Shown piece after piece: positions 1 to 64,000 of a stretch of DNA of 64,000 nt. Below the pieces are notes generated by a model. That model worked only from the letters and a program-made list of their open reading frames with translations. It searched no databases and had not been told where the DNA came from. Position numbers and translations under genes: made by a program. Position 1 is the first letter of the stretch. The number at the start of each line of letters is the position of its first letter. This DNA comes from Aureimonas sp. OT7 (GTDB lineage Bacteria > Pseudomonadota > Alphaproteobacteria > Rhizobiales > Rhizobiaceae), in NCBI RefSeq assembly GCF_014844055.1, contig NZ_CP062167.1, forward strand, positions 3,695,501 to 3,759,500. The letters are read 5' to 3'.

Positions 1-1
1 G

Positions 2-1060
2 CCCATCGTCTCGTTCCAGAACGTGTGCATCGTCTTCGGCGACGGGGAGAAACGCGCCCTCGACATGGTGGACCAGAACAAGTCCCGCGCCGAGATCCGC
101 GAGGCGACCGGTGCGACGCTCGGCGTCGCCAACGCCACGCTGGACATCCATGAGGGCGAGATCGCCGTGCTGATGGGCCTGTCGGGGTCGGGCAAGTCCA
201 CGCTGATCCGCGCCGTCAACGGCCTTGCGCCCGTCTCGCGCGGTCGCGTGGTGGTGGATACCGGCAAGGGCGCCGTCGATATCCAGTCCGCAGGGTCGCG
301 CAGGCTGCGCGACTTGCGTCGCCACGAAGTGGCGATGGTGTTCCAGCAGTTCGCGCTGCTGCCATGGCGCAGCGTGGTGGACAACGTCGCGCTGGGGCTG
401 CAGTTCGCCGGCGTTTCCAAGGCGGAGCGCCGCCGCCACGCGATGGAGAAGCTGGAGATCGTCGGCCTGCAGGATTGGGCGCACAGCCGTGTCGGCGAGT
501 TGTCGGGCGGTATGCAGCAGCGCGTCGGACTGGCCCGGGCCTTTGCCACCGACGCGCCCGTCTTGTTGATGGACGAGCCCTTTTCGGCGCTCGACCCGCT
601 GATCCGCGCCAAGCTGCAGGACGAGCTTCTCGAAAGCCAGGCGCGCTTCAAGAAGACGATCATCTTCGTCAGCCACGATCTGGACGAGGCGTTCAAGCTT
701 GGAAACCGCATCGCCATCATGGAAGGCGGGCATATCGTGCAGGTAGGCACCGCCAGCCAGATCGTGCGCAATCCGGCCGGCCCCTACGTGGCGGACTTCG
801 TCGCCCATGTGAACCCGATGAACGTTCTGACGGCCGAGGACGCGATGGTGTCGATCATGGGCGCCTCTCTGGAGACGCCCCTTGCCTCGGCGGTCAGCCG
901 CGACACGCCGCTACGCCGCGTCATGGAGACGCTGCAACGGCGCGGCGGGGAAGTTCTGGTGTCCGAGAAGGGCCATGTCGTCGGCCGCGTCGGCCCCGCC
1001 GAGGTCGTCGCCGCGCTGGTGCGCGAGCGCGCCTCAACCAATGGCCAGACGACGGCGTGA
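2..1060 (+). CDS. choV: Choline/glycine betaine ABC transporter ATP-binding subunit, 5' end outside window
   Basis: ATPase subunit of a quaternary-ammonium importer; it hydrolyses ATP on the cytoplasmic face to drive a ChoW-type permease. The frame is already open at base 2, so the true start lies before the window and the GTG at 23 is probably internal. Visible motifs are Walker A GLSGSGKST, Q-loop FQQFALLPW, signature LSGGMQQR, Walker B LLMDEPFSALDPL and H-loop SHD. A C-terminal CBS-like regulatory region follows, as in ProV/ChoV/OpuA ATPases. The partner genes should lie upstream. It meets the NlpC/P60 gene tail to tail with a 27-bp overlap. ChoV and ProV cannot be separated without the binding-protein gene. 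Confidence 0.88.
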   Translation, partial: PIVSFQNVCIVFGDGEKRALDMVDQNKSRAEIREATGATLGVANATLDIHEGEIAVLMGLSGSGKSTLIRAVNGLAPVSRGRVVVDTGKGAVDIQSAGSRRLRDLRRHEVAMVFQQFALLPWRSVVDNVALGLQFAGVSKAERRRHAMEKLEIVGLQDWAHSRVGELSGGMQQRVGLARAFATDAPVLLMDEPFSALDPLIRAKLQDELLESQARFKKTIIFVSHDLDEAFKLGNRIAIMEGGHIVQVGTASQIVRNPAGPYVADFVAHVNPMNVLTAEDAMVSIMGASLETPLASAVSRDTPLRRVMETLQRRGGEVLVSEKGHVVGRVGPAEVVAALVRERASTNGQTTA

Positions 1061-1897
1061 GGTAACGGGCGATCCCTTCGCCGCCGCCCGTGCCTCGGCC
1101 TCAGCCAAAGGCTCCGACGCCACCATCATGTGGTGCGCGTTGGCATGCAGCAGCGTCCCGGCATCCCGCATGATGCCGACATGCCCTTTCCAGAAGATCA
1201 GGTCGCCGCGCTGCAACGCTGCGCCCGGGGCAAGCGGCGCGCCCGCTTCCGCCTCCTGCATGTCCGTGTCGCGCGGAAGGGCAAGGCCGGCCATGCCGAC
1301 CGCAAGTTGCACGAGGCCCGAGCAGTCGATGCCGAGTGCGGACTTGCCGCCCCAGAGATAGGGCACGTTCGTCAGCGCCTCGGCAACGACGACGAAGTCC
1401 GCGGCAGCGGCGTCGGCTGCCGGTCGGCAATGGTGGGAGACGACGGCGCCGAAGGGCTCGACGAGCACATACGTCGCGTTGGCGTCCTCTGCCGTGCCGG
1501 CAGCCACGATGCCCGCACCCATCGTCAGGCCGTAGAGGGGCGGCCGCTTGATGTCGGGCCCCGGAAAGACCAGGGTGCGCGGCACGTGGACGATATGTGT
1601 CGGTGCGGCGGCGCCGAAGGCGACGGCTTCCGACGGCATCCATCCGACATAGCCGTCGGATGCCAGTTGCACCCACATCCAGCCCTCGCCTGCGTCCTCA
1701 AAAACGGTCAGCGCCTCGCTGCAAAGGGCCTCTGTCTCTAGCGGCGCATCCGATGCCGGACGCCGCCGCAGCGGCGCCAGGGGCGCTGCGACGCGGGCCG
1801 GGCGGCCGTCGACGAACCGCTCCGCCTGGACCTGCCCTTTCAGGCGCGCATCGGCGAGGTCGGGGCGGATGGCGTTGCGGCGGCGGTCCAGGGTCAT
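1034..1897 (-). CDS. NlpC/P60 family peptidoglycan hydrolase with SH3-like N-terminus
   Basis: Predicted cysteine peptidase of about 287 residues that cleaves peptide stems of peptidoglycan or a related substrate. The N-terminal half (WMWVQLASDGYVGWM) reads as a bacterial SH3 domain. The C-terminal half has the catalytic cysteine in DCSGLVQLA and the histidine in GHVGIM. The ATG at 1897 was chosen because it overlaps the aminopeptidase stop as ATGA, which implies translational coupling; longer in-frame starts would run into that gene. No signal peptide is obvious. Pairing of an M17 aminopeptidase with an NlpC/P60 protein is common in Rhizobiales and suggests muropeptide turnover. Confidence 0.88.
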   Translation of the reverse strand: MTLDRRRNAIRPDLADARLKGQVQAERFVDGRPARVAAPLAPLRRRPASDAPLETEALCSEALTVFEDAGEGWMWVQLASDGYVGWMPSEAVAFGAAAPTHIVHVPRTLVFPGPDIKRPPLYGLTMGAGIVAAGTAEDANATYVLVEPFGAVVSHHCRPAADAAAADFVVVAEALTNVPYLWGGKSALGIDCSGLVQLAVGMAGLALPRDTDMQEAEAGAPLAPGAALQRGDLIFWKGHVGIMRDAGTLLHANAHHMMVASEPLAEAEARAAAKGSPVTSRRRLAIG

Positions 1898-3252
1898 TGC
1901 CCGTACCGCTCCAGGATGATGGACGACAAGGCGCGGATGCACTGCGCCTCGCCGCCGACGCCGCCCCATGCGACGGCCTTCGGTCGCCAGCCGAACACGT
2001 CGAAATGCACCCAGGACCGTGCCCGCTCGACGAACCCCTGGAGGAACAGCGCCGCCGTTACTGAACCCGCGAACCCATCGCTGGTGACGTTGTTGATGTC
2101 GGCCACCCGCGACGACAGATTGGCGGCATAGGGCGCCCAAAGGGGCATGCGCCACATCGGATCGGCAAGCACGGCCGCGGCTTTGGCAAGCTCGGCCGCC
2201 AGCTCCTCGTCCTCGGTATAGAAAGGCGGCAGGTCGGGCCCCAGCGCCACGCGCGCCGCACCCGTCAGCGTCGCCATGTCGACCAACAGTTCCGGCGCCT
2301 CCTCATCGGCCAGGGTCAGCGCGTCGGCCAGCACCAGACGCCCTTCTGCGTCGGTGTTGCCGATTTCCACGGTGCGGCCCTTGCGGCTGGCAAGCACGTC
2401 GCCGGGGCGGAAGGCATCGCCGGAGATCGAGTTCTCCACCGCCGGGATCAGGACACGCAGGGCGATGTCGGCGCGCCCCGCCATCAGCATGCGCGCCAGC
2501 CCCAGCACATTGGCCGCCCCGCCCATATCCTTCTTCATCAGGAGCATGCCGGAAGCCGGCTTGATGTCGAGGCCGCCCGTATCGAAGGCCACGCCCTTGC
2601 CGACCAGCGTGATACGCGGCGCATCGTGCCGGCCGAAGCGCATGTCGATCAGCCGCGGCGCCCGCTGGCTGGCTCGCCCCACGGCGTGGATCATCGGCAG
2701 GTTTGCGGCCAGCAACGCATCGCCGGTCGTCACCTCCACGGCCGCCCCGAACTCGGCGGCAAGATCGCGCGTGGCGCGTTCGATGGCATCGGGGCCCATG
2801 TCGTTGGCGGGCGTATTGATGAGGTCGCGCACCAGCGCGATGCCCTCGTAGAGCCGGACCTCGTGACCGCCCGATCCCACGACGTCGAGTTGCAAGCCGT
2901 CGGTCGCCACCTGACCGTTCCGGCGGTAGCGATCGAAGCGATATCCGCCCAGCCGGAAGCCCAGCGCGGCAAGATCGGGGTCGAGCTCGCAGTCCAGCCG
3001 CCAGGGTCCCGCCGGCAGGGCCGTTGCCAGCGCGCCGGTGAGCAGCGACGTGGAGGGGGACGCGTCCTTGCGCGCGCCGAGGCCCAGCACCGCCGCCGAC
3101 AGGCCGCCATCCGCCCCCGGCACCAGCAACACTTCACCGGGCTTGGCCGCAAATCCCGTAGCGCGCGCCCAGCCGAGAGCGGGCTCGGGCAGCCCGTCCC
3201 TGTCTTCGGCGTGAACGGCGTGGACGGGGCGAATCGCATTCTGATCGGACAT
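1894..3252 (-). CDS. Leucyl aminopeptidase family protein (peptidase M17)
   Basis: Cytosolic zinc/manganese aminopeptidase of 452 residues that removes N-terminal amino acids from peptides. The M17 hallmark NTDAEGRLVLADAL and the metal/active-site segment GKGVAFDTGGLDIKP are both present, followed by MKKDMGGAAN. The N-terminal part is divergent, as in the PepB-like branch of the family. The stop overlaps the start of the NlpC/P60 gene by four bases, so the two are probably one operon. The upstream CpaE-like gene ends only 17 bp before this start and may be co-transcribed. Confidence 0.92.
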   Translation of the reverse strand: MSDQNAIRPVHAVHAEDRDGLPEPALGWARATGFAAKPGEVLLVPGADGGLSAAVLGLGARKDASPSTSLLTGALATALPAGPWRLDCELDPDLAALGFRLGGYRFDRYRRNGQVATDGLQLDVVGSGGHEVRLYEGIALVRDLINTPANDMGPDAIERATRDLAAEFGAAVEVTTGDALLAANLPMIHAVGRASQRAPRLIDMRFGRHDAPRITLVGKGVAFDTGGLDIKPASGMLLMKKDMGGAANVLGLARMLMAGRADIALRVLIPAVENSISGDAFRPGDVLASRKGRTVEIGNTDAEGRLVLADALTLADEEAPELLVDMATLTGAARVALGPDLPPFYTEDEELAAELAKAAAVLADPMWRMPLWAPYAANLSSRVADINNVTSDGFAGSVTAALFLQGFVERARSWVHFDVFGWRPKAVAWGGVGGEAQCIRALSSIILERYGQ

Positions 3253-3269
3253 GATGGCTTCCAGACGTG

Positions 3270-4418
3270 TCAGTTCGGTGCGGGCACCCGGCCCGTGATC
3301 ACATGGGTCATCCGTGTAAGGCTTCGCGTCAAGGGGTGGTCCGGCGCGGCCTCGGCCAGCATCCTGCCGCGCGCGGATGCGCCCGCAAACAGCGACGGCG
3401 CGTAGGGCAACGCCGCCAGAAGGTTCAGCCGCCCCGGCTCGGCGAAATCGGCTATGGGGATTTCGTGCGCCCTGGCCGCCCCGACCTGGTTGATCACCAG
3501 CCAGGGGCGCGGCAATGCCGGCTCCAGCGTTTCCAGTGCGTCGACGAGCCCGGCGACGTTGCGCAGGCCGGCAAGGTCCGGCGTCGTCGTCACCACGACG
3601 GCATCGGCAGCCTTCAGGTAATTGCGTATGGTGGCGTTCCAGCCATGCGGCACGTCCATCATGACGATGCCGGCGGCACGGCGCGCGGCATCCAGAGACT
3701 GTGAAAGCGCGCGTCCGGACGGATCGGCCCGCCAGTCGTGCGGCAGGGCCAGCAGCGACAGGCGCTCGCTGCAGGCAATCAACCCGGCGTCCTGCGGCGA
3801 CAGGTCGAAGTTCAGCGCCGCGGTGCCGAAGGCAGGGTCCAGATCGGCCAGCACGACCTTGTCCTTGAACAGGCGTGCCGACAGGAAGGCAAGATTCTGC
3901 GCCAGCATCGACGAGCCCGCCCCGCCCCGCGCGCCAATGAAGGCGATGCTGCGCGGGTGGCCGGCCGCCGGCTCTGCCGGTTCTATGCGGGCCAGGGCCC
4001 CGACGATGTCGGCAACGTCCACCGGCTGCGACAGGTAGCCCGACACGCCCCTGCGCATCAGTTCGCGGTAAAGGTCAACGCTGGAGGCATTGCCGATCAC
4101 CAGCACCCGCGTCTCCGGGTCGCAGACTTCGGCCAGATGGTCCAGCCGGTGCAGCAGGTCCTCGGGCGCATCGTCCGACTGCAGAACCATGAGATGCGGC
4201 GTCGGACGCCCGGCGTAAAAGCGTTCGGCCGCCTCGATGCCGCCCATGCGCACGCGTACCGTCAACTGCGACAGCACCGGCGCCTCCGCCGCGCGGCGCA
4301 GGCACGCAGCCACCCGCTCGTCCGCGCAGAAGGCGTGAAGCAGCAATGGCGGAAGCCTGGGCACGACCCCGCCACTCGCGGCGGTGTACGCCTCTTCCGA
4401 TGGGCCGGCGGAGTGCAT
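3270..4418 (-). CDS. cpaE: CpaE/TadZ-like pilus localisation ATPase
   Basis: 382-residue protein of the CpaE/TadZ family, which positions tight-adherence (Flp) pili at a cell pole. Residues about 25-150 resemble a receiver-like domain ([31 protein letters not shown]). This is followed by a MinD/ParA-like P-loop region with a degenerate Walker A (GARGGAGSS, lacking the signature lysine) and [14 protein letters not shown]. Losing that lysine is known for TadZ proteins. No other cpa/tad genes are visible; the gene is divergent from deoB and sits before the aminopeptidase. It may be a second, detached copy. Confidence 0.78.
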
Positions 4419-4568
4419 GTGCGGCAGAGCGTCCCCGTGCTACGCGATACGATACGGGCGGTTGCAGCCGCCGGGCGCCATCCTGCCGCCCAACCGATAA
4501 AGGGTGGATTAACGCGGCAGGCCCATCTCGCTATGAAGGGCCGAAAAGAGCTTACGGAGTATACCCGC

Positions 4569-5762
4569 ATGGGGCGCGCGCTTCTCATCGTCATGGATTC
4601 GTTCGGCATCGGCCAGGCGCCGGATGCCGGTGCCTATGGCGATCTCGGCGCGGATACCTACGGACATATCCTGCAGGCTGCCGCCCAAGGCGCCGCCGAC
4701 AGGCCGGGCCTTCGGAAAGGCCCCCTGCGGCTGCCCAACCTTGGCGCGCTCGGGCTGGATGCCGCCGCAGGCCGCGGCGCTCCGGCATCGCTGCAAGGCC
4801 GCTACGGATCGGCTTCCGAGGTTTCGCGCGGCAAGGATACGCCCTCCGGCCACTGGGAAATCGCCGGTGTGCCCGTATCGTTCGACTGGGGCTATTTCCC
4901 GCGCAGCGTTCCGGCGCTGCCGGCCGCGCTGACGGCCGCCCTCGTGCGGGAGGCCGGACTTCCCGGCATTCTCGGCGACAGGCACGCGTCCGGAACCGAA
5001 ATCGTCGCCGAGCTTGGGGCCGACAGCGTGGCCAGCGGCAAGCCCATCGTCTACACATCCGCCGACAGCGTTCTGCAGATCGCGGCGCATGAGGAGCATT
5101 TCGGGCTGGACCGGCTCTACGGCCTCTGCGCCATCGCGCGCCGGCAGGTCGACGCGCTCAGGATCGGGCGCGTCATCGCCCGCCCCTTCGCCGGAACGCC
5201 CTCCGGCGGTTTCACCCGCACGGCGAACCGCCGCGATTATTCCGTTCCACCGCCCGAACCCACCCTGGCCGACAGGGCAACGGCGGCAGGCAGGAAGGTT
5301 ATCGGCATCGGCAAGATCGGCGACATCTTCGCCGGGCGCGGCATAAGCGAAGTGCGCAAGGGCGCGGGCAACATGGCCTTGTTCGATGCGATGCTGGAGG
5401 CGATGGACGATGCCGGCAATGGCGACCTGATCGTCGCCAATTTCGTGGATTTCGACTCCCTCTTCGGGCATCGGCGCGATGTCGCCGGCTATGCCGCCGC
5501 GCTGGAGGCGTTCGATGCCCGCCTGCCCGAGCTGTTCGCACGCCTGCGCCCCGGCGATCTTGCCGTCATCACGGCGGATCACGGCTGCGACCCGACCTTT
5601 GCCGGCACCGACCATACGCGTGAGAACGTGCCGATCCTGATGTTCGGGCCCGGTATCCCACCCGGTGCCATCGGCCACCGCGACAGTTTCGCCGATATCG
5701 GCGAAAGCGTCGCGGCGCATCTTGGCCTTGCGCCGGGCCGCCACGGACGCAGCTTCCTGTGA
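4569..5762 (+). CDS. deoB: Phosphopentomutase
   Basis: Interconverts (deoxy)ribose-1-phosphate and -5-phosphate, linking nucleoside phosphorolysis (DeoA, PunA) to deoxyribose-phosphate aldolase (DeoC). The 397-residue product starts with the metal-site motif MDSFGIG and carries the phospho-threonine region [10 protein letters not shown]. It ends with ADHGCDP and [13 protein letters not shown], as in alkaline-phosphatase-superfamily mutases. ATG 4569 was chosen because homology begins at once ([13 protein letters not shown]); the same frame stays open upstream without any recognisable sequence. It is the first of a divergent nucleoside cluster. Confidence 0.95.
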
Positions 5763-5857
5763 ACCGCGCACAGGCGCCGGCTTGGCGTGGAGGCCGACAG
5801 GCTTTAGAGCGTGGTACAGATCAGGACAGACAGACCGAACCACCCGCGCGAGGTTTT

Positions 5858-6487
5858 ATGACAGGCGTCACCGTAGTCGACCATCCGCTCGTCCAGCACA
5901 AGCTGACATTGATGCGAAAGAAGGAAACCTCGACGGCCAGCTTCCGCCGCCTGCTGCGGGAGATCTCCACGCTGCTCTGCTACGAGGTGACGCGCAATCT
6001 CGATCTGACGACGACGCGCATCCAGACGCCCATGACGGAGATGGAATCGCCCATTCTGGAAGGCAAGAAGCTTGTCTTCGCCTCCATCCTGCGCGCCGGA
6101 AACGGCCTTCTGGAAGGCATGCTCGATCTGGTGCCCGCCGCGCGCGTGGCGCATGTGGGCCTCTACCGCGACCACGATACGCTGGAAGCGGTGGAATACT
6201 ACTTCAAGGCGCCGGAAGATCTCGGCAGCCGGCTCGTGATCGTGGTGGACCCGATGCTGGCCACGGCCAACTCCGCCATCATGGCCATCGACAAGCTGAA
6301 GGAGCGCGGGGCGCGCAACATCCGCTTCCTGTGCCTGCTGGCCGCCCCCGAAGGTATCGAGCGGTTTCGCGCCGCGCATCCCGATGTCAGCGTCTTCACC
6401 GCCTCCATCGACGATGGCCTGAACGAAAAGGGCTACATCATGCCCGGCCTAGGCGACGCCGGCGACCGGATGTACGGCACCAAATAG
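5858..6487 (+). CDS. upp: Uracil phosphoribosyltransferase
   Basis: Salvage enzyme that makes UMP from uracil and PRPP in the cytosol. The product of 209 residues has the family's usual length. The PRPP loop reads [16 protein letters not shown], and the C-terminus [13 protein letters not shown] is the family's uracil-binding end. The start at 5858 gives the standard N-terminus ([19 protein letters not shown]). It lies 95 bp after deoB on the same strand and converges with deoA, with only 6 bp between stop codons. Together they route uracil and deoxyribose from nucleoside breakdown. Confidence 0.96.
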
Positions 6488-6493
6488 GCGACG

Positions 6494-7810
6494 TCAGGTC
6501 ATGCGCGCCAGCACGGGCGCGCTTGCGGTTCCCTCTTCGGCCAGCCGATAAGCCGCCCGCACCCGTATGGCGGCATCGGCCGCCGCGGCCTCGCTGCGCG
6601 CATGCACGACGGCAAGCGGCTGGCCGCGCTCCAGCCTGTCGCCAAGGCCGGCAAGCTCCGCCAGGCCCACGGCATGGTCGACGGCATCCTGCGGGCGTGT
6701 GCGCCCGCCCCCCAGCGCCACGACGGCAAGGCCGACCGCCCGCGTGTCGATGGCGGCCACCGTACCCGGCCCATCCGCCGTCACCGCCAGCCGAACCGGC
6801 GCGGACGGCAGATGGCTTTCCATACGCTCCAGGAAATCGATGGGCCCGCTCAATGCGGCGACCATCCGGGCGAAGCGGTCGGCGGCCATGCCGCCCTCCA
6901 GCGCCGCGCGGGCCTTGGCCACGCCATCCGCCGGACCTTCGGCCAACCCAGCCAGGTCCAGCATCTCGCCGGCCAGCGCCAGCGTGACCGCCTCCAGCCG
7001 GGCATCGCGCCGCGCGCCGGTCAGGAAGTGCACCGCGTTGCGCACCTCGAGCGCATTGCCGGCATCGCGCGCCAGGGGCTCGTCCATGCCCGTCAGCAAG
7101 GCGCGCGTCGGCATGCCGGCGCCGTTGGCGACGTCCACCAGGCTGTGCGCCAGCAATTCGGCCTCGTTCCTTGCCGTCATGAAGGCGCCCGAGCCGCATT
7201 TGACGTCGAGAACAAGCCCCTGCAGGCCGGCCGCGAGCTTCTTCGACAGGATGGAGGCGGTGATCAGCGGCACCGATTCCACCGTCGCCGTCACGTCGCG
7301 GATGGCGTAGAGCCGCTTGTCGGCCGGGGCCAGGCGCCCGGTCTGGCCGATGATGGCGCAGCCCTGTTCGGCCACGATGCGACGGAACGTCGAATTGTCC
7401 GGCGCGACATCGTAGCCCGGTATCGATTCCATCTTGTCCAGCGTGCCGCCGGTATGCCCCAGCCCGCGCCCGGAGATCATGGGCACGGCCGCCCCGCAGG
7501 CCGCGACGATGGGCGCAAGCATCAGCGAAACATTGTCGCCGACGCCGCCCGTCGAATGCTTGTCGACGATGGGCCGGTCGCTGCCGCTCCAGTCGAGTAC
7601 GTCACCGGAATCGCGCATGCTGGTCGTCAAGGCCACGGTCTCGTCACGGTCGAGGCCGTTGAAAAAGACCGCCATCGCGAATGCGGCGGCCTGCCCCTCG
7701 GTAACGCGTTCATCAGCGAAACCCGCGATGAAATCCCGGATGTCGCCGGCACCGAGCACGCCACCATCGCGCTTGCGGCGGATGGTTTCCTGCGGCAGTC
7801 CCGCCATCAA
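6494..7810 (-). CDS. deoA: Thymidine phosphorylase
   Basis: Phosphorolysis of thymidine to thymine and deoxyribose-1-phosphate. The 438-residue protein has the glycosyltransferase family 3 phosphate-binding motif (KHSTGGVGD), the substrate region [17 protein letters not shown] and the segment KCGSGAFM. The start ATG overlaps the deoC stop by four bases, so translation is probably coupled. It is the last gene of the minus-strand cdd-punA-deoC-deoA operon. Confidence 0.96.
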
Positions 7811-8538
7811 TACCCCTCCTGGCTCTCGGCGGAGGGCTGTCCCTCGGCCACCGCAAGAAGATCAATCAGCAGGCTCGACGCGCCCAGGCGGAAGGTCGCA
7901 GGGCCGACCCAGCCCGTGCCCATCGCGGCCTCCGCCATATCGAAATAGCGCCGCGCCTCCGAAAAGCCGCGTATGCCCCCCGACGGTTTGATGCCGGCCG
8001 CACGGCCGGACCGGCGCAGCGCATCCAGCATCACGGCCACCGCCTCAGGCGTTGCGCCCATCCGCGTCTTGCCGGTGGATGTCTTGATGAAATCCGCGCC
8101 GCCCTCAAGGGCTGCCTGCGCCGCACGGGCAATGGCGCTCGCGTCTTCACGCTCGCCCGTTTCCAGTATGACTTTCAGGGTCCGTCCCTCGCAGGCGTCG
8201 CGCATGGCGGATACCTCCGCCACGGTCGCCTCCCGGCTCAGGACGTAATCGATCTCGTCGGCGCCATCGGCAATGGCCTGCGCCGCCTCTTCCACCGATG
8301 CACCGACATCCGCGGTCCCGGACGGAAAGTTCACCACGGTTGCGATGCGCATCCGTTCTCCGGCGAGCCTGCGCGCAAAAGCCACGAAGCGCGGCCAGAT
8401 GCAGATCGCCGCAACCGGCCCGACCTGCGTCTGCGCCCGGGCGATCAGGGACGCGATATCGCCTTGCGCGCAGGTGTCGCTCAGGTCCGTCAGGTCGAGA
8501 CAGCTCACGAGCAGGCGGGCGAGATCCTGATCTTGCAT
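7807..8538 (-). CDS. deoC: Deoxyribose-phosphate aldolase
   Basis: Class I aldolase that splits deoxyribose-5-phosphate to acetaldehyde and glyceraldehyde-3-phosphate. The 243 residues include [10 protein letters not shown], the Schiff-base lysine in [11 protein letters not shown], and the C-terminal [11 protein letters not shown] phosphate site. It is downstream of punA by 6 bp and overlaps deoA by 4 bp, which is consistent with one catabolic operon. The aldolase consumes the product of DeoB, which is encoded on the opposite strand. Confidence 0.96.
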
Positions 8539-8544
8539 GGGGGC

Positions 8545-9321
8545 TTACATCTCCGGCACGGCTTTTTGCAGGATCGCAGCCAGTTTCGCCCCGCCGATCG
8601 GGGCGGCTTGCTGCGTATGGGCGTGGGACAACGGCGTATCCGCCAGTCCGGCGCCGAGATTGGTGATCACCGAGGCGGCAACCACCTTCAGCCCCAGATA
8701 GCGGCACAGGATGGTTTCCGGCACGGTCGACATGCCGACGGCATCGGCCCCCAGGCGCCGCGCCATGCGGATTTCAGCCGGGGTTTCGAAGGAGGGGCCT
8801 GCAAACCAGGCATAGACGCCGGCATGGAGGGCGATGCCCAGAGCCTCGGCGGCATCCAGCAGCCGCGCGCCAAGGGCCGGATCGTAGGCGTTCGTCATAT
8901 CCACGAAGCGGCGATCGCCCGGTATGCCCGTCAGCGGGTTGGCGCCGGCAAGGTTGATATGATCCTCGATCAGCATGACGTCGCCCGGCTCCATCGCCGG
9001 GTTCACGGCGCCGGCGGCGTTGGTCTGGATCACGGTGTCGATTCCGGCGTCGCGAAGGGCTTCCAGCGCGGGCCGCATGGCGGCCGCATCGCCCGTCTCG
9101 TAGAAATGTGTCCGGCCGGACAGAAGGCACACGGGTATGTCAGCGAGCGTTCCGGAGATGACTTCGCCTGCGTGGCCGGACACGCCGGCGGCTGGAAACC
9201 CGTCCAGGTCGGCATAGGCGATCCTGGTTTCCACGGTGACCAGGCTTTCCAGCGCAGCCAGTCCGGAGCCGAGAATCAGCGCGATGCGCGGACGGTTGGC
9301 AAGGCGGGCGCGAAGCGTCAC
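8545..9321 (-). CDS. punA: Purine nucleoside phosphorylase (trimeric type)
   Basis: Phosphorolysis of purine (deoxy)nucleosides to free base and pentose-1-phosphate. The 258-residue product carries the phosphate loop IALILGSGLA, the histidine motif GRTHFYE, the AGPSFETPAEIRM segment and GMSTVPE, all typical of trimeric PNPs. The start is a GTG whose bases overlap the cdd stop (GTGA); homology begins at that point and the longer frame only shadows cdd. Sometimes named xapA or deoD in annotations; punA fits the family better. Confidence 0.93.
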   Translation of the reverse strand: MTLRARLANRPRIALILGSGLAALESLVTVETRIAYADLDGFPAAGVSGHAGEVISGTLADIPVCLLSGRTHFYETGDAAAMRPALEALRDAGIDTVIQTNAAGAVNPAMEPGDVMLIEDHINLAGANPLTGIPGDRRFVDMTNAYDPALGARLLDAAEALGIALHAGVYAWFAGPSFETPAEIRMARRLGADAVGMSTVPETILCRYLGLKVVAASVITNLGAGLADTPLSHAHTQQAAPIGGAKLAAILQKAVPEM

Positions 9322-9710
9322 AGGGCGTCCGCCGAAAAGCCGCGCGGAAACAGGTCTTCGAGGAGAAGCGTCTCGACCACACCCTCCACCGGATCGCAAA
9401 GATAGACGCGCGTATCCGGCGCGCCGAATTCGGCGATCCGCTGCCGGCAACCGCCGCAGGGCGTGCAGGCCCGAAGCCGTTCGGCCACGATGGCAATCTC
9501 GTCGATCCGGCCACCGCCATCCATCACCATATGCGCGATGGCGCTGGTTTCGGCGCACCAGCCCTCGGGGAAGCTGACCACCTCGACATTGCAGCCGGAA
9601 AAGATGCGCCCGTCGGTCGTGCGCAGGGCCGCGCCCACGGGAAAGCGCGAATAGGGTGCATGCGCCTTGCGCATTGCAGACCGGGCCAGGCCGAAGAGAT
9701 CCGCGCTCAT
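9318..9710 (-). CDS. cdd: Cytidine deaminase
   Basis: Zinc-dependent deamination of cytidine and deoxycytidine to the uridine forms. The 130-residue protein is the short tetrameric type. Zinc ligands and the catalytic glutamate are visible in WCAETSAIAH and TPCGGCRQRI. ATG 9710 is preceded by AAGGA at a good distance; an upstream ATG at 9776 would add a basic leader of low likelihood. It is the first gene of the minus-strand salvage operon and shares its divergent promoter region with the thioesterase gene. Confidence 0.95.
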   Translation of the reverse strand: MSADLFGLARSAMRKAHAPYSRFPVGAALRTTDGRIFSGCNVEVVSFPEGWCAETSAIAHMVMDGGGRIDEIAIVAERLRACTPCGGCRQRIAEFGAPDTRVYLCDPVEGVVETLLLEDLFPRGFSADAL

Positions 9711-9809
9711 GCCATCCTTTCGCTGTTGGGGCGCCGGGCGCCGTCGCCACGAAGACTTACAGCATCGCCGCGGCATGCTCTATACAGGCATGCGAACAGG
9801 GAGCTCACG

Positions 9810-10250
9810 ATGTCGCAGCCACAGGTGCCCGGCCGCTCGCGCCGGAACGACTATGCCCATTTCATCGAGGTGCCGACCCGCTGGTCGGACAATGACAGCT
9901 ACGGCCACCTCAACAACGCCGTCTACTATTCCTATTTCGACACTGCGGTCACGCGGTTCCTGATGGAGATCGCGCCCCGCGTCGACGGCCCCATCCCCAT
10001 GTTCTTCGTGGTGGAAACTGGATGCCGCTATCTTGCCGAGGCGGCCTATCCGGACATCCTCACGCTGGGCATCCGCATCGGCAAGCTCGGAACCTCGTCG
10101 GTGCGCTACGAACTCGGCGTATTCAGGGAGAATGGCGAGGAGGCCGTGGCGGAAGGGCTCTTCGTCCATGTGCACATCGATCCGCAGGCGCGGCGACCGG
10201 CTCCGCTGAGCCCGGAGCTTCGCACACTACTGGAGACATATGTTCGATGA
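9810..10250 (+). CDS. Acyl-CoA thioesterase (4HBT / hotdog fold)
   Basis: 146-residue single hotdog-fold thioesterase of the 4-hydroxybenzoyl-CoA thioesterase/FadM type, predicted to hydrolyse acyl-CoA esters. The motif RWSDNDSYGHLNNAVYYSYF contains the conserved Asp and the helix start of this family. The start at 9810 follows GGGAG at a normal distance. The stop overlaps the slyX start (ATGA). The substrate cannot be assigned. Confidence 0.88.
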   Translation: MSQPQVPGRSRRNDYAHFIEVPTRWSDNDSYGHLNNAVYYSYFDTAVTRFLMEIAPRVDGPIPMFFVVETGCRYLAEAAYPDILTLGIRIGKLGTSSVRYELGVFRENGEEAVAEGLFVHVHIDPQARRPAPLSPELRTLLETYVR

Positions 10251-10447
10251 CGGACAGGATCGCCGAACTGGAGATGGCCCTCGCCCATCAGTCCCGCATG
10301 GTGGAGGAGCTGTCGGGAGAGCTGGCGCGGGCCTTCACGCAGATCGAACGCCATGAGAAGGCGTTGAAGGAGTTGGCCGAGCGGTTTCTGGCGCTGGAAG
10401 ACGTGGCGACGCCGCGGCCGGAAATCACCCGGCCGCCGCATTATTGA
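10247..10447 (+). CDS. slyX: SlyX family protein
   Basis: 66-residue coiled-coil protein. It has the SlyX pattern: an acidic heptad-rich helix (RIAELEMALAHQSRMVEELS), a second helix, and a C-terminus ending PPHY, which is the family's conserved end. Function is unknown in general. It overlaps the thioesterase stop by four bases, so it is probably co-translated, and it converges on msrA. Confidence 0.88.
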   Translation: MTDRIAELEMALAHQSRMVEELSGELARAFTQIERHEKALKELAERFLALEDVATPRPEITRPPHY

Positions 10448-10457
10448 TCGCAGGCGG

Positions 10458-11129
10458 TCACGCGGCCGCAACCGCTCCGGCGCCGATCGGGCATGAGACG
10501 CCCGTGCCGCCCAGGCCGCAATATCCGTTCGGATTCTTCGCCAGATATTGCTGGTGGTACGCCTCGGCGTAGTAGAACTCCGGCGCGTCGACGATCTCGG
10601 TGGTGATCTTCGCCGTCACGCCGGCGTCGTTCAGCGCGCTCTGGTAGGCGGCAAGGGCGCTTTCGGCGGCCTGCCGCTGTTCCGGCCCGTCCACATAGAT
10701 GCCGGAGCGGTATTGCGTGCCCACGTCATTGCCCTGTCGCATCCCTTGCGTGGGGTTGTGGCTCTCAAAAAATAGCTTCAGCAATTGCGCGTAGCTGATC
10801 CTGGCTGGATCGTAGGTTACGAGGACGACTTCGTTGTGGCCGGTACGGCCACTGCACACTTCCTCATAGGTCGGGTTGGGCGTGTATCCGCCGGCATAGC
10901 CGACGGCTGTGCCGAGAACGCCGTCCGCCTGCCAGAAGCGGCGCTCCGCGCCCCAGAAACATCCAAGGCCGAACAGCGCGGTACGCGCCCCCTGCGGCCA
11001 GGGCCCCTTGAGGCTCCCGCCGGTGACGTAGTGCGTCTCCGCGGTGGCGATCGGCGTGTCGCGACCTGGCAAAGCGGCGGCCTTTTCCGGCATTTCGGAC
11101 TTGCGCAGGAGACGGTCGAGAATGGACAT
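10458..11129 (-). CDS. msrA: Peptide-methionine (S)-S-oxide reductase
   Basis: Repairs methionine-S-sulfoxide in proteins. The 223-residue product has the catalytic GCFWGAER, the [17 protein letters not shown] region, and the HAQV-type segment as [22 protein letters not shown] and a C-terminal [12 protein letters not shown] with the resolving cysteine follow. The N-terminal extension of about 45 residues before the core is usual in alphaproteobacterial MsrA. It is monocistronic as far as visible. Confidence 0.96.
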
Positions 11130-11198
11130 GCGACCCTCGTTTCTGATCGTTTGGTGAGGGCCTCAATGTGGGATGCGGCGGGCCGCCCGGCAAGCCCG

Positions 11199-11519
11199 TC
11201 AGTGCCGCAGGGCGGTTCGGCGGCGGATGGCGGCCGGACGGGCAGTCGCTCCGAACAGGAACAGTGCCAGCACGACCAGCGTCGGCGCGGCCGGCAGATG
11301 CGCCATGTGCGCCCAGGACCAGGCAAGGATGTCGGCGCCGGTTCCGCTTGGGGTCGGCAGGCCGTCCGGCATATGCGGCGCGGCCAACGTGGCCGCTTCG
11401 GCGATGTCCATCAACCGCCAGTCCGATGCCGCAAGGGATCGCGCGGCATCGCCGACGCCCAGCACACAGGCTGCTGCCAGAACGAAGAAGGCGACGAATC
11501 GAAGTACGAAGCGGATCAT
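11199..11519 (-). CDS. Small inner-membrane protein with two TM segments
   Basis: 106-residue hypothetical protein. The first hydrophobic segment spans residues 3-24 (FVLRFVAFFVLAAACVLGVG) and a second near residues 78-92 (APTLVVLALFLFGATA). The loop between contains DWRLMDIAEAATLA. It resembles short alphaproteobacterial proteins that automated pipelines label as PetM-like; that name is not supported here as a function. It lies between msrA and the tRNA gene. Confidence 0.65.
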   Translation of the reverse strand: MIRFVLRFVAFFVLAAACVLGVGDAARSLAASDWRLMDIAEAATLAAPHMPDGLPTPSGTGADILAWSWAHMAHLPAAPTLVVLALFLFGATARPAAIRRRTALRH

Positions 11520-11607
11520 GAATAAAGGCCTGTTCCCGCCTGTTTTCGAACCTGCCGACCGATATTGCGGCCGGGATCAACCTATCGTGGCGATGGTTAC
11601 GGCAAGA

Positions 11608-13485
11608 TTACCCGTTCGCGACGGTCACGCCAAAAGAAAGTTCGCGTGGCGCTTCGCAGAGACTTGAACGCGAAGCGGTTCTGGCTATAGTTCGCGCCGA
11701 CCGGTTCGAATGCATCTTCCCTTTACAGGCTGGATGGCTCGCCCGCCCCTTGGGGCGGTGCCGACGCGGACCGACGGAGGGGTGGCCGAGTGGTTGAAGG
11801 CGCACGCCTGGAAAGTGTGTATACGGGAAACCGTATCGGGGGTTCGAATCCCCCTCCCTCCGCCATTTCAGACCGCCTCTGGGCACGCCAATCGCCGCCG
11901 ATTGCCGCCCTTGGCCGGCAATAAGCGTCCTCAGCAGCTCCGTCTTCGATCCCATGAGGCGGATCGCGTCGTCCCCGACCTCCACCCGCTGCGCCAGCGA
12001 GCGCAGGTGATCCCGCCGATAGCCGCCTTCCGTGCCCCGGATTCGCTCGCGCGCGTGTCGGGCAAATCCTTGGATCATCGCCGGGCTGATAGCATTGTGG
12101 CCGGGGCTGTCGAGAAGGGCTTGCGCACGGTCGGCATCGGCCTTCGCCTGATCGCGGATCACCTTGAGACCGGCGATGCGCTCCTTAAGCGCCGGGTCGT
12201 CCAGATCGGCGACGCCCGCCTCGATGGCGTCGTAGAGCCGCTTGAGGCGCATTTCCGATTCGGTCGCCCGGCGCTGTAGCTCGGCTATGTGCTCGCGACG
12301 GCGCTCGGCCTGATCCGAGCGGCGGCCGAGGACGCTGCCAAGCAAATCCTCCAGCCGGTCGGGATCGAGCAAGCGGTCCTCGATATGGCTGACGATCATC
12401 TTGTCGAGCCTGTCCATGGGGATCGCCCGGCCCTTGCAGCCGGTCTCGCCCTGCCGGGCCTTGATCGAGCACGCATAGTAGCGGTAGCGGCCACCCTTGC
12501 CGGTGCGGATGGTCATGGCCCCACCGCAATTGCCGCAATAGCAGATGCCGGTCAGCAGGGTCGGCCCGATCACGACGCGCGCCGGAAGCTCGGTCTTCGG
12601 GTTGCGGGCCTGCAAGCGCTGCTGGATCGTGTCGAAGGTCTCGCGGTCGATGATCGGCGGCACCGCGACGATAACGGTGCCCTCGGAGGATTGCGCGTCA
12701 TTGTGCTTGCTGCGCTTCCCCCATTCGTGCTCGCCGATATAGGTGCGGCGGGTCAGGATGCGGTGGACCTGACCGATGCCCCAGCGCCCGCCGTCGCGGG
12801 TGAAGATGCCCTTGGCATTGAGATATTTGACGATGGCCTTGACGCCCATCTGGCCGCTGTCGCACTCGCCCTCCAGGGCAAGGCGATAGATCAGCCGGAT
12901 CGTGTCGGCGTGCAGCGGGTCGATTTCGAGCTTCTTCTTGGTCTTCGTTCCGCGCTGCTCAGCCGCAACGACGCGGTATCCGATGGGCGGCAGCGCGCCG
13001 TTCCAGAAGCCCTGCCGGGCGTTCTCCTTCAAAGCGCGCGTGACGTGCTTGCCGTTCTCCTTCGACTGGTATTCGTCGAAGAGCGCCATGATCCGGCGCA
13101 TCATGTCGTGGATCGGATCGTCGCCCAACTCCTGTGTGATGGAGACCACGCGCACGCCGTTCTTGGCGAGCCGCCGATAGTAGAACTCCATGTCGAAGGC
13201 GTCGCGGAAGAAGCGAGAGAAGCTGTGGACTAGCACGATGTCGAAGGGCGCGGGCTTGGACGTGCCTTCCTCGATCATGCGCTGGAACTCGGGGCGGCGG
13301 TCGTTGGTCGCGGTGTTGCCCGGCTCCACGAATACATCGACGAGTTGGTAGCCGCGCGCCGCGCAATAGGCTTCGCCCTGCTTGCGCTGGTCGGGGATCG
13401 ACACGTCATGCTCGGCTTGCCGGGCGGTCGAGACACGCAGGTAAAGGGCGGCGCGCAGGGCGACGGTGGGAGACTGGACGTTCAT
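11608..13485 (-). CDS. Large serine recombinase (ICE integrase) reading into tRNA-Ser
   Basis: Site-specific recombinase of the large serine family, predicted to integrate and excise the ICE. Residues 10-150 are the resolvase domain with the nucleophile Ser19 in YLRVSTARQ and the arginine motif HSFSRFFRD. Next comes the recombinase domain ([20 protein letters not shown]), a zinc ribbon ([13 protein letters not shown]) and a coiled-coil stretch. The last ~75 codons translate the antisense of tRNA-Ser ([13 protein letters not shown]) and chromosomal sequence, so the C-terminus is set by the integration site. Its start overlaps the regulator's stop by four bases. Confidence 0.9.
11776..11865 (+). 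tRNA. tRNA-Ser (anticodon GGA)
   Basis: A full class II tRNA can be read by eye. The acceptor strands GGAGGGG and TCCCTCC pair with a terminal G-T, the D-arm contains GGCCGAGTGGTTGAAGGC, and the anticodon loop CTGGAAAG gives GGA. A long variable arm TACGG-GAAA-CCGTA follows, then the T-arm GGGGG-TTCGAAT-CCCCC, discriminator G and an encoded CCA. The ICE begins directly at its 3' end, so this gene is the likely integration target. Confidence 0.95.
11843..11868 (+). other. Probable ICE left attachment site (attL) at the tRNA 3' end
   Basis: The last bases of the tRNA T-arm and acceptor stem sit exactly at the border between chromosomal housekeeping genes and ICE genes. The adjacent serine recombinase reads toward, and into, the tRNA. 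Serine recombinases need only a short (often 2-bp) crossover core, so the exact point cannot be read without attR or an empty site. No second copy of the tRNA 3' end was seen in this window. Confidence 0.5.
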
Positions 13486-13868
13486 TTGCGGGCTCCTTTC
13501 TTGCGGCGCTCGAACAGGGGCAACGCCAGTTCCACGCGGTCGAAATTGACCTTGGGCTCCAGCTTGAGGCCCTTGCCCTTCTCCATGCGGATCAGGCCGT
13601 AGCTCTCCATTTTCTTGAGGGTGCGCGAGACATTGGGCGTCGCGCGGCCGGTGATCTGCGCCAGTTCCTCCAGCGAGCCGGGCTCCTGCTCGTGGATGAT
13701 GCGCAACAGCTCGCGATTGCCTGCCGATAACAACCGGGCGAACGATTCCGTCGAAGGGAACCAGACGGTCGGATCGCCGGGCGCGGGCTTTTCCTCGCCC
13801 TTGCCGATCCGCATGGTTCTGGCTTTCATTTCTTCGGGATCGGCGATCCCTACCTTGAGTGTCGCCAT
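13482..13868 (-). CDS. Winged-helix transcriptional regulator (HVO_A0114/MarR-like)
   Basis: 128-residue DNA-binding protein. The central part has the wing-helix pattern ELLRIIHEQEPGSLEELAQITG followed by the recognition helix RATPNVSRTLKKMESYGLI. This pattern matches the HVO_A0114-type regulators found with toxin-antitoxin or mobile-element genes. It overlaps the recombinase start (ATGA) and probably regulates it, or acts as an accessory factor. It begins only 18 bp after the preceding small gene, so the three form one operon. Confidence 0.8.
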   Translation of the reverse strand: MATLKVGIADPEEMKARTMRIGKGEEKPAPGDPTVWFPSTESFARLLSAGNRELLRIIHEQEPGSLEELAQITGRATPNVSRTLKKMESYGLIRMEKGKGLKLEPKVNFDRVELALPLFERRKKGARK

Positions 13869-13886
13869 GACAAAGCTCGCTCTATC

Positions 13887-14189
13887 TCATGGCTTCTCAT
13901 TATCATCACGAGATAAGACTTGCAAGTCTTTTGGCATATCGACCGAGCCGAACATCTCGTCGAAAACATCGGAGAACCAGCGCTCGAACACCTGAATTTC
14001 GGCCTCGGTGATCGGCACCTTCTCCGGCCAATCGTCGATGACGGGCAGCTTCTCGACGTCGAAGACATGCGGCGGTGGGTTGCGACGCGGCTCCGGCTCG
14101 TCGGCATAGTCGTAGAGATCGTCGGGACGCGTGTTCGGGTCGGGCTGTGTGAAGCGCCCCTTGCGGGCGCAGCGGCGTTTCGGGCGCAT
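13887..14189 (-). CDS. Small acidic ICE protein of unknown function
   Basis: 100-residue hypothetical protein. It has a short basic N-terminus (MRPKRRCARKGR) followed by an acidic, proline-rich stretch and a C-terminal helix (AEIQVFERWFSDVFDEMFG). It is the first gene of the operon with the winged-helix regulator and the recombinase. A sequence 73 bp upstream of its start is shared with the rdfS-like gene, so its promoter probably fires together with excision functions. No family recognised. Confidence 0.65.
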   Translation of the reverse strand: MRPKRRCARKGRFTQPDPNTRPDDLYDYADEPEPRRNPPPHVFDVEKLPVIDDWPEKVPITEAEIQVFERWFSDVFDEMFGSVDMPKDLQVLSRDDNEKP

Positions 14190-14261
14190 GGAATCCTCCG
14201 TGTTCGCCAGTGGATTCCGGGGCGCTGAAAGCCCCGGATCAGGCGAAGCATGGAGGGGGAC

Positions 14262-14312
14262 CGGCGGCCTGTAGCGTGCCGCATTTGAAGGGGTGCGCTG
14301 GCGGCACCCCCC
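14262..14312 (-). promoter_or_regulatory. Excision-control element, copy A (upstream of recombinase operon)
   Basis: Two conserved blocks, 14262-14281 and 14294-14312, are identical to blocks at 42962-42981 and 42994-43012, with the same 12-bp spacer length. On the minus strand the outer block begins GGGGGGTGCCGCCAGCGCA and the inner one CGGCACGCTACAGG, so GTGCCG and CGGCAC form a spaced dyad. It lies 73 bp before the start at 14189; copy B lies 76 bp before the RdfS-like gene. A shared activator site or promoter is inferred. Confidence 0.65.
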
Positions 14313-14332
14313 GTAAGGATGCCGCCGGCTAG

Positions 14333-14554
14333 TCAGCCGGGCGTACGCCGTGCCTTTGCGAAACCGCGATCCGTGGCGATGAACCGCTCCAGCATGGGCA
14401 CGATCAGCCTGACGGGATCGGCGGCGGGCCGACCGCTCTCACGGGCCAGCACCTCGGCATAAGCCACCAGATCACGGTGAAGCGGCGCGGGCAGTTCCAC
14501 CGTGATCTTGACGGGTTTGTCATCGGGCAGCGGCCCGAGCTTCAGTTTCGCCAT
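14333..14554 (-). CDS. DUF2274 family protein
   Basis: 73-residue protein always found behind trbI in alphaproteobacterial conjugative clusters; function unknown. It begins MAKLKLGPLPDDKPVKI, and the rest is helical (PLHRDLVAYAEVLARESG), resembling a ribbon-helix-helix-like layout. The ATG at 14554 has AGGAGG at normal spacing. The trbI stop lies within this SD, so the two are coupled. Confidence 0.85.
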   Translation of the reverse strand: MAKLKLGPLPDDKPVKITVELPAPLHRDLVAYAEVLARESGRPAADPVRLIVPMLERFIATDRGFAKARRTPG

Positions 14555-14558
14555 GGTG

Positions 14559-15698
14559 TCAACCTCCTGCGTTCTCGAATACGAGGTCACGGGTCACGAT
14601 GACCCTGACCGGGAAGCCCGGCCGGATGGTCAGCGTCGGCGCAACCTGTAACTGGCGCTGCACGATCTGCTGCCCGGCCTGATTGACGGTATCCTGCGCC
14701 CCGTCGCGGACGGCGCGGATCAGCCGGTCCTCGTCGCTGGTCGCCAGCTCGGTCCCGACCGCGAGCAGCGTGGACAGCCCGGCGGCCTTCATCAGATCCC
14801 ACCAATGGTAATCAATCCCGTCTTCCAGCCCGGCATAGCCGCTGGCGTCCGCGCCCGGCAGGCGTTCAAGGACGATGGAACGGCCGCCCGGCAGAATCAG
14901 GCGGTTCCACACCAAGAGCACCCTGCGCTGGCCGAAGGTCACGCCGTCATCGTATTGGCCGATGATGCGCGTGCCCTGCGGGATCAGGAGCAGCGAGCCG
15001 GTGGGGCTGTCATAGACGTTCTCGGTGACTTGCGCGGTGATCTGGCCCGGAAGATCGGAACGGATGCCGGTAATCAACGCAGCGGGGATCACGGCCCCGG
15101 CCTGAAGGATGTATGGCGATGCCGGCGGCGTGACGCGATCCGGCGCGACCGTCTGCCGGTCCACGGGTCCGTTGAGGAAAGCCGTATGCCGGTCCTGTGT
15201 CGCAGGCTGCCCGCCGAGGCCAAGACCGGCAAGGCCGGGCGTGGCCGTTCCTGCCAGCACTCCCGTGCGCGGGCCGGACTGGAAAAAGACGTTGCTCAAG
15301 CGCGCGGCTTCTTCCTCGGCGCGGCGGCGCTCTTCCTCGGGATCGACGGCGGGCGTCACTATCGCGGGCGGCGCAACCGGCTGCCCTCGGTTCTGGGCGT
15401 CGAGGATCGGGCGGCCGAGGTCTCCCGGCAATGCCGGCCCCAGGACCGGGCCGGTATAGTCGCGTGGCAGGCCGGACAGGCCGTCCGCCGTGGGCCGGTT
15501 CTCGGTCGAATAGAGTTCTTCGCCGCCCGGTCCCGCATCGCGGGTCTGGAGTGCGTAGATCAGCGCGCCCCCGATGCCGAAAAGCGCAACCGCGCCGACG
15601 CCTGCCAGCATCTTGCGGGACAGGCGGGTGACGCGGGGCGGCTCGGCGCGCAGCCGCATGGGCTCGGCGGTGTCCGTGGTGGTGGTGGTGTCTGTCAT
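14559..15698 (-). CDS. trbI: Conjugal transfer protein TrbI (VirB10-like)
   Basis: 379-residue bitopic inner-membrane protein spanning the type IV secretion core. An N-terminal cytoplasmic tail is followed by one TM segment (MLAGVGAVALFGIGGALIYA), a proline-rich periplasmic linker, and the VirB10 domain from about residue 180. That domain contains ILQAGAVIPAALITGIRSDLPGQI and LLIPQGTRIIGQYD. The start overlaps the trbG stop (ATGA). It links the inner-membrane ATPases to the outer-membrane TrbG ring. Confidence 0.95.
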   Translation of the reverse strand: MTDTTTTTDTAEPMRLRAEPPRVTRLSRKMLAGVGAVALFGIGGALIYALQTRDAGPGGEELYSTENRPTADGLSGLPRDYTGPVLGPALPGDLGRPILDAQNRGQPVAPPAIVTPAVDPEEERRRAEEEAARLSNVFFQSGPRTGVLAGTATPGLAGLGLGGQPATQDRHTAFLNGPVDRQTVAPDRVTPPASPYILQAGAVIPAALITGIRSDLPGQITAQVTENVYDSPTGSLLLIPQGTRIIGQYDDGVTFGQRRVLLVWNRLILPGGRSIVLERLPGADASGYAGLEDGIDYHWWDLMKAAGLSTLLAVGTELATSDEDRLIRAVRDGAQDTVNQAGQQIVQRQLQVAPTLTIRPGFPVRVIVTRDLVFENAGG

Positions 15699-16684
15699 GA
15701 CGGGGAGTCTCCGGTCGCGCTGGCGGGCTGCGCGGCGGCGGCCTGCGTCGGGTTGATGCGGACGATCCTGACGACCTGCTGGCGGGTGCCGCTGCCAAGG
15801 CGCAGCTCGGCCGCCCCGAACAGGCGATCCACGATCAGGACGTTCTGGTAAACCCGGCTGTTGACGATCTGCGGCTCGCCATCGGAGCCGAGCACGAAGA
15901 TCGGCGGCATCTCGCCCTGCACGATCCCGGCCGGGAAGACGACATAGACGCGGCGTCCATCGTCGAAGACGGAAACCGGCCGCCATGGCGGGCTGTCGCC
16001 TGTCAGGCCGTAGCGGTAGTTTCGCGCGGCCTCGGCCGGGATGACGGGCGCGGCCGGAACGGTCTGGCGCTGGCCGGCAGGCGGTGCGGGATAGGCCCAG
16101 GCCACGGCGGGCATGTAGAGCGAGTCCTGAGCGTGCAGCTCGATCATGTAGATGCGCCGGTCGGTGGTGACGACAAGGTTGGTGGAGATGTCCGGCCGTG
16201 TCGGCTTCGCGAGGATATGGACGCGACGGTTCGCGCCCGAACCGGATTCCGTGTCGCCGATGATCCAGCGCGCGGTGTCGCCGGCCGCGATCGGCCCCGC
16301 GCCGGTCAGGCTTTCGCCCGGCTCCAGCGCGATGGTGGTGATCTGACCGACCGCCGCATAGACCTGATAGAGCGCGCCTTCCGACCACGGGTAGATCTGG
16401 ATGGCGTTGTGATAGCCCTCGCGGCGCGGCTCCACGCGGGCGGCAGCGTTGGCGTTGCCGACCTGCCCCGTGGGTGTCGAAGCATTCGCGCCGCCGCGCG
16501 TGACGGTCCATGCGGGCGGGACGTGCAACGGCCGGGGCGTGTCGCTTGTGACGGCCGCCTGCACGGTGGGCAGCGGCGGCACCTCTGCGTCATAGCTGAA
16601 CTGCGGCGTTCTATTGGTGGCGCAGCCGGCCAGCATGGTTGCGCAGAGAAAGGCGGCGGCAGAGGTTTTGACTGGCGGTGTCAT
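15695..16684 (-). CDS. trbG: Conjugal transfer protein TrbG (VirB9-like lipoprotein)
   Basis: 329-residue outer-membrane core component of the T4SS. The N-terminus has a lipobox (MLAGCATN), so it is probably a lipoprotein, as is usual for TrbG. The body shows VirB9-type beta segments (AIQIYPWSEGALYQVYAAVGQITTI cut here into YAAVGQITTIALEPGE, and VSVFDDGRRVYVVFP). It overlaps trbF and trbI by four bases each, so the block is translated as a coupled unit. Confidence 0.93.
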   Translation of the reverse strand: MTPPVKTSAAAFLCATMLAGCATNRTPQFSYDAEVPPLPTVQAAVTSDTPRPLHVPPAWTVTRGGANASTPTGQVGNANAAARVEPRREGYHNAIQIYPWSEGALYQVYAAVGQITTIALEPGESLTGAGPIAAGDTARWIIGDTESGSGANRRVHILAKPTRPDISTNLVVTTDRRIYMIELHAQDSLYMPAVAWAYPAPPAGQRQTVPAAPVIPAEAARNYRYGLTGDSPPWRPVSVFDDGRRVYVVFPAGIVQGEMPPIFVLGSDGEPQIVNSRVYQNVLIVDRLFGAAELRLGSGTRQQVVRIVRINPTQAAAAQPASATGDSPS

Positions 16685-17370
16685 TGGCTCATCTCCCGCG
16701 ACCACGAGATTGCATTGACGTAGATGCCGAGCGGATTGGCGCGCAGGCGTTCGGCGTCGCGGGGCGTCTGGATCACGATGGTCAGGATGGCCGTCCACCG
16801 TTCGGTCGTGGCGAGCTGCCCGTTTTCGTAGTGACGCTCCGTCCATGCGATCCTGAACGAGTCCGGGGATGCCCGGATGACGCTCGAGACCTCGACGGCG
16901 ACCTGCTGACGGCCGACGCGCGCGAACGGGTCGTTGGCACGGGCGTAGTCATTGAGCGCCGCCGCGCCCCGGTCGGTGGTGAACTCGTAGGCACGAAGCC
17001 AGTTCTGGCGGACAATGATCGCGTCGGCCGGGATCGCGCGGACCTGCTCGATGAAGCGGCCGAGATGCCATGCGATCTGCGGGTCAGTCGGGCGATAGTC
17101 GGCCACGGCCGGGGCGACGGTCTGCGCCTGCCCGAGATTATCGACCTGCACCACCCACGGCACCACGGTCCCGCGTGCGGACTGCCACACCAGCGCCGAG
17201 GCGAAGCCGGCTGACAGGACCAGCGAACCGAAGGCCATGAGCCGCCAGTTCCTCGCCTGCACACGGGCCGAGCCGATGCGCTCGTCCCATGCCTGTGCGG
17301 CCTTCTGGTAAGGTGTCTCTGGCTCCGGCGATTTGCCGTAATGGGTGGCTGGTCGTTTGAAGATGCTCAT
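16681..17370 (-). CDS. trbF: Conjugal transfer protein TrbF (VirB8-like)
   Basis: 229-residue inner-membrane assembly factor. One TM segment near residues 45-63 (LMAFGSLVLSAGFASALVW) follows a cytoplasmic tail that begins FKRPATHYGKSPEPETPYQKA, as in other TrbF proteins. The periplasmic domain is NTF2-like in the VirB8 family (WHLGRFIEQVRAIPAD). It overlaps both neighbours by four bases. Confidence 0.94.
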   Translation of the reverse strand: MSIFKRPATHYGKSPEPETPYQKAAQAWDERIGSARVQARNWRLMAFGSLVLSAGFASALVWQSARGTVVPWVVQVDNLGQAQTVAPAVADYRPTDPQIAWHLGRFIEQVRAIPADAIIVRQNWLRAYEFTTDRGAAALNDYARANDPFARVGRQQVAVEVSSVIRASPDSFRIAWTERHYENGQLATTERWTAILTIVIQTPRDAERLRANPLGIYVNAISWSREMSQ

Positions 17371-18737
17371 GAGCGGTCACTTTCGGAAAGGTTGACGGAG
17401 GAACCGGAGCCGTGGCTGTCGCCGGAGCGGACGGCATGGGCTGTCATGGTCGTGCCGTGGTTCATGGCCTGCGAGCGCTGCATCCGCTGCGCCCAAGAGG
17501 GAGGGCTGCCGGCTGGGCCGGATGCGGCGGCGGGGTCGGCACTTGCGCCGCCGACCGTGCCCATGGAAGACGTGCCACCGCCGGCGGCAAAGCCTGCGCG
17601 CGCGCCATCGGTGAAACTGGATTTGACGGATTCGGAAGCGCGACCGGCAGAGCGTTTGAGCGGAGAGAGGGCGGCCGAGCCTGCGGCGCGCGCGACACCG
17701 CCGAGGCCGGAGGCAACGCCTGCCGCCCCGGTCTGGCCGAGCGAGCCGACGCTATAGGCGGCGGTCGCCGCGCCCGCGGTGGCCGCGCCGCCCCGGACGG
17801 CCGCGGCTCCACCGGACAAAGCAGCGGCACCGCCCTTCGCTGCAAGCATGGCACCGCCACCGGCCGCCGCACCACCGGCAAGCACCATGCCGCCGGCAGC
17901 GAGGCCGGTTCCCACGGCCGCGCCCGCGCCGAGCTGCGGGCCGCCCGACACGATGCCGTTGGCGATGCCCGGCCCGAATATCCCCAATCCTAAGAGCGAC
18001 AGCGCTGCGAGGACGATGGCCATGGCCTCGTCGATGGTCGGGGTCGCCCCGCCGAAGCCGGCCGTGAATTGCGAAAACAGCGTCGAGCCGATGCCGATGA
18101 TGACGGCAAGAACGAGAACCTTGATGCCGGACGACACCACGTTGCCCAAGACCTTCTCGGCCATGAACGCGCTCTTGCCCCAAAGCCCGAACGGGATCAG
18201 CACGAAGCCGGCGAGCGTCACCAGCTTGAACTCGATCAGGGTGACGAAAAGCTGGATGGCGAGGATGAAGAAGGCCAGCACCACCAGCGCCCATGCGAAC
18301 AGCAGGCAAGCGATCTGGATGAAGTTCTCGAAGAAGGCGATCCAGCCCATCAAGTCGCTGATCGACTCCAGAAGCGGGCGGCCTGCGTCGAGGCCGGTTT
18401 GCGCGACGCGGCCCGGCCGCATCAGATCGGTGACGGAAAAGCTGGTGCCGGACGCCATGAGGCCGAGGCCGGCGAAGCTCTCGAAGACGATCCTCGCCAA
18501 ATTGTTCCAGTTGCCGATGATGTAGGCGAAGACGCCGACGAACAGGGTCTTTTTCACGAGCCGGGCGATTATGTCGTCATCCGCGCCCCAGGCCCAAAAC
18601 AGCGCGGCCAAGGTCACGTCGATGACAATAAGCGTCGTGGCGATGAACGCGACTTCGCCGGACAACAGGCCGAATCCGCTGTCGATGTATGAGGTGAAAA
18701 CCCCAAGGAAATTGTCGATGACGCCAGTGTTGCCCAT
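17367..18737 (-). CDS. trbL: Conjugal transfer protein TrbL (VirB6-like)
   Basis: 456-residue polytopic membrane channel component. The N-terminal ~270 residues contain repeated hydrophobic helices (VAFIATTLIVIDVTLAALFW, ALVVLAFFILAIQLFVTL). The C-terminal third is Ala/Gly-rich and low-complexity (AAAGGGAMLAAKGGAAALSG), probably a flexible cytoplasmic tail, as is common in alphaproteobacterial TrbL. The start MGNTGVIDNFLGVF is typical. It sits 2 bp from trbK. Confidence 0.94.
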   Translation of the reverse strand: MGNTGVIDNFLGVFTSYIDSGFGLLSGEVAFIATTLIVIDVTLAALFWAWGADDDIIARLVKKTLFVGVFAYIIGNWNNLARIVFESFAGLGLMASGTSFSVTDLMRPGRVAQTGLDAGRPLLESISDLMGWIAFFENFIQIACLLFAWALVVLAFFILAIQLFVTLIEFKLVTLAGFVLIPFGLWGKSAFMAEKVLGNVVSSGIKVLVLAVIIGIGSTLFSQFTAGFGGATPTIDEAMAIVLAALSLLGLGIFGPGIANGIVSGGPQLGAGAAVGTGLAAGGMVLAGGAAAGGGAMLAAKGGAAALSGGAAAVRGGAATAGAATAAYSVGSLGQTGAAGVASGLGGVARAAGSAALSPLKRSAGRASESVKSSFTDGARAGFAAGGGTSSMGTVGGASADPAAASGPAGSPPSWAQRMQRSQAMNHGTTMTAHAVRSGDSHGSGSSVNLSESDRS

Positions 18738-18739
18738 GG

Positions 18740-19027
18740 TCAGTGCCTTTCGCTGGATTGCGGCGCGGCGGGCGCTGGCGGACGGCCGAGGAAGCGGTCG
18801 CGGGATTGCGCCCAGGCGGCGAGGCAGTCGGCATCGCTGGCAGCTGCCTCGCCGAGCTGCTGGCAGCGGCGTAGGGTTTCGCGCAGGGGATCGGCCGGTG
18901 GCTGGAAGGCCGAGGCCAGGGGCGGCGCGGAAGGTTCGTCCTTCCGCGCCATGTCGATTGCGGTCGCCGTGACGGCGATGGCGACGAACACCACGGCCCC
19001 GAGCCGGGCCAGCATCTTGCCGTCCAT
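18740..19027 (-). CDS. trbK: Putative entry-exclusion protein TrbK-alt
   Basis: 95-residue membrane-anchored protein. It has an N-terminal hydrophobic segment (LGAVVFVAIAVTATAI) and a periplasmic C-terminal region with two cysteines (LRRCQQLG, DADCLAAW), matching the TrbK-alt pattern between trbJ and trbL. Proteins in this position reduce uptake of the same element by cells that already carry it. The exclusion role is inferred from family and position. Confidence 0.8.
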   Translation of the reverse strand: MDGKMLARLGAVVFVAIAVTATAIDMARKDEPSAPPLASAFQPPADPLRETLRRCQQLGEAAASDADCLAAWAQSRDRFLGRPPAPAAPQSSERH

Positions 19028-19041
19028 GGCGAGCCTCCCGG

Positions 19042-19818
19042 TCAGTTGTTGCCGTTAAACATTTGCGCGTTCCCCGGCTGGTAGCCGGTGCCGGGCGTCA
19101 GGAACTGCTCGCGCTGGATGCGGCCCTGTTCGGCGGCGGTCGCGCGCTCTGCCTCGGTCAGCGCGTCGGCGCGGCCGTTCGCCGAGATAACCGCGATCAG
19201 GTCGGAAAGCTGCTGCGACTGGAGGGCTAGAAGCTGGTTGCCGGCCTGCGTGGCTTGCAGCGCCCCGGTCGCGCCCTGGCTCTGGCCGACAAGCGCAGCC
19301 ATCTCGGCGCGGTTGCTGTCGATGTTGCCGACCGCCCCCGCCTGCACACGCATGGCGTCCTGCAAGCCGCCGACCGTGTTCTCCCAACGCGACCGCGCAT
19401 CGGCGACAAGCTGGGCGTCGGTCGCCGAAAGCGAGACATTGCCGTATTGCTGCTGGAACGCCTGGTCGATCTGGCCGACCTCGAAAGCGATGTTCTGCGC
19501 CTGACCCAAAAGCTGCTGCGTCCGTTGGACGTTCTGCTGAAGGGCCTGAAGGGAGGAATGCGGCAGGCTCGCCAGATTGCGGGCCTGATTGATGAGCATC
19601 TGCGCCTCGTTCTGGAGGCTCTGAATCTGGTTGTTGATCTGCTCCAGCGTGCGCGCGGCCGTGAGGACGTTCTGCGCGTAGTTGGACGGGTCATAGACGA
19701 TCCGGCCGAATCCAAAGAGCTGGGCATGGGCAGGTGCCGCCGCCATCGGCGAGAGTGCAACGGGAACGGCGAGGACTGCCGCCGCGATCAGCGCGGCACG
19801 GGAAGTCGTAATAGTCAT
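19042..19818 (-). CDS. trbJ: Conjugal transfer protein TrbJ (VirB5-like)
   Basis: 258-residue secreted pilus-associated protein. A clear signal peptide ends APAHAQ, and the mature part is a long, glutamine-rich alpha-helical hairpin (EQINNQIQSLQNEAQMLINQ). TrbJ/VirB5 proteins locate at the pilus tip and help contact with the recipient. It lies between trbE (15 bp upstream) and trbK. Confidence 0.93.
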   Translation of the reverse strand: MTITTSRAALIAAAVLAVPVALSPMAAAPAHAQLFGFGRIVYDPSNYAQNVLTAARTLEQINNQIQSLQNEAQMLINQARNLASLPHSSLQALQQNVQRTQQLLGQAQNIAFEVGQIDQAFQQQYGNVSLSATDAQLVADARSRWENTVGGLQDAMRVQAGAVGNIDSNRAEMAALVGQSQGATGALQATQAGNQLLALQSQQLSDLIAVISANGRADALTEAERATAAEQGRIQREQFLTPGTGYQPGNAQMFNGNN

Positions 19819-19833
19819 AGCGAAGTCTCCTTC

Positions 19834-22326
19834 TCAGGCTGGGGGGGTGATGTTGGTGAGGTTGGGGATCAGCTCGGCCGCCCAATCGACACCGCGATGG
19901 CGCAGCCAGCCGGCAAGGAAGCCGTCGCGGCCATGCTCGGCATGGATGCGCGCGATTTCGGTCTGGTCGGATTTGGCGGATGCGGCGCAGAGCGCGAGGC
20001 CGACTTCGGACAGCCCCAGCTCGAACAGCCGGTTGCCGCGCCGCGACTGGCAGTAATAGTCGCGCTTGGGCGTGGCCCGTGCCAGAATCTCGATCTGGCG
20101 GTCATTGAGGCCGAAGCGGCGATAGATGGCCGTGATCTGCGGCTCGATGGCCCGCTCGTTCGGCAGCAAGAGCCGCGTCGGGCAGCTCTCGATGATCGCG
20201 GGCGCGATGTTGCTGCCGTCGATGTCGCTGAGGCTTTGCGTGGCGAAGATGACGCTGGCGTTTTTCTTGCGCAGCGTCTTCAGCCATTCGCGGAGCTGGC
20301 CGGCGAACCCCTCGTCGTCCAGCGCAAGCCAGCCCTCGTCGATGATGAGCAGCGTCGGGCGGCCGTCGAGCCGGTCGCCGATGCGATGGAACAGGTAGGA
20401 CAGGACGGCCGGAGCCGCCCCGGTCCCGACCAGCCCCTCGATCTCGAAGGCTTGCACATCGGCCGAGCCGAGATGTTCCACCTCGGCGTCGAGCAACCGG
20501 CCATAGGCACCGCCGACGCAGAACGGGCGTAGCGCCTGTTTCAGATCGTTGGATTGCAGCAGGACCGCCAGTCCGGTGATGGTGCGTTCCCCGACCGGCG
20601 CGGACGCAAGCGAAGTCAGCGCCGTCCAGATGTGTTCCTTCACCTCCGGCGTGATGGCGATGCCTTCGCGCATGAGGATGGCGGCGATCCAGTCGCCGGC
20701 CCATGCGCGTTCATGGGTGTCGTGGACACGGGCGAGCGGTTGCAGCGCGACGCCATCGTAGAGTGGATCGAGCGCGGCCAGCGCCCGGTCTATTGCGTCG
20801 GTCTCGTCCACGGGCGGCACGGCGACGCTGTTGCCGCCAAGATCGTGCCAGTCGCCGCCCATGGCGAGGGCGGCGGCGCGGATACTGCCGCCGAAATCGA
20901 AGGCAAAGACCTGGCTGCGTTGGTAGCGACGAAACTGGAGCGCCATGAGCGCGAGCAGCACGGATTTGCCCGCGCCGGTCGGGCCGACGACGAGGGTGTG
21001 CCCCACGTCACCGACATGCAAAGACAACCGGAACGGGGTAGAGCCTTCGGTCCTGGCGCAAAGCAATGGAGCGTCGCCGAAATGCTCGTCCCGTTCCGGC
21101 CCCGCCCACACCGCTGAAAGCGGGATCATGTGGGCGAGATTCAAAGTGCTGATGGGCGGCTGGCGGACATTGGCGTAGGCGTGTCCGGGCAGGCTGCCGA
21201 GCCATGCGTCAACTGCGTTGACGGTCTCCGCCATGGCGGTGAAGTCGCGGCCCTGAACGATCTTCTCGACCAGGCGCAGCTTCTCGTCGGCTAGGCGCGG
21301 GTCGGCATCCCATACGGTGACGGTGGCCGTGACGTAGGCCATGCCCGCCACGTCCGCGCCGAGTTCCTGCAACGCCATGTCGGCGTCGAGCGCCTTGTTC
21401 GCGGCATCGGTATCAACGAGCGCAGATTGCTCGTTGGTCATCACCTCTTTCAGAATCGCGGCGATGGACTTGCGCTTGGCGAACCACTGGCGGCGGATGC
21501 GGGTCAGCAGCCGGGTCGCATCGGTCTTGTCGAGCAGGATCGCGCGGGTGCTCCACCTGTAGGGGAACGGCAGCCGGTTCATTTCGTCGAGCAGGCCCGG
21601 CGTCGTCGCGGTCGGAAATCCCACGATGGTCAGCACGCGCAGATGCGCGCCGCCAAGGCGCGGCTCCAGCCCGCCGGTCAAAGGCTGGTCGGCGAGCAGC
21701 GCGTCGAGGTGCATCGGCACTTCGGGCACGCGCACGCGATGCCGGTTGGTCGAGATGGTGGAATGGAGATAGGTCAGCGTCGCGCCGTCATCGAGCCAAC
21801 GGCATTCGGGCATGAATCCTTCGAGCAAGGCCAGCACGCGGTCGGTGCGATCCGCAAAGGCGCGCAGGGCTTCCCAAGGATCGACGCCCGCTTTCTCGCG
21901 GCCCTCATAGAGCCATGCCTCAGTGCGTGCGGCTTCCTCAGCCGGGGGCAGCCAGAGGAAGGTCAGGAAATAGCCGGACACGAAATGCGTCCCGGCTTCC
22001 TCGAAACCGGCTTTGCGCTCGGCATCGACCAGCGCCGACGCGGGATCGGGAAAGGTGCTGTCGGGATAGGTCGCGGCCTCGCTGCGCTGCGCCTCGACGA
22101 AGATGCTCCAGCCGGAGCCGAGGCGGCGCACGGCGTTGTTGATGCGGCCGGCGACGGCGACCAGCTCGGCGGCGACGGCGGAATCCAGATCGGGACCGCG
22201 AAACTTCGCGGTGCGCTGGAACGAGCCATCCTTGTTCAAGACGACGCCGGAGCCGACCAATGCGGCCCATGGGAGATAGTCGGCGAGACGGGCGGCGGTG
22301 CGGCGATATTCAGCAAGGTTCATCAT
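19834..22326 (-). CDS. trbE: Conjugal transfer ATPase TrbE (VirB4-like)
   Basis: About 830-residue cytoplasmic ATPase that powers pilus assembly. Walker A is VVGPTGAGKSVLL and Walker B LLIIDEGWLALDD. The N-terminal CagE/TrbE domain begins MMNLAEYRRTAARLADYLPW. The ATG pair at 22326/22323 was chosen because homology starts there; the longer frame would overlap trbD. Order trbD-trbE-trbJ is canonical. Confidence 0.96.
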   Translation of the reverse strand: MMNLAEYRRTAARLADYLPWAALVGSGVVLNKDGSFQRTAKFRGPDLDSAVAAELVAVAGRINNAVRRLGSGWSIFVEAQRSEAATYPDSTFPDPASALVDAERKAGFEEAGTHFVSGYFLTFLWLPPAEEAARTEAWLYEGREKAGVDPWEALRAFADRTDRVLALLEGFMPECRWLDDGATLTYLHSTISTNRHRVRVPEVPMHLDALLADQPLTGGLEPRLGGAHLRVLTIVGFPTATTPGLLDEMNRLPFPYRWSTRAILLDKTDATRLLTRIRRQWFAKRKSIAAILKEVMTNEQSALVDTDAANKALDADMALQELGADVAGMAYVTATVTVWDADPRLADEKLRLVEKIVQGRDFTAMAETVNAVDAWLGSLPGHAYANVRQPPISTLNLAHMIPLSAVWAGPERDEHFGDAPLLCARTEGSTPFRLSLHVGDVGHTLVVGPTGAGKSVLLALMALQFRRYQRSQVFAFDFGGSIRAAALAMGGDWHDLGGNSVAVPPVDETDAIDRALAALDPLYDGVALQPLARVHDTHERAWAGDWIAAILMREGIAITPEVKEHIWTALTSLASAPVGERTITGLAVLLQSNDLKQALRPFCVGGAYGRLLDAEVEHLGSADVQAFEIEGLVGTGAAPAVLSYLFHRIGDRLDGRPTLLIIDEGWLALDDEGFAGQLREWLKTLRKKNASVIFATQSLSDIDGSNIAPAIIESCPTRLLLPNERAIEPQITAIYRRFGLNDRQIEILARATPKRDYYCQSRRGNRLFELGLSEVGLALCAASAKSDQTEIARIHAEHGRDGFLAGWLRHRGVDWAAELIPNLTNITPPA

Positions 22327-22336
22327 GGCCGCGCCC

Positions 22337-22618
22337 TCACACCGCCAGAAAAGCCGGGATGCGGATATGCCGCCGCCCGACCTCGACAAAGAGAGGGTCG
22401 CGCTTCGCCGCCCACACGGCTGCGAAGTGGCCGATGGCCCAGATGGCGAGGCCGACCAGCCAGAGGCGCAGGCCGAGGCCCACGGCCCCGGCCAGCGTTC
22501 CGTTCAGAATCGCGATGGAGCGCGGGGCGCCGCCGAGCAGAATATGCTCGGTCAGCGCCCGGTGGACCGGGATCGTGAAGCCCGGCACCGCGTCGAGCTG
22601 TTCGAGGCCCCCCGCCAT
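22337..22618 (-). CDS. trbD: Conjugal transfer protein TrbD (VirB3-like)
   Basis: 93-residue inner-membrane protein with two close TM segments (SIAILNGTLAGAVGLGLRLW, LVGLAIWAIGHFAAVW) and the VirB3 start (PGFTIPVHRALTEHILLGG). Its ATG shares one base with the trbC stop (TGATG). VirB3-family proteins dock with the VirB4 ATPase encoded next to them. Confidence 0.93.
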   Translation of the reverse strand: MAGGLEQLDAVPGFTIPVHRALTEHILLGGAPRSIAILNGTLAGAVGLGLRLWLVGLAIWAIGHFAAVWAAKRDPLFVEVGRRHIRIPAFLAV

Positions 22619-22950
22619 CAAACGAGCGCCCCGCCGCCGAACGAGAAGAACGAAAGAAAGAAGCTCGATGCCGCGAACGCGATGGACAGGCCGAACACGA
22701 TCTGGATCAGCTTGCGGAAGCCGCCGCCCGTATCGCCGAACGCGAGGGTAAGGCCGGTCACGATGATGATGATGACGGCGATGATCTTGGCGACCGGCCC
22801 CTCGATGGACTGTAGGATTTGCTGCAAGGGCTGCTCCCACGGCATCGACGAACCGGACGCATGGGCGGCCGGGGCGAGCATGAGGCTGATGGCAAGGGTG
22901 GATGCGGCGGTCGCGGCGAAGCGATAGCCGCGCGTGAGCGTGCGGATCAT
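22618..22950 (-). CDS. trbC: Conjugal transfer pilin TrbC (VirB2-like)
   Basis: 110-residue prepilin. A signal sequence ends APAAHASG. Two hydrophobic helices (IIAVIIIIVTGLTLAF and LIQIVFGLSIAFAASSFFLS) flank a short polar loop, as in cyclic TrbC/VirB2 pilins. It overlaps the trbB stop by four bases and trbD by one base. Confidence 0.94.
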   Translation of the reverse strand: MIRTLTRGYRFAATAASTLAISLMLAPAAHASGSSMPWEQPLQQILQSIEGPVAKIIAVIIIIVTGLTLAFGDTGGGFRKLIQIVFGLSIAFAASSFFLSFFSFGGGALV

Positions 22951-23942
22951 GAAGATTCTCCTGTGCTGGTGGGGATTGCCAATGGGCTGGGATGCGTGAT
23001 GCGGTAGTCGCCGTCCGGCCCCAGCCCCTCGACGCGGGCAAGCTCGGCGAGCCGGCGTGCGGAACCGCGCCCGGAAAGGACGGCAACAAGGTCGATGGTC
23101 TCGGCGATCAGGGCGCGCGGGACCGTGACGACAGCCTCTTGAATGAGCTGTTCAAGGCGGCGCAGCGCCCCGATGCCGGTTCCGGCATGGATGGTGCCGA
23201 TGCCGCCGGGGTGCCCCGTGCCCCACGCTTTGAGAAGGTCGAGAGCTTCGGCACCGCGCACCTCACCGATGGGGATGCGATCCGGGCGCAGGCGCAGCGA
23301 GGACCGGACCAGATCGGAAAGCGTCGCCACGCCATCTTTCGTCCGCATGGCGACAAGGTTGGGCGCGGCGCATTGCAGCTCGCGCGTATCCTCGATGATG
23401 ACGACGCGATCCTGCGTCTTCGCCACCTCGGCGAGCAGCGCGTTGGTCAGCGTGGTCTTGCCGGTGCTGGTGCCGCCCGCCACCAGGATGTTGGCGCGTG
23501 CAGCGACGGCCTCGCGCAGCGTGTCCGCTTGGTCGGCGGACATGATGCCGGCGGCCACGTAATCATCGAGCGTGAAGACCGCGACGGCCGGCTTGCGGAT
23601 GGCGAAGGTCGGGGCGGCGACCACGGGCGGCAACAGGCCCTCGAACCGCTCCCCGCTCTCCGGCAGTTCGGCCGAGACGCGGGGGCTGCGGGCATGAACC
23701 TCCGCGCCGATATGGTGCGCGACCAGCCGAACGATGCGTTCGCCATCGGCGGCGGACAGCCGCTCGCCCGTATCGGACAGCCCTTCGGAGAGGCGGTCGA
23801 TCCACAATCGTCCGTCCGGGTTCAACATCACCTCGACCACGGCCGGGTCTTCGAGCAGCCGGGCGATGGCCGGGCCGAGCGCGGTGCGCAACATGCGTGC
23901 GCCGCGTGCTATGGCGTCCGGTCTTTGGTGGTTGGTGGTCAT
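22947..23942 (-). CDS. trbB: Conjugal transfer ATPase TrbB (VirB11-like)
   Basis: 331-residue hexameric traffic ATPase. Walker A is [15 protein letters not shown], the Asp box [11 protein letters not shown], Walker [15 protein letters not shown] and the His box [10 protein letters not shown]. It is the first gene of the trb operon. The 293 bp upstream separate it from CopG and hold a repeated regulatory element, so the trb operon probably has its own promoter. Confidence 0.96.
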
Positions 23943-24059
23943 GTCGGCCCCGGCTTCTGGTGGGGACGCGACAGACGATCCCCGGATCGGGGTCGATTAA
24001 GAGAGCCTGAAATCCGGCCGGTTCAACAAGTATTTACGCGCGTGCGGCGACCGGCGGTC

Positions 24060-24081
24060 ATCGGCGGTAAATAGGACGGGT
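24060..24081 (-). promoter_or_regulatory. Transfer-operon element, copy C (upstream of trbB)
   Basis: A 22-bp sequence matches 26807-26828 at 20 of 22 positions in the same orientation. Read on the minus strand it contains CCTATTTACCGCCGAT. It lies 118 bp before the trbB start; the other copy lies 99 bp before traG. The rest of the 23943-24235 gap holds no convincing gene. A common operator or promoter for mating-pair and coupling-protein operons is inferred. Confidence 0.5.
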
Positions 24082-24235
24082 AGTGTCGTCGTAGTTTTGA
24101 GTATGCCCGCGTAGAATTGGCGGCGATCGGCGCGCTAGCGATTCGCCGCCTTGCGCGGACGGCCGCCGTTGGCGACGATGGCGCGGCGGGCCTTCGTACC
24201 CAAGATCGCACGCCATCAGGCCCGGCCGGGACAGG

Positions 24236-24709
24236 TCAACGTCCGGTTCCGTCCAATGCAGCAGCGTCCACCTTCTCGCCCGAGCCATCCTGCATGGAGA
24301 TCGCGGGCATGTCGCGCGACAGTTCCTTGAGGAACCTATCTCCCGTGGAGAGGCGCTTGCCGAGGGTCTGCATGAAGCCCTCGAAGCGCTCGACGCCCTT
24401 GGCGCGCGCTGAGGCTTGCGCGGTGTCCGACAGCGGCGGGGCGATGGTCAGCCAGAAATGGATGAACAGCGCGACCGTCTCGCCGAGCACCGCGAGATCC
24501 ACATCAAGAGCGTCGATCTGGCGGCCGAGCCTGTCCAGGCGGCGCGACAGTGCCGCCTCCAATGCATCCGCCGCGTCGCCGGACAGGAAGGATGCAACGG
24601 CAGCTTCGATGATGGCGGATTTCGAGACGTTGCGGCGCAAGGCCAGCATCTCGACCTGTGCGAGCAATTCCGGGTCGAAATAGACATTCATGCGTGTTCG
24701 GGTGGTCAT
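24236..24709 (-). CDS. CopG/RHH family protein of the conjugation module
   Basis: 157-residue protein. The N-terminal ribbon-helix-helix pattern is MNVYFDPELLAQVEMLALRRN followed by VSKSAIIEAAVASFLSG. The C-terminal half is helical and unassigned (VAVFIHFWLTIAPPL-like hydrophobic stretch). Always found next to traG in this trb family, where it may regulate transfer genes or assist the coupling protein. ATG 24709 was preferred since homology begins at MTTRTRMNVYF. Confidence 0.85.
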   Translation of the reverse strand: MTTRTRMNVYFDPELLAQVEMLALRRNVSKSAIIEAAVASFLSGDAADALEAALSRRLDRLGRQIDALDVDLAVLGETVALFIHFWLTIAPPLSDTAQASARAKGVERFEGFMQTLGKRLSTGDRFLKELSRDMPAISMQDGSGEKVDAAALDGTGR

Positions 24710-24719
24710 GGGCGTGTCC

Positions 24720-26708
24720 TCATAGTTCGATACCGTCATCGGGATTCATCGCCACCTGCCGCGCCACCATTCTCATGCGCTGGCGCATGGCGCTGGCCTT
24801 GGCCGCGTCAACATCCGGCTCGTCGTCCAGAAACTCGAACTCCTGTTCGGGCGACGGCGGCGGGGCGACGATTTCCTCATGTTCGGGCAATTCCGGCTCG
24901 CGGCGGATGCCGGCATTGGCCGGGTCGCCATCGGCCCCGTCTGCGGCGGTCGTCGCGGAACGGCTATCCACCGCGACCAGGCGGCTCGACCAATCGTCGG
25001 TCGACGGGCTGGGCGCGATTGGGATGGCGGCCAGATTGGGCGGCGGCAGGATGCGTTCCTGAAACCGCGCGTCCTCGTAGTAGCGGGCCTTGGTGGCGCG
25101 GATCGGCGGGGTGCCCGCCACCATGACGATTTCGTCGGTCGGCGGAAGCTGCATGATCTCGCCCGGCGTGAGCAGCGGCCGGGCCGTCTCCTGCCGCGAC
25201 ACCATGAGATGCCCCAACCATGGCGCGAGACGATGGCCGGCATAGTTGGTGGAGTCGCGCAGCTCGGTCGCGGTGCCGAGCGCGTCGCTCACCCGTTTGG
25301 CCGTGCGTTCGTCGTTCGTGGCGAAGCTGACGCGGACGTGGCAGTTGTCGAGAATCGCGTTGTTCGGGCCATAGGCGCGCTCGATCTGGTTGAGGCTCTG
25401 CGCGATCAGGAAGCCTTTGAGGCCGTAGCCCGCCATGAAGGCCAAGGCGGACTCGAAAAAATCCAGACGGCCGAGCGCCGGAAACTCGTCCAGCATTAGC
25501 AGCAGTCGATGGCGCTTGCCGGAGCTGGTCAATTCCTCGGTCAACCGCCTGCCGATCTGGTTGAGGATCAGGCGGATGAGCGGCTTGGTGCGGTTTATGT
25601 CGGATGGCGGCACGACCAGATAGAGCGTGACGGGCTGGCGGCTGCCGACCAGATCGGCAATACGCCAGTCGCATCGTGCGGTGACGCGCGCCACCACGGG
25701 ATCGCGGTAGAGGCCGAGAAACGACATGGCGGTGGAGAGCACGCCCGACCGTTCGTTCTCGGATTTGTTCAACAGCTCGCGGGCCGACGACGCGATGACG
25801 GGATGAACGCCTGCTTCGCCGAGATGCGGCGTGTCCATCATGGCGCGCAAGGTCGCCTCGACCGGGCGGCGCGGATCGGACAGGAAATTAGCGACGCCCG
25901 CCAAGGTCTTGTCCTTCTCCGCATAGAGAACATGCAGGATCGCACCGACCAGCAGGCTATGGCTGGTCTTTTCCCAATGGTTGCGCTTGTCGAGACTGCC
26001 TTCGGGATCGACCAGAATATCCGCGATGTTCTGCACGTCGCGGACTTCCCATTCGCCCTGCCGCACCTCCAGCAACGGGTTGTAGGCCGAGGACTTCGCG
26101 TTGGTGGGATCGAACAGCAGGACGCGGCCGTGCTTCGCGCGAAAGCCGGCGGTCAACGTCCAGTTCTCCCCTTTGATGTCATGGACGATGCAGCTTCCCG
26201 GCCATGTCAGCAGCGTCGGAACCACTAGCCCGACGCCCTTGCCGCTGCGGGTCGGGGCGAAGCATAGGACATGCTCGGGACCGTCATGGCGTAGATAGTC
26301 CCGTTCGTATCGGCCGAGCACGACGCCATCGGGGCCGAGCAAGCCGGCGCTGCGGATTTCCTTGTCCTCGGCCCATCGCGCTGATCCGTATGTGGCGACG
26401 TTGCGCGCCTCCCGTGCCCGGATGATCGACATGAAGATGGCGGCGGCGATGGCGAGGAAGCCGCCCGATACGGCGATGATGCCGCCCTCGACGAAGATGG
26501 TGGGGGCGTAGGCGTCGAACGAAAACCACCACCAGAAGAAGACCGGGGGATAATAGATCGGCAGGCCCGCCAGCTCGAACCATGGTGCTCCAAGCTGCGG
26601 CTGGAAGCCGAGGCGGAAGGCGACCCATTGCGTTGCCGCCCACGTCATCACCAGAACGATGGTGAAGACGACAGCGATCTGACCCCAAAGGATTCGGCCA
26701 CCGCGCAA
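24720..26708 (-). CDS. traG: Type IV coupling protein TraG/VirD4
   Basis: 662-residue inner-membrane ATPase that delivers the relaxase-DNA complex to the T4SS. Two N-terminal TM segments (IAVVFTIVLVMTWAATQWV, FLAIAAAIFMSII) are followed by Walker A (PTRSGKGVGLVVPTLL) and Walker B (LLLMLDEFPALGRLDF). The tail is acidic (EEIVAPPPSPEQEFEFLDDE). Ten bases separate its stop from CopG, so they share an operon with its own upstream element at 26807-26828. Confidence 0.95.
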   Translation of the reverse strand: MRGGRILWGQIAVVFTIVLVMTWAATQWVAFRLGFQPQLGAPWFELAGLPIYYPPVFFWWWFSFDAYAPTIFVEGGIIAVSGGFLAIAAAIFMSIIRAREARNVATYGSARWAEDKEIRSAGLLGPDGVVLGRYERDYLRHDGPEHVLCFAPTRSGKGVGLVVPTLLTWPGSCIVHDIKGENWTLTAGFRAKHGRVLLFDPTNAKSSAYNPLLEVRQGEWEVRDVQNIADILVDPEGSLDKRNHWEKTSHSLLVGAILHVLYAEKDKTLAGVANFLSDPRRPVEATLRAMMDTPHLGEAGVHPVIASSARELLNKSENERSGVLSTAMSFLGLYRDPVVARVTARCDWRIADLVGSRQPVTLYLVVPPSDINRTKPLIRLILNQIGRRLTEELTSSGKRHRLLLMLDEFPALGRLDFFESALAFMAGYGLKGFLIAQSLNQIERAYGPNNAILDNCHVRVSFATNDERTAKRVSDALGTATELRDSTNYAGHRLAPWLGHLMVSRQETARPLLTPGEIMQLPPTDEIVMVAGTPPIRATKARYYEDARFQERILPPPNLAAIPIAPSPSTDDWSSRLVAVDSRSATTAADGADGDPANAGIRREPELPEHEEIVAPPPSPEQEFEFLDDEPDVDAAKASAMRQRMRMVARQVAMNPDDGIEL

Positions 26709-26806
26709 TGCAAGCTCCAGTCGGCAAAAGAGACGGAGCCGATCAGAGAGTAGGCAAAATCGGGACTGGCAACAGGAAAGAGGATGCCGGAGGGCTGCCG
26801 GATACT

Positions 26807-26828
26807 ATCGGCGGCAAATAGGATGGGT
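26807..26828 (-). promoter_or_regulatory. Transfer-operon element, copy D (upstream of traG)
   Basis: Near-identical to 24060-24081. On the minus strand it contains CCTATTTGCCGCCGATAG. It sits in the 145-bp gap between the LysR gene's stop at 26854 and the traG start at 26708, at 99 bp from that start. Confidence 0.5.
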
Positions 26829-26853
26829 CACGCCAGTTCAGACGGCCGTGCCT

Positions 26854-27843
26854 TTACTCGTGGCAGGCATCCTCAAGGTTTCTGCGGTGACGGTGATTCG
26901 TGATCTTGCGTGCGAGGCCGAGCAGGTTGTTCAGCGCGGCGTTTTGGCTGGATGGGGACCAGACGGCGGAGAACGGGATTGGCTCGGGCTCGTCGGCGAC
27001 GGGCAGGAAGACGAGGCCCGACGTGGGCAGGAGCGACGTGGCCGCGCCGACGATGGTGATGCCGAAGCCCTTCCCGATCATCGATAGCAGCGTGCCACGC
27101 CCAACGTCGAAGCGCAGGATCGACAGCGCGGGCCAGCGTCCTATGAGGCGCAGCACGATATGGTCGTGAACCTGCGGGCCGGTGCCGCCATGGCGGACAA
27201 GGAAGGTCTCGCCCGCCAGATCGGCCCAGGTGACGGCTGACCGCCCGGCGAGCGGATGGCGCTCCGGCAGCGCGGCCAGCAGCGGTTCGGTCCAGATGCA
27301 TCGGCTATGACAGTCGGGCAGATCGGGCCTGCCCGCGACGAACGCCACGTCCAGCCGGTCGGCGCGAAGCTGCATCACGGCATCGCGGGCCGTGCCTTCG
27401 GCAATCTCGACCTCGATGCCGGGATGGTCCTCGCGATATTGGCCGATCAGTTCGGCCAGATAGCTGCCGGGGATCATCGCATGGATGCCGATGCGCAGCC
27501 GGCCGCACTCTCCCGACGCCGCCATGCCAGCGGTCTTCACGGCATGGTCGAGCTGATCGACGCCGGCCGATACCCGTTCAACGAAAAGGCGTCCGGCCTC
27601 GGTGAGCCGGACGCCTCTGGTGTTGCGCTCGAACAGGCGGATGCCAAGGTCTTGCTCCAGCGCCTTGATCCTCGTGCTGACGCTGGACTGGGTGGTGCCG
27701 AGCGCCTGAGCCGCCCGGTAGAAGCTCAGATACTCGGCGACCGCCAGCGTCTGGATCAACGACGCAAGGGGAATGCGTGAGCCTAGCGAGGTCGGCACTC
27801 CCCATTGACGGTCATTCATCGGTGCCGAGCGCCGCCGACGCAT
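26854..27843 (-). CDS. LysR family regulator, copy 1
   Basis: 329-residue LysR-type regulator. The N-terminal winged HTH reads LSFYRAAQALGTTQSSVSTRIKAL, and the effector domain starts near residue 100 (GRLRIGIHAMIPGSYLAELI). About 280 residues are almost identical to the LysR gene at 31071-32030; only the two ends differ. In Tn4371-type and related ICEs a LysR gene commonly borders the traG operon. It probably controls transfer or the cargo that follows. Confidence 0.93.
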   Translation of the reverse strand: MRRRRSAPMNDRQWGVPTSLGSRIPLASLIQTLAVAEYLSFYRAAQALGTTQSSVSTRIKALEQDLGIRLFERNTRGVRLTEAGRLFVERVSAGVDQLDHAVKTAGMAASGECGRLRIGIHAMIPGSYLAELIGQYREDHPGIEVEIAEGTARDAVMQLRADRLDVAFVAGRPDLPDCHSRCIWTEPLLAALPERHPLAGRSAVTWADLAGETFLVRHGGTGPQVHDHIVLRLIGRWPALSILRFDVGRGTLLSMIGKGFGITIVGAATSLLPTSGLVFLPVADEPEPIPFSAVWSPSSQNAALNNLLGLARKITNHRHRRNLEDACHE

Positions 27844-27846
27844 CGC

Positions 27847-28467
27847 TCAGCGAGCTATAGATGGCCGGAGCATCTCGAACGTCTCGGTCACGGCAACATA
27901 ATCGCCGCGATAGCCAGCGCGCGCGATCGTGCCTGCCTTCATGACATCGAATTGTCCTTCGGTGAGAACATCCTGACGAATATGGATGCGCACCGCCTGG
28001 CCGATGACGATTTCAGCATCCACGTCGCGGCCGTCGATGTCCGTGAGCCGCCTTATATCGAGGAGCTTGCATTCCATCGCTGCCGGCGATCCCGCAACGC
28101 GCGGCGCGGCGACCGCTTCCGAAACCAGCTTGCCAAGGCCAGATTTCTCAAACTCATCGGCATCGAACGGCCAATCCGCCGAGGTGACATTCATCGCCTC
28201 GGCAAGCTTGCGCGTTGCGAGGTTGAAAACGAACTCCCCCGTCGCCTCGATGTTGCGCACCGTATCTTTGCGACCCTCGCTGCTGAACAGGAGGATCGGC
28301 GGCTTTTCCGAGACGATGTTGAAGAAGCTGTAAGGGGCGAGATTGGCTATACCATCCGGCCCGATCGTTGAAATCCAGCCGATCGGGCGCGGTGCGATGA
28401 TCGCCTTGATCGGGCTATAAGGAAGGCGATGGCCTTCGCGGGGATCATAGCTGTGATAGGTCGTCAT
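27847..28467 (-). CDS. Flavin reductase family protein (FMN-binding split barrel)
   Basis: 206-residue FMN-binding protein. Typical segments are YSPIKAIIAPRPIGWISTIG, NLAPYSFFNIVSEKPPI and GEFVFNLATRKLAEAMN, as in flavoredoxin/DIM6-NTAB-type reductases. It could supply reduced flavin or reduce a xenobiotic. ATG 28467 has GGGA about 8 bases upstream; an ATG two codons earlier is also possible. It ends 3 bp before the LysR start at 27843. Confidence 0.85.
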   Translation of the reverse strand: MTTYHSYDPREGHRLPYSPIKAIIAPRPIGWISTIGPDGIANLAPYSFFNIVSEKPPILLFSSEGRKDTVRNIEATGEFVFNLATRKLAEAMNVTSADWPFDADEFEKSGLGKLVSEAVAAPRVAGSPAAMECKLLDIRRLTDIDGRDVDAEIVIGQAVRIHIRQDVLTEGQFDVMKAGTIARAGYRGDYVAVTETFEMLRPSIAR

Positions 28468-28531
28468 GAGCATTTTCCCGCACGGATGGGACCTGAACAA
28501 ATGAACGGTCCCGCCAGTCGGGAAGCCAGCT

Positions 28532-28951
28532 CTAGGCTGGCTCGGCCGCCTTGCTGAACCGCGTCGCCAGCAGGTCTTCGCCGCCATGCTCTTTCAGCGC
28601 CGCGTCGAGCGCTTTGTCGTAGTCCGGCAGCGCGCTTTCGAGACGCGCGCGGCCCTTGTCGGTCAAGACCGTATAGACGCCGCGCTTGTCGTCCGGGCAG
28701 AGATCGCGAACTGTCAGCCCGCCACGCTCCAGACGCTCGACCATTCGAGAGACCGAGCTTTGGTTGAGCCGCAGATGGGCAGCCAGTTCCTGCATGCGAA
28801 GCTCGGAATCGGGGGAGCGCGCCAGCACCTCCAGCGCACGATATTCCGAAAGGCCGAGTCCGTGTCCGGCTTGCAGAACCTTGCCAAGTTCCGCTTCGAC
28901 ATTGGCGACGACGTGAATCAGCTTGAGCCATGACGCACTTTTCTTCGACAT
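28532..28951 (-). CDS. MarR family regulator
   Basis: 139-residue winged-helix regulator. The HTH is LAAHLRLNQSSVSRMVERLERGGL, with the wing in CPDDKRGVYTVLTDKGRARLE. The start MSKKSASWLK at 28951 fits the family; upstream in-frame codons look untranslated. A palindrome-like TGTATG-CC-CATGCA lies 45-60 bp upstream and may be its own operator. It probably responds to a toxic compound handled by the flavin reductase, deaminase and SMR pumps nearby. Confidence 0.88.
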   Translation of the reverse strand: MSKKSASWLKLIHVVANVEAELGKVLQAGHGLGLSEYRALEVLARSPDSELRMQELAAHLRLNQSSVSRMVERLERGGLTVRDLCPDDKRGVYTVLTDKGRARLESALPDYDKALDAALKEHGGEDLLATRFSKAAEPA

Positions 28952-29037
28952 GATCGGCGGTTCCTCTTGGGCAATGGTCGAGACGACAACTAATATGTAT
29001 GCCCATGCAAGGTTTATCGCAAGAAGCCGCACACATT

Positions 29038-29523
29038 TCAGGACTTAGACCGGGCTGCGTGGAACTCGGTGAACGGATGCAGACCCTCGGGCACGGCGAG
29101 CTTTTTCACGACAGGCGACCGCCAGTTCAGCGGATCGCCGGCGAACAGGGCGTAGCCTCCGCGATAGTCGAACCCGTGCGCCGCCGCTTCGTCGCGATCG
29201 ACGGCGTAGAATACATGCGAGATTCCCGCATAAAGCGCGCTCATGTAGCACATCGCGCAGGGTTCGCCCGACGCCAGCAGCGTCGTTCCGTGCAGATGGG
29301 GCGTACCGTGGACGCGACACGCATCGCGGATCGCCTCGACTTCCGCATGGGCGGTCGGGTCGTGATGTTCCCGGACGCGGTTGACGCCGCGCCCGAGTAT
29401 CTTTCCGGTCGTATCCACGACGAACGCCGTGAACGGTATGCCTCCGGCATGAACATGCTCTGTGGAGAAGGAAACCGCCTCTGACATGAGTTGCGTAAGG
29501 CGGGAGGTCTGATCCGTGGTCAT
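29038..29523 (-). CDS. Nucleoside/guanine-type deaminase (CDA fold)
   Basis: 161-residue zinc deaminase. The signature HAEVEAIRDA and SGEPCAMCYMSALY carry the zinc ligands and the catalytic glutamate. The order and spacing resemble guanine and cytosine deaminases of the tRNA-adenosine-deaminase-like family. The substrate cannot be inferred. It is part of the cargo block between the two LysR copies. Confidence 0.88.
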   Translation of the reverse strand: MTTDQTSRLTQLMSEAVSFSTEHVHAGGIPFTAFVVDTTGKILGRGVNRVREHHDPTAHAEVEAIRDACRVHGTPHLHGTTLLASGEPCAMCYMSALYAGISHVFYAVDRDEAAAHGFDYRGGYALFAGDPLNWRSPVVKKLAVPEGLHPFTEFHAARSKS

Positions 29524-29561
29524 CGGGGTTCACCTGACAGTTTTCGTCATTGGGTGGAAAG

Positions 29562-29936
29562 TCAGCTCAACGTCGCTTGAACCTTCGGGCTGTCGGCGAG
29601 CTTGAGCCAGACGACGCCGCCGATGATGACGGCCAGCCAGAACGCCTGGATCACTGTCAGCGGCTGGTTGAGCAGAATGCCGCCGAAGACGGCTGCACCG
29701 ACCGCGCCGATGCCGGCCCACACGGCGTAGCCGATGCCCACATCGATGCTGCGCAGGGCGACGCTGAGGAAATAGAGCGTAAGCAGGAAGAACACGAGGG
29801 CGGAGATCGACCAGCTCAGGACGGTGAAAGCCTGGCTGCCGCCGACGCTGAGCGCGTAGCCAATCTCGAAGGCGCTGGCGATCAGCAGCGCGGCCCATGC
29901 GCGGCCGTTGCCTTTGGTCTCATGTAAGGTGGTCAT
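29562..29936 (-). CDS. SMR family multidrug efflux subunit, second of a pair
   Basis: 124-residue protein with four TM helices. The first helix contains the essential glutamate (IASAFEIGYALSVG), as in SMR transporters, followed by GYAVWAGIGAVGAAVFGG and IQAFWLAVIIGGVVWLKL. ATG 29936 gives the usual length; an upstream in-frame ATG at 29987 overlaps the preceding SMR stop as ATGA and would add 17 residues. Adjacent paired SMR genes often form a heterodimeric pump. Confidence 0.88.
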   Translation of the reverse strand: MTTLHETKGNGRAWAALLIASAFEIGYALSVGGSQAFTVLSWSISALVFFLLTLYFLSVALRSIDVGIGYAVWAGIGAVGAAVFGGILLNQPLTVIQAFWLAVIIGGVVWLKLADSPKVQATLS

Positions 29937-29983
29937 GGTGTTCGAGTCTTTCGGTTGAGAGGGTGATGGGATGAAGCGATCGC

Positions 29984-30304
29984 TCATGCCGCGCCGCTGA
30001 GGCGCAGGCCGATGACGCCGCCGATCACGAGGACGATGCCGAGCAGCTTTTTCCAGTCGAGCCGCTGGCCGAAGAAAAGCACGCCGAGGATGACGATGCC
30101 GACGCCCGCGATGGAGGTCCACATCGCGTAACCGACCCCGACGTCGAAGGTGAGCAAAGCGAGGCTGAGAAAGAAGGTGGCAATCGCGCCGCTGATAAGG
30201 GTGGCGGTGGTCCAGCCCGGACGGGTGAAACCCTTGGCATTGCCCGCCGAGATCGCGACCGCGACCTCGAAGACCACGGCAACGCCGAGATACAACCAGT
30301 GCAT
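29984..30304 (-). CDS. SMR family multidrug efflux subunit, first of a pair
   Basis: 106-residue four-TM protein of SMR length. The conserved glutamate is in VAVVFEVAVAISAG, and the signature GYAMWTSIAGVGIVILG and GIVLVIGGVIGLRL follow. It is directly downstream of the DsbA-like gene (2 bp) and immediately before the second SMR gene, so the three are probably one operon. Confidence 0.9.
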   Translation of the reverse strand: MHWLYLGVAVVFEVAVAISAGNAKGFTRPGWTTATLISGAIATFFLSLALLTFDVGVGYAMWTSIAGVGIVILGVLFFGQRLDWKKLLGIVLVIGGVIGLRLSGAA

Positions 30305-30306
30305 GA

Positions 30307-30942
30307 TTATTCTCCAGTGTTGTTCGGATGGGGACGGCTATCTGCGGCGGCCTCGCTTGTGAGCCGGTCGATTGCCGCTTTGAGTTCGTCTATCGGAGGG
30401 GTTCCGCGAAACACTCGCTCGCCGACCACGATGGTTGGAACCGACGTGATCGCCATATCCTCGCGAGCGTGGCGCAAGGCCTCTTTGTGACGTTCGGCAT
30501 AGGTGCCGTGTTCGAGCGCCTGCCGAGCCTCGACTGGATCGAGCCCGGCATCGGCGGCAAGCTCCACAAGGATTTCAGGATCGCCGATGTCTCGATCCTC
30601 CTGAAAGAACGCCCGCAGGACGCGCATGGAATAGGGATGGTCGAGCCCCTTGTCCTGCGCCAGCGCCAGCAACTCGAACGCCTTGGCAGTTCGCGGCTGG
30701 GGCGAAAGTGAGGGCAGTTTGACGGGCACACCCAGCCTTTCGGCGAGCGGATAGACGGACTTACTCCAGATCGCCGGAAGGTAGGGGTCTTCGGGCTTCA
30801 GCGTTGGCACCGGGTCGGGCCGCAGCTCAAACGCTTGCCAGCGGATAGGAATATCCCGTTCGCCGATGGCATCGGAGACAACCCGCCCGGCGAGCAGGCA
30901 GAACGGGCACACGTAGTCGGAATAGACGGTAATCTGGGTCAT
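30307..30942 (-). CDS. DsbA family oxidoreductase (FrnE-like)
   Basis: 211-residue thioredoxin-fold protein. The active-site dithiol is YVCPFCLLAG near residue 12, and the cis-proline loop is ITSVPTIVVGERVFRG. There is no signal peptide, so it acts in the cytoplasm, like FrnE (2-hydroxychromene-isomerase-like) proteins. It is first in the DsbA-SMR-SMR operon and is preceded by short inverted repeats at 30964-31020 that may be operator sites. Confidence 0.9.
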   Translation of the reverse strand: MTQITVYSDYVCPFCLLAGRVVSDAIGERDIPIRWQAFELRPDPVPTLKPEDPYLPAIWSKSVYPLAERLGVPVKLPSLSPQPRTAKAFELLALAQDKGLDHPYSMRVLRAFFQEDRDIGDPEILVELAADAGLDPVEARQALEHGTYAERHKEALRHAREDMAITSVPTIVVGERVFRGTPPIDELKAAIDRLTSEAAADSRPHPNNTGE

Positions 30943-30963
30943 CAGCCCTTCTCATTTGTTTGT

Positions 30964-31020
30964 GTGTGCATGCATATAGCCAACCGACACTGGAAGTCAA
31001 TATGCTTGCATGCACATGCA
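30964..31020 (-). promoter_or_regulatory. TGCATGCA-type inverted repeats upstream of the DsbA-SMR operon
   Basis: Two TGCATGCA palindromes (starting at 30967 and 31007) sit about 40 bp apart, each next to an ATAT/ATATGC stretch, forming an imperfect larger inverted repeat. A related TGTATG-CC-CATGCA lies at about 28996-29010, upstream of the MarR gene. A MarR operator is inferred but unproven. Confidence 0.35.
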
Positions 31021-31070
31021 GATTAAGGGCTGGCCGATGAAGCTGATCGCAATGCGATTAGGCCGTCAGG

Positions 31071-32030
31071 CTAGGGAGCCAGATTCGATACTCGCATTTC
31101 GCTGGCGAGGCCGAGCAGGTTGTTCAGCGCTGCGTTTTGGCTGGATGGGGACCAGACGGCGGAGAACGGGATCGGCTCGGGCTCGTCGGCGACGGGCAGG
31201 AAGACGAGGCCCGACGTGGGCAGGAGCGACGTGGCCGCTCCGACGATGGTGATGCCGAAGCCCTTCCCGATCATGGACAGGAGCGTGCCGCGTCCCACGT
31301 CGAAGCGCAGGATAGACGGTGCCGGCCAGCGTCCTATGAGGCGTAGCACGATATGATCGTGAACCTGCGGGCCGGTGCCGGCGTGTCGGACAAGGAAGGT
31401 CTCGCCCGCCAAATCGGCCCAGGTGACGGCCGACCGCCCGGCGAGCGGATGGCGCTCCGGCAGCGCGGCCAGCAGCGGTTCGGTCCAGATGCATCGACTA
31501 TGGCAGTCGGGCAGATCGGGCCTGCCCGTGACGAACGCCACGTCTAGTCGGTCGGCGCGAAGCTGCATGATCGTCTTGCGCGCCGTGCCTTCGATGATCT
31601 CCACGTCAATGCCGGGATGGTCCTCGCGATATTGCCCGATCAGTTCGGCGAGGTAGCTGCCGGGGATCATCGCGTGGATGCCGATGCGCAGCCGGCCGCA
31701 TTCTCCCGACGCCGCCATGCCAGCGGTCTTGACCGCATGGTCGAGCTGATCGACGCCGGCGGACACGCGCTCAACAAAGATGCGTCCGGCCTCGGTGAGC
31801 CGGACGCCTCGCGTGTTGCGCTCGAACAGGCGGATGCCAAGGTCTTGCTCCAGCGCCTTGATCCGCGTGCTGACGCTGGACTGGGTGGTGCTGAGCGCCT
31901 GCGCAGCCCGGTAGAAGCTCAGATACTCGGCAACGGCCAGCGTCTGGATCAGCGAAGCAAGGGGGATGCGTGACCCTAGCAGCGGAGGCGGTTGGCCGTT
32001 ACAGAGATTCTTGATTGCCCGTCGCCGCAT
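31071..32030 (-). CDS. LysR family regulator, copy 2
   Basis: 319-residue LysR regulator, near-identical to the 26854-27843 copy through the whole HTH and effector domain (for example QSSVSTRIKALEQDLGIRLF and GKGFGITIVGAATSLLP in both). The differences are concentrated in the first ~20 residues, the last ~15 and a few scattered positions such as EIIEGTARKTI. It lies upstream of the DsbA/SMR cargo and close to an MFS exporter. The pair in direct orientation suggests duplication. Confidence 0.93.
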   Translation of the reverse strand: MRRRAIKNLCNGQPPPLLGSRIPLASLIQTLAVAEYLSFYRAAQALSTTQSSVSTRIKALEQDLGIRLFERNTRGVRLTEAGRIFVERVSAGVDQLDHAVKTAGMAASGECGRLRIGIHAMIPGSYLAELIGQYREDHPGIDVEIIEGTARKTIMQLRADRLDVAFVTGRPDLPDCHSRCIWTEPLLAALPERHPLAGRSAVTWADLAGETFLVRHAGTGPQVHDHIVLRLIGRWPAPSILRFDVGRGTLLSMIGKGFGITIVGAATSLLPTSGLVFLPVADEPEPIPFSAVWSPSSQNAALNNLLGLASEMRVSNLAP

Positions 32031-32076
32031 TATTACTCCGCGTTCTTTACGGGTTGAGCGACGCCGGCGTGCTGAC

Positions 32077-33528
32077 TCAACGGCTTTGCTTGGCGATAGA
32101 TACGAGCAAGGCGGCGGTGATCGTGGCGGCGGCGACGTTGTAGCTCATGCCCGAGACGAAGGCAGAAGCGTAAAGCGCGGTCTGTCCCTCCAGGCCAGCC
32201 CCGAGCGCCGCGCCGAAGAGGATGCCGACCGCCGCCACGCCGAGCGCCGCGCCGACCTGCTGGAGCGTGGAAATCACGCCCGAGCCCATGCCGGCCTGTC
32301 GTTCCTCCACAAAGCCGAGCACGAGGTTGAGCAGCGGCGTCATGATCATCGCCTGCGCCCCGCCGATGACGATCAGTGCCGGGATGAGATGGGCGACGAC
32401 GAGATCGGCTCCCGCGATCCAAACCTGTGCGATCAGCACGCCGAGCCCGATCGCGTAGACCAGCGCCCCCATGGCGATGGCCGGCGTCCCGAAGCGGGCG
32501 ACCAAGCGCGGCGCGCTCAAGGAGAGGATCACGAAGGCGATCGAGCACGGCACGAAGATGCTGCCGGCCTCGAAGGGGCTGAGGCCGAAACCCGTCTGCG
32601 CCAGCAGCGCGAAGCAGAGGAAGAAGGAGGAAGACGTCGAATAGATCAGGAGAACCAGCAACCCGCCTTGCGCAAAGCGCGGCTGGCGCATCAACGCCAT
32701 GTCCACTAGCGGCTGGTGGCCGGCTTTGCGGCGGCCTTCCTGATGGCGGTAGAAGGCGACGAGCAGGATGGCGGCTCCGGCGAGCGCGAGAAAGCTCCAG
32801 AGCGACCAGCCATAGGTCGGGGCTTCGATCAGCGGCACGAGCAGGAGCGTCAGCCCGAGGCTGACCAGCGCAACGCCTGGCCAGTCGAGCGCCGGGCGCT
32901 CGGGCGAAAGCGTCTCTGGAATGAACCGCGCCATGGCAATCGCGAAAATGCCGATGGGCACGTTGATGAGGAAGATCGTGCGCCCGCCGAGATCGAACAG
33001 GTTCGCCTCCACCAGAAATCCGCCGAGGATCTGTCCCGCGATTGCCGCAAGGCCGAGCGTCATGCCGAGGAAGCCGAAGGCGCGGCGGCTGTCGTCGCCG
33101 GAAAAGTTCACCCGGATCGAGGCGTAGACCTGTGGGGAGAGCAGCGCCGCCGCCAGCCCCTGCGCCACGCGCGCCCCGATCAGCACCTCGACGGTCGGAG
33201 CGATGCCGCAGAGGAGCGAAGCGAGCGTGAAGCCCGCCATGCCGAGGACGAACAGTCGCCGCCGCCCGTAGAGATCGCCCAGCCGTCCGCCGGTGACGAG
33301 GAGCACGCCGAAGGCCAACTCGTATCCGGCGACGATGAAGCCGATCTGAGACAGGCTCGCCCCCAATTCGGCCTGCATGGAGGGGATGGCGACATTGACC
33401 ACGAACAGGTCGAAGATCGTCACGAACCCCGCGAGCAGCAGGATCGAGAGACCCAGCCAAGGCCGACGACGGGCAGTCTCGGTCGGTATAGGGGAAAGCG
33501 GTTCGGCGGTGCAGGCGTCGGAATTCAT
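32077..33528 (-). CDS. MFS drug exporter (DHA2 family)
   Basis: 483-residue transporter with 14 predicted TM helices. Motif A is GGRLGDLYGRRRLFVLG, motif C-like AIAGQILGGFLV, and GVALVSLGLTLLLVPLIEAP is typical of QacA/EmrB-type DHA2 proteins. It is divergent from the HTH regulator at 33626, which probably represses it. Substrate unknown. Confidence 0.92.
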   Translation of the reverse strand: MNSDACTAEPLSPIPTETARRRPWLGLSILLLAGFVTIFDLFVVNVAIPSMQAELGASLSQIGFIVAGYELAFGVLLVTGGRLGDLYGRRRLFVLGMAGFTLASLLCGIAPTVEVLIGARVAQGLAAALLSPQVYASIRVNFSGDDSRRAFGFLGMTLGLAAIAGQILGGFLVEANLFDLGGRTIFLINVPIGIFAIAMARFIPETLSPERPALDWPGVALVSLGLTLLLVPLIEAPTYGWSLWSFLALAGAAILLVAFYRHQEGRRKAGHQPLVDMALMRQPRFAQGGLLVLLIYSTSSSFFLCFALLAQTGFGLSPFEAGSIFVPCSIAFVILSLSAPRLVARFGTPAIAMGALVYAIGLGVLIAQVWIAGADLVVAHLIPALIVIGGAQAMIMTPLLNLVLGFVEERQAGMGSGVISTLQQVGAALGVAAVGILFGAALGAGLEGQTALYASAFVSGMSYNVAAATITAALLVSIAKQSR

Positions 33529-33625
33529 CTTGCGTCCTCTGGTCGTGACGCAGTAGGGATTCCATTGTCTTCATCCAGTTACAATTTAACCTCTTATGCT
33601 GTTGCTTTGGGTAATAGGCTGAACC

Positions 33626-34417
33626 ATGCGCACCCTTGAACGCACCCGCTCTGAACTGGCCGAGTTCCTGCGCACTCGTCGCGAGCGGCTGTCGCCGGAG
33701 GATGTCGGCCTGCCCAATGGACGGCGCAGACGCACACCGGGCCTGCGGCGCGAGGAGGTTGCGGCGCTCGCAGGCGTCGGGCTCACCTGGTACACATGGC
33801 TGGAACAGGGACGTGAGATCGGCGTCTCGGCCGATTTCCTCGACAATCTCGCGCGCGTCCTCAAGCTCGACGCGGCCGAGCGGCGTCATCTGTTCCTGCT
33901 CGCCCATGAGCGGCCGCCTGCCGAGCCGGGCAAGACCTTCTGCACCGTGCCGTCGCTGGCGGGCCGGCTGGTCGAGGACCTTGCGCCTCATGCCGCCTAC
34001 ATCATCAATTTGCGCTGGGACGTGCTGGCCTTCAACCCGCCAGCGGACAGCCTGTTCGGCTTTGCCAGACATGATTCCGGCCGCCGAAACCTGCTGCGGC
34101 TTCTCTTCACCGATCCCACGCTGCGCGATGCGATCGTCGATTGGAAGAGCCAAGCCCCCGCCATGCTCGCCAGCTTCCGCCGCGACTTCGCTGCCGCGCG
34201 AGAGGATGCGGACGCCAAGGGAGTGGTCGCGGAGCTGGAAGCCGTTTCGCCCGAGTTCAAGCACTGGTGGCGCAGCCAGAATGTTCATGCCCCTTGCACC
34301 GGCACGCGCATGATCCGCGTGGAGGGACAGCCTGTCGCCTTCGAGCACACCTCCCTCACCGTTGATGGCGGGCAGCATCTGCGCCTCGTCGTCTATGCGC
34401 GCGCCCGACCGCATTAA
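33626..34417 (+). CDS. HTH (XRE) regulator with MmyB-like ligand-binding domain
   Basis: 263-residue regulator. Residues 5-80 are an XRE HTH with the family's RRRRTPGLRREEVAALAGVG and WYTWLEQGREIGVS motifs. The remainder is the MmyB-like sensor domain (NLRWDVLAFNPPADSLFG; SPEFKHWWRSQNVH). This class controls adjacent transporters or reductases. The divergent MFS gene across a 97-bp gap is the obvious target. Confidence 0.92.
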   Translation: MRTLERTRSELAEFLRTRRERLSPEDVGLPNGRRRRTPGLRREEVAALAGVGLTWYTWLEQGREIGVSADFLDNLARVLKLDAAERRHLFLLAHERPPAEPGKTFCTVPSLAGRLVEDLAPHAAYIINLRWDVLAFNPPADSLFGFARHDSGRRNLLRLLFTDPTLRDAIVDWKSQAPAMLASFRRDFAAAREDADAKGVVAELEAVSPEFKHWWRSQNVHAPCTGTRMIRVEGQPVAFEHTSLTVDGGQHLRLVVYARARPH

Positions 34418-34521
34418 CGGTCGTTCCTCATCTCGCGTTGGCCGAGCCAGATGCTGCCGATGACAAGCACAACGCCGACGATTTGAAGCGGGGTCCCCGA
34501 CGCATCGTCGCTCACCAATAG
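34414..34521 (-). pseudogene. C-terminal remnant of an EamA/DMT transporter
   Basis: On the minus strand this stretch encodes about 35 residues reading GTPLQIVGVVLVIGSIWLG then QREMRNDR and a stop. This is the last TM helix and tail of an EamA-family permease. A stop codon and the end of the next MFS gene cut it off, so it is a relic. It indicates a deletion at the junction between two transporter cassettes. Confidence 0.6.
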
Positions 34522-35754
34522 TCATCGCTGGACACGAACAGGAAACCCATGCTGTCGCGCCGAGGCGACAACGACGAATGCGAAGACGAGCAGCGCAATC
34601 AGCGTCCATGGGAATGCACTGACTCCTGCGCTCTCCAGAAGCACTCCACCGACGATCCCACCGCCCGCCATCGCAAGATTCCAGACGGTGACGATCATGG
34701 ATTGCGCTACATCGGCAGCCTCGCCGGCGGCCTTGGCCGAGGCGGTTTGGAAGAGCGTAGCCGCGCCGCCCCATGCTAGGCCCCATATCACGACGCCCAT
34801 GATGACGGCCGTGGCGTTGGTGCCTTGAAGCCCCAGGATCAAGGCTGCAGCTATGAACAGCAGCGTGCTACCCAGAACGAGTTCGCGCAGCCAGCGGTCG
34901 ATCAGGACACCGATGACCCAGATGCTTGCCAACGCGACGACGCCGAAAACCAGCAGGATCAGATCGACGCGTTCATGAAGCCCAGAGACTGTAAGAAACG
35001 GCGCGATATAGGTGTAGAGGATGTTGTGCGCGAGCACGAAGGCGAAGGTGGCGAACAGCACCGAACGAATGCCCGGAATCCTCACAACGCTCGCCAGCGA
35101 CAAGCGGCGTTCTCCGGTCTGACCGGGAAAATCCGGTAGACGCAGGAAAACCCAAAAGAGCAGAACCACCGCCAGCAGGCTCATCAAGCCGAACACCACC
35201 CGCCAACCCGTCAGCGAGGCGAGGAAGGTGAATGCCGGTATGCCGATCGAGAGCGCAAGCGGAACGCCGAGCATCGCGATCGTCATCGAGCGCCCCTTGA
35301 GGTGCTCGGGCACCATGCGGACCGCATAACCGGCCGCCAGCGCCCACAGCAGCCCCGCGAACATCCCGGCCACGAAGCGCGCACCCAAGGTCAGGGCATA
35401 GCTGGTGGAGAACGCGGTGACGAGATTGACGACTGCAAAACCGCCGATGGCGATCACCAGCAGGGGGCGGCGGCGAAAGCCCTGCGTCGCCGCCGTCAGC
35501 GGAATGGCGGTGAGAAGGGTCCCGATGGCATAGACGGTGACGAGTTGCCCGGCCAACGCTTCGGAGATGGCCAGATCACTGCTTATCAGCGGCAAGATAC
35601 CGGCCGGCAGCGCCTCGGTCAGCACCGTGATAAAGGTTGCGACCGCCAGCGCCAGCAGGTTCGCAAGCGGGAGCCGATCCGGCGGCACGGCATGTTGGGT
35701 TGAAGGTGTCGGCTGGTCTCCAGCCGCTTCGCATGTCTGGCTTGTCGAACTCAT
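34522..35754 (-). CDS. MFS transporter (DHA1, AraJ-like)
   Basis: 410-residue 12-TM transporter. Characteristic parts are TEALPAGILPLISSDLAIS, the loop with FRRRPLLVIAIGG, and VAGMFAGLLWALAAGYAVRM, as in sugar-efflux/AraJ-type exporters. It is divergent from the LysR gene at 35921, which is probably its regulator. Substrate unknown. Confidence 0.92.
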   Translation of the reverse strand: MSSTSQTCEAAGDQPTPSTQHAVPPDRLPLANLLALAVATFITVLTEALPAGILPLISSDLAISEALAGQLVTVYAIGTLLTAIPLTAATQGFRRRPLLVIAIGGFAVVNLVTAFSTSYALTLGARFVAGMFAGLLWALAAGYAVRMVPEHLKGRSMTIAMLGVPLALSIGIPAFTFLASLTGWRVVFGLMSLLAVVLLFWVFLRLPDFPGQTGERRLSLASVVRIPGIRSVLFATFAFVLAHNILYTYIAPFLTVSGLHERVDLILLVFGVVALASIWVIGVLIDRWLRELVLGSTLLFIAAALILGLQGTNATAVIMGVVIWGLAWGGAATLFQTASAKAAGEAADVAQSMIVTVWNLAMAGGGIVGGVLLESAGVSAFPWTLIALLVFAFVVVASARQHGFPVRVQR

Positions 35755-35876
35755 AGAACGCCTTTGAAATATGGAATGACTCGGTTCGGAGGGCGGCGGC
35801 GCGCAGCGTCCGGCGCTCGTCGCACCCCGTTGCCTTCGACATATTCCGGCTGCACTCCCTGGAGAATTGCGCTACA

Positions 35877-35905
35877 ATTCCGAACATAACGGAACAATAT
35901 TCCGG
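35877..35905. promoter_or_regulatory. TTCCG-type LysR operator between MFS and LysR genes
   Basis: A dyad TTCCG-N7-CGGAA at 35878-35894 is followed by another TTCCG at 35900-35904, with one more TTCCGG at 35845. The T-N11-A geometry suits a LysR-type autoregulatory and target site in this divergent intergenic region. Confidence 0.5.
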
Positions 35906-35920
35906 ATTGGTGAGGCGCCA

Positions 35921-36808
35921 TTGGATACGTTCGGAACCTTGAAAATCTTCGTCCACGCGGCTGATGCGCGCAATTTCACCACGGCGGGTCAGCAGCTTGG
36001 CCTGTCGTCCTCTGCGATCGGAAAGGCGATAGCGCGCCTGGAGGAGCATCTTGGCGTGCGCCTCCTGCATCGCTCCACGCGCACCGTCACGCTGACGCCG
36101 GAAGGCGCGTGCTTTCTCGAACGCAGCCGGCGCATCCTCGGCGAGTTCGAAGCGGCCGAACTGGAAGTCACCAGCACGCGCGAGACGCCGAGAGGCACTT
36201 TACGGGTCAGCCTGCCTCTTGCGGGCATGTTGATGATGCCCGCGCTGACCGCCTTCATGCAGGCATATCCAGCCATCGAACTCGATCTCGACTTCACCGA
36301 CCGGCTGGTGGACGTGATCGACGAGGGGTTCGATGCCGTGATCCGCGCGGGCGATGTCCGCGACTCACGGCTGATGACGCGCACGCTCGGCCCGTTCCGG
36401 CTGATGCTGGTCTGCTCGCCCGGCTACATCGAACGGCGCGGCGAACCCCGCTCGCCCGATGATCTGCGACATCACTCGTGCCTGCACCACCGATACGCGA
36501 CCAGTGGGAAGTTGGAACGCTGGCCGCTCCTCAACGACGGCGAGCCTGTCGATGTCGATCTCCCGCGAACAGCGGTGGCAAATACCATCGAGCCATTAAT
36601 CGACATGGCGGCGGCGGACCTCGGCATCGCGTGTCTTCCCGACTTCGCGATCCGGGAGCAATTGCGAAGTGGCCGATTGCAGGCTGTGCTTGCAGGGCAC
36701 ACATGGCATGAAGGGACGTTCCGGCTCCTGTGGCCGTCGAGCCGGCATATGTCGTCCAAGCTCCGCGTCTTCGTGGATTTTATGGGCGAGACGCTTCTCT
36801 CCGAGTGA
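35921..36808 (+). CDS. LysR family regulator of the DHA1 exporter
   Basis: 295-residue LysR regulator of the CrgA/AaeR-like branch. The HTH is TTAGQQLGLSSSAIGKAIARLE, and the effector domain includes GTLRVSLPLAGMLMMPAL and IDMAAADLGIACLPDF. The start is a TTG at 35921 (giving MDTFGTLKIFVHAAD, the family's normal N-terminus), with GAGG just upstream; a TTG at 35867 would add 18 unlikely residues. It ends 6 bp from the relaxase stop, tail to tail. Confidence 0.9.
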   Translation: MDTFGTLKIFVHAADARNFTTAGQQLGLSSSAIGKAIARLEEHLGVRLLHRSTRTVTLTPEGACFLERSRRILGEFEAAELEVTSTRETPRGTLRVSLPLAGMLMMPALTAFMQAYPAIELDLDFTDRLVDVIDEGFDAVIRAGDVRDSRLMTRTLGPFRLMLVCSPGYIERRGEPRSPDDLRHHSCLHHRYATSGKLERWPLLNDGEPVDVDLPRTAVANTIEPLIDMAAADLGIACLPDFAIREQLRSGRLQAVLAGHTWHEGTFRLLWPSSRHMSSKLRVFVDFMGETLLSE

Positions 36809-36814
36809 TGACTG

Positions 36815-38869
36815 TCACAGCCCCAACCCCCTCTGCCGTCCCAACTGCCACGACACCGAACCGCCCTGCACGATGCCCGTGACCTCGCGGCCGAACTGGC
36901 GGTCGATCACCGGCCGCCACGGGACAAGGGTGAACTCGTGGCTCTTTTCGACCAGGGCGAACTTGCCGCTCGTTAGCTGGACAGTGCCGGTGAACTTGCC
37001 GCTGACGCTCTCGCCATCCTTGGCGGCACGGAAGGGCAATCCCTTGCTCTCCGCCATCTCCGCGCCGACGCGGGCAACCTCCCGTTCGCGCAACGTGGCG
37101 AGAAGGCTGCGCCGGTAGAAGATGCGGCCATCCCGCGTTCGGTTCGCGTCGCCCTGTTCGACGTGATGTTCACGGCGGCGGTCGATGGCCTCGCGCACCT
37201 CCTGACCGAACCCGGCCGGGGCAAGGTCGGTGGTCTCGCTATGGATCATCCGGCGGTCGAGCCAGGTCACGCCATCCGCGCCTATCTGCTTCTCCAGGTC
37301 GAAGGCCGACAGGACGCGAACGCTTGCCTGCCGTGTGCGGCCGGCGTCATAGCTCGCGGCGCGGCTCTCGAAATCCTCGGGGATGCGCCATTGGTCGGCG
37401 TCGATCCGCTCCGCGATTCCGGCGCGGCGTAGCGCCTCCAGCCGGCGCACATGGGCATCGACATAGCCCTCGTAATCGCCGCCTGGAACTCGGCCCTCGA
37501 ATTTCGCCTGCTCCAGATGGCGGCTCGGACGATAGATGCCGTCCTCGGCGACGGCGGCAATGCTGCGGTCGGACGGCCGGGCCGTCGCCTCGGCACGGCC
37601 GATCTCGATGACGCCGCCGATCCGGGCATCCTCCAACTGCATGGGGTCGATGTTGGCGATGTGATGCGTCCGCCCGTCGATCCCGTCCACGACGATGGTG
37701 AGATTGTCGCCCAGCTCATTGGCGAGATACTTGTCGAGAACGCGGCCAGTGACGGGCGCAGCGGGTGCGCCCTCATGGATGCGGAAGGTCATCGGATCGC
37801 GTTCCAGCCCGTCGGCGGCGAGCGACTTTTGCATGGTGCGGATAATGTCGCCGCGTTCGCCAAGCTCGCGCAGGGTCGGTTCCAGTCGCTCGTTCAATTC
37901 CCAGACGCCAGGCCCGTGTTCGGTGGCGAGGCCCATCCTCCCCAGCTTGGAAAGCCGGCGAAGGCGAAGGCTCCGCTCGAATTGCCGCTTCGGTTCTCCC
38001 GGCTCTTGGCGCAAGTCGAGGAAACGCGCATCGGCTTCCTCGGCCATGGCACGGTCGAGGCGCGTGAAACGATCCTGATCTATTTCGATGGTGAGCTTGT
38101 GGGCCTGCTCGATCTCGGTCACTTGGCCGAGTTCCAGCGTCGCCAGCTCACTGGCGCGCTCGCGGATGCCATGAACGATATAGTCGCCGTTGATGACCAG
38201 ATCCTGCCCCAGATCATCTTTGCCCCGGACGATGACATGCACGTGGGGATGGCCGGTATTGTAGTGGTTGACCGCGATCCAATCGAGCTTGGTGCCGAGG
38301 TCGCCTTCCACCCGGCTCATGAGGTCGCGGGTATAGGCCGTTAGGTCGGATAGCTCCGCCCCGTCTTCCGGTGAGACGATGAACTGGAATTGATGGCGAT
38401 CGTCCTTGCCGCGATCAAGGAAGGCGTCGCCATCGGCGCGATCCTCATGCGACGAATAGAGCTGTCCTCGCTCGCCATCGCGCGAGGTGCCGTCGCGCTG
38501 GATATAGCGCAGATGGGCTTGCGCCTTGCGGGTCTTTCCAGGGTGAAGAATGTAACGCTGCTGAACGATGACGCGCCGCACGCCCGGCTGACGATGATTC
38601 CAGCCGCCGCCGAGATTGCGGGTTCGGACGAAGACCGCGCCGCGTCCTCTCTTCACGCCCTTGCCGCTCGACAGCACGGCATGGCGACCGGCAGGCGCTG
38701 ACGGCGTGAACGCGGCCGTTCCAAAACCGACGCGCGGCGAGGTTCTACGCTGCTGCCGGGCGATCTTCTTGGCCTGAGTGAGAAAGCTCTTGGTCTTGCC
38801 CGCGCGCGGCGTGTCCGAGCGGATGCGACCGGACTTCGGCCGGAAGCGGTTTTCGTCGTCGGCGCTCAA
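36815..38869 (-). CDS. rlxS: Relaxase / DUF3363 mobilisation nuclease (RlxS-like)
   Basis: 684-residue relaxase that should nick oriT and pilot the strand to the recipient. The histidine metal-binding motif is GHPHVHVIVRG around residues 207-211, preceded by YTRDLMSRVEGDLGTKLDW. The middle and C-terminus are the DUF3363 region. The basic N-terminus (RFRPKSGRIRSDTPRAGKTK) may bind DNA. It is the last gene of the RdfS-RepA-DUF2840-TraF-DUF736-Slt block, as in ICEMlSymR7A-type ICEs. Repeats just upstream may include oriT. Confidence 0.92.
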   Translation of the reverse strand: MSADDENRFRPKSGRIRSDTPRAGKTKSFLTQAKKIARQQRRTSPRVGFGTAAFTPSAPAGRHAVLSSGKGVKRGRGAVFVRTRNLGGGWNHRQPGVRRVIVQQRYILHPGKTRKAQAHLRYIQRDGTSRDGERGQLYSSHEDRADGDAFLDRGKDDRHQFQFIVSPEDGAELSDLTAYTRDLMSRVEGDLGTKLDWIAVNHYNTGHPHVHVIVRGKDDLGQDLVINGDYIVHGIRERASELATLELGQVTEIEQAHKLTIEIDQDRFTRLDRAMAEEADARFLDLRQEPGEPKRQFERSLRLRRLSKLGRMGLATEHGPGVWELNERLEPTLRELGERGDIIRTMQKSLAADGLERDPMTFRIHEGAPAAPVTGRVLDKYLANELGDNLTIVVDGIDGRTHHIANIDPMQLEDARIGGVIEIGRAEATARPSDRSIAAVAEDGIYRPSRHLEQAKFEGRVPGGDYEGYVDAHVRRLEALRRAGIAERIDADQWRIPEDFESRAASYDAGRTRQASVRVLSAFDLEKQIGADGVTWLDRRMIHSETTDLAPAGFGQEVREAIDRRREHHVEQGDANRTRDGRIFYRRSLLATLREREVARVGAEMAESKGLPFRAAKDGESVSGKFTGTVQLTSGKFALVEKSHEFTLVPWRPVIDRQFGREVTGIVQGGSVSWQLGRQRGLGL

Positions 38870-38884
38870 GGCTGCGCCTCTGAG

Positions 38885-39059
38885 CGAAATCGCGGAAAAT
38901 CGGGCAATCGGCGGCTATGGTGCCGGTCAAAATCCAGCGACGCCAAGGCGTTGCACGAAATCGCGGCACTCTGCCGCTCAAAACCATGGTGCCGGAATCG
39001 GTCGCCCAACCAGTGTGCAGACAACAACAATTTCGGAAACCGGCCCGATATGGTGCCGG
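38885..39059. other. Tandem repeats upstream of the relaxase; candidate oriT
   Basis: The 313-bp gap 38870-39182 has no convincing gene. It contains ATGGTGCCGG three times (38917, 38986, 39050) and CGAAATCGCGG twice (38885, 38956), each placed about 32 bp before an ATGGTGCCGG. This gives a repeat period of roughly 65-70 bp. Position immediately 5' of the relaxase gene is usual for oriT. The function is inferred from position and repetition only. Confidence 0.4.
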
Positions 39060-39182
39060 TTTCTTCAATCTTGCCCTCCGCTTTTTCTGCCCTTTCCGCT
39101 CTTCCTGCCGGGAATCCAGCCAGACGCAAATCTGCCTGACTGGACACCGGAATGCCCGCCGCGAAGCGCGGGAACCCCATCT

Positions 39183-40106
39183 TCATGGCGTTCCTCCGTC
39201 CCTCGCGCGGGCCACGAACATGCCGTCGCCCTGCGGCTCTGCATCGGCAGGGTCGCGCACCGGAACGGTCGCATGAGCGTCGCCGGACTGCGCCTCGGGG
39301 GGCAACGCGACGGCAGCCGGAGCGTCGGCCGAGCGCATGGCGAACAGCGGTGCCTCGCGCCAATCCGGCGGCGGCGGCGGTGCGGGTAACGGCATATCGG
39401 GCGCGGCCGCGCCGCCGAGAACGGGCGCGAGCGCGGCGACATAGGCACGGGTCTCAGCGGGCAATGTGCGGCCAGTCGAAAGATATTCGTCATAGCGGCC
39501 GGGACCGGCATTGTAGGCGGCGAGCATCGCCGCGACATTGCCGTAGCGGTCGAACATTTCGCGCAGATAGGCGGTGCCGGCGAGGATGTTGTCACGCGGT
39601 TCGTAGGGATCGCGGCCGAGACCGTATCGGCCGCGCAGTTCTGTCCATGTCGCCGGCATCACCTGCATCAATCCCATTGCGCCGGCCGACGAAACGGCCC
39701 GCACATCGCCTGCGCTCTCGGCACGCAGCACGGCCCGAATCCACGCTTCGGGAATACCGAAGCGCTGCGACGCCTCGGCGATATGATCGGCCTGAAGATC
39801 GACGGCGGCGGGACGAACAACGGGCGTCGATTGCGCGACCGCCGCCGCCGAACCGCCGCCAAGCCAGAGCCCGCCGAGCGCTGCGAGAACGATCCAACGC
39901 CATGCCGCCCTGTCTCCGCCACGACGCCAGCCTGCCAGCGTGCTCGCTGCGGTCAAGGGCAAGGCGCAAGCGCCGGCCGATGGCCGCCCTTGACCTTCGT
40001 TGCGCGCGCCGGCCGTCCTGCGCCCGAGCGGGACGACGGGATGAGCCGGCTTTTTCGCGAACAACGGGATGGGGCTTTTGAGCGTGGGCATGACGCTGGA
40101 TCGCAT
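39183..40106 (-). CDS. Lytic transglycosylase (SLT domain)
   Basis: 307-residue peptidoglycan-cleaving enzyme that should open a path for the transfer apparatus. A TM/signal-anchor near residues 68-90 (WIVLAALGGLWLGGGSAAAV) is followed by the SLT domain. That domain has the catalytic glutamate in RAVLRAESAGDVRAVSSAGA, then MGLMQVMPATW and AAYNAGPGRYDEY. The C-terminus is proline-rich. An internal ATG at 40091 is an alternative start. It is co-directional with DUF736 (4 bp away). Confidence 0.92.
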   Translation of the reverse strand: MRSSVMPTLKSPIPLFAKKPAHPVVPLGRRTAGARNEGQGRPSAGACALPLTAASTLAGWRRGGDRAAWRWIVLAALGGLWLGGGSAAAVAQSTPVVRPAAVDLQADHIAEASQRFGIPEAWIRAVLRAESAGDVRAVSSAGAMGLMQVMPATWTELRGRYGLGRDPYEPRDNILAGTAYLREMFDRYGNVAAMLAAYNAGPGRYDEYLSTGRTLPAETRAYVAALAPVLGGAAAPDMPLPAPPPPPDWREAPLFAMRSADAPAAVALPPEAQSGDAHATVPVRDPADAEPQGDGMFVARARDGGTP

Positions 40107-40110
40107 GGCC

Positions 40111-40458
40111 TCAGTCCCGCTCGTCGCGCGGTTTCGGACGGCTCCAGTGCAGCGACCACGATGCGCCCGTATCGTCGTCGCGGAACAGGTTGGCGCGGAT
40201 CGGCTGCGCCAAGGCCGGGTCGTCGATCAGCACGGAAAGGTATTCGCCGGCCTTCTCGCCGGTGCGTTTCCATGCCGCGCCGATCTCCGGGCCGGTTTCG
40301 TTGCTCATGCCGTCGAAGAGGTGAACGCGATAATCTGGTGCGTTCTCCGCGTCGGAGGGTTCTGCCGCGACGATGATGATGTCCGGATGCAGGAAGAGCG
40401 TCCCGAGGTGTCCGATGAAGCCGGTCTCGTCGCGCGTGAATTCGCCAATCTGTGGCAT
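40111..40458 (-). CDS. DUF736 family protein, copy 1
   Basis: 115-residue protein of the DUF736 family, common in alphaproteobacterial plasmids and ICEs; function unknown. It begins MPQIGEFTRDETGFIGHL, with EIGAAWKRTGEKAGEYLSVL and the end WSLHWSRP in the family pattern. ATG 40458 has AAGGAG at good distance. A second copy lies at 45926-46243. Confidence 0.88.
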   Translation of the reverse strand: MPQIGEFTRDETGFIGHLGTLFLHPDIIIVAAEPSDAENAPDYRVHLFDGMSNETGPEIGAAWKRTGEKAGEYLSVLIDDPALAQPIRANLFRDDDTGASWSLHWSRPKPRDERD

Positions 40459-40529
40459 GACAGTCTCCTTGGCGGTGAGGTTGAAAAGAACCATCGGCGG
40501 GCACCGCTCCCGCTGATCGGAAAGCGGGA

Positions 40530-41075
40530 TCAATGCGTCGGCGCGCGCCATTCGTAGCGGCCGTCGCCTTCGGGATCGGTCCAGAGCGGGACCGCTCGGC
40601 CGATGACGGAATCTGCGGGGATGGGTCCGAAGTAGCGGCCGTCGAGGCTGTCTCGAACGTCCCAATTCATGAAGAAGAGTTCGCCGTCGCCGATGACGCG
40701 GCAGCCCTGCCAGACGGGCAGATCGCGGCCGAGACTGTCGCGCTCCAGCGCGTCGCCCATCTCCACGTCGTCCACCGTGATGGTGGATCGCACGCGGCAC
40801 ACGCGCTGTCCCGGCAGGCCGAGGACGCGCTTGAGCAGCGGCACGCCGCGCGCGACATAGCCGCGTTCAACCATGAAGAGGGCGAGCGGTTCGGGCGGCA
40901 TGACGGCGACCAGCTCCGGTACCTCGATCCGGTCGGCCGGCGCGACGGTGTAGAAGCCGACCGGCGCGCTCGCCGTCGTGTTCCAGATCAGTTTCGCGGG
41001 CCAATCGACCGCGCTTCCGGCAGCGATACCGATCACGGCGAACAACGACACTGTGAGGATGCGGCGGCGCGTCAT
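40530..41075 (-). CDS. traF: Conjugal transfer signal peptidase TraF (S26)
   Basis: 181-residue membrane protease that matures the TrbC pilin. An N-terminal TM (ILTVSLFAVIGIAAGSAV) is followed by the catalytic serine in ASAPVGFYTV and the lysine in LLKRVLGLPGQRV. The downstream DGELFFMNWDVRDSLDGRYFG matches the family. Its start overlaps the DUF2840 stop by four bases. Confidence 0.93.
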   Translation of the reverse strand: MTRRRILTVSLFAVIGIAAGSAVDWPAKLIWNTTASAPVGFYTVAPADRIEVPELVAVMPPEPLALFMVERGYVARGVPLLKRVLGLPGQRVCRVRSTITVDDVEMGDALERDSLGRDLPVWQGCRVIGDGELFFMNWDVRDSLDGRYFGPIPADSVIGRAVPLWTDPEGDGRYEWRAPTH

Positions 41076-41590
41076 GGGTCGATCCTGCAGCGATGAAGCC
41101 AGGCGGCGTGTCGCTCGGGGGTGTAGGCGTGCGGCTCCAGACCGGCCGTCAGGCGGTTGTGGACGTGCCGCCAGTGATCCGGCGAGGCGTCGGCCGGATC
41201 GAGGCCGAGCGCGTCAACGGCGTCGATGGCGGCAAGCGCGCGCTGCACCTTGGGCCAGCCGTCGAGGCGCAACAGGATTTCGCCGCCGGGACGCACGAAA
41301 GGCAGCGTCTGGAACGGCTCGCCGCGACGAACCGCGCGCACGATGTCGATGCGCGAGATGATCGTGCCATGGTCGCCTCTCGCCCAGCGGACGAAGGCGA
41401 AGACGCTCTCCGGCGCGAAGCCGACGACGCTGCGGCGGCGGTCGAGTATCTGTTCGTAGCTCTTGCGGCCGAACCTGATCCAGTGCTCGATCTTCTGCTT
41501 CTGGAACGTCAGTTCGACCAGCGTGGTGAAGGCGGGCGGCTCGTTGTTCAGCAGACGGCCGTGCATCCGGCGTGGTGGATGCCCGGTCAT
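41072..41590 (-). CDS. DUF2840 family protein
   Basis: 172-residue protein seen between repA and traF in many ICEs of this family; function unknown. The family's recognisable part is FGRKSYEQILDRRRSVVGFAP and ERHAAWLHRCRI at the end. It overlaps both traF and repA by four bases, so it is translated as part of the coupled operon. Confidence 0.85.
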   Translation of the reverse strand: MTGHPPRRMHGRLLNNEPPAFTTLVELTFQKQKIEHWIRFGRKSYEQILDRRRSVVGFAPESVFAFVRWARGDHGTIISRIDIVRAVRRGEPFQTLPFVRPGGEILLRLDGWPKVQRALAAIDAVDALGLDPADASPDHWRHVHNRLTAGLEPHAYTPERHAAWLHRCRIDP

Positions 41591-42615
41591 GGCGAACCCC
41601 GCCGGGTGGCACCGGCACCACGGATCGCGTGCGCGCGCGTCAAAGAAGAAGAGTTAGATTCTCTGTTAGATTCTTCTATAGAGTCCGTCGCGCGATTTGC
41701 GCCTAATGTCCCGATACTGCGTGCGCCTAATGTCCCGATAGGATTCACAGGGGTTTCCACAGGCACTGTGGATGGATTTCCGGGCCGGAAACGCAGCAGT
41801 TCTCGCCCGTCCTCCCATTCGATCTGGAGGCCGTATCCGGGCAGCGGCTGGCGGGCCGCGATGCGGCGCAGGTCGAGCGCGAAGTCGGACGGTCGCGCGA
41901 GGCTGCCGGACTTCTGATGGAGATGGGAAACCTCGAACGTCCAACCCTCGGGCTGGCGTCCGGCGTGCTTGCGGGCGACGCGATAGAGCCAACGTTCGAT
42001 GCCGCCGGTCAGCCGGAAATATGCTGGGTCGATGGTCAGCACCAGCGAGCGGTCGATGACGCTGGTGTAGAGCCATTCGGGCAGGACGAACTCCATGCCC
42101 TCGACACGCCCGGCGCGCGTCGTCATCTCCTCCCATTCGTTGATCCACGAGAACTGCCGCCGCCGCCAATGCTTCCCGTTGCGGATCGTGGTGGCGATGA
42201 CGGTGGATTGCAGGCGGGCGAGCGCGGACTTGAGCAGCATGTAGTCGCGATTGCCTGTGGCTCGCCCGATCGCGCGCAGGAGCTGATAGGGCATGAAGCG
42301 GAAGAACCGCGACGTGGCGAAGCCGCTGTTCTCGGCCGCGACGATCTGCGAGGCGGCCCAGATCAGCACGTCCGCGTCCCATATCGTCGCCATGCCGTGC
42401 TCGGGCATGGCGAAGACCTGCACCTGCACGTCGGCGGTCCTGTAGCGAATCGGTTTCAGGCGCGGACGTTTGCCGAGCGAGAAGAAGGGCCGTTCCATCA
42501 GATCGCGCTGGTCGCGCGGCGGCGCATCGCCCGTCGCGACAACAAAGGGATCGAGCTGGCTGCGTTCGCTGGTTTCGGCCGGCTGCGCGGGCCGGGCATC
42601 GTCGTCGCGCAGCAT
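41587..42615 (-). CDS. repA: Replication initiator protein A (RepA, RPA family)
   Basis: 342-residue initiator typical of alphaproteobacterial plasmids and ICEs, allowing replication of the excised circle. It has the RPA core: MERPFFSLGKRPRLKPIRY, PEHGMATIWDADVLIWAASQ, the central winged-helix region and GWTFEVSHLHQKSG. The last 40 codons contain two direct repeats (IGTLGA twice). It is preceded by 1 bp from the RdfS-like gene. Confidence 0.93.
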   Translation of the reverse strand: MLRDDDARPAQPAETSERSQLDPFVVATGDAPPRDQRDLMERPFFSLGKRPRLKPIRYRTADVQVQVFAMPEHGMATIWDADVLIWAASQIVAAENSGFATSRFFRFMPYQLLRAIGRATGNRDYMLLKSALARLQSTVIATTIRNGKHWRRRQFSWINEWEEMTTRAGRVEGMEFVLPEWLYTSVIDRSLVLTIDPAYFRLTGGIERWLYRVARKHAGRQPEGWTFEVSHLHQKSGSLARPSDFALDLRRIAARQPLPGYGLQIEWEDGRELLRFRPGNPSTVPVETPVNPIGTLGARSIGTLGANRATDSIEESNRESNSSSLTRAHAIRGAGATRRGSP

Positions 42616-42616
42616 T

Positions 42617-42886
42617 TTACAGTTCGTCCCGCTCTTTGGGCGTCAGCGGACGCGCGGGAAAGACCGTGCCGGCGTTCTTGTCGCTGGTGGATTTGCGGGT
42701 TCCGACAGCGGACCACGATTCGAGATCGCGGACGGCGTAGAGGACGCGGCCACCGATCTTGCGGTAGACAGGGCCGGTCCCGTAAGTCCGGTGTTTCTCA
42801 AGGGTGCGGATGGATATACCGAGAAAGCGCGCGGCCTCCTTGGTGCGCAGCAGGCGCGGCGGCAGGTCTGCGTTGCGTCTCGCCAT
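42617..42886 (-). CDS. rdfS: HTH excisionase-like protein (RdfS-like recombination directionality factor)
   Basis: 89-residue MerR/AlpA-type HTH protein: LRTKEAARFLGISIRTLEKHRTYGTGPVYRKIGGRVLYAVRDLESW (cut into LRTKEAARFLGISIRTLEKH and VLYAVRDLESW). In ICEMlSymR7A the protein in this slot, upstream of the traF/rlxS genes, is RdfS, which directs the integrase toward excision and is switched on by FseA. A conserved element 76 bp upstream is shared with the recombinase operon. The RdfS assignment rests on gene order. Confidence 0.75.
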   Translation of the reverse strand: MARRNADLPPRLLRTKEAARFLGISIRTLEKHRTYGTGPVYRKIGGRVLYAVRDLESWSAVGTRKSTSDKNAGTVFPARPLTPKERDEL

Positions 42887-42961
42887 ATGGAATACCTCCG
42901 GTTCGTCAGACAGGCGGCTGTCGGGAGCGACAGCGGGCTGTGGCGAACGATGGCGAGGGAT

Positions 42962-43012
42962 CGGCGGCCTGTAGCGTGCCGTATTCGCGCCTATGCGCTG
43001 GCGGCACCCCCC
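42962..43012 (-). promoter_or_regulatory. Excision-control element, copy B (upstream of rdfS)
   Basis: Blocks 42962-42981 and 42994-43012 repeat those at 14262-14312 exactly, with spacing kept. Distance to the rdfS start is 76 bp. The rest of 42887-43128 contains nothing else recognisable apart from a short A-run after the element. Confidence 0.65.
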
Positions 43013-43128
43013 TGCGAGGCAAAAAACGAAGGGATTTCAGCGGCGGCTCATTGCTTGCCGCGCCGAATTGGCGAAGACATTGCCGCGTGCTTGGGATAAG
43101 AACGCAGATAGAGCAGACGCGCTGCTTC

Positions 43129-43274
43129 GGGGCTTAGTAACCCCTGTTGGCGGTTGGTGCCGGCCGTGACGGCACCAAACTCCTCGAACCTTATGGTCGG
43201 GGAGCCCATGGCGTATGTCCAGGGCTTCTCGCCTAAAGGTCATGGGGCCGTCCAACACGGTTACTAACTCCCCG
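43129..43274 (+). ncRNA. Structured RNA or large inverted-repeat element upstream of DUF2285 gene
   Basis: Outer arms of about 22 nt pair: GGGG-TTAGTAACC near 43129-43150 and GGTTACTAA-CTCCCC near 43253-43274. Inside is a perfect hairpin, TTGGTGCCG (43154-43162), loop GCCGTGA, CGGCACCAA (43170-43178). Further internal pairing looks possible. It ends 73 bp before the DUF2285 start. Size and layout recall C4-type antisense RNAs of mobile elements, but this is only a suspicion. Confidence 0.4.
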
Positions 43275-43347
43275 ATCACCAGGTCAGAGGGGCCATTTGC
43301 GGGGGCGCACCGCAAGCAAGGCTCTTCCGGGAAGAAGGGGAAGGACG

Positions 43348-43635
43348 ATGAGAACTCCCATCGAACTCGATCCCGATGTGGACGACATAGCGCCTGCGGG
43401 AAACACCATCACGCCTTATGACGAACAGCACCACGTCACCTATCTGCGCCTTTTGGACGCAAAAGCGGATGGTGCCGACTGGAAGGAAGCGGCGCGCATC
43501 GTGCTGCACCGTGATCCTGTTGACGATGAAGCGCGGACGCGGCGTTGCTGGGAAAGCCATCTAGCGCGCGCCGAATGGTTTTCGCGCGAGGGCTATAAGC
43601 GGCTTCTGGACCAGTCGGCGGCGGACGAACGGTGA
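43348..43635 (+). CDS. DUF2285-only protein (QseM-like antiactivator candidate)
   Basis: 95-residue DUF2285 protein: HHVTYLRLLDAKADGADWKE and the family end WESHLARAEWFSREGYKRLL. In ICEMlSymR7A the small DUF2285-type protein QseM sequesters the excision activator FseA and the quorum regulator TraR. Here it faces the two-gene FseA-like locus tail to tail across 12 bp. ATG 43348 has AAGGA at good spacing. Equating it with QseM is inference. Confidence 0.8.
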   Translation: MRTPIELDPDVDDIAPAGNTITPYDEQHHVTYLRLLDAKADGADWKEAARIVLHRDPVDDEARTRRCWESHLARAEWFSREGYKRLLDQSAADER

Positions 43636-43647
43636 GCGCGAGGACGG

Positions 43648-44328
43648 TCAAGTCCTGCCGCGTTTGATCGGATAGTGCAGCAGCAGCCGATAGCCGCCGT
43701 GCATCATCTGAAAGCCGTGGGCGACGAGACGGCGGGCCTTGTTCTTGCGCGGATCGCTCTCGAAATCCTCTTTGGTGCCGCGAAAGCCGAGGAGGACTTC
43801 AGCGATGGTTCGGTAGCTCTCGCCGCGCAGTTTCGCGTCGAGCGCGCGCAGGGACAGGATATGCCATTGCCGAAGCTGGTTGGGCAGGTTTCCGAAGGGC
43901 GGTCCCGGCGGACGCCCTTCGACCGAACGCCAGAAGCGACGGGCAGCATGCGAGCGGAGGTCCATGAAGGCATCGAGGGGCACTCTGGCGACATAGAGGG
44001 TCGTGGCGTCCGGTGTGGCGTTCGGCAGCCAGAATTGATGAGTGACGCCATCGGCCTGCCAGATGCCATGCCAGCCATCGGCAGCGCGGCGCAGGTCAAG
44101 GCCATCAAGACGGGCGAGCGTGATGACGGGTTCGGTCTCGTCGGTTTCGTTCACGACGGGCGAGAGGATGACCGCCTGCGGCTGAAGCCGTGGAGACCAG
44201 AACAAGGATTGGCTGTCAGAGAGCGTATCGGGATCGTGCGGGAAATCGCAATCCCCAGCGTTGCGCAAATGTTTCCAACCGCTCGGCATCCGGTCGCCCG
44301 ATCCGGGTGATCGACAGGAAATCATCAC
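43648..44328 (-). CDS. DUF2285 protein, probable C-terminal part of an FseA-like frameshift fusion
   Basis: Up to 226 residues. From FPHDPDTLSDSQSLFWSPR onward it is the DUF2285 excision-activator sequence, ending YRLLLHYPIKRGRT. The N-terminal ~30 residues, which overlap the DUF6499 gene in another frame, do not look like family sequence. Homologous fusions would join after RFP of the upstream frame. In ICEMlSymR7A the equivalent pair is fused by +1 ribosomal frameshifting to give FseA, the activator of rdfS and excision. Confidence 0.85.
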   Translation of the reverse strand: MMISCRSPGSGDRMPSGWKHLRNAGDCDFPHDPDTLSDSQSLFWSPRLQPQAVILSPVVNETDETEPVITLARLDGLDLRRAADGWHGIWQADGVTHQFWLPNATPDATTLYVARVPLDAFMDLRSHAARRFWRSVEGRPPGPPFGNLPNQLRQWHILSLRALDAKLRGESYRTIAEVLLGFRGTKEDFESDPRKNKARRLVAHGFQMMHGGYRLLLHYPIKRGRT

Positions 44329-44431
44329 GGTATCCGTCGTGGCGACGGAGATATTCCCAAGCGAGACCGGAAGTCGCGATTTTCTTTGCGTGCCCGTAAG
44401 CCCCCGGAACCCGCCAATCGATACTCAACAT
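44216..44431 (-). CDS. DUF6499/transcriptional-regulator-domain protein (N-terminal part of FseA-like fusion)
   Basis: 71-residue ORF. The conserved domain reads IDWRVPGAYGHAKKIATSG and LAWEYLRRHDGYRDDFL. Up to RWGLRFP it follows the family; the last residues (ARSRYAL) are out-of-family, consistent with a zero-frame stop used only when no frameshift occurs. The start follows a region with AACTGAA repeats, which may be regulatory. Confidence 0.82.
   Translation of the reverse strand: MLSIDWRVPGAYGHAKKIATSGLAWEYLRRHDGYRDDFLSITRIGRPDAERLETFAQRWGLRFPARSRYAL
44237..44246 (-). promoter_or_regulatory. Candidate +1 programmed frameshift site TTT-CCC-G
   Basis: On the minus strand the DUF6499 frame reads CGA TTT CCC GCA CGA. 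Slipping +1 after CCC gives CAC GAT, which continues as HDPD in the DUF2285 frame. The joined sequence GLRFPHDPDTLSDSQS matches single-chain relatives. Family homology switches frame exactly here. A sequencing error or true mutation is the alternative. Confidence 0.55.
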
Positions 44432-44513
44432 GGCGTCACCTCCCTATGCCGGGCAGCGCAGGGCCGCGCCCGGATAAAGAGATTTCAGGATGGCCGAAAG
44501 GTGCTGTAGTCGT

Positions 44514-44545
44514 TCAGTCGCGATAACTGAAACGCGCAACTGAAT
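44514..44545 (-). promoter_or_regulatory. AACTGAA repeats upstream of the FseA-like locus
   Basis: TTCAGT (44514), AACTGAA (44526) and AACTGAA (44539) lie 83-114 bp before the start at 44431, giving one dyad and one direct repeat. The rest of the 44432-44738 gap contains two hairpins but no gene. This may be an operator for the activator locus. Confidence 0.35.
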
Positions 44546-44594
44546 AAATCACTTGGTTATCTTTCACTTAACAGTGCTGGCATGTTTCTGCGAG

Positions 44595-44640
44595 CCGGGC
44601 CATGCCCGGCGAGCGGCGGCCGTGTTTTTCGCACGGCCGC
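44595..44640 (-). terminator. Hairpin pair downstream of DUF932
   Basis: CCGGGC-CAT-GCCCGG (44595-44609) and GCGGCCGTG / CACGGCCGC with loop TTTTTCG (44616-44640) lie 100-145 bp after the DUF932 stop in the direction of transcription. There is no clear U-run, so this is a structural rather than a certain terminator. Confidence 0.35.
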
Positions 44641-44738
44641 GCCGCCGATCCGCACTGCCGGATCGACGGAAAAATCGCGCAATCGGAGGACTTGCAACGG
44701 AAAGCCGTAGAGCCGAAACCGGCTCTACGGCGTGATGA

Positions 44739-45584
44739 TCATCGCGTCTTCAAGCGCTGCATCCCCTCGGCCAGCGTCCAGAGCGCGCGATTGAGAGTCA
44801 CGTTCTGGTCGATGCCGTTGATGGGCCGGGTCTGGCTGCGCCGAATGCGGCCTTCGGCATTGCGCTTCTGGCCGTGCAAGCCGCCGCGCACCATGTTCTC
44901 CTGAATGGTGTTGTAGGTCATCCAGAGGCTTCGCCCGGCATCCTCGCGGCGGCGCGGCTGGATGATCTGGTCCGGGCGGATCGGGCTTTCGTCTTCGCCA
45001 TAGCGGGCGACAAGGCTGGCCTCGGCCAGAACCCGGCGCTCATCTTCACCAAGCTGGATTTCCTTCATGGTCTCGCTGGCGTCGATCAGCCGGGGGAAGT
45101 CCTCCGCGACGGTATAGACACCTTCGATGATGTCATGCTGGATGTTGCCCTTGTGGGGAACGCGCACGTCCTCGAACCGCTCGCCCGCCACAAGGCTGTT
45201 GGTGCAGACGAAACGCAGCATCCCGGCGAACATCTGGTAGCTGCTGGTCCCGTCATGGGAATTGATGATGATGACTTCCGCTGCCTCCGGTTTGCCGATG
45301 CCGTCATCCCGGCGCAGGCGCAGCATATGCTTGGCGTGGCCGTGGCGGCTGCCGTCGCGCGGAACCGACTGCACGGCGAAGAACGGGAACCATCCTTCCC
45401 GACGCAACCCTTCCACAATGTCGATGGTGGGAACATAGACATACCGCTCCGACCGGCTGTCATGCGCCTCGCGGGCGAAGATGGACGGGACGTGTCGGAA
45501 AAGCGCCTCGTTGTCGAGAGCTTCGCGCCCGCTGATCTGGTGAGCATTGCGGCCGAACCGGGTGGCGAGATGATGATAGGTCAT
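44739..45584 (-). CDS. DUF932 family protein
   Basis: 281-residue DUF932 protein (phage/plasmid-like family), common on plasmids and ICEs with unknown role. It begins MTYHHLATRFGRNAHQISG and contains SFTRPFFAV-like VPTIDIVEGLRREGWFPFFA, INSHDGTSSYQMFAGMLRFV and the C-terminal NRALWTLAEGMQRL. ATG 45584 has GGAAAGAG upstream. Its leader is duplicated in front of the parB-like gene. Confidence 0.87.
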   Translation of the reverse strand: MTYHHLATRFGRNAHQISGREALDNEALFRHVPSIFAREAHDSRSERYVYVPTIDIVEGLRREGWFPFFAVQSVPRDGSRHGHAKHMLRLRRDDGIGKPEAAEVIIINSHDGTSSYQMFAGMLRFVCTNSLVAGERFEDVRVPHKGNIQHDIIEGVYTVAEDFPRLIDASETMKEIQLGEDERRVLAEASLVARYGEDESPIRPDQIIQPRRREDAGRSLWMTYNTIQENMVRGGLHGQKRNAEGRIRRSQTRPINGIDQNVTLNRALWTLAEGMQRLKTR

Positions 45585-45596
45585 GGTCTCTTTCCT

Positions 45597-45813
45597 TTGG
45601 CTTGGGTTGGAGCGCAGCGCTGCGCTGCAACCCTGGCCGTCGCCGAGACCGGGTGTGCAAACGGAGGGAGGCTTCGCGGGGAACCGGCTGCACGGAGCGC
45701 GGCACGCGCGGAGGAAGCTGGGCGGGAGCCTCTCGAAGTGCGCCGAGGGCGGAGCCCTAAGCACTCCACCCGGCCAGAGCGGAGCGGAGGCCGGGGAGAA
45801 GATCTGATCGGGA
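45597..45813 (-). repeat. Duplicated leader, copy E (upstream of DUF932)
   Basis: The sequence starting TTGGCTTGGGTTGGAGCG and running through CTGGCCGTCGCCGAGACCG recurs at 50470-50520. A second similar stretch (GCCAGAGCGGAGCGGAGG) recurs near 50690. The core GGAGCGCAGCGCTGCGCTGC is close to a perfect palindrome and would form a hairpin just before the SD on the minus strand. The 341-bp gap 45585-45925 holds no gene. Confidence 0.55.
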
Positions 45814-45925
45814 TACTCCCAGACACGAGGGCCGTGTCTCCCGATCTCCTTGTTCCTTGAGAGGCGGCGGCCATGAGCAAGAAGAAGCCCCGCTCGGCTG
45901 AGCGGGGCAATTCGGGGAGCTGGTC

Positions 45926-46243
45926 TTAGTCGCCGTTGCGGCGGGACCAGATGAGGTTGTGTCCGCTGCCGTCCTCGGCTTCGACCAGGCTGGCGTAGAT
46001 CGGTGCCGGGAAGCTCGGATCGTCCAGCTTGACGGAGAGATATTCGCGCTGCGTCTCGCGGGCGATCTTCTTCCAGGCTGCGCCGAACTCGGTGGCTCCG
46101 GCGAAGATACGGAAGTCGGGGCCGCGCTCGCTGTCGCCCTCGGTGGCGGTAAACTTGGCCTTGACGTTGAGGGTCAGGGTCTTGACCGCGCCGGTGAAGC
46201 CCACGCCGTTCTCGTTCTTGGTGAAGGTGCCGATGGTCGCCAT
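45926..46243 (-). CDS. DUF736 family protein, copy 2
   Basis: 105-residue DUF736 protein starting [18 protein letters not shown], with [18 protein letters not shown] and the end [16 protein letters not shown] precedes ATG 46243. It is only distantly similar to the copy at 40111-40458. The 721-bp gap upstream (46244-46964) has GC-rich sequence with several open but unconvincing frames and no gene I can support. Confidence 0.88.
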
Positions 46244-46964
46244 TGTCGTATTCCTTTTCCTGTCGGGCCGCACCATTGCGACCTCGATGCGGGTCGGCCG
46301 ACCGGGGACGATCGGCCCGCAACATCCGGCGAGGACTTTTTCGTTGGCGATGCAAAGCCGGCCTCGGCCGGCGGCGGGCAAAAGCCGCAGGCGGCGTGTT
46401 GCGGGGTGGAGATCGAGGCGGCGCTTGCGTCGCCAGTCTTCGGTCAGACCCATGCGAATCGAGGACGCGGATGGGCGTCCGAAACAGGAAATCGAGTGAA
46501 ATACGGCATTGGCCACCGTCTGCGCTTCGCCGGGATCGGGGACGGTGCTTCAAGGGTTGCGCCGGTGTGGTCTTCCCTGACCGACCGGCAAGGCAAGTTC
46601 ACCTATTGCCGGCGCGTGCTTGCGGGTGTGGTCTCGTCTGACCTTCGCCGGTGCTGGCGCGTCCGGTGTGGCTGGCAGACTGTTTGCGAAGCGCTGCGCC
46701 ATGCCTCGGCCAAGCGGATGGTCTGGGCTTTCCCGGCGCTGAGCCGCCTGCCGGATGAAGCGGACGGAAAGCCCTACCTCGTCATGATCCTGCGTGGGGG
46801 CTAGGCTAGGCTCCCCGAATTGCCTTACTCAATCGGGTGGGGCTTGCCGCGAAATGGCCACTGACGGCCCTTCGCGTTATGGGATTGAAGCCGAATGGCG
46901 GAAACGCGCCAACGGCGTGGTTCCGGCGCAGCCGAAAGCCCGGCCCGAAGGGCAACGCCCTTGT

Positions 46965-47387
46965 TCAGTGCCGTGCCGTCCAAGGATCAATAACCGGAAC
47001 GCCTGCCGCATTGAAGGCGCTGGCATCGCGGGTGGCGACCGAAAAGCCGTGAGCGGTGGCGATGGCAGCGATATAGCCGTCCGGTGTGGGAAAGCCCTTA
47101 CCCGCATTTCGTGCCGCAACGGCAAGGTCGGCATAGTGGCGGGCGGCGTCCGTATCGAAAGGGAGGATTCGACCGTCGAACAGGGCAAGATGTTCGTCCA
47201 GCGTGGCGGCGAGCTTCTGTTTGCGCCGTCCGTCCGGCAGCGCCCCGATGCCGAACAACAGCTCCGCGACGGTGACGCTGGACAGATAGAGGGTTTCGGC
47301 GGCCTGCTCGTCCAGCCAGTCGCGCACGGCGGAGTCCGGCTCCGGCTTCATCGCTTCGGAGACGACATTGGTATCCAGAACGATCAT
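46965..47387 (-). CDS. vapC: PIN-domain toxin (VapC/FitB type)
   Basis: 140-residue PIN-domain RNase. The acidic residues are in MIVLDTNVVSEAM (start), VTVAELLFGI (middle) and TPDGYIAAIATAHGFSVATRDASAF (cut into TPDGYIAAIA and VATRDASAF) toward the end. It overlaps the antitoxin stop by four bases. The pair should stabilise the ICE by post-segregational killing. Confidence 0.92.
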   Translation of the reverse strand: MIVLDTNVVSEAMKPEPDSAVRDWLDEQAAETLYLSSVTVAELLFGIGALPDGRRKQKLAATLDEHLALFDGRILPFDTDAARHYADLAVAARNAGKGFPTPDGYIAAIATAHGFSVATRDASAFNAAGVPVIDPWTARH

Positions 47388-47638
47388 TCAAAGCTCATCG
47401 GCTTGGCGGGCGTCCTGTCACGGGCCTGTTCCACGGACTCGAAATCGGCATTGGTCAGCCCGGCTTTTCGGCTCAGCGCCGACAGGGCGGACCCGATGCG
47501 CAGGCGGTCGGCTGGTCGAACCGCCGCTTCCAGAATATTGCGCATTTCGGCCTCGGCGCTGCGACCATGATGAGCCGCGCGCACCTTGAGGGCGCGGTGC
47601 GCCTCTTCGGACAGGTTGCGAATGGTGACGGCGGGCAT
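47384..47638 (-). CDS. FitA/StbC-type antitoxin (RHH)
   Basis: 84-residue antitoxin. The N-terminal Arc/FitA ribbon-helix-helix is AVTIRNLSEEAHRALKVRAA and HGRSAEAEMRNILEAAV. The C-terminal tail wraps the toxin in this family. It is coupled to the PIN toxin and preceded by ATGCTATC repeats, its probable autoregulatory operator. Confidence 0.9.
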   Translation of the reverse strand: MPAVTIRNLSEEAHRALKVRAAHHGRSAEAEMRNILEAAVRPADRLRIGSALSALSRKAGLTNADFESVEQARDRTPAKPMSFE

Positions 47639-47667
47639 CTGATGGCGTCTCCGGTCTGGTGATGGCG

Positions 47668-47695
47668 ATGCTATCAATATAGATAATATGCTATC
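47668..47695 (-). promoter_or_regulatory. Operator/promoter of the toxin-antitoxin operon
   Basis: ATGCTATC occurs at 47668-47675 and 47688-47695, 20 bp apart, around an AT-rich core with TATAGATAATAT. It lies 30-57 bp before the antitoxin start and fits an RHH operator overlapping the promoter. Confidence 0.45.
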
Positions 47696-47714
47696 GCCCT
47701 GCAAGACGATGCGA

Positions 47715-48131
47715 TTATCGAGCGGGCTGGCCGACGCCTGCCGCCAATCGCATCCATGCCGCTATGCCGACGCATCCGCCCCCGACGATGCAGAAGATTT
47801 GCCGCCAGACTTCGGACGGCACGGCTTCCTTGGTGACGCCATAGACCATCGCATAGCCCGCGACGGCGGCGGGAACGGCGAACACTAGCGCCACGATCAG
47901 GCGGATGACGGGGGTGCGGATCGTCTCGAACAGCACCGCCAGGATGCCGAAGGCGACGCCAGCGGAAAACAGGCCGACCAAGCCCGCGCCTATCAGGCCG
48001 GAGCCGGTCTGATAGGCGAACTGCGCGGCGGTCAGCCCAAGCATGAAGGGGAGCGGATAGATAGCGAGCGTGTAGGCGAGAACGCAGAGAAGCGCGATCA
48101 GCGCAACGCTCATGAACATCACCGCGACCAT
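47715..48131 (-). CDS. Four-TM membrane protein of unknown function
   Basis: 138-residue hydrophobic protein with four predicted TM segments (VALIALLCVLAYTLAIYP, GLVGLFSAGVAFGILAVLF, LIVALVFAVPAAVAGYAMVY, IVGGGCVGIAAWMRLA). No family recognised. It sits between parB and the toxin-antitoxin operon, a position where such ICEs often keep a small membrane protein. Confidence 0.7.
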   Translation of the reverse strand: MVAVMFMSVALIALLCVLAYTLAIYPLPFMLGLTAAQFAYQTGSGLIGAGLVGLFSAGVAFGILAVLFETIRTPVIRLIVALVFAVPAAVAGYAMVYGVTKEAVPSEVWRQIFCIVGGGCVGIAAWMRLAAGVGQPAR

Positions 48132-48266
48132 GATCCTTCACCTTCTACTTGTCGCACCGCCTTTGTGCCGTCGCGATTCTGACGGCTGGATCGTCGGCAA
48201 GGTGCCAATGCTTGCCTGTCCTGTCGATCGTGCGAGACCGGACTATTGTTGAACTGTCGAGGTTAT

Positions 48267-48336
48267 CCGGCCGCGCGGGGAAGTCGCGCGGCCGGGAATC
48301 TTTCGAATGGAAGGCCGGGACCGCTGGCGCGGCCCC
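48267..48336 (-). terminator. Hairpin terminator candidates after the ParB-like gene
   Basis: CCGGCCGCGCG (48267-48277) pairs with CGCGCGGCCGG (48285-48295) across a 7-nt loop, and a second GC-rich hairpin lies at about 48313-48336. Both are directly downstream of the parB-like stop. No strong U-run on the minus strand. Confidence 0.4.
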
Positions 48337-48346
48337 GGCTCGCCGC

Positions 48347-50455
48347 TCATTCCGCCGCAACGGGGAAAGGCTCGTTCTCCAAGGTCCCGGCGCTGTCAGC
48401 CTCCGGCATGTCCTCGGCCATGGCGGGGGCCTCCGGCTGCTCGTCGTCCAGCCACGCGGGCCGCTCGGTTCGCAGCAGGGGCGGCAGCCATCCGGTTCCG
48501 GCAAGAAGCTGCTCGGCGGCTTCGGCCATCTCCTGCTTCTTCTTGCCCGCGATCCGTTCGGCGGCTTCGTCGCCGAGGGCTTCGCGCACGGCGACGAGGA
48601 TTTGGGCCTTGGTGACGCGCCCAAGATAGGCCCGCACGGTGGGCGTCCAGTGCGCCGTCATGTCGAGCGCAACCGCCGTCGCCAGTCTTCCCGCCGTCTC
48701 GTGGGCGTGACGCTTGTTCTGTTCCCACGGCAGTTTGAGGGCATTGACGGTCTGCGCGACGCAATGGGCGAACAGCGCCATGACGCTGGCATGGTCCAGC
48801 CCGGCGATGAAGCCCCAAAGCTCCGAAACGTCGCGCGGCATATCCGAAGCCCACCCAGCATGGCGATCCGCCAGCGCCTTCGCCGCCGCCGTGTCCTCAA
48901 TGCCGTCCGCATGCCCGCCGAGGCTGGCGCTGATCGGGCGGATTTCGAGGCAATGCGCTTCCCCGTTGCCGCGATAGAAGGTCTGCGCGGCGAGCGCATG
49001 GGTGACGGCGACCAACGCCATGCCCGGCTGCTCGCCAAGGGCGAGACGCAGGCCAAGCGTCCGATGCGCGGTCAGGTCGCGGATGAGCGAGTCCGACAGC
49101 GGCTTGCCGTCTTCCTCCGCTTCCTCGTCCTCGGCGTCGAGTGCGGAAACAGGGTTCCCGTGTTCGCCATATTCGCCGTCCTCCCCGATGATTTCGCCAT
49201 CGCCGTTCACGCGCACCCCGTCGATGACGGTTTCGCCATCTGCTTCTTCTTCCTCCGGCTCCGGTGCCTCGTCCTCGGGTCGGATGAAACCGCGCTCGAT
49301 GCGGGCCTGCCCGTCATGGTTCAGAACCACGAAAACGCCGCCGCGCGTGATCTCGTCGGGATCGTAGGCATGACGCAGCCCGTCGATGCGCTCGATTTCC
49401 GCTTCAAGCTCGTCGTAACGCTCGGTCACTCTGGGCGGCATGTCTTCGTCGGCCGTGCCGTTCCAGTCTGCTGACAGTTCCTCAAGTTCCGCCTGTGCGG
49501 CGTCGTAGGCGGCTTCCTGTTCCTCGGAAAGCTCAACCGGGTGCTGATAGGTCCGGCGCATGCCGTGGGCATGAGGAAAGTCGATATAAGCCGAAACCCA
49601 TTTCCACCCCTCGGCCTCCTGAACTTGCGCCGCGATCCTTTCCAGCTTGTCGAGAACAAGCCGGTCCAGAAGGGCCGCATCCTCAAAGTAGCCGCCGCGA
49701 TCCTCGGTAAAGAGGTCGCGGATGATGTAGCCACCTGCCTCGGTATAGGCTTCCGGGCCGATGAAGACCGCCCGCCGATCCGAAGCCGCCACGTTGTTCG
49801 CGGTCAGGTCGCGGCGAATGATCCACGGTTCCTTGTTATAGGACAGGTTCTCGTAAACCTGTTCCTGCCGTGCGTGGTCGTCGGTGATGGCGAACGCCTG
49901 CAACTGGTCCATGGTCAGCCCGCCGTCGCGGTAAACCTGAATGAGCTTGGGGCTGACAGCGCCGAGGCGAAGACGCTGCATCACGACATGCGCGGACTTG
50001 CCGAACCGGGCCGCGATTTCCTCCGCACCCCATCCGCGATCTTCCGAAAGCTCGCGGAACTTCTCGAACTCGTCGGCAGGGTGAAGGTCCGCACGGTTGA
50101 CGTTCTCGTCGAGGCTGATTTCGGCGGGGTCGTTCGCCGTGTCGATGACGCAGCGGATCGGTTCGATCTTCTTGATCTGCTTGCGCTTGGCGCGCAGAAG
50201 CTGCGCCAGCCTGCGGCCTTCTCCGACGCTGACCAGATAGAAGCCTGTCGGCTCGCCTTCCGCGTCAAGCTCGGGTTCCACTACCAGATTTTGCAGCATC
50301 CCCTTGGCGGCGATGCTCGCGGCCTTACCCTCGATAGACGCCTCGCTGTGCGGGGTCTTCCGGGCGTTCCTCGGATGCTTCTTGAGCTTGTTGAGCGGGA
50401 TGAAAACCGTTTCGCCATTTTCGGGAACGGTGATGGTGTTCGCATTCGTGGTCAT
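48347..50455 (-). CDS. ParB/RepB/Spo0J family protein with ParB-like nuclease domain
   Basis: 702-residue protein. Residues 15-120 are the ParB N-terminal domain (IPLNKLKKHPRNARKT, VSVGEGRRLAQLLRAK). The HTH region follows (EIAARFGKSAHVVMQRLRLG). A long C-terminal part has an acidic linker (EDEAPEPEEEEADGE) and no recognised domain. Large ParB-like proteins of this type are common on alphaproteobacterial plasmids and ICEs. No ParA is visible, so its role may be regulatory rather than partition. Its leader is repeated before DUF932. Confidence 0.88.
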   Translation of the reverse strand: MTTNANTITVPENGETVFIPLNKLKKHPRNARKTPHSEASIEGKAASIAAKGMLQNLVVEPELDAEGEPTGFYLVSVGEGRRLAQLLRAKRKQIKKIEPIRCVIDTANDPAEISLDENVNRADLHPADEFEKFRELSEDRGWGAEEIAARFGKSAHVVMQRLRLGAVSPKLIQVYRDGGLTMDQLQAFAITDDHARQEQVYENLSYNKEPWIIRRDLTANNVAASDRRAVFIGPEAYTEAGGYIIRDLFTEDRGGYFEDAALLDRLVLDKLERIAAQVQEAEGWKWVSAYIDFPHAHGMRRTYQHPVELSEEQEAAYDAAQAELEELSADWNGTADEDMPPRVTERYDELEAEIERIDGLRHAYDPDEITRGGVFVVLNHDGQARIERGFIRPEDEAPEPEEEEADGETVIDGVRVNGDGEIIGEDGEYGEHGNPVSALDAEDEEAEEDGKPLSDSLIRDLTAHRTLGLRLALGEQPGMALVAVTHALAAQTFYRGNGEAHCLEIRPISASLGGHADGIEDTAAAKALADRHAGWASDMPRDVSELWGFIAGLDHASVMALFAHCVAQTVNALKLPWEQNKRHAHETAGRLATAVALDMTAHWTPTVRAYLGRVTKAQILVAVREALGDEAAERIAGKKKQEMAEAAEQLLAGTGWLPPLLRTERPAWLDDEQPEAPAMAEDMPEADSAGTLENEPFPVAAE

Positions 50456-50469
50456 GATCTTGATCCTAT

Positions 50470-50731
50470 TGGCTTGGGTTGGAGCGCTGCGCTGCAACCC
50501 TGGCCGTCGCCGAGACCGGGGGGTGCAAGGCGCAAGGGCGGACGGGCGGAGGGGGATCACCCGGCCTGCACAAGCGGATCGAAGTCATGACGAGAGTGCG
50601 CAGCACATATCCGCGCGGAAGGCTGGGGATACCGCCCGGCCGCCCTTGTGCCGCGCCAGGGGGCAGCGCCCCCAAGCAGCCCGCCCCGCCAGAGCGAAGC
50701 GGAGGACGGAGAGATAGATTGGATCAGGATA
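50470..50731 (-). repeat. Duplicated leader, copy F (upstream of parB-like gene)
   Basis: Same leader as 45597-45813, with a 3-bp shorter hairpin arm. The strongest identity is 50470-50520, immediately before the SD on the minus strand, with further similarity at 50688-50731. No gene lies in this 50456-50827 gap other than these repeats and the operator at 50795. Confidence 0.55.
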
Positions 50732-50794
50732 TGAGCGCGCGGGAGGCTGGAGAACTTTGTTCCTGATCGCCGCTTTTACGGAACGATCTCTCTT

Positions 50795-50827
50795 GGCTGA
50801 AGTGTATCCATTGGCTACACTTCAGCC
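50795..50827 (+). promoter_or_regulatory. 33-bp palindromic operator abutting the RHH gene
   Basis: Arms GGCTGAAGTGTATCCA and TGGCTACACTTCAGCC are complementary with one mismatch around a central T. The palindrome ends at 50827 and the ATG of the RHH protein is 50828-50830, leaving no room for an SD. The message may be leaderless and the protein autoregulated. Confidence 0.6.
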
Positions 50828-51022
50828 ATGACCAAAAAAGATGTCGGGTTGCGCATCAGGTTGGACCGGGATCTTCGGGACGAATTCGTCGCGGCGTGCC
50901 AGGTCCGTGATCGTCCAGCGGCACAGGTGCTCAGGGAGTTCATGCGCGAGTACGTCCGCGAAAGCGTTGCGTCCTCCTCCATCAGAACTCCCCAACGGGA
51001 ATCGAGAGGAAACGAAGAATGA
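50828..51022 (+). CDS. Ribbon-helix-helix regulator (plasmid antitoxin-like)
   Basis: 64-residue RHH protein: VGLRIRLDRDLRDEFVAACQ and AAQVLREFMREYVRESV, resembling CopG-type antitoxins. It is the first gene of the GHKL/nuclease operon. Its stop overlaps an ATG (ATGA at 51019) of a 22-codon ORF which in turn overlaps the GHKL start. It probably represses the operon through the adjoining palindrome. Confidence 0.75.
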   Translation: MTKKDVGLRIRLDRDLRDEFVAACQVRDRPAAQVLREFMREYVRESVASSSIRTPQRESRGNEE

Positions 51023-51087
51023 CATCGGCGAACCCGTCCAGAGATAAGGTAGACAACGGCCCGATCGACGGGAAAGAGCTGGCATGA
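51019..51087 (+). CDS. Coupling mini-ORF between RHH and GHKL genes
   Basis: A 22-codon ORF (MTSANPSRDKVDNGPIDGKE and two more residues) starts on the RHH stop and ends on the GHKL ATG, each as ATGA. The double overlap suggests it exists to couple translation of the ATPase to the regulator; a peptide function is not excluded. Confidence 0.35.
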   Translation: MTSANPSRDKVDNGPIDGKELA

Positions 51088-53090
51088 GCAATGTCAACGT
51101 CAGGCGGCTGGTCGAGAACATCCGATCCGGCACTAACGTCTATACGCCGTTGGTGGAGCTAGTGGTAAACGCCATTCAGGCCATCGACCAAAAGGGCGTC
51201 CAGAATGGCCTGATCCAGATCGAAATCCTGCGAAACGGACAGGCGGACATCATTGACCGCCTTGAAGATATCGACGGTTTCATCGTCAAAGACAACGGGA
51301 TTGGCTTCACGAAAAGCAACCGTGATTCTTTCGATACCCTTTATACTGAACAGAAGATCGCTGATGGCGGTAAAGGTTTCGGCCGGTTCACTTGCCTCAA
51401 ATATTTCAACCATGTGCAGGTGGCGAGCACCTTCGCTAATGGCGATGTGCTCCATGATCGATTCTTCAGGATGGGCTTGGATAAAGACATCATCGTTGAT
51501 GAAAAAACTGCTGCGTCGGATAAGCAGGAGACAGGCACGGCCGTCGAGATTTCGGGCATCAAGTCCGTCAAATTCCCAGATAAGCGCCTCGATACCGTCA
51601 GCCGCGTTATCGTCGAACGACTGCTGCCGTATTTCGTGGACAAGGAGCGGGCATGTCCAAGAATTTTGATCCGGGAGGCGAACGAGCCATCCGGCGGCGT
51701 TTCTCTCAACGATTATCTGGGCAAGGAAAACAGCCAGATCATCGAGATGCAAGTTGAACAGGAAAACTTCACGCTCTTGGCCAACGAAGAGGCCAAAGAC
51801 TTTCAAGTCCGCGTCTTCAAATTCTATGCACCTAGGTCAACTAAGAGCAAAGTAAGCCTTGTCGCGCACCGGCGCGAAGTGACCGACAATCCACTTCAAG
51901 CCTATATACCCGAATTCGCCGAGGAGTTTTATGAGGCCGGTCCCGACCAGGACCTGTCCAAGGGACGCAATTTCGTCGTCAAATCCTATGTTTTCGGCGA
52001 CTATCTTAATGACAACGTATCGCTGGAAAGAGGCGAGTTCCGCTTCCAGACCGACAACGATCTGCTGAGCGGCATTTCCCAAAGCGATATTGAGCAGAAG
52101 GCCGCCGAGATCGCGCAATCGGCGTTGGGCTCGGAAATTACCGAGCGGAAGAGGCGTAAGCAGGCGCGCATCGCAGACTATGTGTCGGTCGATGCGCCCT
52201 GGCACCGGACGCTAGCGAACGAAGTCGATTTCGACGCCCTGCCCATGCGACCGTCCAACCAAGATATCGAGCTTCATCTTCAAAAGAAGAAGTACGAGAA
52301 GGAAATCCAGACGCGCTCACAGGTGGCAGCGCTGCTGAGATCAGAAAACCCCGATGAGTTGGGCGAGAAAATCATTCAGCTGATGGATAGCATTTCCGAC
52401 ACCAGTAAGAACGATCTCATCCACTACGTTTCCATGAGGAAGTGCGTTCTCGACCTATTTTCAAAATCTCTGGAAATCGACGCCGATGGAAAGCACAAAT
52501 CGGAAGGCGACGTGCATGATATCATCATGCGGCGCAAGAAAGATTCTGAAGACCTCGACTACGATGCGCATAATCTCTGGATGCTGGATGAGCGGCTGAA
52601 CTTTTCCTCCTACGTGTCTTCCGATAAGCCGCTGAACAAACCCAATGGCGACAGAACAGATATCACCATCTACAACCGGCGTGTCGCCTTTCGTGGAGAG
52701 AACGAGGCCAGTAATCCCATCACGATTTTCGAGTTCAAGAAGCCGCAGCGCGACAATTTCGCTGACCCCTCATCGAAGGAAGACCCGATTCAGCAGATCG
52801 TTCGCTATGTGAACCAGATTAGAGAGGGGAAGTTCAAGACCCCCACCGGACGGGACATTATCGTCAACGGTACAACACCCTTTTACGGATACGTGGTTTG
52901 CGACCTAACTGCCAAGGTCAGGAAATGGCTTGAATTCGAGAAAGATTTTACACCTATGCCTGATGGACTTGGCTGGTTTCGCTGGTTCGGTAACAACAGC
53001 CTATATATGGAGGTCTTGAGCTGGACCAAACTCCTTCGGGACGCAGAAATGCGAAACAAGATATTCTTCAATAAACTTGGAATAGACTGA
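51084..53090 (+). CDS. GHKL ATPase with C-terminal PD-(D/E)XK-like region
   Basis: 668-residue protein. The Bergerat ATP fold is clear: E25/N29 in PLVELVVNAIQA, G1 box DNGIGF at 70-75, and GGKGFGR at 95-101. A long middle region, partly coiled (QKKKYEKEIQTRSQVAALLR), follows. Near the C-terminus D526 in RTDITIY and E550-K552 in TIFEFKKPQ fit a PD-(D/E)XK nuclease core. MutL, HSP90 and MORC proteins share the ATPase. It heads a three-gene set with visibly lower GC than the ICE core. A DNA-sensing or cleaving defence role is inferred; the exact function is unknown. Confidence 0.85.
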   Translation: MSNVNVRRLVENIRSGTNVYTPLVELVVNAIQAIDQKGVQNGLIQIEILRNGQADIIDRLEDIDGFIVKDNGIGFTKSNRDSFDTLYTEQKIADGGKGFGRFTCLKYFNHVQVASTFANGDVLHDRFFRMGLDKDIIVDEKTAASDKQETGTAVEISGIKSVKFPDKRLDTVSRVIVERLLPYFVDKERACPRILIREANEPSGGVSLNDYLGKENSQIIEMQVEQENFTLLANEEAKDFQVRVFKFYAPRSTKSKVSLVAHRREVTDNPLQAYIPEFAEEFYEAGPDQDLSKGRNFVVKSYVFGDYLNDNVSLERGEFRFQTDNDLLSGISQSDIEQKAAEIAQSALGSEITERKRRKQARIADYVSVDAPWHRTLANEVDFDALPMRPSNQDIELHLQKKKYEKEIQTRSQVAALLRSENPDELGEKIIQLMDSISDTSKNDLIHYVSMRKCVLDLFSKSLEIDADGKHKSEGDVHDIIMRRKKDSEDLDYDAHNLWMLDERLNFSSYVSSDKPLNKPNGDRTDITIYNRRVAFRGENEASNPITIFEFKKPQRDNFADPSSKEDPIQQIVRYVNQIREGKFKTPTGRDIIVNGTTPFYGYVVCDLTAKVRKWLEFEKDFTPMPDGLGWFRWFGNNSLYMEVLSWTKLLRDAEMRNKIFFNKLGID

Positions 53091-53121
53091 AATATCCGAG
53101 AAAGCTACCACGGGGGATTGC

Positions 53122-54312
53122 ATGGGAACGGCGAGCGACAAGGAAATCAAGGGAGCGTGGGTAATCCACCACGGTCGCAAGCTCGTTCTGGACGTGAACG
53201 GGCCAGCAGAGTTTCCCGCCATCAATGAGGCGGCGAAGGCCGCGACCCTCCTTACGAAGCTCGGCCAAACTAACCAAGCAACCGTCACCAAGGTTGAAGC
53301 GCGCGCTATCGCTGTGGCCTCGGGTCTCGATCCCCGGTTGGAGCTGAATGGGCTTCTCCAGGTGCTTGAGCGCAAGCGCCTTATCGACCAGTCCACGGAT
53401 GATATCTCTATTCTGGGCGTTACGACGCGCGGCTCACTTGGGCATGCCACCGACATCTACAACGAGGCGGAGCCGAGCACCTACGAAGAAGCGTCAATCA
53501 CGCTGGCGGAAGTCGCTTCGGAAGCGCCCATCCGGCGCGCCGATGTTTCGCAACGGATCGGCGATACGCATAAGCTCACCAATGCCCAGGTCGGCGATTT
53601 TCTCGATCGTGCCGAAGGCATCGGATTTGTCGATAAGGAGGGTGATGGAAACGATCGGCTGCTGTTCAACGGCAACCTTTTCCGCCGGTCGTCGGTCGTC
53701 AAAACCCAGAAGGTACTAACTTCCCTCAACGATGCCGAACAGCGTTTGATCAGCGAGATCTCCGAACAACTGTCCAAGAGCGGATGCTTGAGCGTCCAGC
53801 ACGTCGAGCGGGTTCTGTCGAAGCCGCTCTTTGAGAAGCTGGTTGCGGCAGCCGTCTATGATCTCAACGAGGTCACGAACGAGCAGGGTAGCCATGTCTA
53901 CGTCACTGCACCCGCCGCCTTTCATAAGTTTGTCGATCCGATGGTGGATGATTGCTTCGACATGGCGAAGTCGCTTGTGGCGGCGCTCACCTACGGCATG
54001 GTTTCTCGGTCATCCTCTCAAGGCCGGATCACGCAGCTTCCTGCACTTGTGAGCAAACTAATCTCGGGCCGTGAGGTTGGGCCAACAACTTCCATTGGAC
54101 AGGACTATCGGGTTCTTGAGGTCAACGGCGTCGTCAAGCTCCGGCGTGACGCGAATTATGCTAATCGTTACTATCTGCGGCTGCTTAAGAGGGAGGTAGG
54201 AGAGCTTGCGTTGCAGGTACTCACGCAAGGTAACGCCTATGCCCAATCTCTAGCCGATCTGCCCAGTGCGCCCATGGCAGGATACGTCGGCCCCGAAGAG
54301 AGCCGAACTTAA
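53122..54312 (+). CDS. Winged-helix-like protein of the GHKL operon
   Basis: 396-residue protein with no recognised family. Several helix-turn-helix-like repeats are visible: ALTVTKVEARAIAVASGL-like start, LNGLLQVLERKRLID, ADVSQRIGDTHKLTNAQVGD and FLDRAEGIGFVDKEGD. These resemble tandem winged helices. It starts 31 bp after the ATPase stop. A DNA-binding or adaptor role for the neighbouring ATPase and nuclease is inferred from context. Confidence 0.75.
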   Translation: MGTASDKEIKGAWVIHHGRKLVLDVNGPAEFPAINEAAKAATLLTKLGQTNQATVTKVEARAIAVASGLDPRLELNGLLQVLERKRLIDQSTDDISILGVTTRGSLGHATDIYNEAEPSTYEEASITLAEVASEAPIRRADVSQRIGDTHKLTNAQVGDFLDRAEGIGFVDKEGDGNDRLLFNGNLFRRSSVVKTQKVLTSLNDAEQRLISEISEQLSKSGCLSVQHVERVLSKPLFEKLVAAAVYDLNEVTNEQGSHVYVTAPAAFHKFVDPMVDDCFDMAKSLVAALTYGMVSRSSSQGRITQLPALVSKLISGREVGPTTSIGQDYRVLEVNGVVKLRRDANYANRYYLRLLKREVGELALQVLTQGNAYAQSLADLPSAPMAGYVGPEESRT

Positions 54313-54392
54313 ATTCGTAAGAACCAATCCCCGTTGAGCAAGCGAGCGACGCGGGACGTGCTTGAGGCCGTTCGCGGCGGGCGGGTGCTGTG

Positions 54393-55547
54393 ATGAACGA
54401 CAAGGTGCAAACACCCAAAGGAGCCGTTTTGGAGGAGGTCCTGCGTGCCTACTTCCTGCGTGCTGGGTTCTTCGTCATTCGCGGGGTGCCGTTTCGGTTT
54501 GCCGATGAAGACCTCACCGACGTTGATCTTTGGTTATATGAGCGTCCAACCGGCACTTCTCGGCGGGTGCAAATTTGTGACATCAAATACAAACAACGCC
54601 CAAAGGCAGTTGAGCGCATCTTTTGGACAAGTGGACTGGCCGATGCACTCGACGTAGACGGCGCATATGTTGCAACGACCGATAAGCGTAAAAGTCTACG
54701 GTCGGTGGCAGAGAAGCTGGACCTGCAACTGATCGACGGCACAGACATTCAACGCATTCAGAACAGCCAGGTCGTTCTCTATGCGGAGCGAATGGGCGAT
54801 GAGCAGTTGATTGCCGAGTTGCAGGCAGTGGATAAAGGCTTTCGAAACAAGAACCTCCAAGACGCACGAGTTGACATACTGTCGGCTCTCTCGGAAGGGT
54901 TTGGCGCTCCGTCCGCAGTCAGAGCGTTGGAAGGCTTCTCCCGGTTGGCCACGGCCGCCATTGCATACCATCCGGACTCACAGGCCGCTCGCTCGGCTGG
55001 CCGTTTGGCCTACCTTGCTGGGGCCATCGCTTGTCAAAGCCTCGATTACGTAAGCGTCGGAGCGGCTTTTCGAACAATAGACGAGCGGCGGGACTTAATC
55101 CTGCGGGCTGTGCGGCTAGGCGCATTAGGCAATGACGATGGGCAGCAGACGCTTCGCTTGGCTATGGCGTTGGTCGAAAAATACGCACCCGGTGGCAGGG
55201 GAACCGCTATGGCAGTAGAAGCCGGCTTAAAGCGAGATTTGGATCAAATCCCCGCTGAAATCGTCGCCGATCAAGCGGTACGACTCCTAAAATCGGACCA
55301 GCTTTTCGTGACCGGGCGCGAGCTTGAAATGGCAAGCTACCACATCGCGCTGCCGACGTTTGATGGTCTCAGCGTCCAAACCAAATCGATGCTCGGAGCA
55401 CTTCTCGACTATGCCAATGTCGATCGTCAACGATTCGCGAATGCATGGAAATCAAACTCCGGCGCAACTATCGCATCTGCCCAGGCGATGACTGAACAGG
55501 TCGAAAAGGACGCTTCATCGCAAGCCTCTCTTTTCGGAGAGGAATAG
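54393..55547 (+). CDS. PD-(D/E)XK-like nuclease protein of the GHKL operon
   Basis: 384-residue protein. Residues 10-110 look like a restriction-endonuclease fold: GAVLEEVLRAYFLRAGFFV (E15), DLTDVDLWLYE (D45) and VQICDIKYKQ (D63-x-K65), followed by FWTSGLADALDVDGAYVATT. The C-terminal ~250 residues are helical repeats of unknown type. ATG 54393 was preferred; a GTG directly before it is possible. It follows the winged-helix protein by 80 bp. Confidence 0.72.
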   Translation: MNDKVQTPKGAVLEEVLRAYFLRAGFFVIRGVPFRFADEDLTDVDLWLYERPTGTSRRVQICDIKYKQRPKAVERIFWTSGLADALDVDGAYVATTDKRKSLRSVAEKLDLQLIDGTDIQRIQNSQVVLYAERMGDEQLIAELQAVDKGFRNKNLQDARVDILSALSEGFGAPSAVRALEGFSRLATAAIAYHPDSQAARSAGRLAYLAGAIACQSLDYVSVGAAFRTIDERRDLILRAVRLGALGNDDGQQTLRLAMALVEKYAPGGRGTAMAVEAGLKRDLDQIPAEIVADQAVRLLKSDQLFVTGRELEMASYHIALPTFDGLSVQTKSMLGALLDYANVDRQRFANAWKSNSGATIASAQAMTEQVEKDASSQASLFGEE

Positions 55548-55814
55548 ATATTGTCACGGTGATCAACTTGAGCCTGCGCATCAAGAGCCTAAAATGGAAG
55601 ATATCTCTATGCGATGTCGCGCCGGCAGAACAGCTCAATCGGATACGATACGCTGGTAGAGAATGCGAAGAAACGGAATCAGGCGTTCTTCTGCTTCCTA
55701 CTTGGCGAGTAGCGGCATTAAGTTGCGACGCCATAGGTGCTTACAGCCTGTCGGCGATATGTGATAGCTTTTCTTATAGGGGGCAGGCAAGGCTCCAGAA
55801 GCTGCGGAGCGCGC

Positions 55815-56397
55815 ATGGCGGGGGTCGATCGTAAGACAGAACTAGAGTCGATTAACGGGACGCCTGAGAAGCGTCTCTTTCTATCAATCATCAGCGATTA
55901 CGACCTGCAAACAGGACTTTGCGAGCTCGTCGACAACGCTCTCGATTTTTGGATCAACAATAACAAGAAGCCAGCTGCGCTGAAGATCGACATCACCCTT
56001 GATGCCGTTCGTCAACTCATCAAGGTGCGGGACAACGCAGGCGGTGTCGGTCGGGATCAACTTCGCTTGCTCGTGGCGCCCGGCGCATCCGGCAATAGCG
56101 AAGGTAGGGGTGTCATCGGCATCTTTGGAGTTGGCGGCAAACGGGCGGGTGTAGCCCTTGGAGAGCGCGTCGAGATTCGGACGCGCGCGAAGGGGGACAA
56201 GAGCCTTCAGTTAGACATCACAAATGACTGGCTGGCCCACGAAGATTGGGAGCTCATTGCATATGAAATTCCCGACATTGCAGTAGGTACGACCACTGTC
56301 GATATCTCGCAGCTTCGCCAACCTTTCACGGAGGGAGACGTCGAAGTCATCCGCTCCCGACTCGGTGAAATATACGAGTGGTTTATCGGTGATGACG
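55815..56397 (+). pseudogene. Second GHKL ATPase, truncated by the IS element
   Basis: The first 194 codons of a GHKL ATPase remain. The N box is TGLCELVDNALDFWI (E37, N41), the G1 box VRDNAGGV, and the G2-like loop GIFGVGGKRAG. The IS3-family element starts at 56398. The ATPase is related in fold, not clearly in sequence, to the first one. The 267 bp before it hold no convincing gene. It may once have belonged to the same or a neighbouring defence locus. Confidence 0.8.
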
Positions 56398-56410
56398 TGA
56401 CCCCCGTTTC

Positions 56411-57340
56411 TCATCCAGCCATAACGAGAGTCCTAGGTTGATCTGAGCTGTGATCGGCTGGGTTGGCAAGAGGCCGGTCTGCGCAGCCATCAACCAGCGC
56501 AGCAGGCCGGCCGATGTGTCCGGTGAGCGCTTCTGCATAAGCCTGCGGCGTCAGCCACCCGAGCTTCGAGTGCGGACGCTGCTCGTTGTAATCGCGTCGC
56601 CACGCCTCCAGCACGGCGCGAGCGTGCGGCAGCGAGCGGAACAGCGTCTCGTTCAGCAGCTCGTCACGCAGCCGCCCGTTGAAGCTTTCGTTGAAGCCGT
56701 TCTGCTGGGGCTTGCCCGGCGCGATGTAGTGCCAGCCGACGCCGGTGTCGTCGGCCCAGGCCAGGACCGCGTTCGAGGTGTACTCCGTGCCGTTGTCGCT
56801 GACGATGGTGTCGGGCCGCCCTCGCTGCCGGATGACGGCGTCCAACTCCCGCACGACCCGCGCGCCCGACAGCGAGGTGTCGGCCACCAGCGCCAGGCAC
56901 TCGCGCGTACAGTTATCGATCACCGTCAGGATGCGGAAGCGCCGCCCGTCCGTCAGCTGGTCTGCGACGAAGTCCAGCGACCAGCGCTGGTTGGGCGCCA
57001 GCGGCAGGTCCAGCGGTCGCCGCGTGCCCATCGCTCGCTTCCGGCCGCCGCGCCGGCGCACCGTCAGTTGCTCGTCGCGATAGATCCGCTGGACCCGTTT
57101 CCTGTTGACCGCATGGCCCTCGCGCCGCAGCAGCACGTGCAGGCGACGATAGCCGAACCGTCGACGTTCCTGGGCCAGGGCCTTCAGCCGGTCGCGCAGA
57201 GCGCCGTCGTCCGGGCGCGTCGCCTGATAGCGCACGCTCGTCCGATCGACGCCCAGAACACGGCACGCCCGCCTTTCGCTCATCTCGTAGGCGGCCTGCA
57301 GATGGCCAGCCGCCTCGCGATAGCCGGCGGGCGTCACCAC
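56411..57340 (-). CDS. IS3-family transposase OrfB
   Basis: 309-residue catalytic part of the transposase with an HTH_21 and integrase core. The DDE residues are in [24 protein letters not shown] and [17 protein letters not shown]. It is expected to be made as an OrfAB fusion by -1 frameshifting at A6G (57346-57340 on the minus strand). Confidence 0.92.
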
Positions 57341-57600
57341 TTTTTTCCCAGCAGGTCCTTCAGGGCCACGTTGTCCAGCATCGCGTCCGCCAGCATCCGC
57401 TTCAGCCGGGCGTTCTCATCCTCGAGCGCCTTGAGCCGCCGAGCCTCCGACACGTCGAGCCCGCCAAACTTGGCCTTCCATTTGTAAAAGGTCGCCGAGC
57501 TGACCCCGTGGCGTCGGCACACCTCCGCCGTCGCTACACCGGCCTCCTGCTCCCGCAGGATCCCGATGATCTGCTCTTCCGTGAACCTCGATCGCTTCAT
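57334..57600 (-). CDS. IS3-family transposase OrfA
   Basis: 88-residue HTH protein: [20 protein letters not shown] and [20 protein letters not shown], followed by a leucine-zipper-like region. It ends LLGKKW at the slippery A6G, overlapping OrfB by 7 bases. Confidence 0.92.
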
Positions 57601-57658
57601 TCTGTCCGTCCTTCGTTGGGCGGACTCTAGCTATTCCTGGAGGAGTTTCAGGGGGTCA

Positions 57659-57944
57659 CGTCAAGTTCATCGTAAACCGGCGAGACCTGTTCCCGCCTCA
57701 CATCTATAACGACACGAAGATCCTTACGATCTTCAAGGCTCGGCACACCGTGATCAATGAGGTGACCGCTCATATCACGTTGTCTCAGACGCTCCTCGAC
57801 AAGGTGAGCCACTACTACAATCTGAGGAACAAGCTGGTGCACGAGCGAGCCACAGTTGGCATCACGGATGCGCAAGTGGCTGATTACACCAAGACGGTCG
57901 AGCAGGTTTTGAAGAAGCTGTTTGGTCTGAAATTTCCGGCATGA
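57659..57944 (+). pseudogene. C-terminal fragment of a HEPN-domain protein
   Basis: The open frame right after the IS encodes about 95 residues (KFIVNRRDLFPPHIYNDTKI and onwards). YYNLRNKLVHE contains the R-x4-H motif of HEPN RNases. There is no start codon; the 5' part is missing. Removing the IS does not join this frame with the GHKL fragment on the other side, so the two are from different genes. Confidence 0.6.
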
Positions 57945-57993
57945 GGAGGGTTACGCTATCTATGAATGTTGAGCTGTCTTAGTAGCATTCGCT

Positions 57994-58209
57994 ATGTCCG
58001 CTCTTATTACATGGTTCGAGCAGCACTCTTGCGGGCTGGGCACAATCTCTAGAGGCCGCGCTGGCTCTCTTTTTTCACCTACATCACTGCATTCGCTCCC
58101 GGCTGGAGACGCAAGCGTCAGCTTTGCCCGCGCGTGGGAGACCAGCTTCATCGCCCCCCTGCGCGCCGCGACTGGCCATGGGATCGGCGACCCGACGGGA
58201 GAGGCTTGA
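57994..58209 (+). CDS. Uncertain small ORF before the HEPN gene
   Basis: 71 codons (MSALITWFEQHSCGLGTISR onwards), no recognised family, ending 4 bp before the next ATG. It might be a real leader gene or chance. Nothing else is visible between 57945 and 58213. Confidence 0.25.
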   Translation: MSALITWFEQHSCGLGTISRGRAGSLFSPTSLHSLPAGDASVSFARAWETSFIAPLRAATGHGIGDPTGEA

Positions 58210-58213
58210 TTCG

Positions 58214-58792
58214 ATGACCAGCTTCACGAACTTTCACACGCTCGACCCCGAAGCCTATCGGGTGACGATGGAACTCCACGATCGTGCTGAGCGCGAGCAG
58301 AGCTTCATGAGCTTCGTCTTCCGCTGGATGGCGTTCAACGGGTGGATGGCCGCAGTCACCGGCGAGGAGCGGGATTTCGAAATGATCGGCGCTCTGGCTG
58401 CCGAGCCACGCATGATTGCGGCTTACGACGCGCTGATGAACAGCGATGTCGAGTTTCGGCAACGGGTGGAAGAATTCACCTTGCACTGGCCGGTCCTAAG
58501 CGTGAGCAGCGTTCGCGCGAAACTTGGTTTCGGCGCATTCCGCCGGCTCGATCGCGCGGCCTTGATTGCTGCATGCGCGGCGGCGAATGTCCGAATTCAG
58601 CCTGCAGGATGGGCGGCCGGCATTCCGACGTGGGAACAGTTACTGCGGGTGATATACCAAATTCGCTGCAATCTTTTTCATGGCGAAAAATCAGAGCGAA
58701 GCGTGCGCGATCGTACGCTGATCGAGAGCGCCAACACGATACTGGCCATGCTGGTCGCGCGTTCGGGCTGTTATGGATGGCACGATCAATGA
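58214..58792 (+). CDS. HEPN-like protein
   Basis: 192-residue helical protein. The motif QIRCNLFHGEKSERSVRD holds R151 and H156 in the R-x4-H arrangement of HEPN ribonucleases, in a position usual for the last helix. It overlaps the next gene start by ATGA. HEPN proteins are frequent toxins in defence and abortive-infection modules. GGAGAGG about 12 bases before ATG 58214 could be its SD. Confidence 0.7.
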   Translation: MTSFTNFHTLDPEAYRVTMELHDRAEREQSFMSFVFRWMAFNGWMAAVTGEERDFEMIGALAAEPRMIAAYDALMNSDVEFRQRVEEFTLHWPVLSVSSVRAKLGFGAFRRLDRAALIAACAAANVRIQPAGWAAGIPTWEQLLRVIYQIRCNLFHGEKSERSVRDRTLIESANTILAMLVARSGCYGWHDQ

Positions 58793-60099
58793 GCGGGGTC
58801 ACGCTCTGGACATCGGGGAAGACCGTCGCGCTGACCGGCGAACGGCGCCACCTGCACAAGGGGACTCTTCCCGCGCCGGGCTTTACACCGCCGCCGCTGG
58901 CGCCTCTGATCCATTTCGAACCGACCGCGCTTGCGGCTGCCATCGCGCGAACCGCCACGTTGCGAGCCGCACCGCCTGAGTTGTTGGCGGGCTTCAAAGA
59001 CAGCGCCTTGAGTGAGGCCCAGCTCCTTGTGGCAGATGGTCCCGGCTTCGCGCTTTCGCCCCACTTAGCAATGCTGGCCGATACAGAGCGCACCCATTTC
59101 GCTGCCCGCGTCGGTGCCGGGATCACCGACATATACATGAACACACTGGGCTACACGTGGCGTGACAATGCAGCGAGCTTGGCGTTGTCGCTCCAACCCC
59201 ATGCCGATTTCCTCTATGATGGTGGTTCTGCAACCGGTCACGGTGTTGTGTTGGCCGAAGCGCGGGGCTCATTCGCGGCGACCGTGACTGATAAGGCCGT
59301 GGCAGCGGCCGCAGAGCGCAAATATCTTCGTCAGGTACGGCCCTATGTCGGCGCAACCTCGCCCCACGGCGACGTGATCCACGGCTACGCGCTCGCTTTT
59401 GGATGCCAGCCCACAGCCGCGAATGCGTTTCTGCGCTTGTCACAGACCCGCCGACCGAAAGCGCCAAGCGGGGGCAAGCCCCCCGGTCCTTCGAGCGTCT
59501 CCCAGCCCCCGGCCGGTGCGCCTGTGGGATCCTACGCAGTGCCGACCGGTATGGCGCTTGCTGCTCACCGCTCGAACTTCATCCTCATGGATGCTCTGCC
59601 GATCGCGGATTGGATCGATTGGCTCTCAGGGGCGCAAGGCTTCCCGGACGATGACGAACCCGTGCTCTTCCTGCGCATTCCCTATGCGGGCCGCACCTTC
59701 CTTGCCTGCGCTGACATGCTTGCGCCCTACCGGCTGCCGCTGTGGGTGTATGATCTGCTCGACCATCCCCTCGTCTGGCGTCGTTGGGAGCGTCGCTCGG
59801 TTGCTGTCCCCGCACCACTGCGCTGGTTCGTCATGGAAGAGAAGGCCGCTACTACATTCCTCAATGCCCTCGCCGCCATGGTGCGATTCGGCCCAGGCGA
59901 GCGCCCGGCACGACTTGAACTCCCGACAGGCGACACGGTCGGCCTTTCTTCCGAAAGGGCCGATCACGGAGCGCGCCTAGGGCGGGAGGGTTACGAATAT
60001 TCGCTTTTCCGGGATGGACTTGCGTTGCTTGGGGGGATGCCACCGAAAAGGATCGACGGTTTCCTTCGATGGCATCCGAAAGAAGGGCTGTTGGGTTAA
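58789..60099 (+). CDS. Unknown 436-aa protein coupled to the HEPN gene
   Basis: No family recognised. It starts MSGVTLWTSGKTVALTGERR on the HEPN stop. A stretch around residues 143-155 (DFLYDGGSATGHGVVLAEAR) has the D-x(n)-E-x-R pattern of a degenerate PD-(D/E)XK site. The middle has a proline-rich linker (KAPSGGKPPGPSSVSQPPAG). The C-terminal part is globular (WIDWLSGAQGFPDDDEPVLF). Coupling to a HEPN gene suggests joint function, possibly antitoxin or sensor. The 604 bp after it hold only a doubtful minus-strand frame. Confidence 0.6.
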   Translation: MSGVTLWTSGKTVALTGERRHLHKGTLPAPGFTPPPLAPLIHFEPTALAAAIARTATLRAAPPELLAGFKDSALSEAQLLVADGPGFALSPHLAMLADTERTHFAARVGAGITDIYMNTLGYTWRDNAASLALSLQPHADFLYDGGSATGHGVVLAEARGSFAATVTDKAVAAAAERKYLRQVRPYVGATSPHGDVIHGYALAFGCQPTAANAFLRLSQTRRPKAPSGGKPPGPSSVSQPPAGAPVGSYAVPTGMALAAHRSNFILMDALPIADWIDWLSGAQGFPDDDEPVLFLRIPYAGRTFLACADMLAPYRLPLWVYDLLDHPLVWRRWERRSVAVPAPLRWFVMEEKAATTFLNALAAMVRFGPGERPARLELPTGDTVGLSSERADHGARLGREGYEYSLFRDGLALLGGMPPKRIDGFLRWHPKEGLLG

Positions 60100-60702
60100 T
60101 CGCGCGGTAAACGCCAATCAGGAGATTTCGGGGCCGATGCGCGCTCGCTCGGATCGCCAGATGACGCTTACCTGAGCGTTCGGTCGCTTTCTGCAATCCG
60201 ACGAGAGATTCCGGACAGTCGTCAACGTCCACAAAAATCGCCGTGACCCTCTGGTCCCAAACGAGCTGCGCCACACGACGACCAAATGGCGGATTCGCCG
60301 CGTCGCCTCGGGTGTGTAAGGCCCGAAGGTATGCCAGGCGCGCCTGACGCGATGGTTCATTGAGGCTGAGCGCATCCATCGGATTGTCACGCCGGCGCTC
60401 TCCCGCAGCAGCCGTTGAGCATCGCCCGCGTTGCGCTATCCATGCTTGGATCGCGTCGCGAAGGATGAAGGGCGCGTACTCAAGACACTATCGGGAGGGC
60501 TATAGAGTAGATGTCGTGCCCATCGCTATCCCGCATGGCCCGCCAGATATCCCAGCTAACATGCTGTTATTGTTATGAAAATCGCCCTTGCATCGGCTAT
60601 CAACCCCAACGTTCACCCTAACTAACAGCTGGCATTTGGCGATCCCGTGTGGCGCGATATGGCGCTTTATGGCATAATTCCGTCAGTTAGACGGGATGCA
60701 CC

Positions 60703-61422
60703 ATGACCAACCCTCAAGCTCTGGATATTGATTTCTCGCGCCGTGATATCGAGCGCGTTGTAAGAGCAGCGGGTGAACAGTTTGGCATTCTGGGCGGTAG
60801 CCTGTGGAAAGAGGTTCAAAAGGGAAATCATGCATCCCGAATGATACTCGCGCTTCTCGGCCTGCCCCAAGAGCTACCAGTCGAGCCCGCTGGCGCTCCT
60901 CGGATCAATGACGATGTTCTGATCAGCTTGAATTCGGCAATGGGTTTAGCCGCCCTCCCTCTCACCGATAGCGATCTGCCGGTCAAAACGCGGGAAGATC
61001 TCTACCAATCAGCGAAATCCTTGGCAGCGAAGCATCTAGAAGATCAGCACAGCAGACATATCCAGCCGGAAGTTCTGGCAGCTCGGAATGCTGCAAAGGC
61101 GACCCGCGATCAGGCGACTGCCGATGAAGGCGACCGCCAACTGAGCCGATCGAGAGCTGTCAACGAAGCTGCGGCACGAGCCCAGCTCGAAGCCGATTAC
61201 CCCCGCCGCCTTGACGATGTCCGCGCCAACCTGACGGCCGCCTATGACGTCGCGCTTGTCTCCCGCAAGCAGGATATCTCGGCCGAGCAGCTGCAGACGG
61301 TGCGTGACTGGAATTATGGCGCTTACAGAAAGCTCGTCGGACGAGACCCGCAGCGGATCAACCGCGCATTGGTAGATCGCTATTTCGAACGAGCTGCACC
61401 TGGCGAAAAGGCTGGGACATAA
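60703..61422 (+). CDS. Hypothetical protein
   Basis: 239 residues, no recognised family. It is mostly helical, with a charged central region (AARNAAKATRDQATADEGDR). The start MTNPQALDIDFSRRDIERVV has TATGGCATAAT upstream as a possible -10. It probably starts a transcription unit that leads into the HTH and primase genes. Confidence 0.5.
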   Translation: MTNPQALDIDFSRRDIERVVRAAGEQFGILGGSLWKEVQKGNHASRMILALLGLPQELPVEPAGAPRINDDVLISLNSAMGLAALPLTDSDLPVKTREDLYQSAKSLAAKHLEDQHSRHIQPEVLAARNAAKATRDQATADEGDRQLSRSRAVNEAAARAQLEADYPRRLDDVRANLTAAYDVALVSRKQDISAEQLQTVRDWNYGAYRKLVGRDPQRINRALVDRYFERAAPGEKAGT

Positions 61423-61467
61423 CTCCTGAAACTTGAGCGTCGAATGTCCTAGGCGCTGCTGGCACTT

Positions 61468-61492
61468 CTTGGATCACAACGATCCAAGGAGG
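61468..61492 (+). promoter_or_regulatory. Hairpin overlapping the ribosome binding site of an HTH gene
   Basis: CTTGGATC (61468) and GATCCAAG (61481) form a perfect 8-bp stem with loop ACAAC. The SD AAGGAGG (61486-61492) starts inside the stem, 5 bases before a TTG start. Translation could be controlled by folding or by protein binding to the dyad. Confidence 0.5.
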
Positions 61493-61497
61493 CACAA

Positions 61498-61704
61498 TTG
61501 AGCACTTCAAGCACCCGTACCACTCCGATCCCTGCCGGTCCGGTTCTCAGCATGTCTGAGACGGCGACCTATCTGCGCTCCTCACGCACGTCACTTTACC
61601 GGATGATCCGCCGCGGCGATGTGAAGCCAATCAAGCTCGGAGGCCGGACACTTTTCCGTCGCACTGATCTCGATGCTCTGATCGAGCAGTGTGCCGAGGC
61701 CTGA
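61498..61704 (+). CDS. AlpA/excisionase-like HTH protein
   Basis: 68-residue HTH protein starting at TTG: LSMSETATYLRSSRTSLYRM and GDVKPIKLGGRTLFRRTDLD, typical of MerR-type excisionases and AlpA regulators. It sits before two small unknown genes and a primase-like gene, a layout usual for a phage satellite or integrated-element replication module. Confidence 0.78.
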   Translation: MSTSSTRTTPIPAGPVLSMSETATYLRSSRTSLYRMIRRGDVKPIKLGGRTLFRRTDLDALIEQCAEA

Positions 61705-61706
61705 CC

Positions 61707-62207
61707 ATGAACGGCAACGACCTGTTCCTGCGTGCTGTCGCCAACCTGGAGGTCGCCGTCGAGACTGCACGTGGTGCACCTGAAGATCGTACAGGCCGGC
61801 CATACGTATATTGGCGTGGTGAGCAGCGATATCGCGAACTCACTGACAAGCCTTCGCGAAGCAGCGGGCGCCCGCCGTTTGGCATTGCCGAGTTGGCCGT
61901 TGTCACAGCGGCCTTTAGAGCCAAGAACGCGGACCCCGTTGCGGGAGGAAATGCACCAGCTAAGGCGGCTGCCATGCTGGGGCTAAGCCGAACCTTGCCA
62001 AGCCGTGCAGCTGGAATGCTGCGAGAGCGCCTTCGCAAACTCCACCCCGATGTTACGCCGGATGGGCTAGAGGCGATCGAGAACCGCCTTGTCGATGCAG
62101 CGCATGACGAGCTCACAGCAATGGTCTCATTCAGTGCTGCATTGGATCGCGCGGCGGGGATTTCCCGTCGACATGCCCGGCACGTCAGAAACCCCACCTG
62201 TTTCTGA
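61707..62207 (+). CDS. Hypothetical protein of the HTH-primase module
   Basis: 166 residues without a recognised family. Helical C-terminal half: AAAMLGLSRTLPSRAAGMLR and GLEAIENRLVDAAHDELTA. It starts 2 bp after the HTH gene, which indicates co-expression; it might be a DNA-binding accessory protein. Confidence 0.55.
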   Translation: MNGNDLFLRAVANLEVAVETARGAPEDRTGRPYVYWRGEQRYRELTDKPSRSSGRPPFGIAELAVVTAAFRAKNADPVAGGNAPAKAAAMLGLSRTLPSRAAGMLRERLRKLHPDVTPDGLEAIENRLVDAAHDELTAMVSFSAALDRAAGISRRHARHVRNPTCF

Positions 62208-62264
62208 TCGCACTGAAACGACAGACTGAATTCCCCGAGAAGACCCGAGAGAACGAGAGATCCC

Positions 62265-62540
62265 ATGTCCAATGCCCAACATTACATCCCGTGGCGCGAG
62301 CGCGCCGTCATCAGCAAGCGAGAGACGGCGGCCATTTTCGGCCGTTCAATCCCATGGGTCGATGACGCCATTCGTTGCGGCGACCTTGTTGAACGCCAGG
62401 CTCGGCCAAGAGCACCGCGTGTGGTCTGCGTCGACAGCATCATTTGCTTGATTGGCGAGATGAACGCGACAACAGCGGCCCCCAAGCCTTCAACGGTCCT
62501 GCACGCGCCGCGGTTGGTGTGGGTTAACCCCAACCTTTGA
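62265..62540 (+). CDS. Small HTH-like protein
   Basis: 91 residues. WRERAVISKRETAAIFGRSI then PWVDDAIRCGDLVERQ looks like an excisionase-type HTH with a short wing. No family assignment is secure. It lies 57 bp after the previous gene and 52 bp before the primase-like gene. Confidence 0.55.
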   Translation: MSNAQHYIPWRERAVISKRETAAIFGRSIPWVDDAIRCGDLVERQARPRAPRVVCVDSIICLIGEMNATTAAPKPSTVLHAPRLVWVNPNL

Positions 62541-62592
62541 AAGCAGACGGCGCCGGCGGGAGCGAACCGCCAGCGCCGAAGATAGGATGCCA

Positions 62593-64000
62593 ATGGAAAA
62601 TATAGCGCAATACGAGCCGAAAGTGAACGGAGAGCCAGCCGCGTTGTTCGGCGACTTCGTCGACGGGAGACGTCGGTCGCCTACCGAGCATCCGGTCAGC
62701 TTCACCATCTTGCAGGCTGGCGCATCCCGAGCGGCGCCGTCCAAGACGTTCGGAATAGGCGCGGATGGAGCCCCCGTGGTTATATCGCAGGGCATCCAAC
62801 CTGCAGCGGGGTCAGTGAGACGGGTGGATCTGCACGGATCTGCGGGAAAGGTACTCTGTGATCTTGGCAGGATAATCGACCATCTATCCGAGCGAGAGGC
62901 TTTGATCTGCGCCCCGCCACCGACGGGAAAGGCGGAGTGGGATTTCGTTGTTGCGTCAGAAGCGAAGGATCGATCCGACGTAATCTCGCGGACTGCGCGC
63001 CATTTCCCCGCACCGTCGGGACCCGCACTGATGGGGCTCGACTTCGATATTCGGACTTGGCCTCAAACGCTGCGCAAGCGTGTCGAGGCATATCCTGAGC
63101 AGATTTCCGGGGCGCTGTCCTCGGTGTCCGTTGCCATTTCTACCGCTGCAGCTTTGATCCGTCCTTCATCGTCGGCCGGTGTATGCAATCGGGAGACGGG
63201 GCAGAAGACGGATAGTAATGCGGGGCAGCATCGCTTTTTGATCGCGTCGGAAGGCCACGAGATTGCTCGTGCTGTCACCGCTCTTCACGAGCGGCTTGTG
63301 CTCGCAGGATGGGGCTGGCCGTTTGTTACGCAATCCGGGACAGTTGAAATCAGATCATTGATAGATCGCTCGGCATCGGTAGCAGCAGAACGCTTGTGGT
63401 TCGAGGGCCGCGTACAACTTTCAGACCCCCGTCTCGAATTCGTTCCGAAAGGTCGAACTTCGACGGTTCGGAACCCCGACGGTGGCGTAGTCGATCTGTG
63501 CACGATAGTGGATCTAAGCACCGATGAGCGAGAGCGTCTGCAAGAAGTTGAGCAAGCTCTGCGGGAGGCGGCGTCCGCGGAGGCTCGAGAGAAGCGCCAT
63601 GCTTGGAAGGCAGTTCGCAGGAAAGAACTGATCGCGCGCGGCGTTGATCCCGCAAAGGCGGACAAGACACTCGGTCTAGCTGTCGAGCAACATATTCTCG
63701 AAGACGATTTTGAGATCTTATTCGATGACGGGACTGGGGCGCTCGTCTCAGAAATCTTGGCCGATCCGATGTCATTTCATCGCAAAACCGGTCCGGACCC
63801 ATTAGAGCCGGATTACGGGGGTGGTCGGAATAAGGCGATCCTTTACGGCGACGCTGTCCCGGTGAGGATTGAAAGCCAAGCGCATGGCGGCGTTCGCTAT
63901 CTCCTGCGTCAGGTCAAAGCTTACTTCGAAGAGCCTGCCGATGTCGAAGAGAGCAAGCCGGCAGAGCTTACCTTAAGTATGACCGCTGTCCCCTTGGATA
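62593..64000 (+). CDS. AEP-like primase/replication protein, 3' end outside window
   Basis: A frame open from 62593 to the window end (469 codons visible). The layout matches phage and ICE replication proteins with an archaeo-eukaryotic primase domain. An N-terminal SKTF-type segment (APSKTFGIGADGAPVV) is followed by APPPTGKAEWDFV, the metal-binding D150-x-D152 in ALMGLDFDIR, SSSAGVCNRETGQ and the later LIDRSASVAAERLWFEGRVQ. A helicase part would be expected beyond the window. ATG 62593 has AGG upstream; 62587 is an alternative. Confidence 0.72.
   Translation, partial: MENIAQYEPKVNGEPAALFGDFVDGRRRSPTEHPVSFTILQAGASRAAPSKTFGIGADGAPVVISQGIQPAAGSVRRVDLHGSAGKVLCDLGRIIDHLSEREALICAPPPTGKAEWDFVVASEAKDRSDVISRTARHFPAPSGPALMGLDFDIRTWPQTLRKRVEAYPEQISGALSSVSVAISTAAALIRPSSSAGVCNRETGQKTDSNAGQHRFLIASEGHEIARAVTALHERLVLAGWGWPFVTQSGTVEIRSLIDRSASVAAERLWFEGRVQLSDPRLEFVPKGRTSTVRNPDGGVVDLCTIVDLSTDERERLQEVEQALREAASAEAREKRHAWKAVRRKELIARGVDPAKADKTLGLAVEQHILEDDFEILFDDGTGALVSEILADPMSFHRKTGPDPLEPDYGGGRNKAILYGDAVPVRIESQAHGGVRYLLRQVKAYFEEPADVEESKPAELTLSMTAVPLD

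Follow-up and report, generated by a model that had tools for sequence, protein, structure and literature searches.

Two copies of one promoter-like element, 28.7 kb apart, precede the serine recombinase genes and the rdfS genes of a single ICE, a mobile element of soil bacteria, in Aureimonas sp. OT7. Judging from repeats, geometry, conservation, gene contexts and co-occurrence with FseA, all read from the sequence, both copies are very likely FseA-dependent promoters that would be switched on at the same time. The arrangement is a conserved new form of a known type of control, in which one activator probably switches both gene sets together. Coordinates refer to a 64,000-nt window of contig NZ_CP062167.1, which is the whole stretch of DNA analysed.

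The paired element and the genes it precedes

The element consists of two blocks separated by a 12-bp spacer. When the window was searched for both blocks with the spacer left free, exact matches were found at 14262-14311 and 42962-43011, both on the coding strand of the two gene sets, and allowing up to 3 mismatches added no further match in the window. The pattern occurred 0 times in 100 dinucleotide-preserving shuffles, which rules out a chance repeat. The preliminary description had reported identical blocks recurring about 29 kb apart, at 73 and 76 bp from the first start codon. The recurrence and both distances are confirmed: the start codons are the ATG at 14189 on the recombinase side and the ATG at 42886 on the rdfS side, each preceded by GGAGG. 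The likeness of the two copies extends to 82% over 71 nt (repeat family D3) and covers the -10 region, the part of the repeat that the preliminary description had omitted. A third copy of the element is found elsewhere in the same chromosome, at C1:758293.

Profile and phmmer matches also bear out the genes named at the outset, an integrase set and a set of rdfS, replication initiator and relaxase, all on the minus strand. Gene order suggests that each set forms one operon. A DUF2274 gene (14333..14590, PF10038) closes the trb genes and is the immediate upstream neighbour of the recombinase promoter. The first gene of the recombinase operon is ORF100 (13887..14189), which has no Pfam or NCBIfam match. 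It is followed by a TumA-like winged-helix protein of the HVO_A0114 family (13482..13868, Pfam PF25212, E 2e-21) and by the large serine recombinase (11608..13485, Pfam Resolvase, Recombinase and Zn_ribbon_recom). The reading frame of the recombinase crosses a tRNA-Ser at 11776-11865. The 26-bp pattern of the tRNA end, sought as the far end of the ICE, occurs at one place only.

The second set begins with rdfS (42617..42886; phmmer match to RdfS, PDB 8dgl_A, E 2.2e-9). Gene order and domain matches place the genes that follow, at 36815..42615, in the presumed rdfS operon: an RPA-type replication initiator (41587-42615), a DUF2840 gene (41072-41590), a signal-peptidase-like TraF (40530-41075), DUF736 (within 40111-40800), an SLT transglycosylase (39183-40106) and an RlxS-like relaxase (36815-38869). 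With rdfS, a Rep_3-type initiator, DUF2840, traF, DUF736, rlxS, trb genes and fseA, the ICE has the backbone of the Tn4371-/ICEMlSym-like elements (PMC8627217). Unlike most elements surveyed there, where 73 of 79 ICEs and IMEs carry tyrosine integrases, it carries a serine recombinase.

Predicted promoter anatomy

Binding of FseA to an inverted repeat of the rdfS promoter has been published for R7A-type ICEs (PMC10359603). The published box consists of two inverted hexamers, 15-16 bp apart and with a conserved central pair, directly upstream of the -35 (PMC10359603). The pair was read here as CG from Mesorhizobium promoter sequences. Five R7A-type rdfS promoters, which are those of close Mesorhizobium relatives and not R7A's own record, have the order GGCGAA-N16-TTCGCC (N17 in one), 2 bp, -35, 17 bp and -10 (GATCCT or CATCCT).

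The same layout of inverted half-sites, a weak -35 (GCTACA), 17 bp and a -10 (CATNNT) is predicted at both places in the window, again on the minus strand. For the recombinase operon, the box GTGCCGCC-N16-TGCGGCAC lies at 14276..14307 (28-bp box in the published sense, 14278-14305), with the predicted -35 GCTACA at 14270..14275, 2 bp past the proximal hexamer, and the predicted -10 CATGCT at 14247..14252. For the rdfS operon, the box GTGCCGCC-N16-TACGGCAC lies at 42976..43007 (28-bp box, 42978-43005), with the predicted -35 GCTACA at 42970..42975 and the predicted -10 CATCGT at 42947..42952. As in PrdfS of ICEMlSymR7A (PMC10359603), the half-sites are inverted with a 16-bp gap, the -35 follows two bases on, and a 17-bp spacer leads to the position of the -10. 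Spacings from box to -35 and from -35 to -10 equal those of the R7A-type promoters, so that each box stands directly upstream of its predicted -35.

In the hexamers, the recombinase box (GCCGCC-N16-TGCGGC) has 5 of 6 inverted matches and the rdfS box (GCCGCC-N16-TACGGC) only 4 of 6, which becomes 6 of 8 when the arms are taken as 8 bp. The central CG is present in both hexamers of both sites. A search requiring 5/6 inverted matches and the central CG misses the window's own rdfS box, and among 12 listed class-level rdfS loci it recovers a box at the expected distance in no more than 4 (L178, L179, L185 and L192). The full promoter geometry is found at 7 further places in the window, compared with 0-3 in each shuffled window.

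This geometry makes each block a predicted FseA-activated promoter. A sigma-54 promoter, suggested by GG-N10-GC spacing, was dropped, since the sigma-70-like -35/-10 geometry appears to fit the R7A-type promoters. It is scarcely credible that the block is instead an RNA leader element, riboswitch- or attenuator-like, common to the two operons. The 141-nt recombinase leader does fold better than its shuffles (z -4.2), but the 144-nt rdfS leader is not unusual (z -0.7), nor are the two 64-nt blocks alone (z -0.6 and 0.1). Being upstream of the conserved -10, the block should not be transcribed from that promoter at all. Neither leader has an Rfam match at the gathering score, and the sole match at that score is the tRNA. 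With little or no support from folding or Rfam, an RNA element was rejected.

FseA and the variation of the half-sites

Like ICEMlSymR7A (PMC10359603), the ICE has the box upstream of rdfS and carries a two-frame DUF6499-DUF2285 gene for FseA. This gene lies at 43648..44431 on the minus strand (PF20109, E 2.6e-21; PF10074, E 6e-28). Its first part encodes the DUF6499-type domain from 44431 and stops just past 44219; the second encodes the DUF2285 domain in the +1 frame and ends at 43648. In the sequence, the two reading frames share a stretch near 44250 and are arranged as a +1 shift would require. The first part contains AWEYLRRHDG at 44362-44333, a motif resembling AWEFLRRN. A +1 frameshift between the two parts is reported for about 61% of FseA homologues (PMC10359603).

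The half-site GTGCCGCC differs from the GGCGAA of R7A, and binding of the window boxes by the local FseA can for that reason only be inferred. One line of evidence for an FseA-dependent promoter is co-occurrence. Among 394 genomes, 36 have an FseA of this clade (at least 60% identity), 36 have the box and 32 have both. Four genomes with the box gave no match to the clade FseA (G006, G176, G177 and G257), and four with FseA have no box at 3 mismatches (G003, G313, G331 and G349).

Divergent relatives provide another. They alter both arms symmetrically, to GTGTCG/CGACAC, GGGCCG/CGGCCC or GTGCCGGA/TCCGGCAC, as expected for the site of a dimer. The sole exact match to GTGTCG/CGACAC (G331) is before rdfS, as are the exact matches to GGGCCG/CGGCCC (G313 and G308, with one further match at 1 mismatch in G308) and to GTGCCGGA/TCCGGCAC (G291 and G376). 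At 2-3 mismatches, the last variant has more matches elsewhere in seven genomes than its reversed-pattern control; G376:C44 has none beyond the rdfS site, and G291:C43 only the same site on the other strand.

The earlier suggestion of an FseA-type site thus agrees with the published box and promoter geometry and with the co-occurrence of clade FseA, binding and activation being predicted. Alternately, the element could be the target of another protein of the ICE, such as RdfS, and the pair would then represent an RdfS feedback loop and not an FseA switch. RdfS of R7A regulates rdfS and intS and binds at attP as well as at the rdfS promoter (PMC11963761), rdfS is present in the same ICE, and the sequence of RdfS diverges together with that of FseA. 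Still, RdfS has no consensus motif in PMC11963761, whereas the element is a precise inverted repeat with fixed -35/-10 spacing, as for FseA, and the symmetry of the arm changes is compatible with direct readout by a dimer. Control by RdfS is therefore unlikely, and FseA is the preferred activator.

Conservation in related ICEs

Of 73 distinct sites found in the genome itself and its relatives, 40 stand before rdfS and 29 before serine recombinase genes; an AlpA-type gene follows 2, and the remaining 2 are decayed versions. The element is thus conserved before both rdfS and the integrase operons of related ICEs. Classified sites in the relatives do not stand before unrelated genes, and the reversed pattern matched 0 of 394 genomes. 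Neither of the outcomes that the preliminary description had named as refuting it, absence from related ICEs or presence at many unrelated places, was therefore observed. In 19 genomes the rdfS box and the recombinase box share one contig, 21.0-45.6 kb apart.

Conservation extends to the predicted promoter. GCTAC of the -35, whose bases were included in the search pattern, is present in 28 of 29 recombinase sites and 40 of 40 rdfS sites. CATNNT at the -10, which lies outside the search patterns, is present in 29 of 29 and 37 of 40, and its A and T are kept in all 69. Between the two classes, identity is 93% at the -10, 65% in the 17-bp spacer and 35% in the leader. Common descent by itself accounts for part of this conservation.

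The box also follows the gene context. At up to 3 mismatches, it is found at 17 of 20 distinct recombinase loci with an HTH gene and at 2 of 26 without one; loci G376:C44, G361 and G362 have no box despite the HTH gene. Of the 26 examined loci without an HTH gene, 22 have an ORF100 homologue ahead of the recombinase. Likewise, the box is found at 3 of 5 AlpA loci adjoining DUF2274 and at 0 of 25 elsewhere; it was not found at G291 and G072:C11, where the AlpA gene adjoins DUF2274.

The second copy might be a relic of promoter duplication or recombination with no regulatory role. Such an origin would be suggested by the likeness of the two promoters, which exceeds the box, and by eight other FseA-type ICEs in which only the rdfS box was recognised. 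However, across the 29 recombinase sites conservation is 0.95-0.99 in the arms and the -10, against 0.33 in the upstream flanks and 0.75 in the leaders (the values for the arms, and that for the -35, are inflated by inclusion of those bases in the search pattern; the -10 was outside it). The box is also retained in three ICEs or remnants with a different downstream module. A relic is accordingly quite improbable, and a functional second promoter is preferred.

The eight ICEs are one near 168 kb of the same chromosome and those of G640, G627, G820, G731, G745, G725 and G517. FseA was identified in five by tblastn (30-41% identity); in the remaining three it was recognised from AWEWLRRN and DUF2285-like frames that immediately precede rdfS. 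Among the best four matches per ICE, in a comparison that did not use integrase positions, the exact box is found before rdfS only, and a general FseA rule, with a second box in all FseA-type ICEs, was rejected. Weaker matches (up to 4 mismatches) are no more frequent than in ten shuffled-arm controls in 6 of the 8; they exceed the controls in G640 (11 versus 0-9) and G517 (5 versus 0-4, partly shifted readings of the same box). The second box therefore looks derived.

Proposed mechanism and comparison with known systems

The model rests on predicted binding, activation, duplication and effect on excision. FseA encoded by the ICE itself, presumably produced through a +1 frameshift, would occupy the inverted half-sites as a dimer and recruit RNA polymerase to the weak -35/-10 that follows directly. 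The genes from rdfS, RPA, DUF2840 and traF through rlxS and the ORF100-HTH-serine recombinase genes would thus be switched on simultaneously. The second promoter is probably a duplicate of the rdfS promoter that arose in the ancestor of the ICE clade. Lying behind trbI-DUF2274, it would drive whichever integration module is plugged in. In most of the members found, this module consists of serine recombinase genes; in three, it is an AlpA-type excisionase with a tyrosine integrase.

Control of the integrase in R7A is indirect: FseA acts on rdfS, and RdfS acts on intS, a tyrosine recombinase (PMC11963761). As in that route, FseA is predicted to stand at the top with rdfS as a direct target. Unlike the published route, a second copy precedes the integration module, and a separate FseA promoter is predicted for the serine recombinase genes.

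Another example of joint control is SetCD of the SXT/R391 ICEs, where one activator acts directly on int and xis (PMC4344509). The ICE would resemble it in having sites of one master activator before separate recombination promoters, with rdfS as the putative xis. SetCD has its own motif and several transfer operons as direct targets (PMC4344509), whereas only the two described boxes are recognised here. Direct control of int and xis by one activator is thus already described, and the preliminary remark that such wiring had not been seen holds for FseA-type ICEs: in the open-licence literature, as excerpted, no direct FseA control of an integrase operon was found. Within the reach of that search, the predicted direct wiring of integrase genes to FseA is new.

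A further suggestion was that integrase and excisionase would be raised together. The box does precede both gene sets, but the role of RdfS as an excisionase is uncertain, because its known partners are tyrosine integrases (PMC11963761, PMC5882170) and the integrase here is a serine recombinase. That RdfS is the excision factor of this recombinase is doubtful. RdfS may be mainly a regulator here. ORF100, the small gene that opens the recombinase operon, is a candidate partner of the recombinase and may be its actual directionality factor.

Tentatively, the site behind trbI-DUF2274 could be an FseA-driven docking point, at which each module comes under the master activator through a first gene that is its own directionality factor. 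For the guaA-side tyrosine integrase this gene would be the AlpA-type excisionase, and for the serine recombinase it would be ORF100. If so, ORF100 would represent a new family of directionality factors for large serine recombinases, RdfS would be freed from a role in excision, and other ICE remnants in the same cell that carry the box, such as that at C1:758293, would respond to this FseA as well.

Significance

FseA-type activators control a widespread family of proteobacterial ICEs, for which the direct target described in the literature covered is the rdfS operon. With a conserved second target at the integration module, one activator could switch excision, transfer and perhaps, in a new host, integration together. 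The FseA pair offers a clear comparison with SetCD in SXT/R391, and brings both the full FseA regulon and the missing directionality factor of the serine recombinase family within reach of direct tests. A further implication is a way for an ICE to swap its integration module while keeping control over it.

Two sites and the genes behind them

The preliminary description had placed duplicate sequence blocks before the recombinase genes and the rdfS genes of the window's ICE, and these recur exactly, at 14262-14311 and 42962-43011. Both sites lie on the minus strand, which is the coding strand for both gene sets. The recombinase-side site reads GTGCCGCC-N16-TGCGGCAC, followed by GCTACA, 17 bp and CATGCT. 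The rdfS-side site reads GTGCCGCC-N16-TACGGCAC, followed by GCTACA, 17 bp and CATCGT. The start codons downstream are at 14189 and 42886, respectively, with GGAGG ahead of each.

The recombinase set consists of ORF100, an HVO_A0114-family winged-helix protein (the HTH gene) and a large serine recombinase. The rdfS set consists of rdfS, RPA, DUF2840, a TraF-like peptidase, DUF736, a transglycosylase and an RlxS-like relaxase (649 bits, below the NCBIfam cut-off of 850). From gene order, we infer that each set is a single operon. The gene for the activator FseA lies about 0.76 kb upstream of rdfS in two overlapping frames, a DUF6499-type domain with AWEYLRRHDG and then DUF2285 in the +1 frame.

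Within 11608-11865, the reading frame of the recombinase crosses tRNA-Ser (GGA, 11776-11865) in antisense orientation. Thus the ICE probably ends at the 3' side of this tRNA, with host DNA encoding the C-terminus of the recombinase. When searched through the whole genome with up to 2 mismatches, a 26-bp pattern from the tRNA end matched no place besides the window's own tRNA-Ser. No TumE-family gene is present at 13868-13887, where the operon keeps the antitoxin-like HVO_A0114-family gene alone; in three related loci (L015, L039 and L061), ORF100 and the antitoxin-like gene are separated by a TumE-family gene (Pfam was run on the L015 copy).

Elsewhere in the window, a 300-nt repeat of 93% identity (26903-27202 and 31096-31395, 4.2 kb apart) lies within two similar-sized ORFs. 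A 52-nt repeat of 90% identity is found in a DUF932 ORF (45602-45653) and an ORF encoding a ParB HTH domain (50469-50520). A PIN-domain gene adjoins a FitA-like antitoxin gene (46965-47704); these are likely a toxin-antitoxin pair of the ICE.

Likeness to the FseA site of ICEMlSymR7A

FseA of ICEMlSymR7A is reported to bind two inverted hexamers, separated by 16 bp, that adjoin the rdfS -35; this repeat is essential and orientation-dependent (PMC10359603). Five R7A-type promoters were tested (L096, L101, L111, L112 and L119), out of 80 named loci fetched with a piece of the R7A RdfS. All five have GGCGAA-N16-TTCGCC (N17 in L119) and, 25 bases past the proximal hexamer, GATCCT or CATCCT in the -10 place. 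Both window sites share these spacings but differ in the half-sites.

A strict rule (5/6 inverted matches, central CG) missed the window's rdfS box; under it, among the 12 class-level rdfS loci listed, L178, L179, L185 and L192 alone had a box at the expected distance (86-89 bp). Nine places in the window, including both sites, matched the full geometry when 6 of 8 was required, compared with 0 to 3 in each of ten block-shuffled windows; with nine matches, geometry alone is not unique. The identification rests mainly on the exact repetition and on the comparisons with relatives.

Occurrence in relatives

Conservation was checked by motif search in relatives. A search of 394 genomes of the family with a 38-bp pattern (up to 3 mismatches) gave 66 matches, spread over 36 genomes; the same pattern read backwards matched none of the 394. 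A 39-bp pattern matched in 12 of 151 relatives, its control being empty. Merging both searches, with the window's genome included and duplicates removed, gave 73 distinct sites: 40 before rdfS, 29 before recombinase genes and four others (two before an AlpA-family gene, one before a broken rdfS, one before a lost recombinase operon). Recombinase-type sites are undercounted here, since the window's own, owing to its different spacer, has 4 mismatches to the 38-bp pattern. Both boxes occur on one contig and strand in 19 genomes, 21.0-45.6 kb apart (median 26.5 kb).

A search starting from the recombinase found it in 58 of 394 genomes. Among the loci examined (30 given and 20 fetched, less three same-place repeats and one too short to use), 17 of the 20 distinct ones that have the HTH gene carry the box (up to 3 mismatches), against 2 of the 26 that lack this gene (L278, L280). 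The recombinase-type promoter is also found in annotated plasmids of Paracoccus, Enterobacter, Klebsiella and Brevundimonas (8 records). For instance, pKPC_CAV1176 (L296) has it between DUF2274 and the series hypothetical protein-DUF6516-HTH-recombinase. Both this plasmid and Paracoccus sp. TOH p2 (L297) have the box together with trb genes and with ORF100 and HTH genes of the window's ICE type; in L297, the recombinase gene past them is annotated on the opposite strand.

Mean pairwise identities (among rdfS sites, among recombinase sites and across the two classes) are 0.96, 0.97 and 0.96 for the left arm, 0.98, 0.99 and 0.99 for the right arm, 0.89, 0.81 and 0.85 for the 16-bp gap and 0.90, 0.96 and 0.87 for the -35, all inflated because the search pattern included these parts (the gap for the most part). 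The -10, outside that pattern, gives 0.92, 0.95 and 0.93, and its A and T are kept in 69/69 sites. Identity falls in the 17-bp spacer (0.89, 0.87, 0.65), the leader (0.59, 0.75, 0.35) and the upstream flank (0.33, 0.33, 0.25). Such a profile fits a predicted promoter with an upstream dimer site.

Association with FseA

Of the 394 genomes, 36 have an FseA relative of at least 60% identity (leaving out G381, with two fragments), 36 have the box and 32 have both. The box stands without such an FseA in G006, G176, G177 (whose rdfS box is near a contig end) and G257. Conversely, G003, G313, G331 and G349 have such an FseA and no box at 3 mismatches. Before rdfS, G313 has GGGCCG/CGGCCC and G331 has GTGTCG/CGACAC, both arms being altered together; a second ICE in G308 also has GGGCCG/CGGCCC. 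For G003 and G349, rdfS was not found in the stretches fetched. Two ICEs with an FseA of 50-54% identity (G376:C44, G291) have GTGCCGGA/TCCGGCAC, and more distant ones have, for example, GGCGAT or TGCGAT.

On the window's chromosome there are also a second FseA-type ICE, whose half-sites are of another type (C1:168761, L205-L210), and a remnant with the window's box type (C1:758330, L092), so FseA cross-talk among its ICEs is possible.

Modules downstream of the second box and its probable origin

In that remnant and two relatives (G185, G090), the box lies between DUF2274 and an AlpA-family gene that adjoins a tyrosine integrase. Two of the three were read further; the integrase is convergent and adjoins a GMP-synthase gene (guaA-like, recognised from sequence). 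Thirty of 34 AlpA matches had loci and entered the comparison. Five adjoin DUF2274, three of them with the box (up to 2 mismatches); the 25 away from DUF2274 have none. Since it is kept before this module too, the box seems to be part of the ICE backbone, serving differing modules.

Searches of eight more distant FseA-type ICEs, whose integrases were not located, gave an exact box before rdfS only. Their weaker matches mostly do not exceed shuffled-arm controls, except in G640 (11 versus 0-9) and G517 (5 versus 0-4). The recombinase operon of G376:C44 and the AlpA gene of G291 have no box. On this showing, the second box seems to characterise one ICE clade. The promoter resembles that of rdfS beyond the box too, which suggests that it arose from the rdfS promoter by duplication. 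The G376:C44 ICE (L294, 35300-38200), with the same recombinase operon, no second box and a 50%-identical FseA alongside, is a useful outgroup to date the gain.

Proposed joint control of transfer and integration

The shared FseA-type site proposed earlier is supported: with its R7A-type spacings, conserved pairing and co-occurrence with FseA, the pair is real and conserved, and most likely represents functional FseA promoters. FseA in a transfer-competent cell would then switch on both predicted promoters simultaneously, and relaxase, replication initiator, RdfS and the recombinase module would appear together.

The further proposal, that integrase and excisionase are raised together, is supported as far as each gene set has a predicted FseA promoter; the excisionase part is less secure, as one would not readily expect RdfS to serve a serine recombinase in excision. 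A candidate for that role is ORF100, a homologue of which lies with the recombinase in 22 of the 26 loci that lack the HTH gene. ORF100 has 161 homologues, and the named ones among 120 of these are hypothetical or uncharacterised proteins.

In ICEMlSymR7A, RdfS is reported to raise the integrase (PMC11963761), whereas the window's ICE has a predicted FseA promoter directly before the recombinase module. In the ICE SXT, int and xis are described as directly activated by SetCD, and establishment in the recipient as needing new SetCD synthesis (PMC4344509). By analogy, FseA may be needed for establishment of the window's ICE too. This kind of control is thus already known from another ICE family; here, the predicted promoter pair would bring the integration module into the known FseA system.
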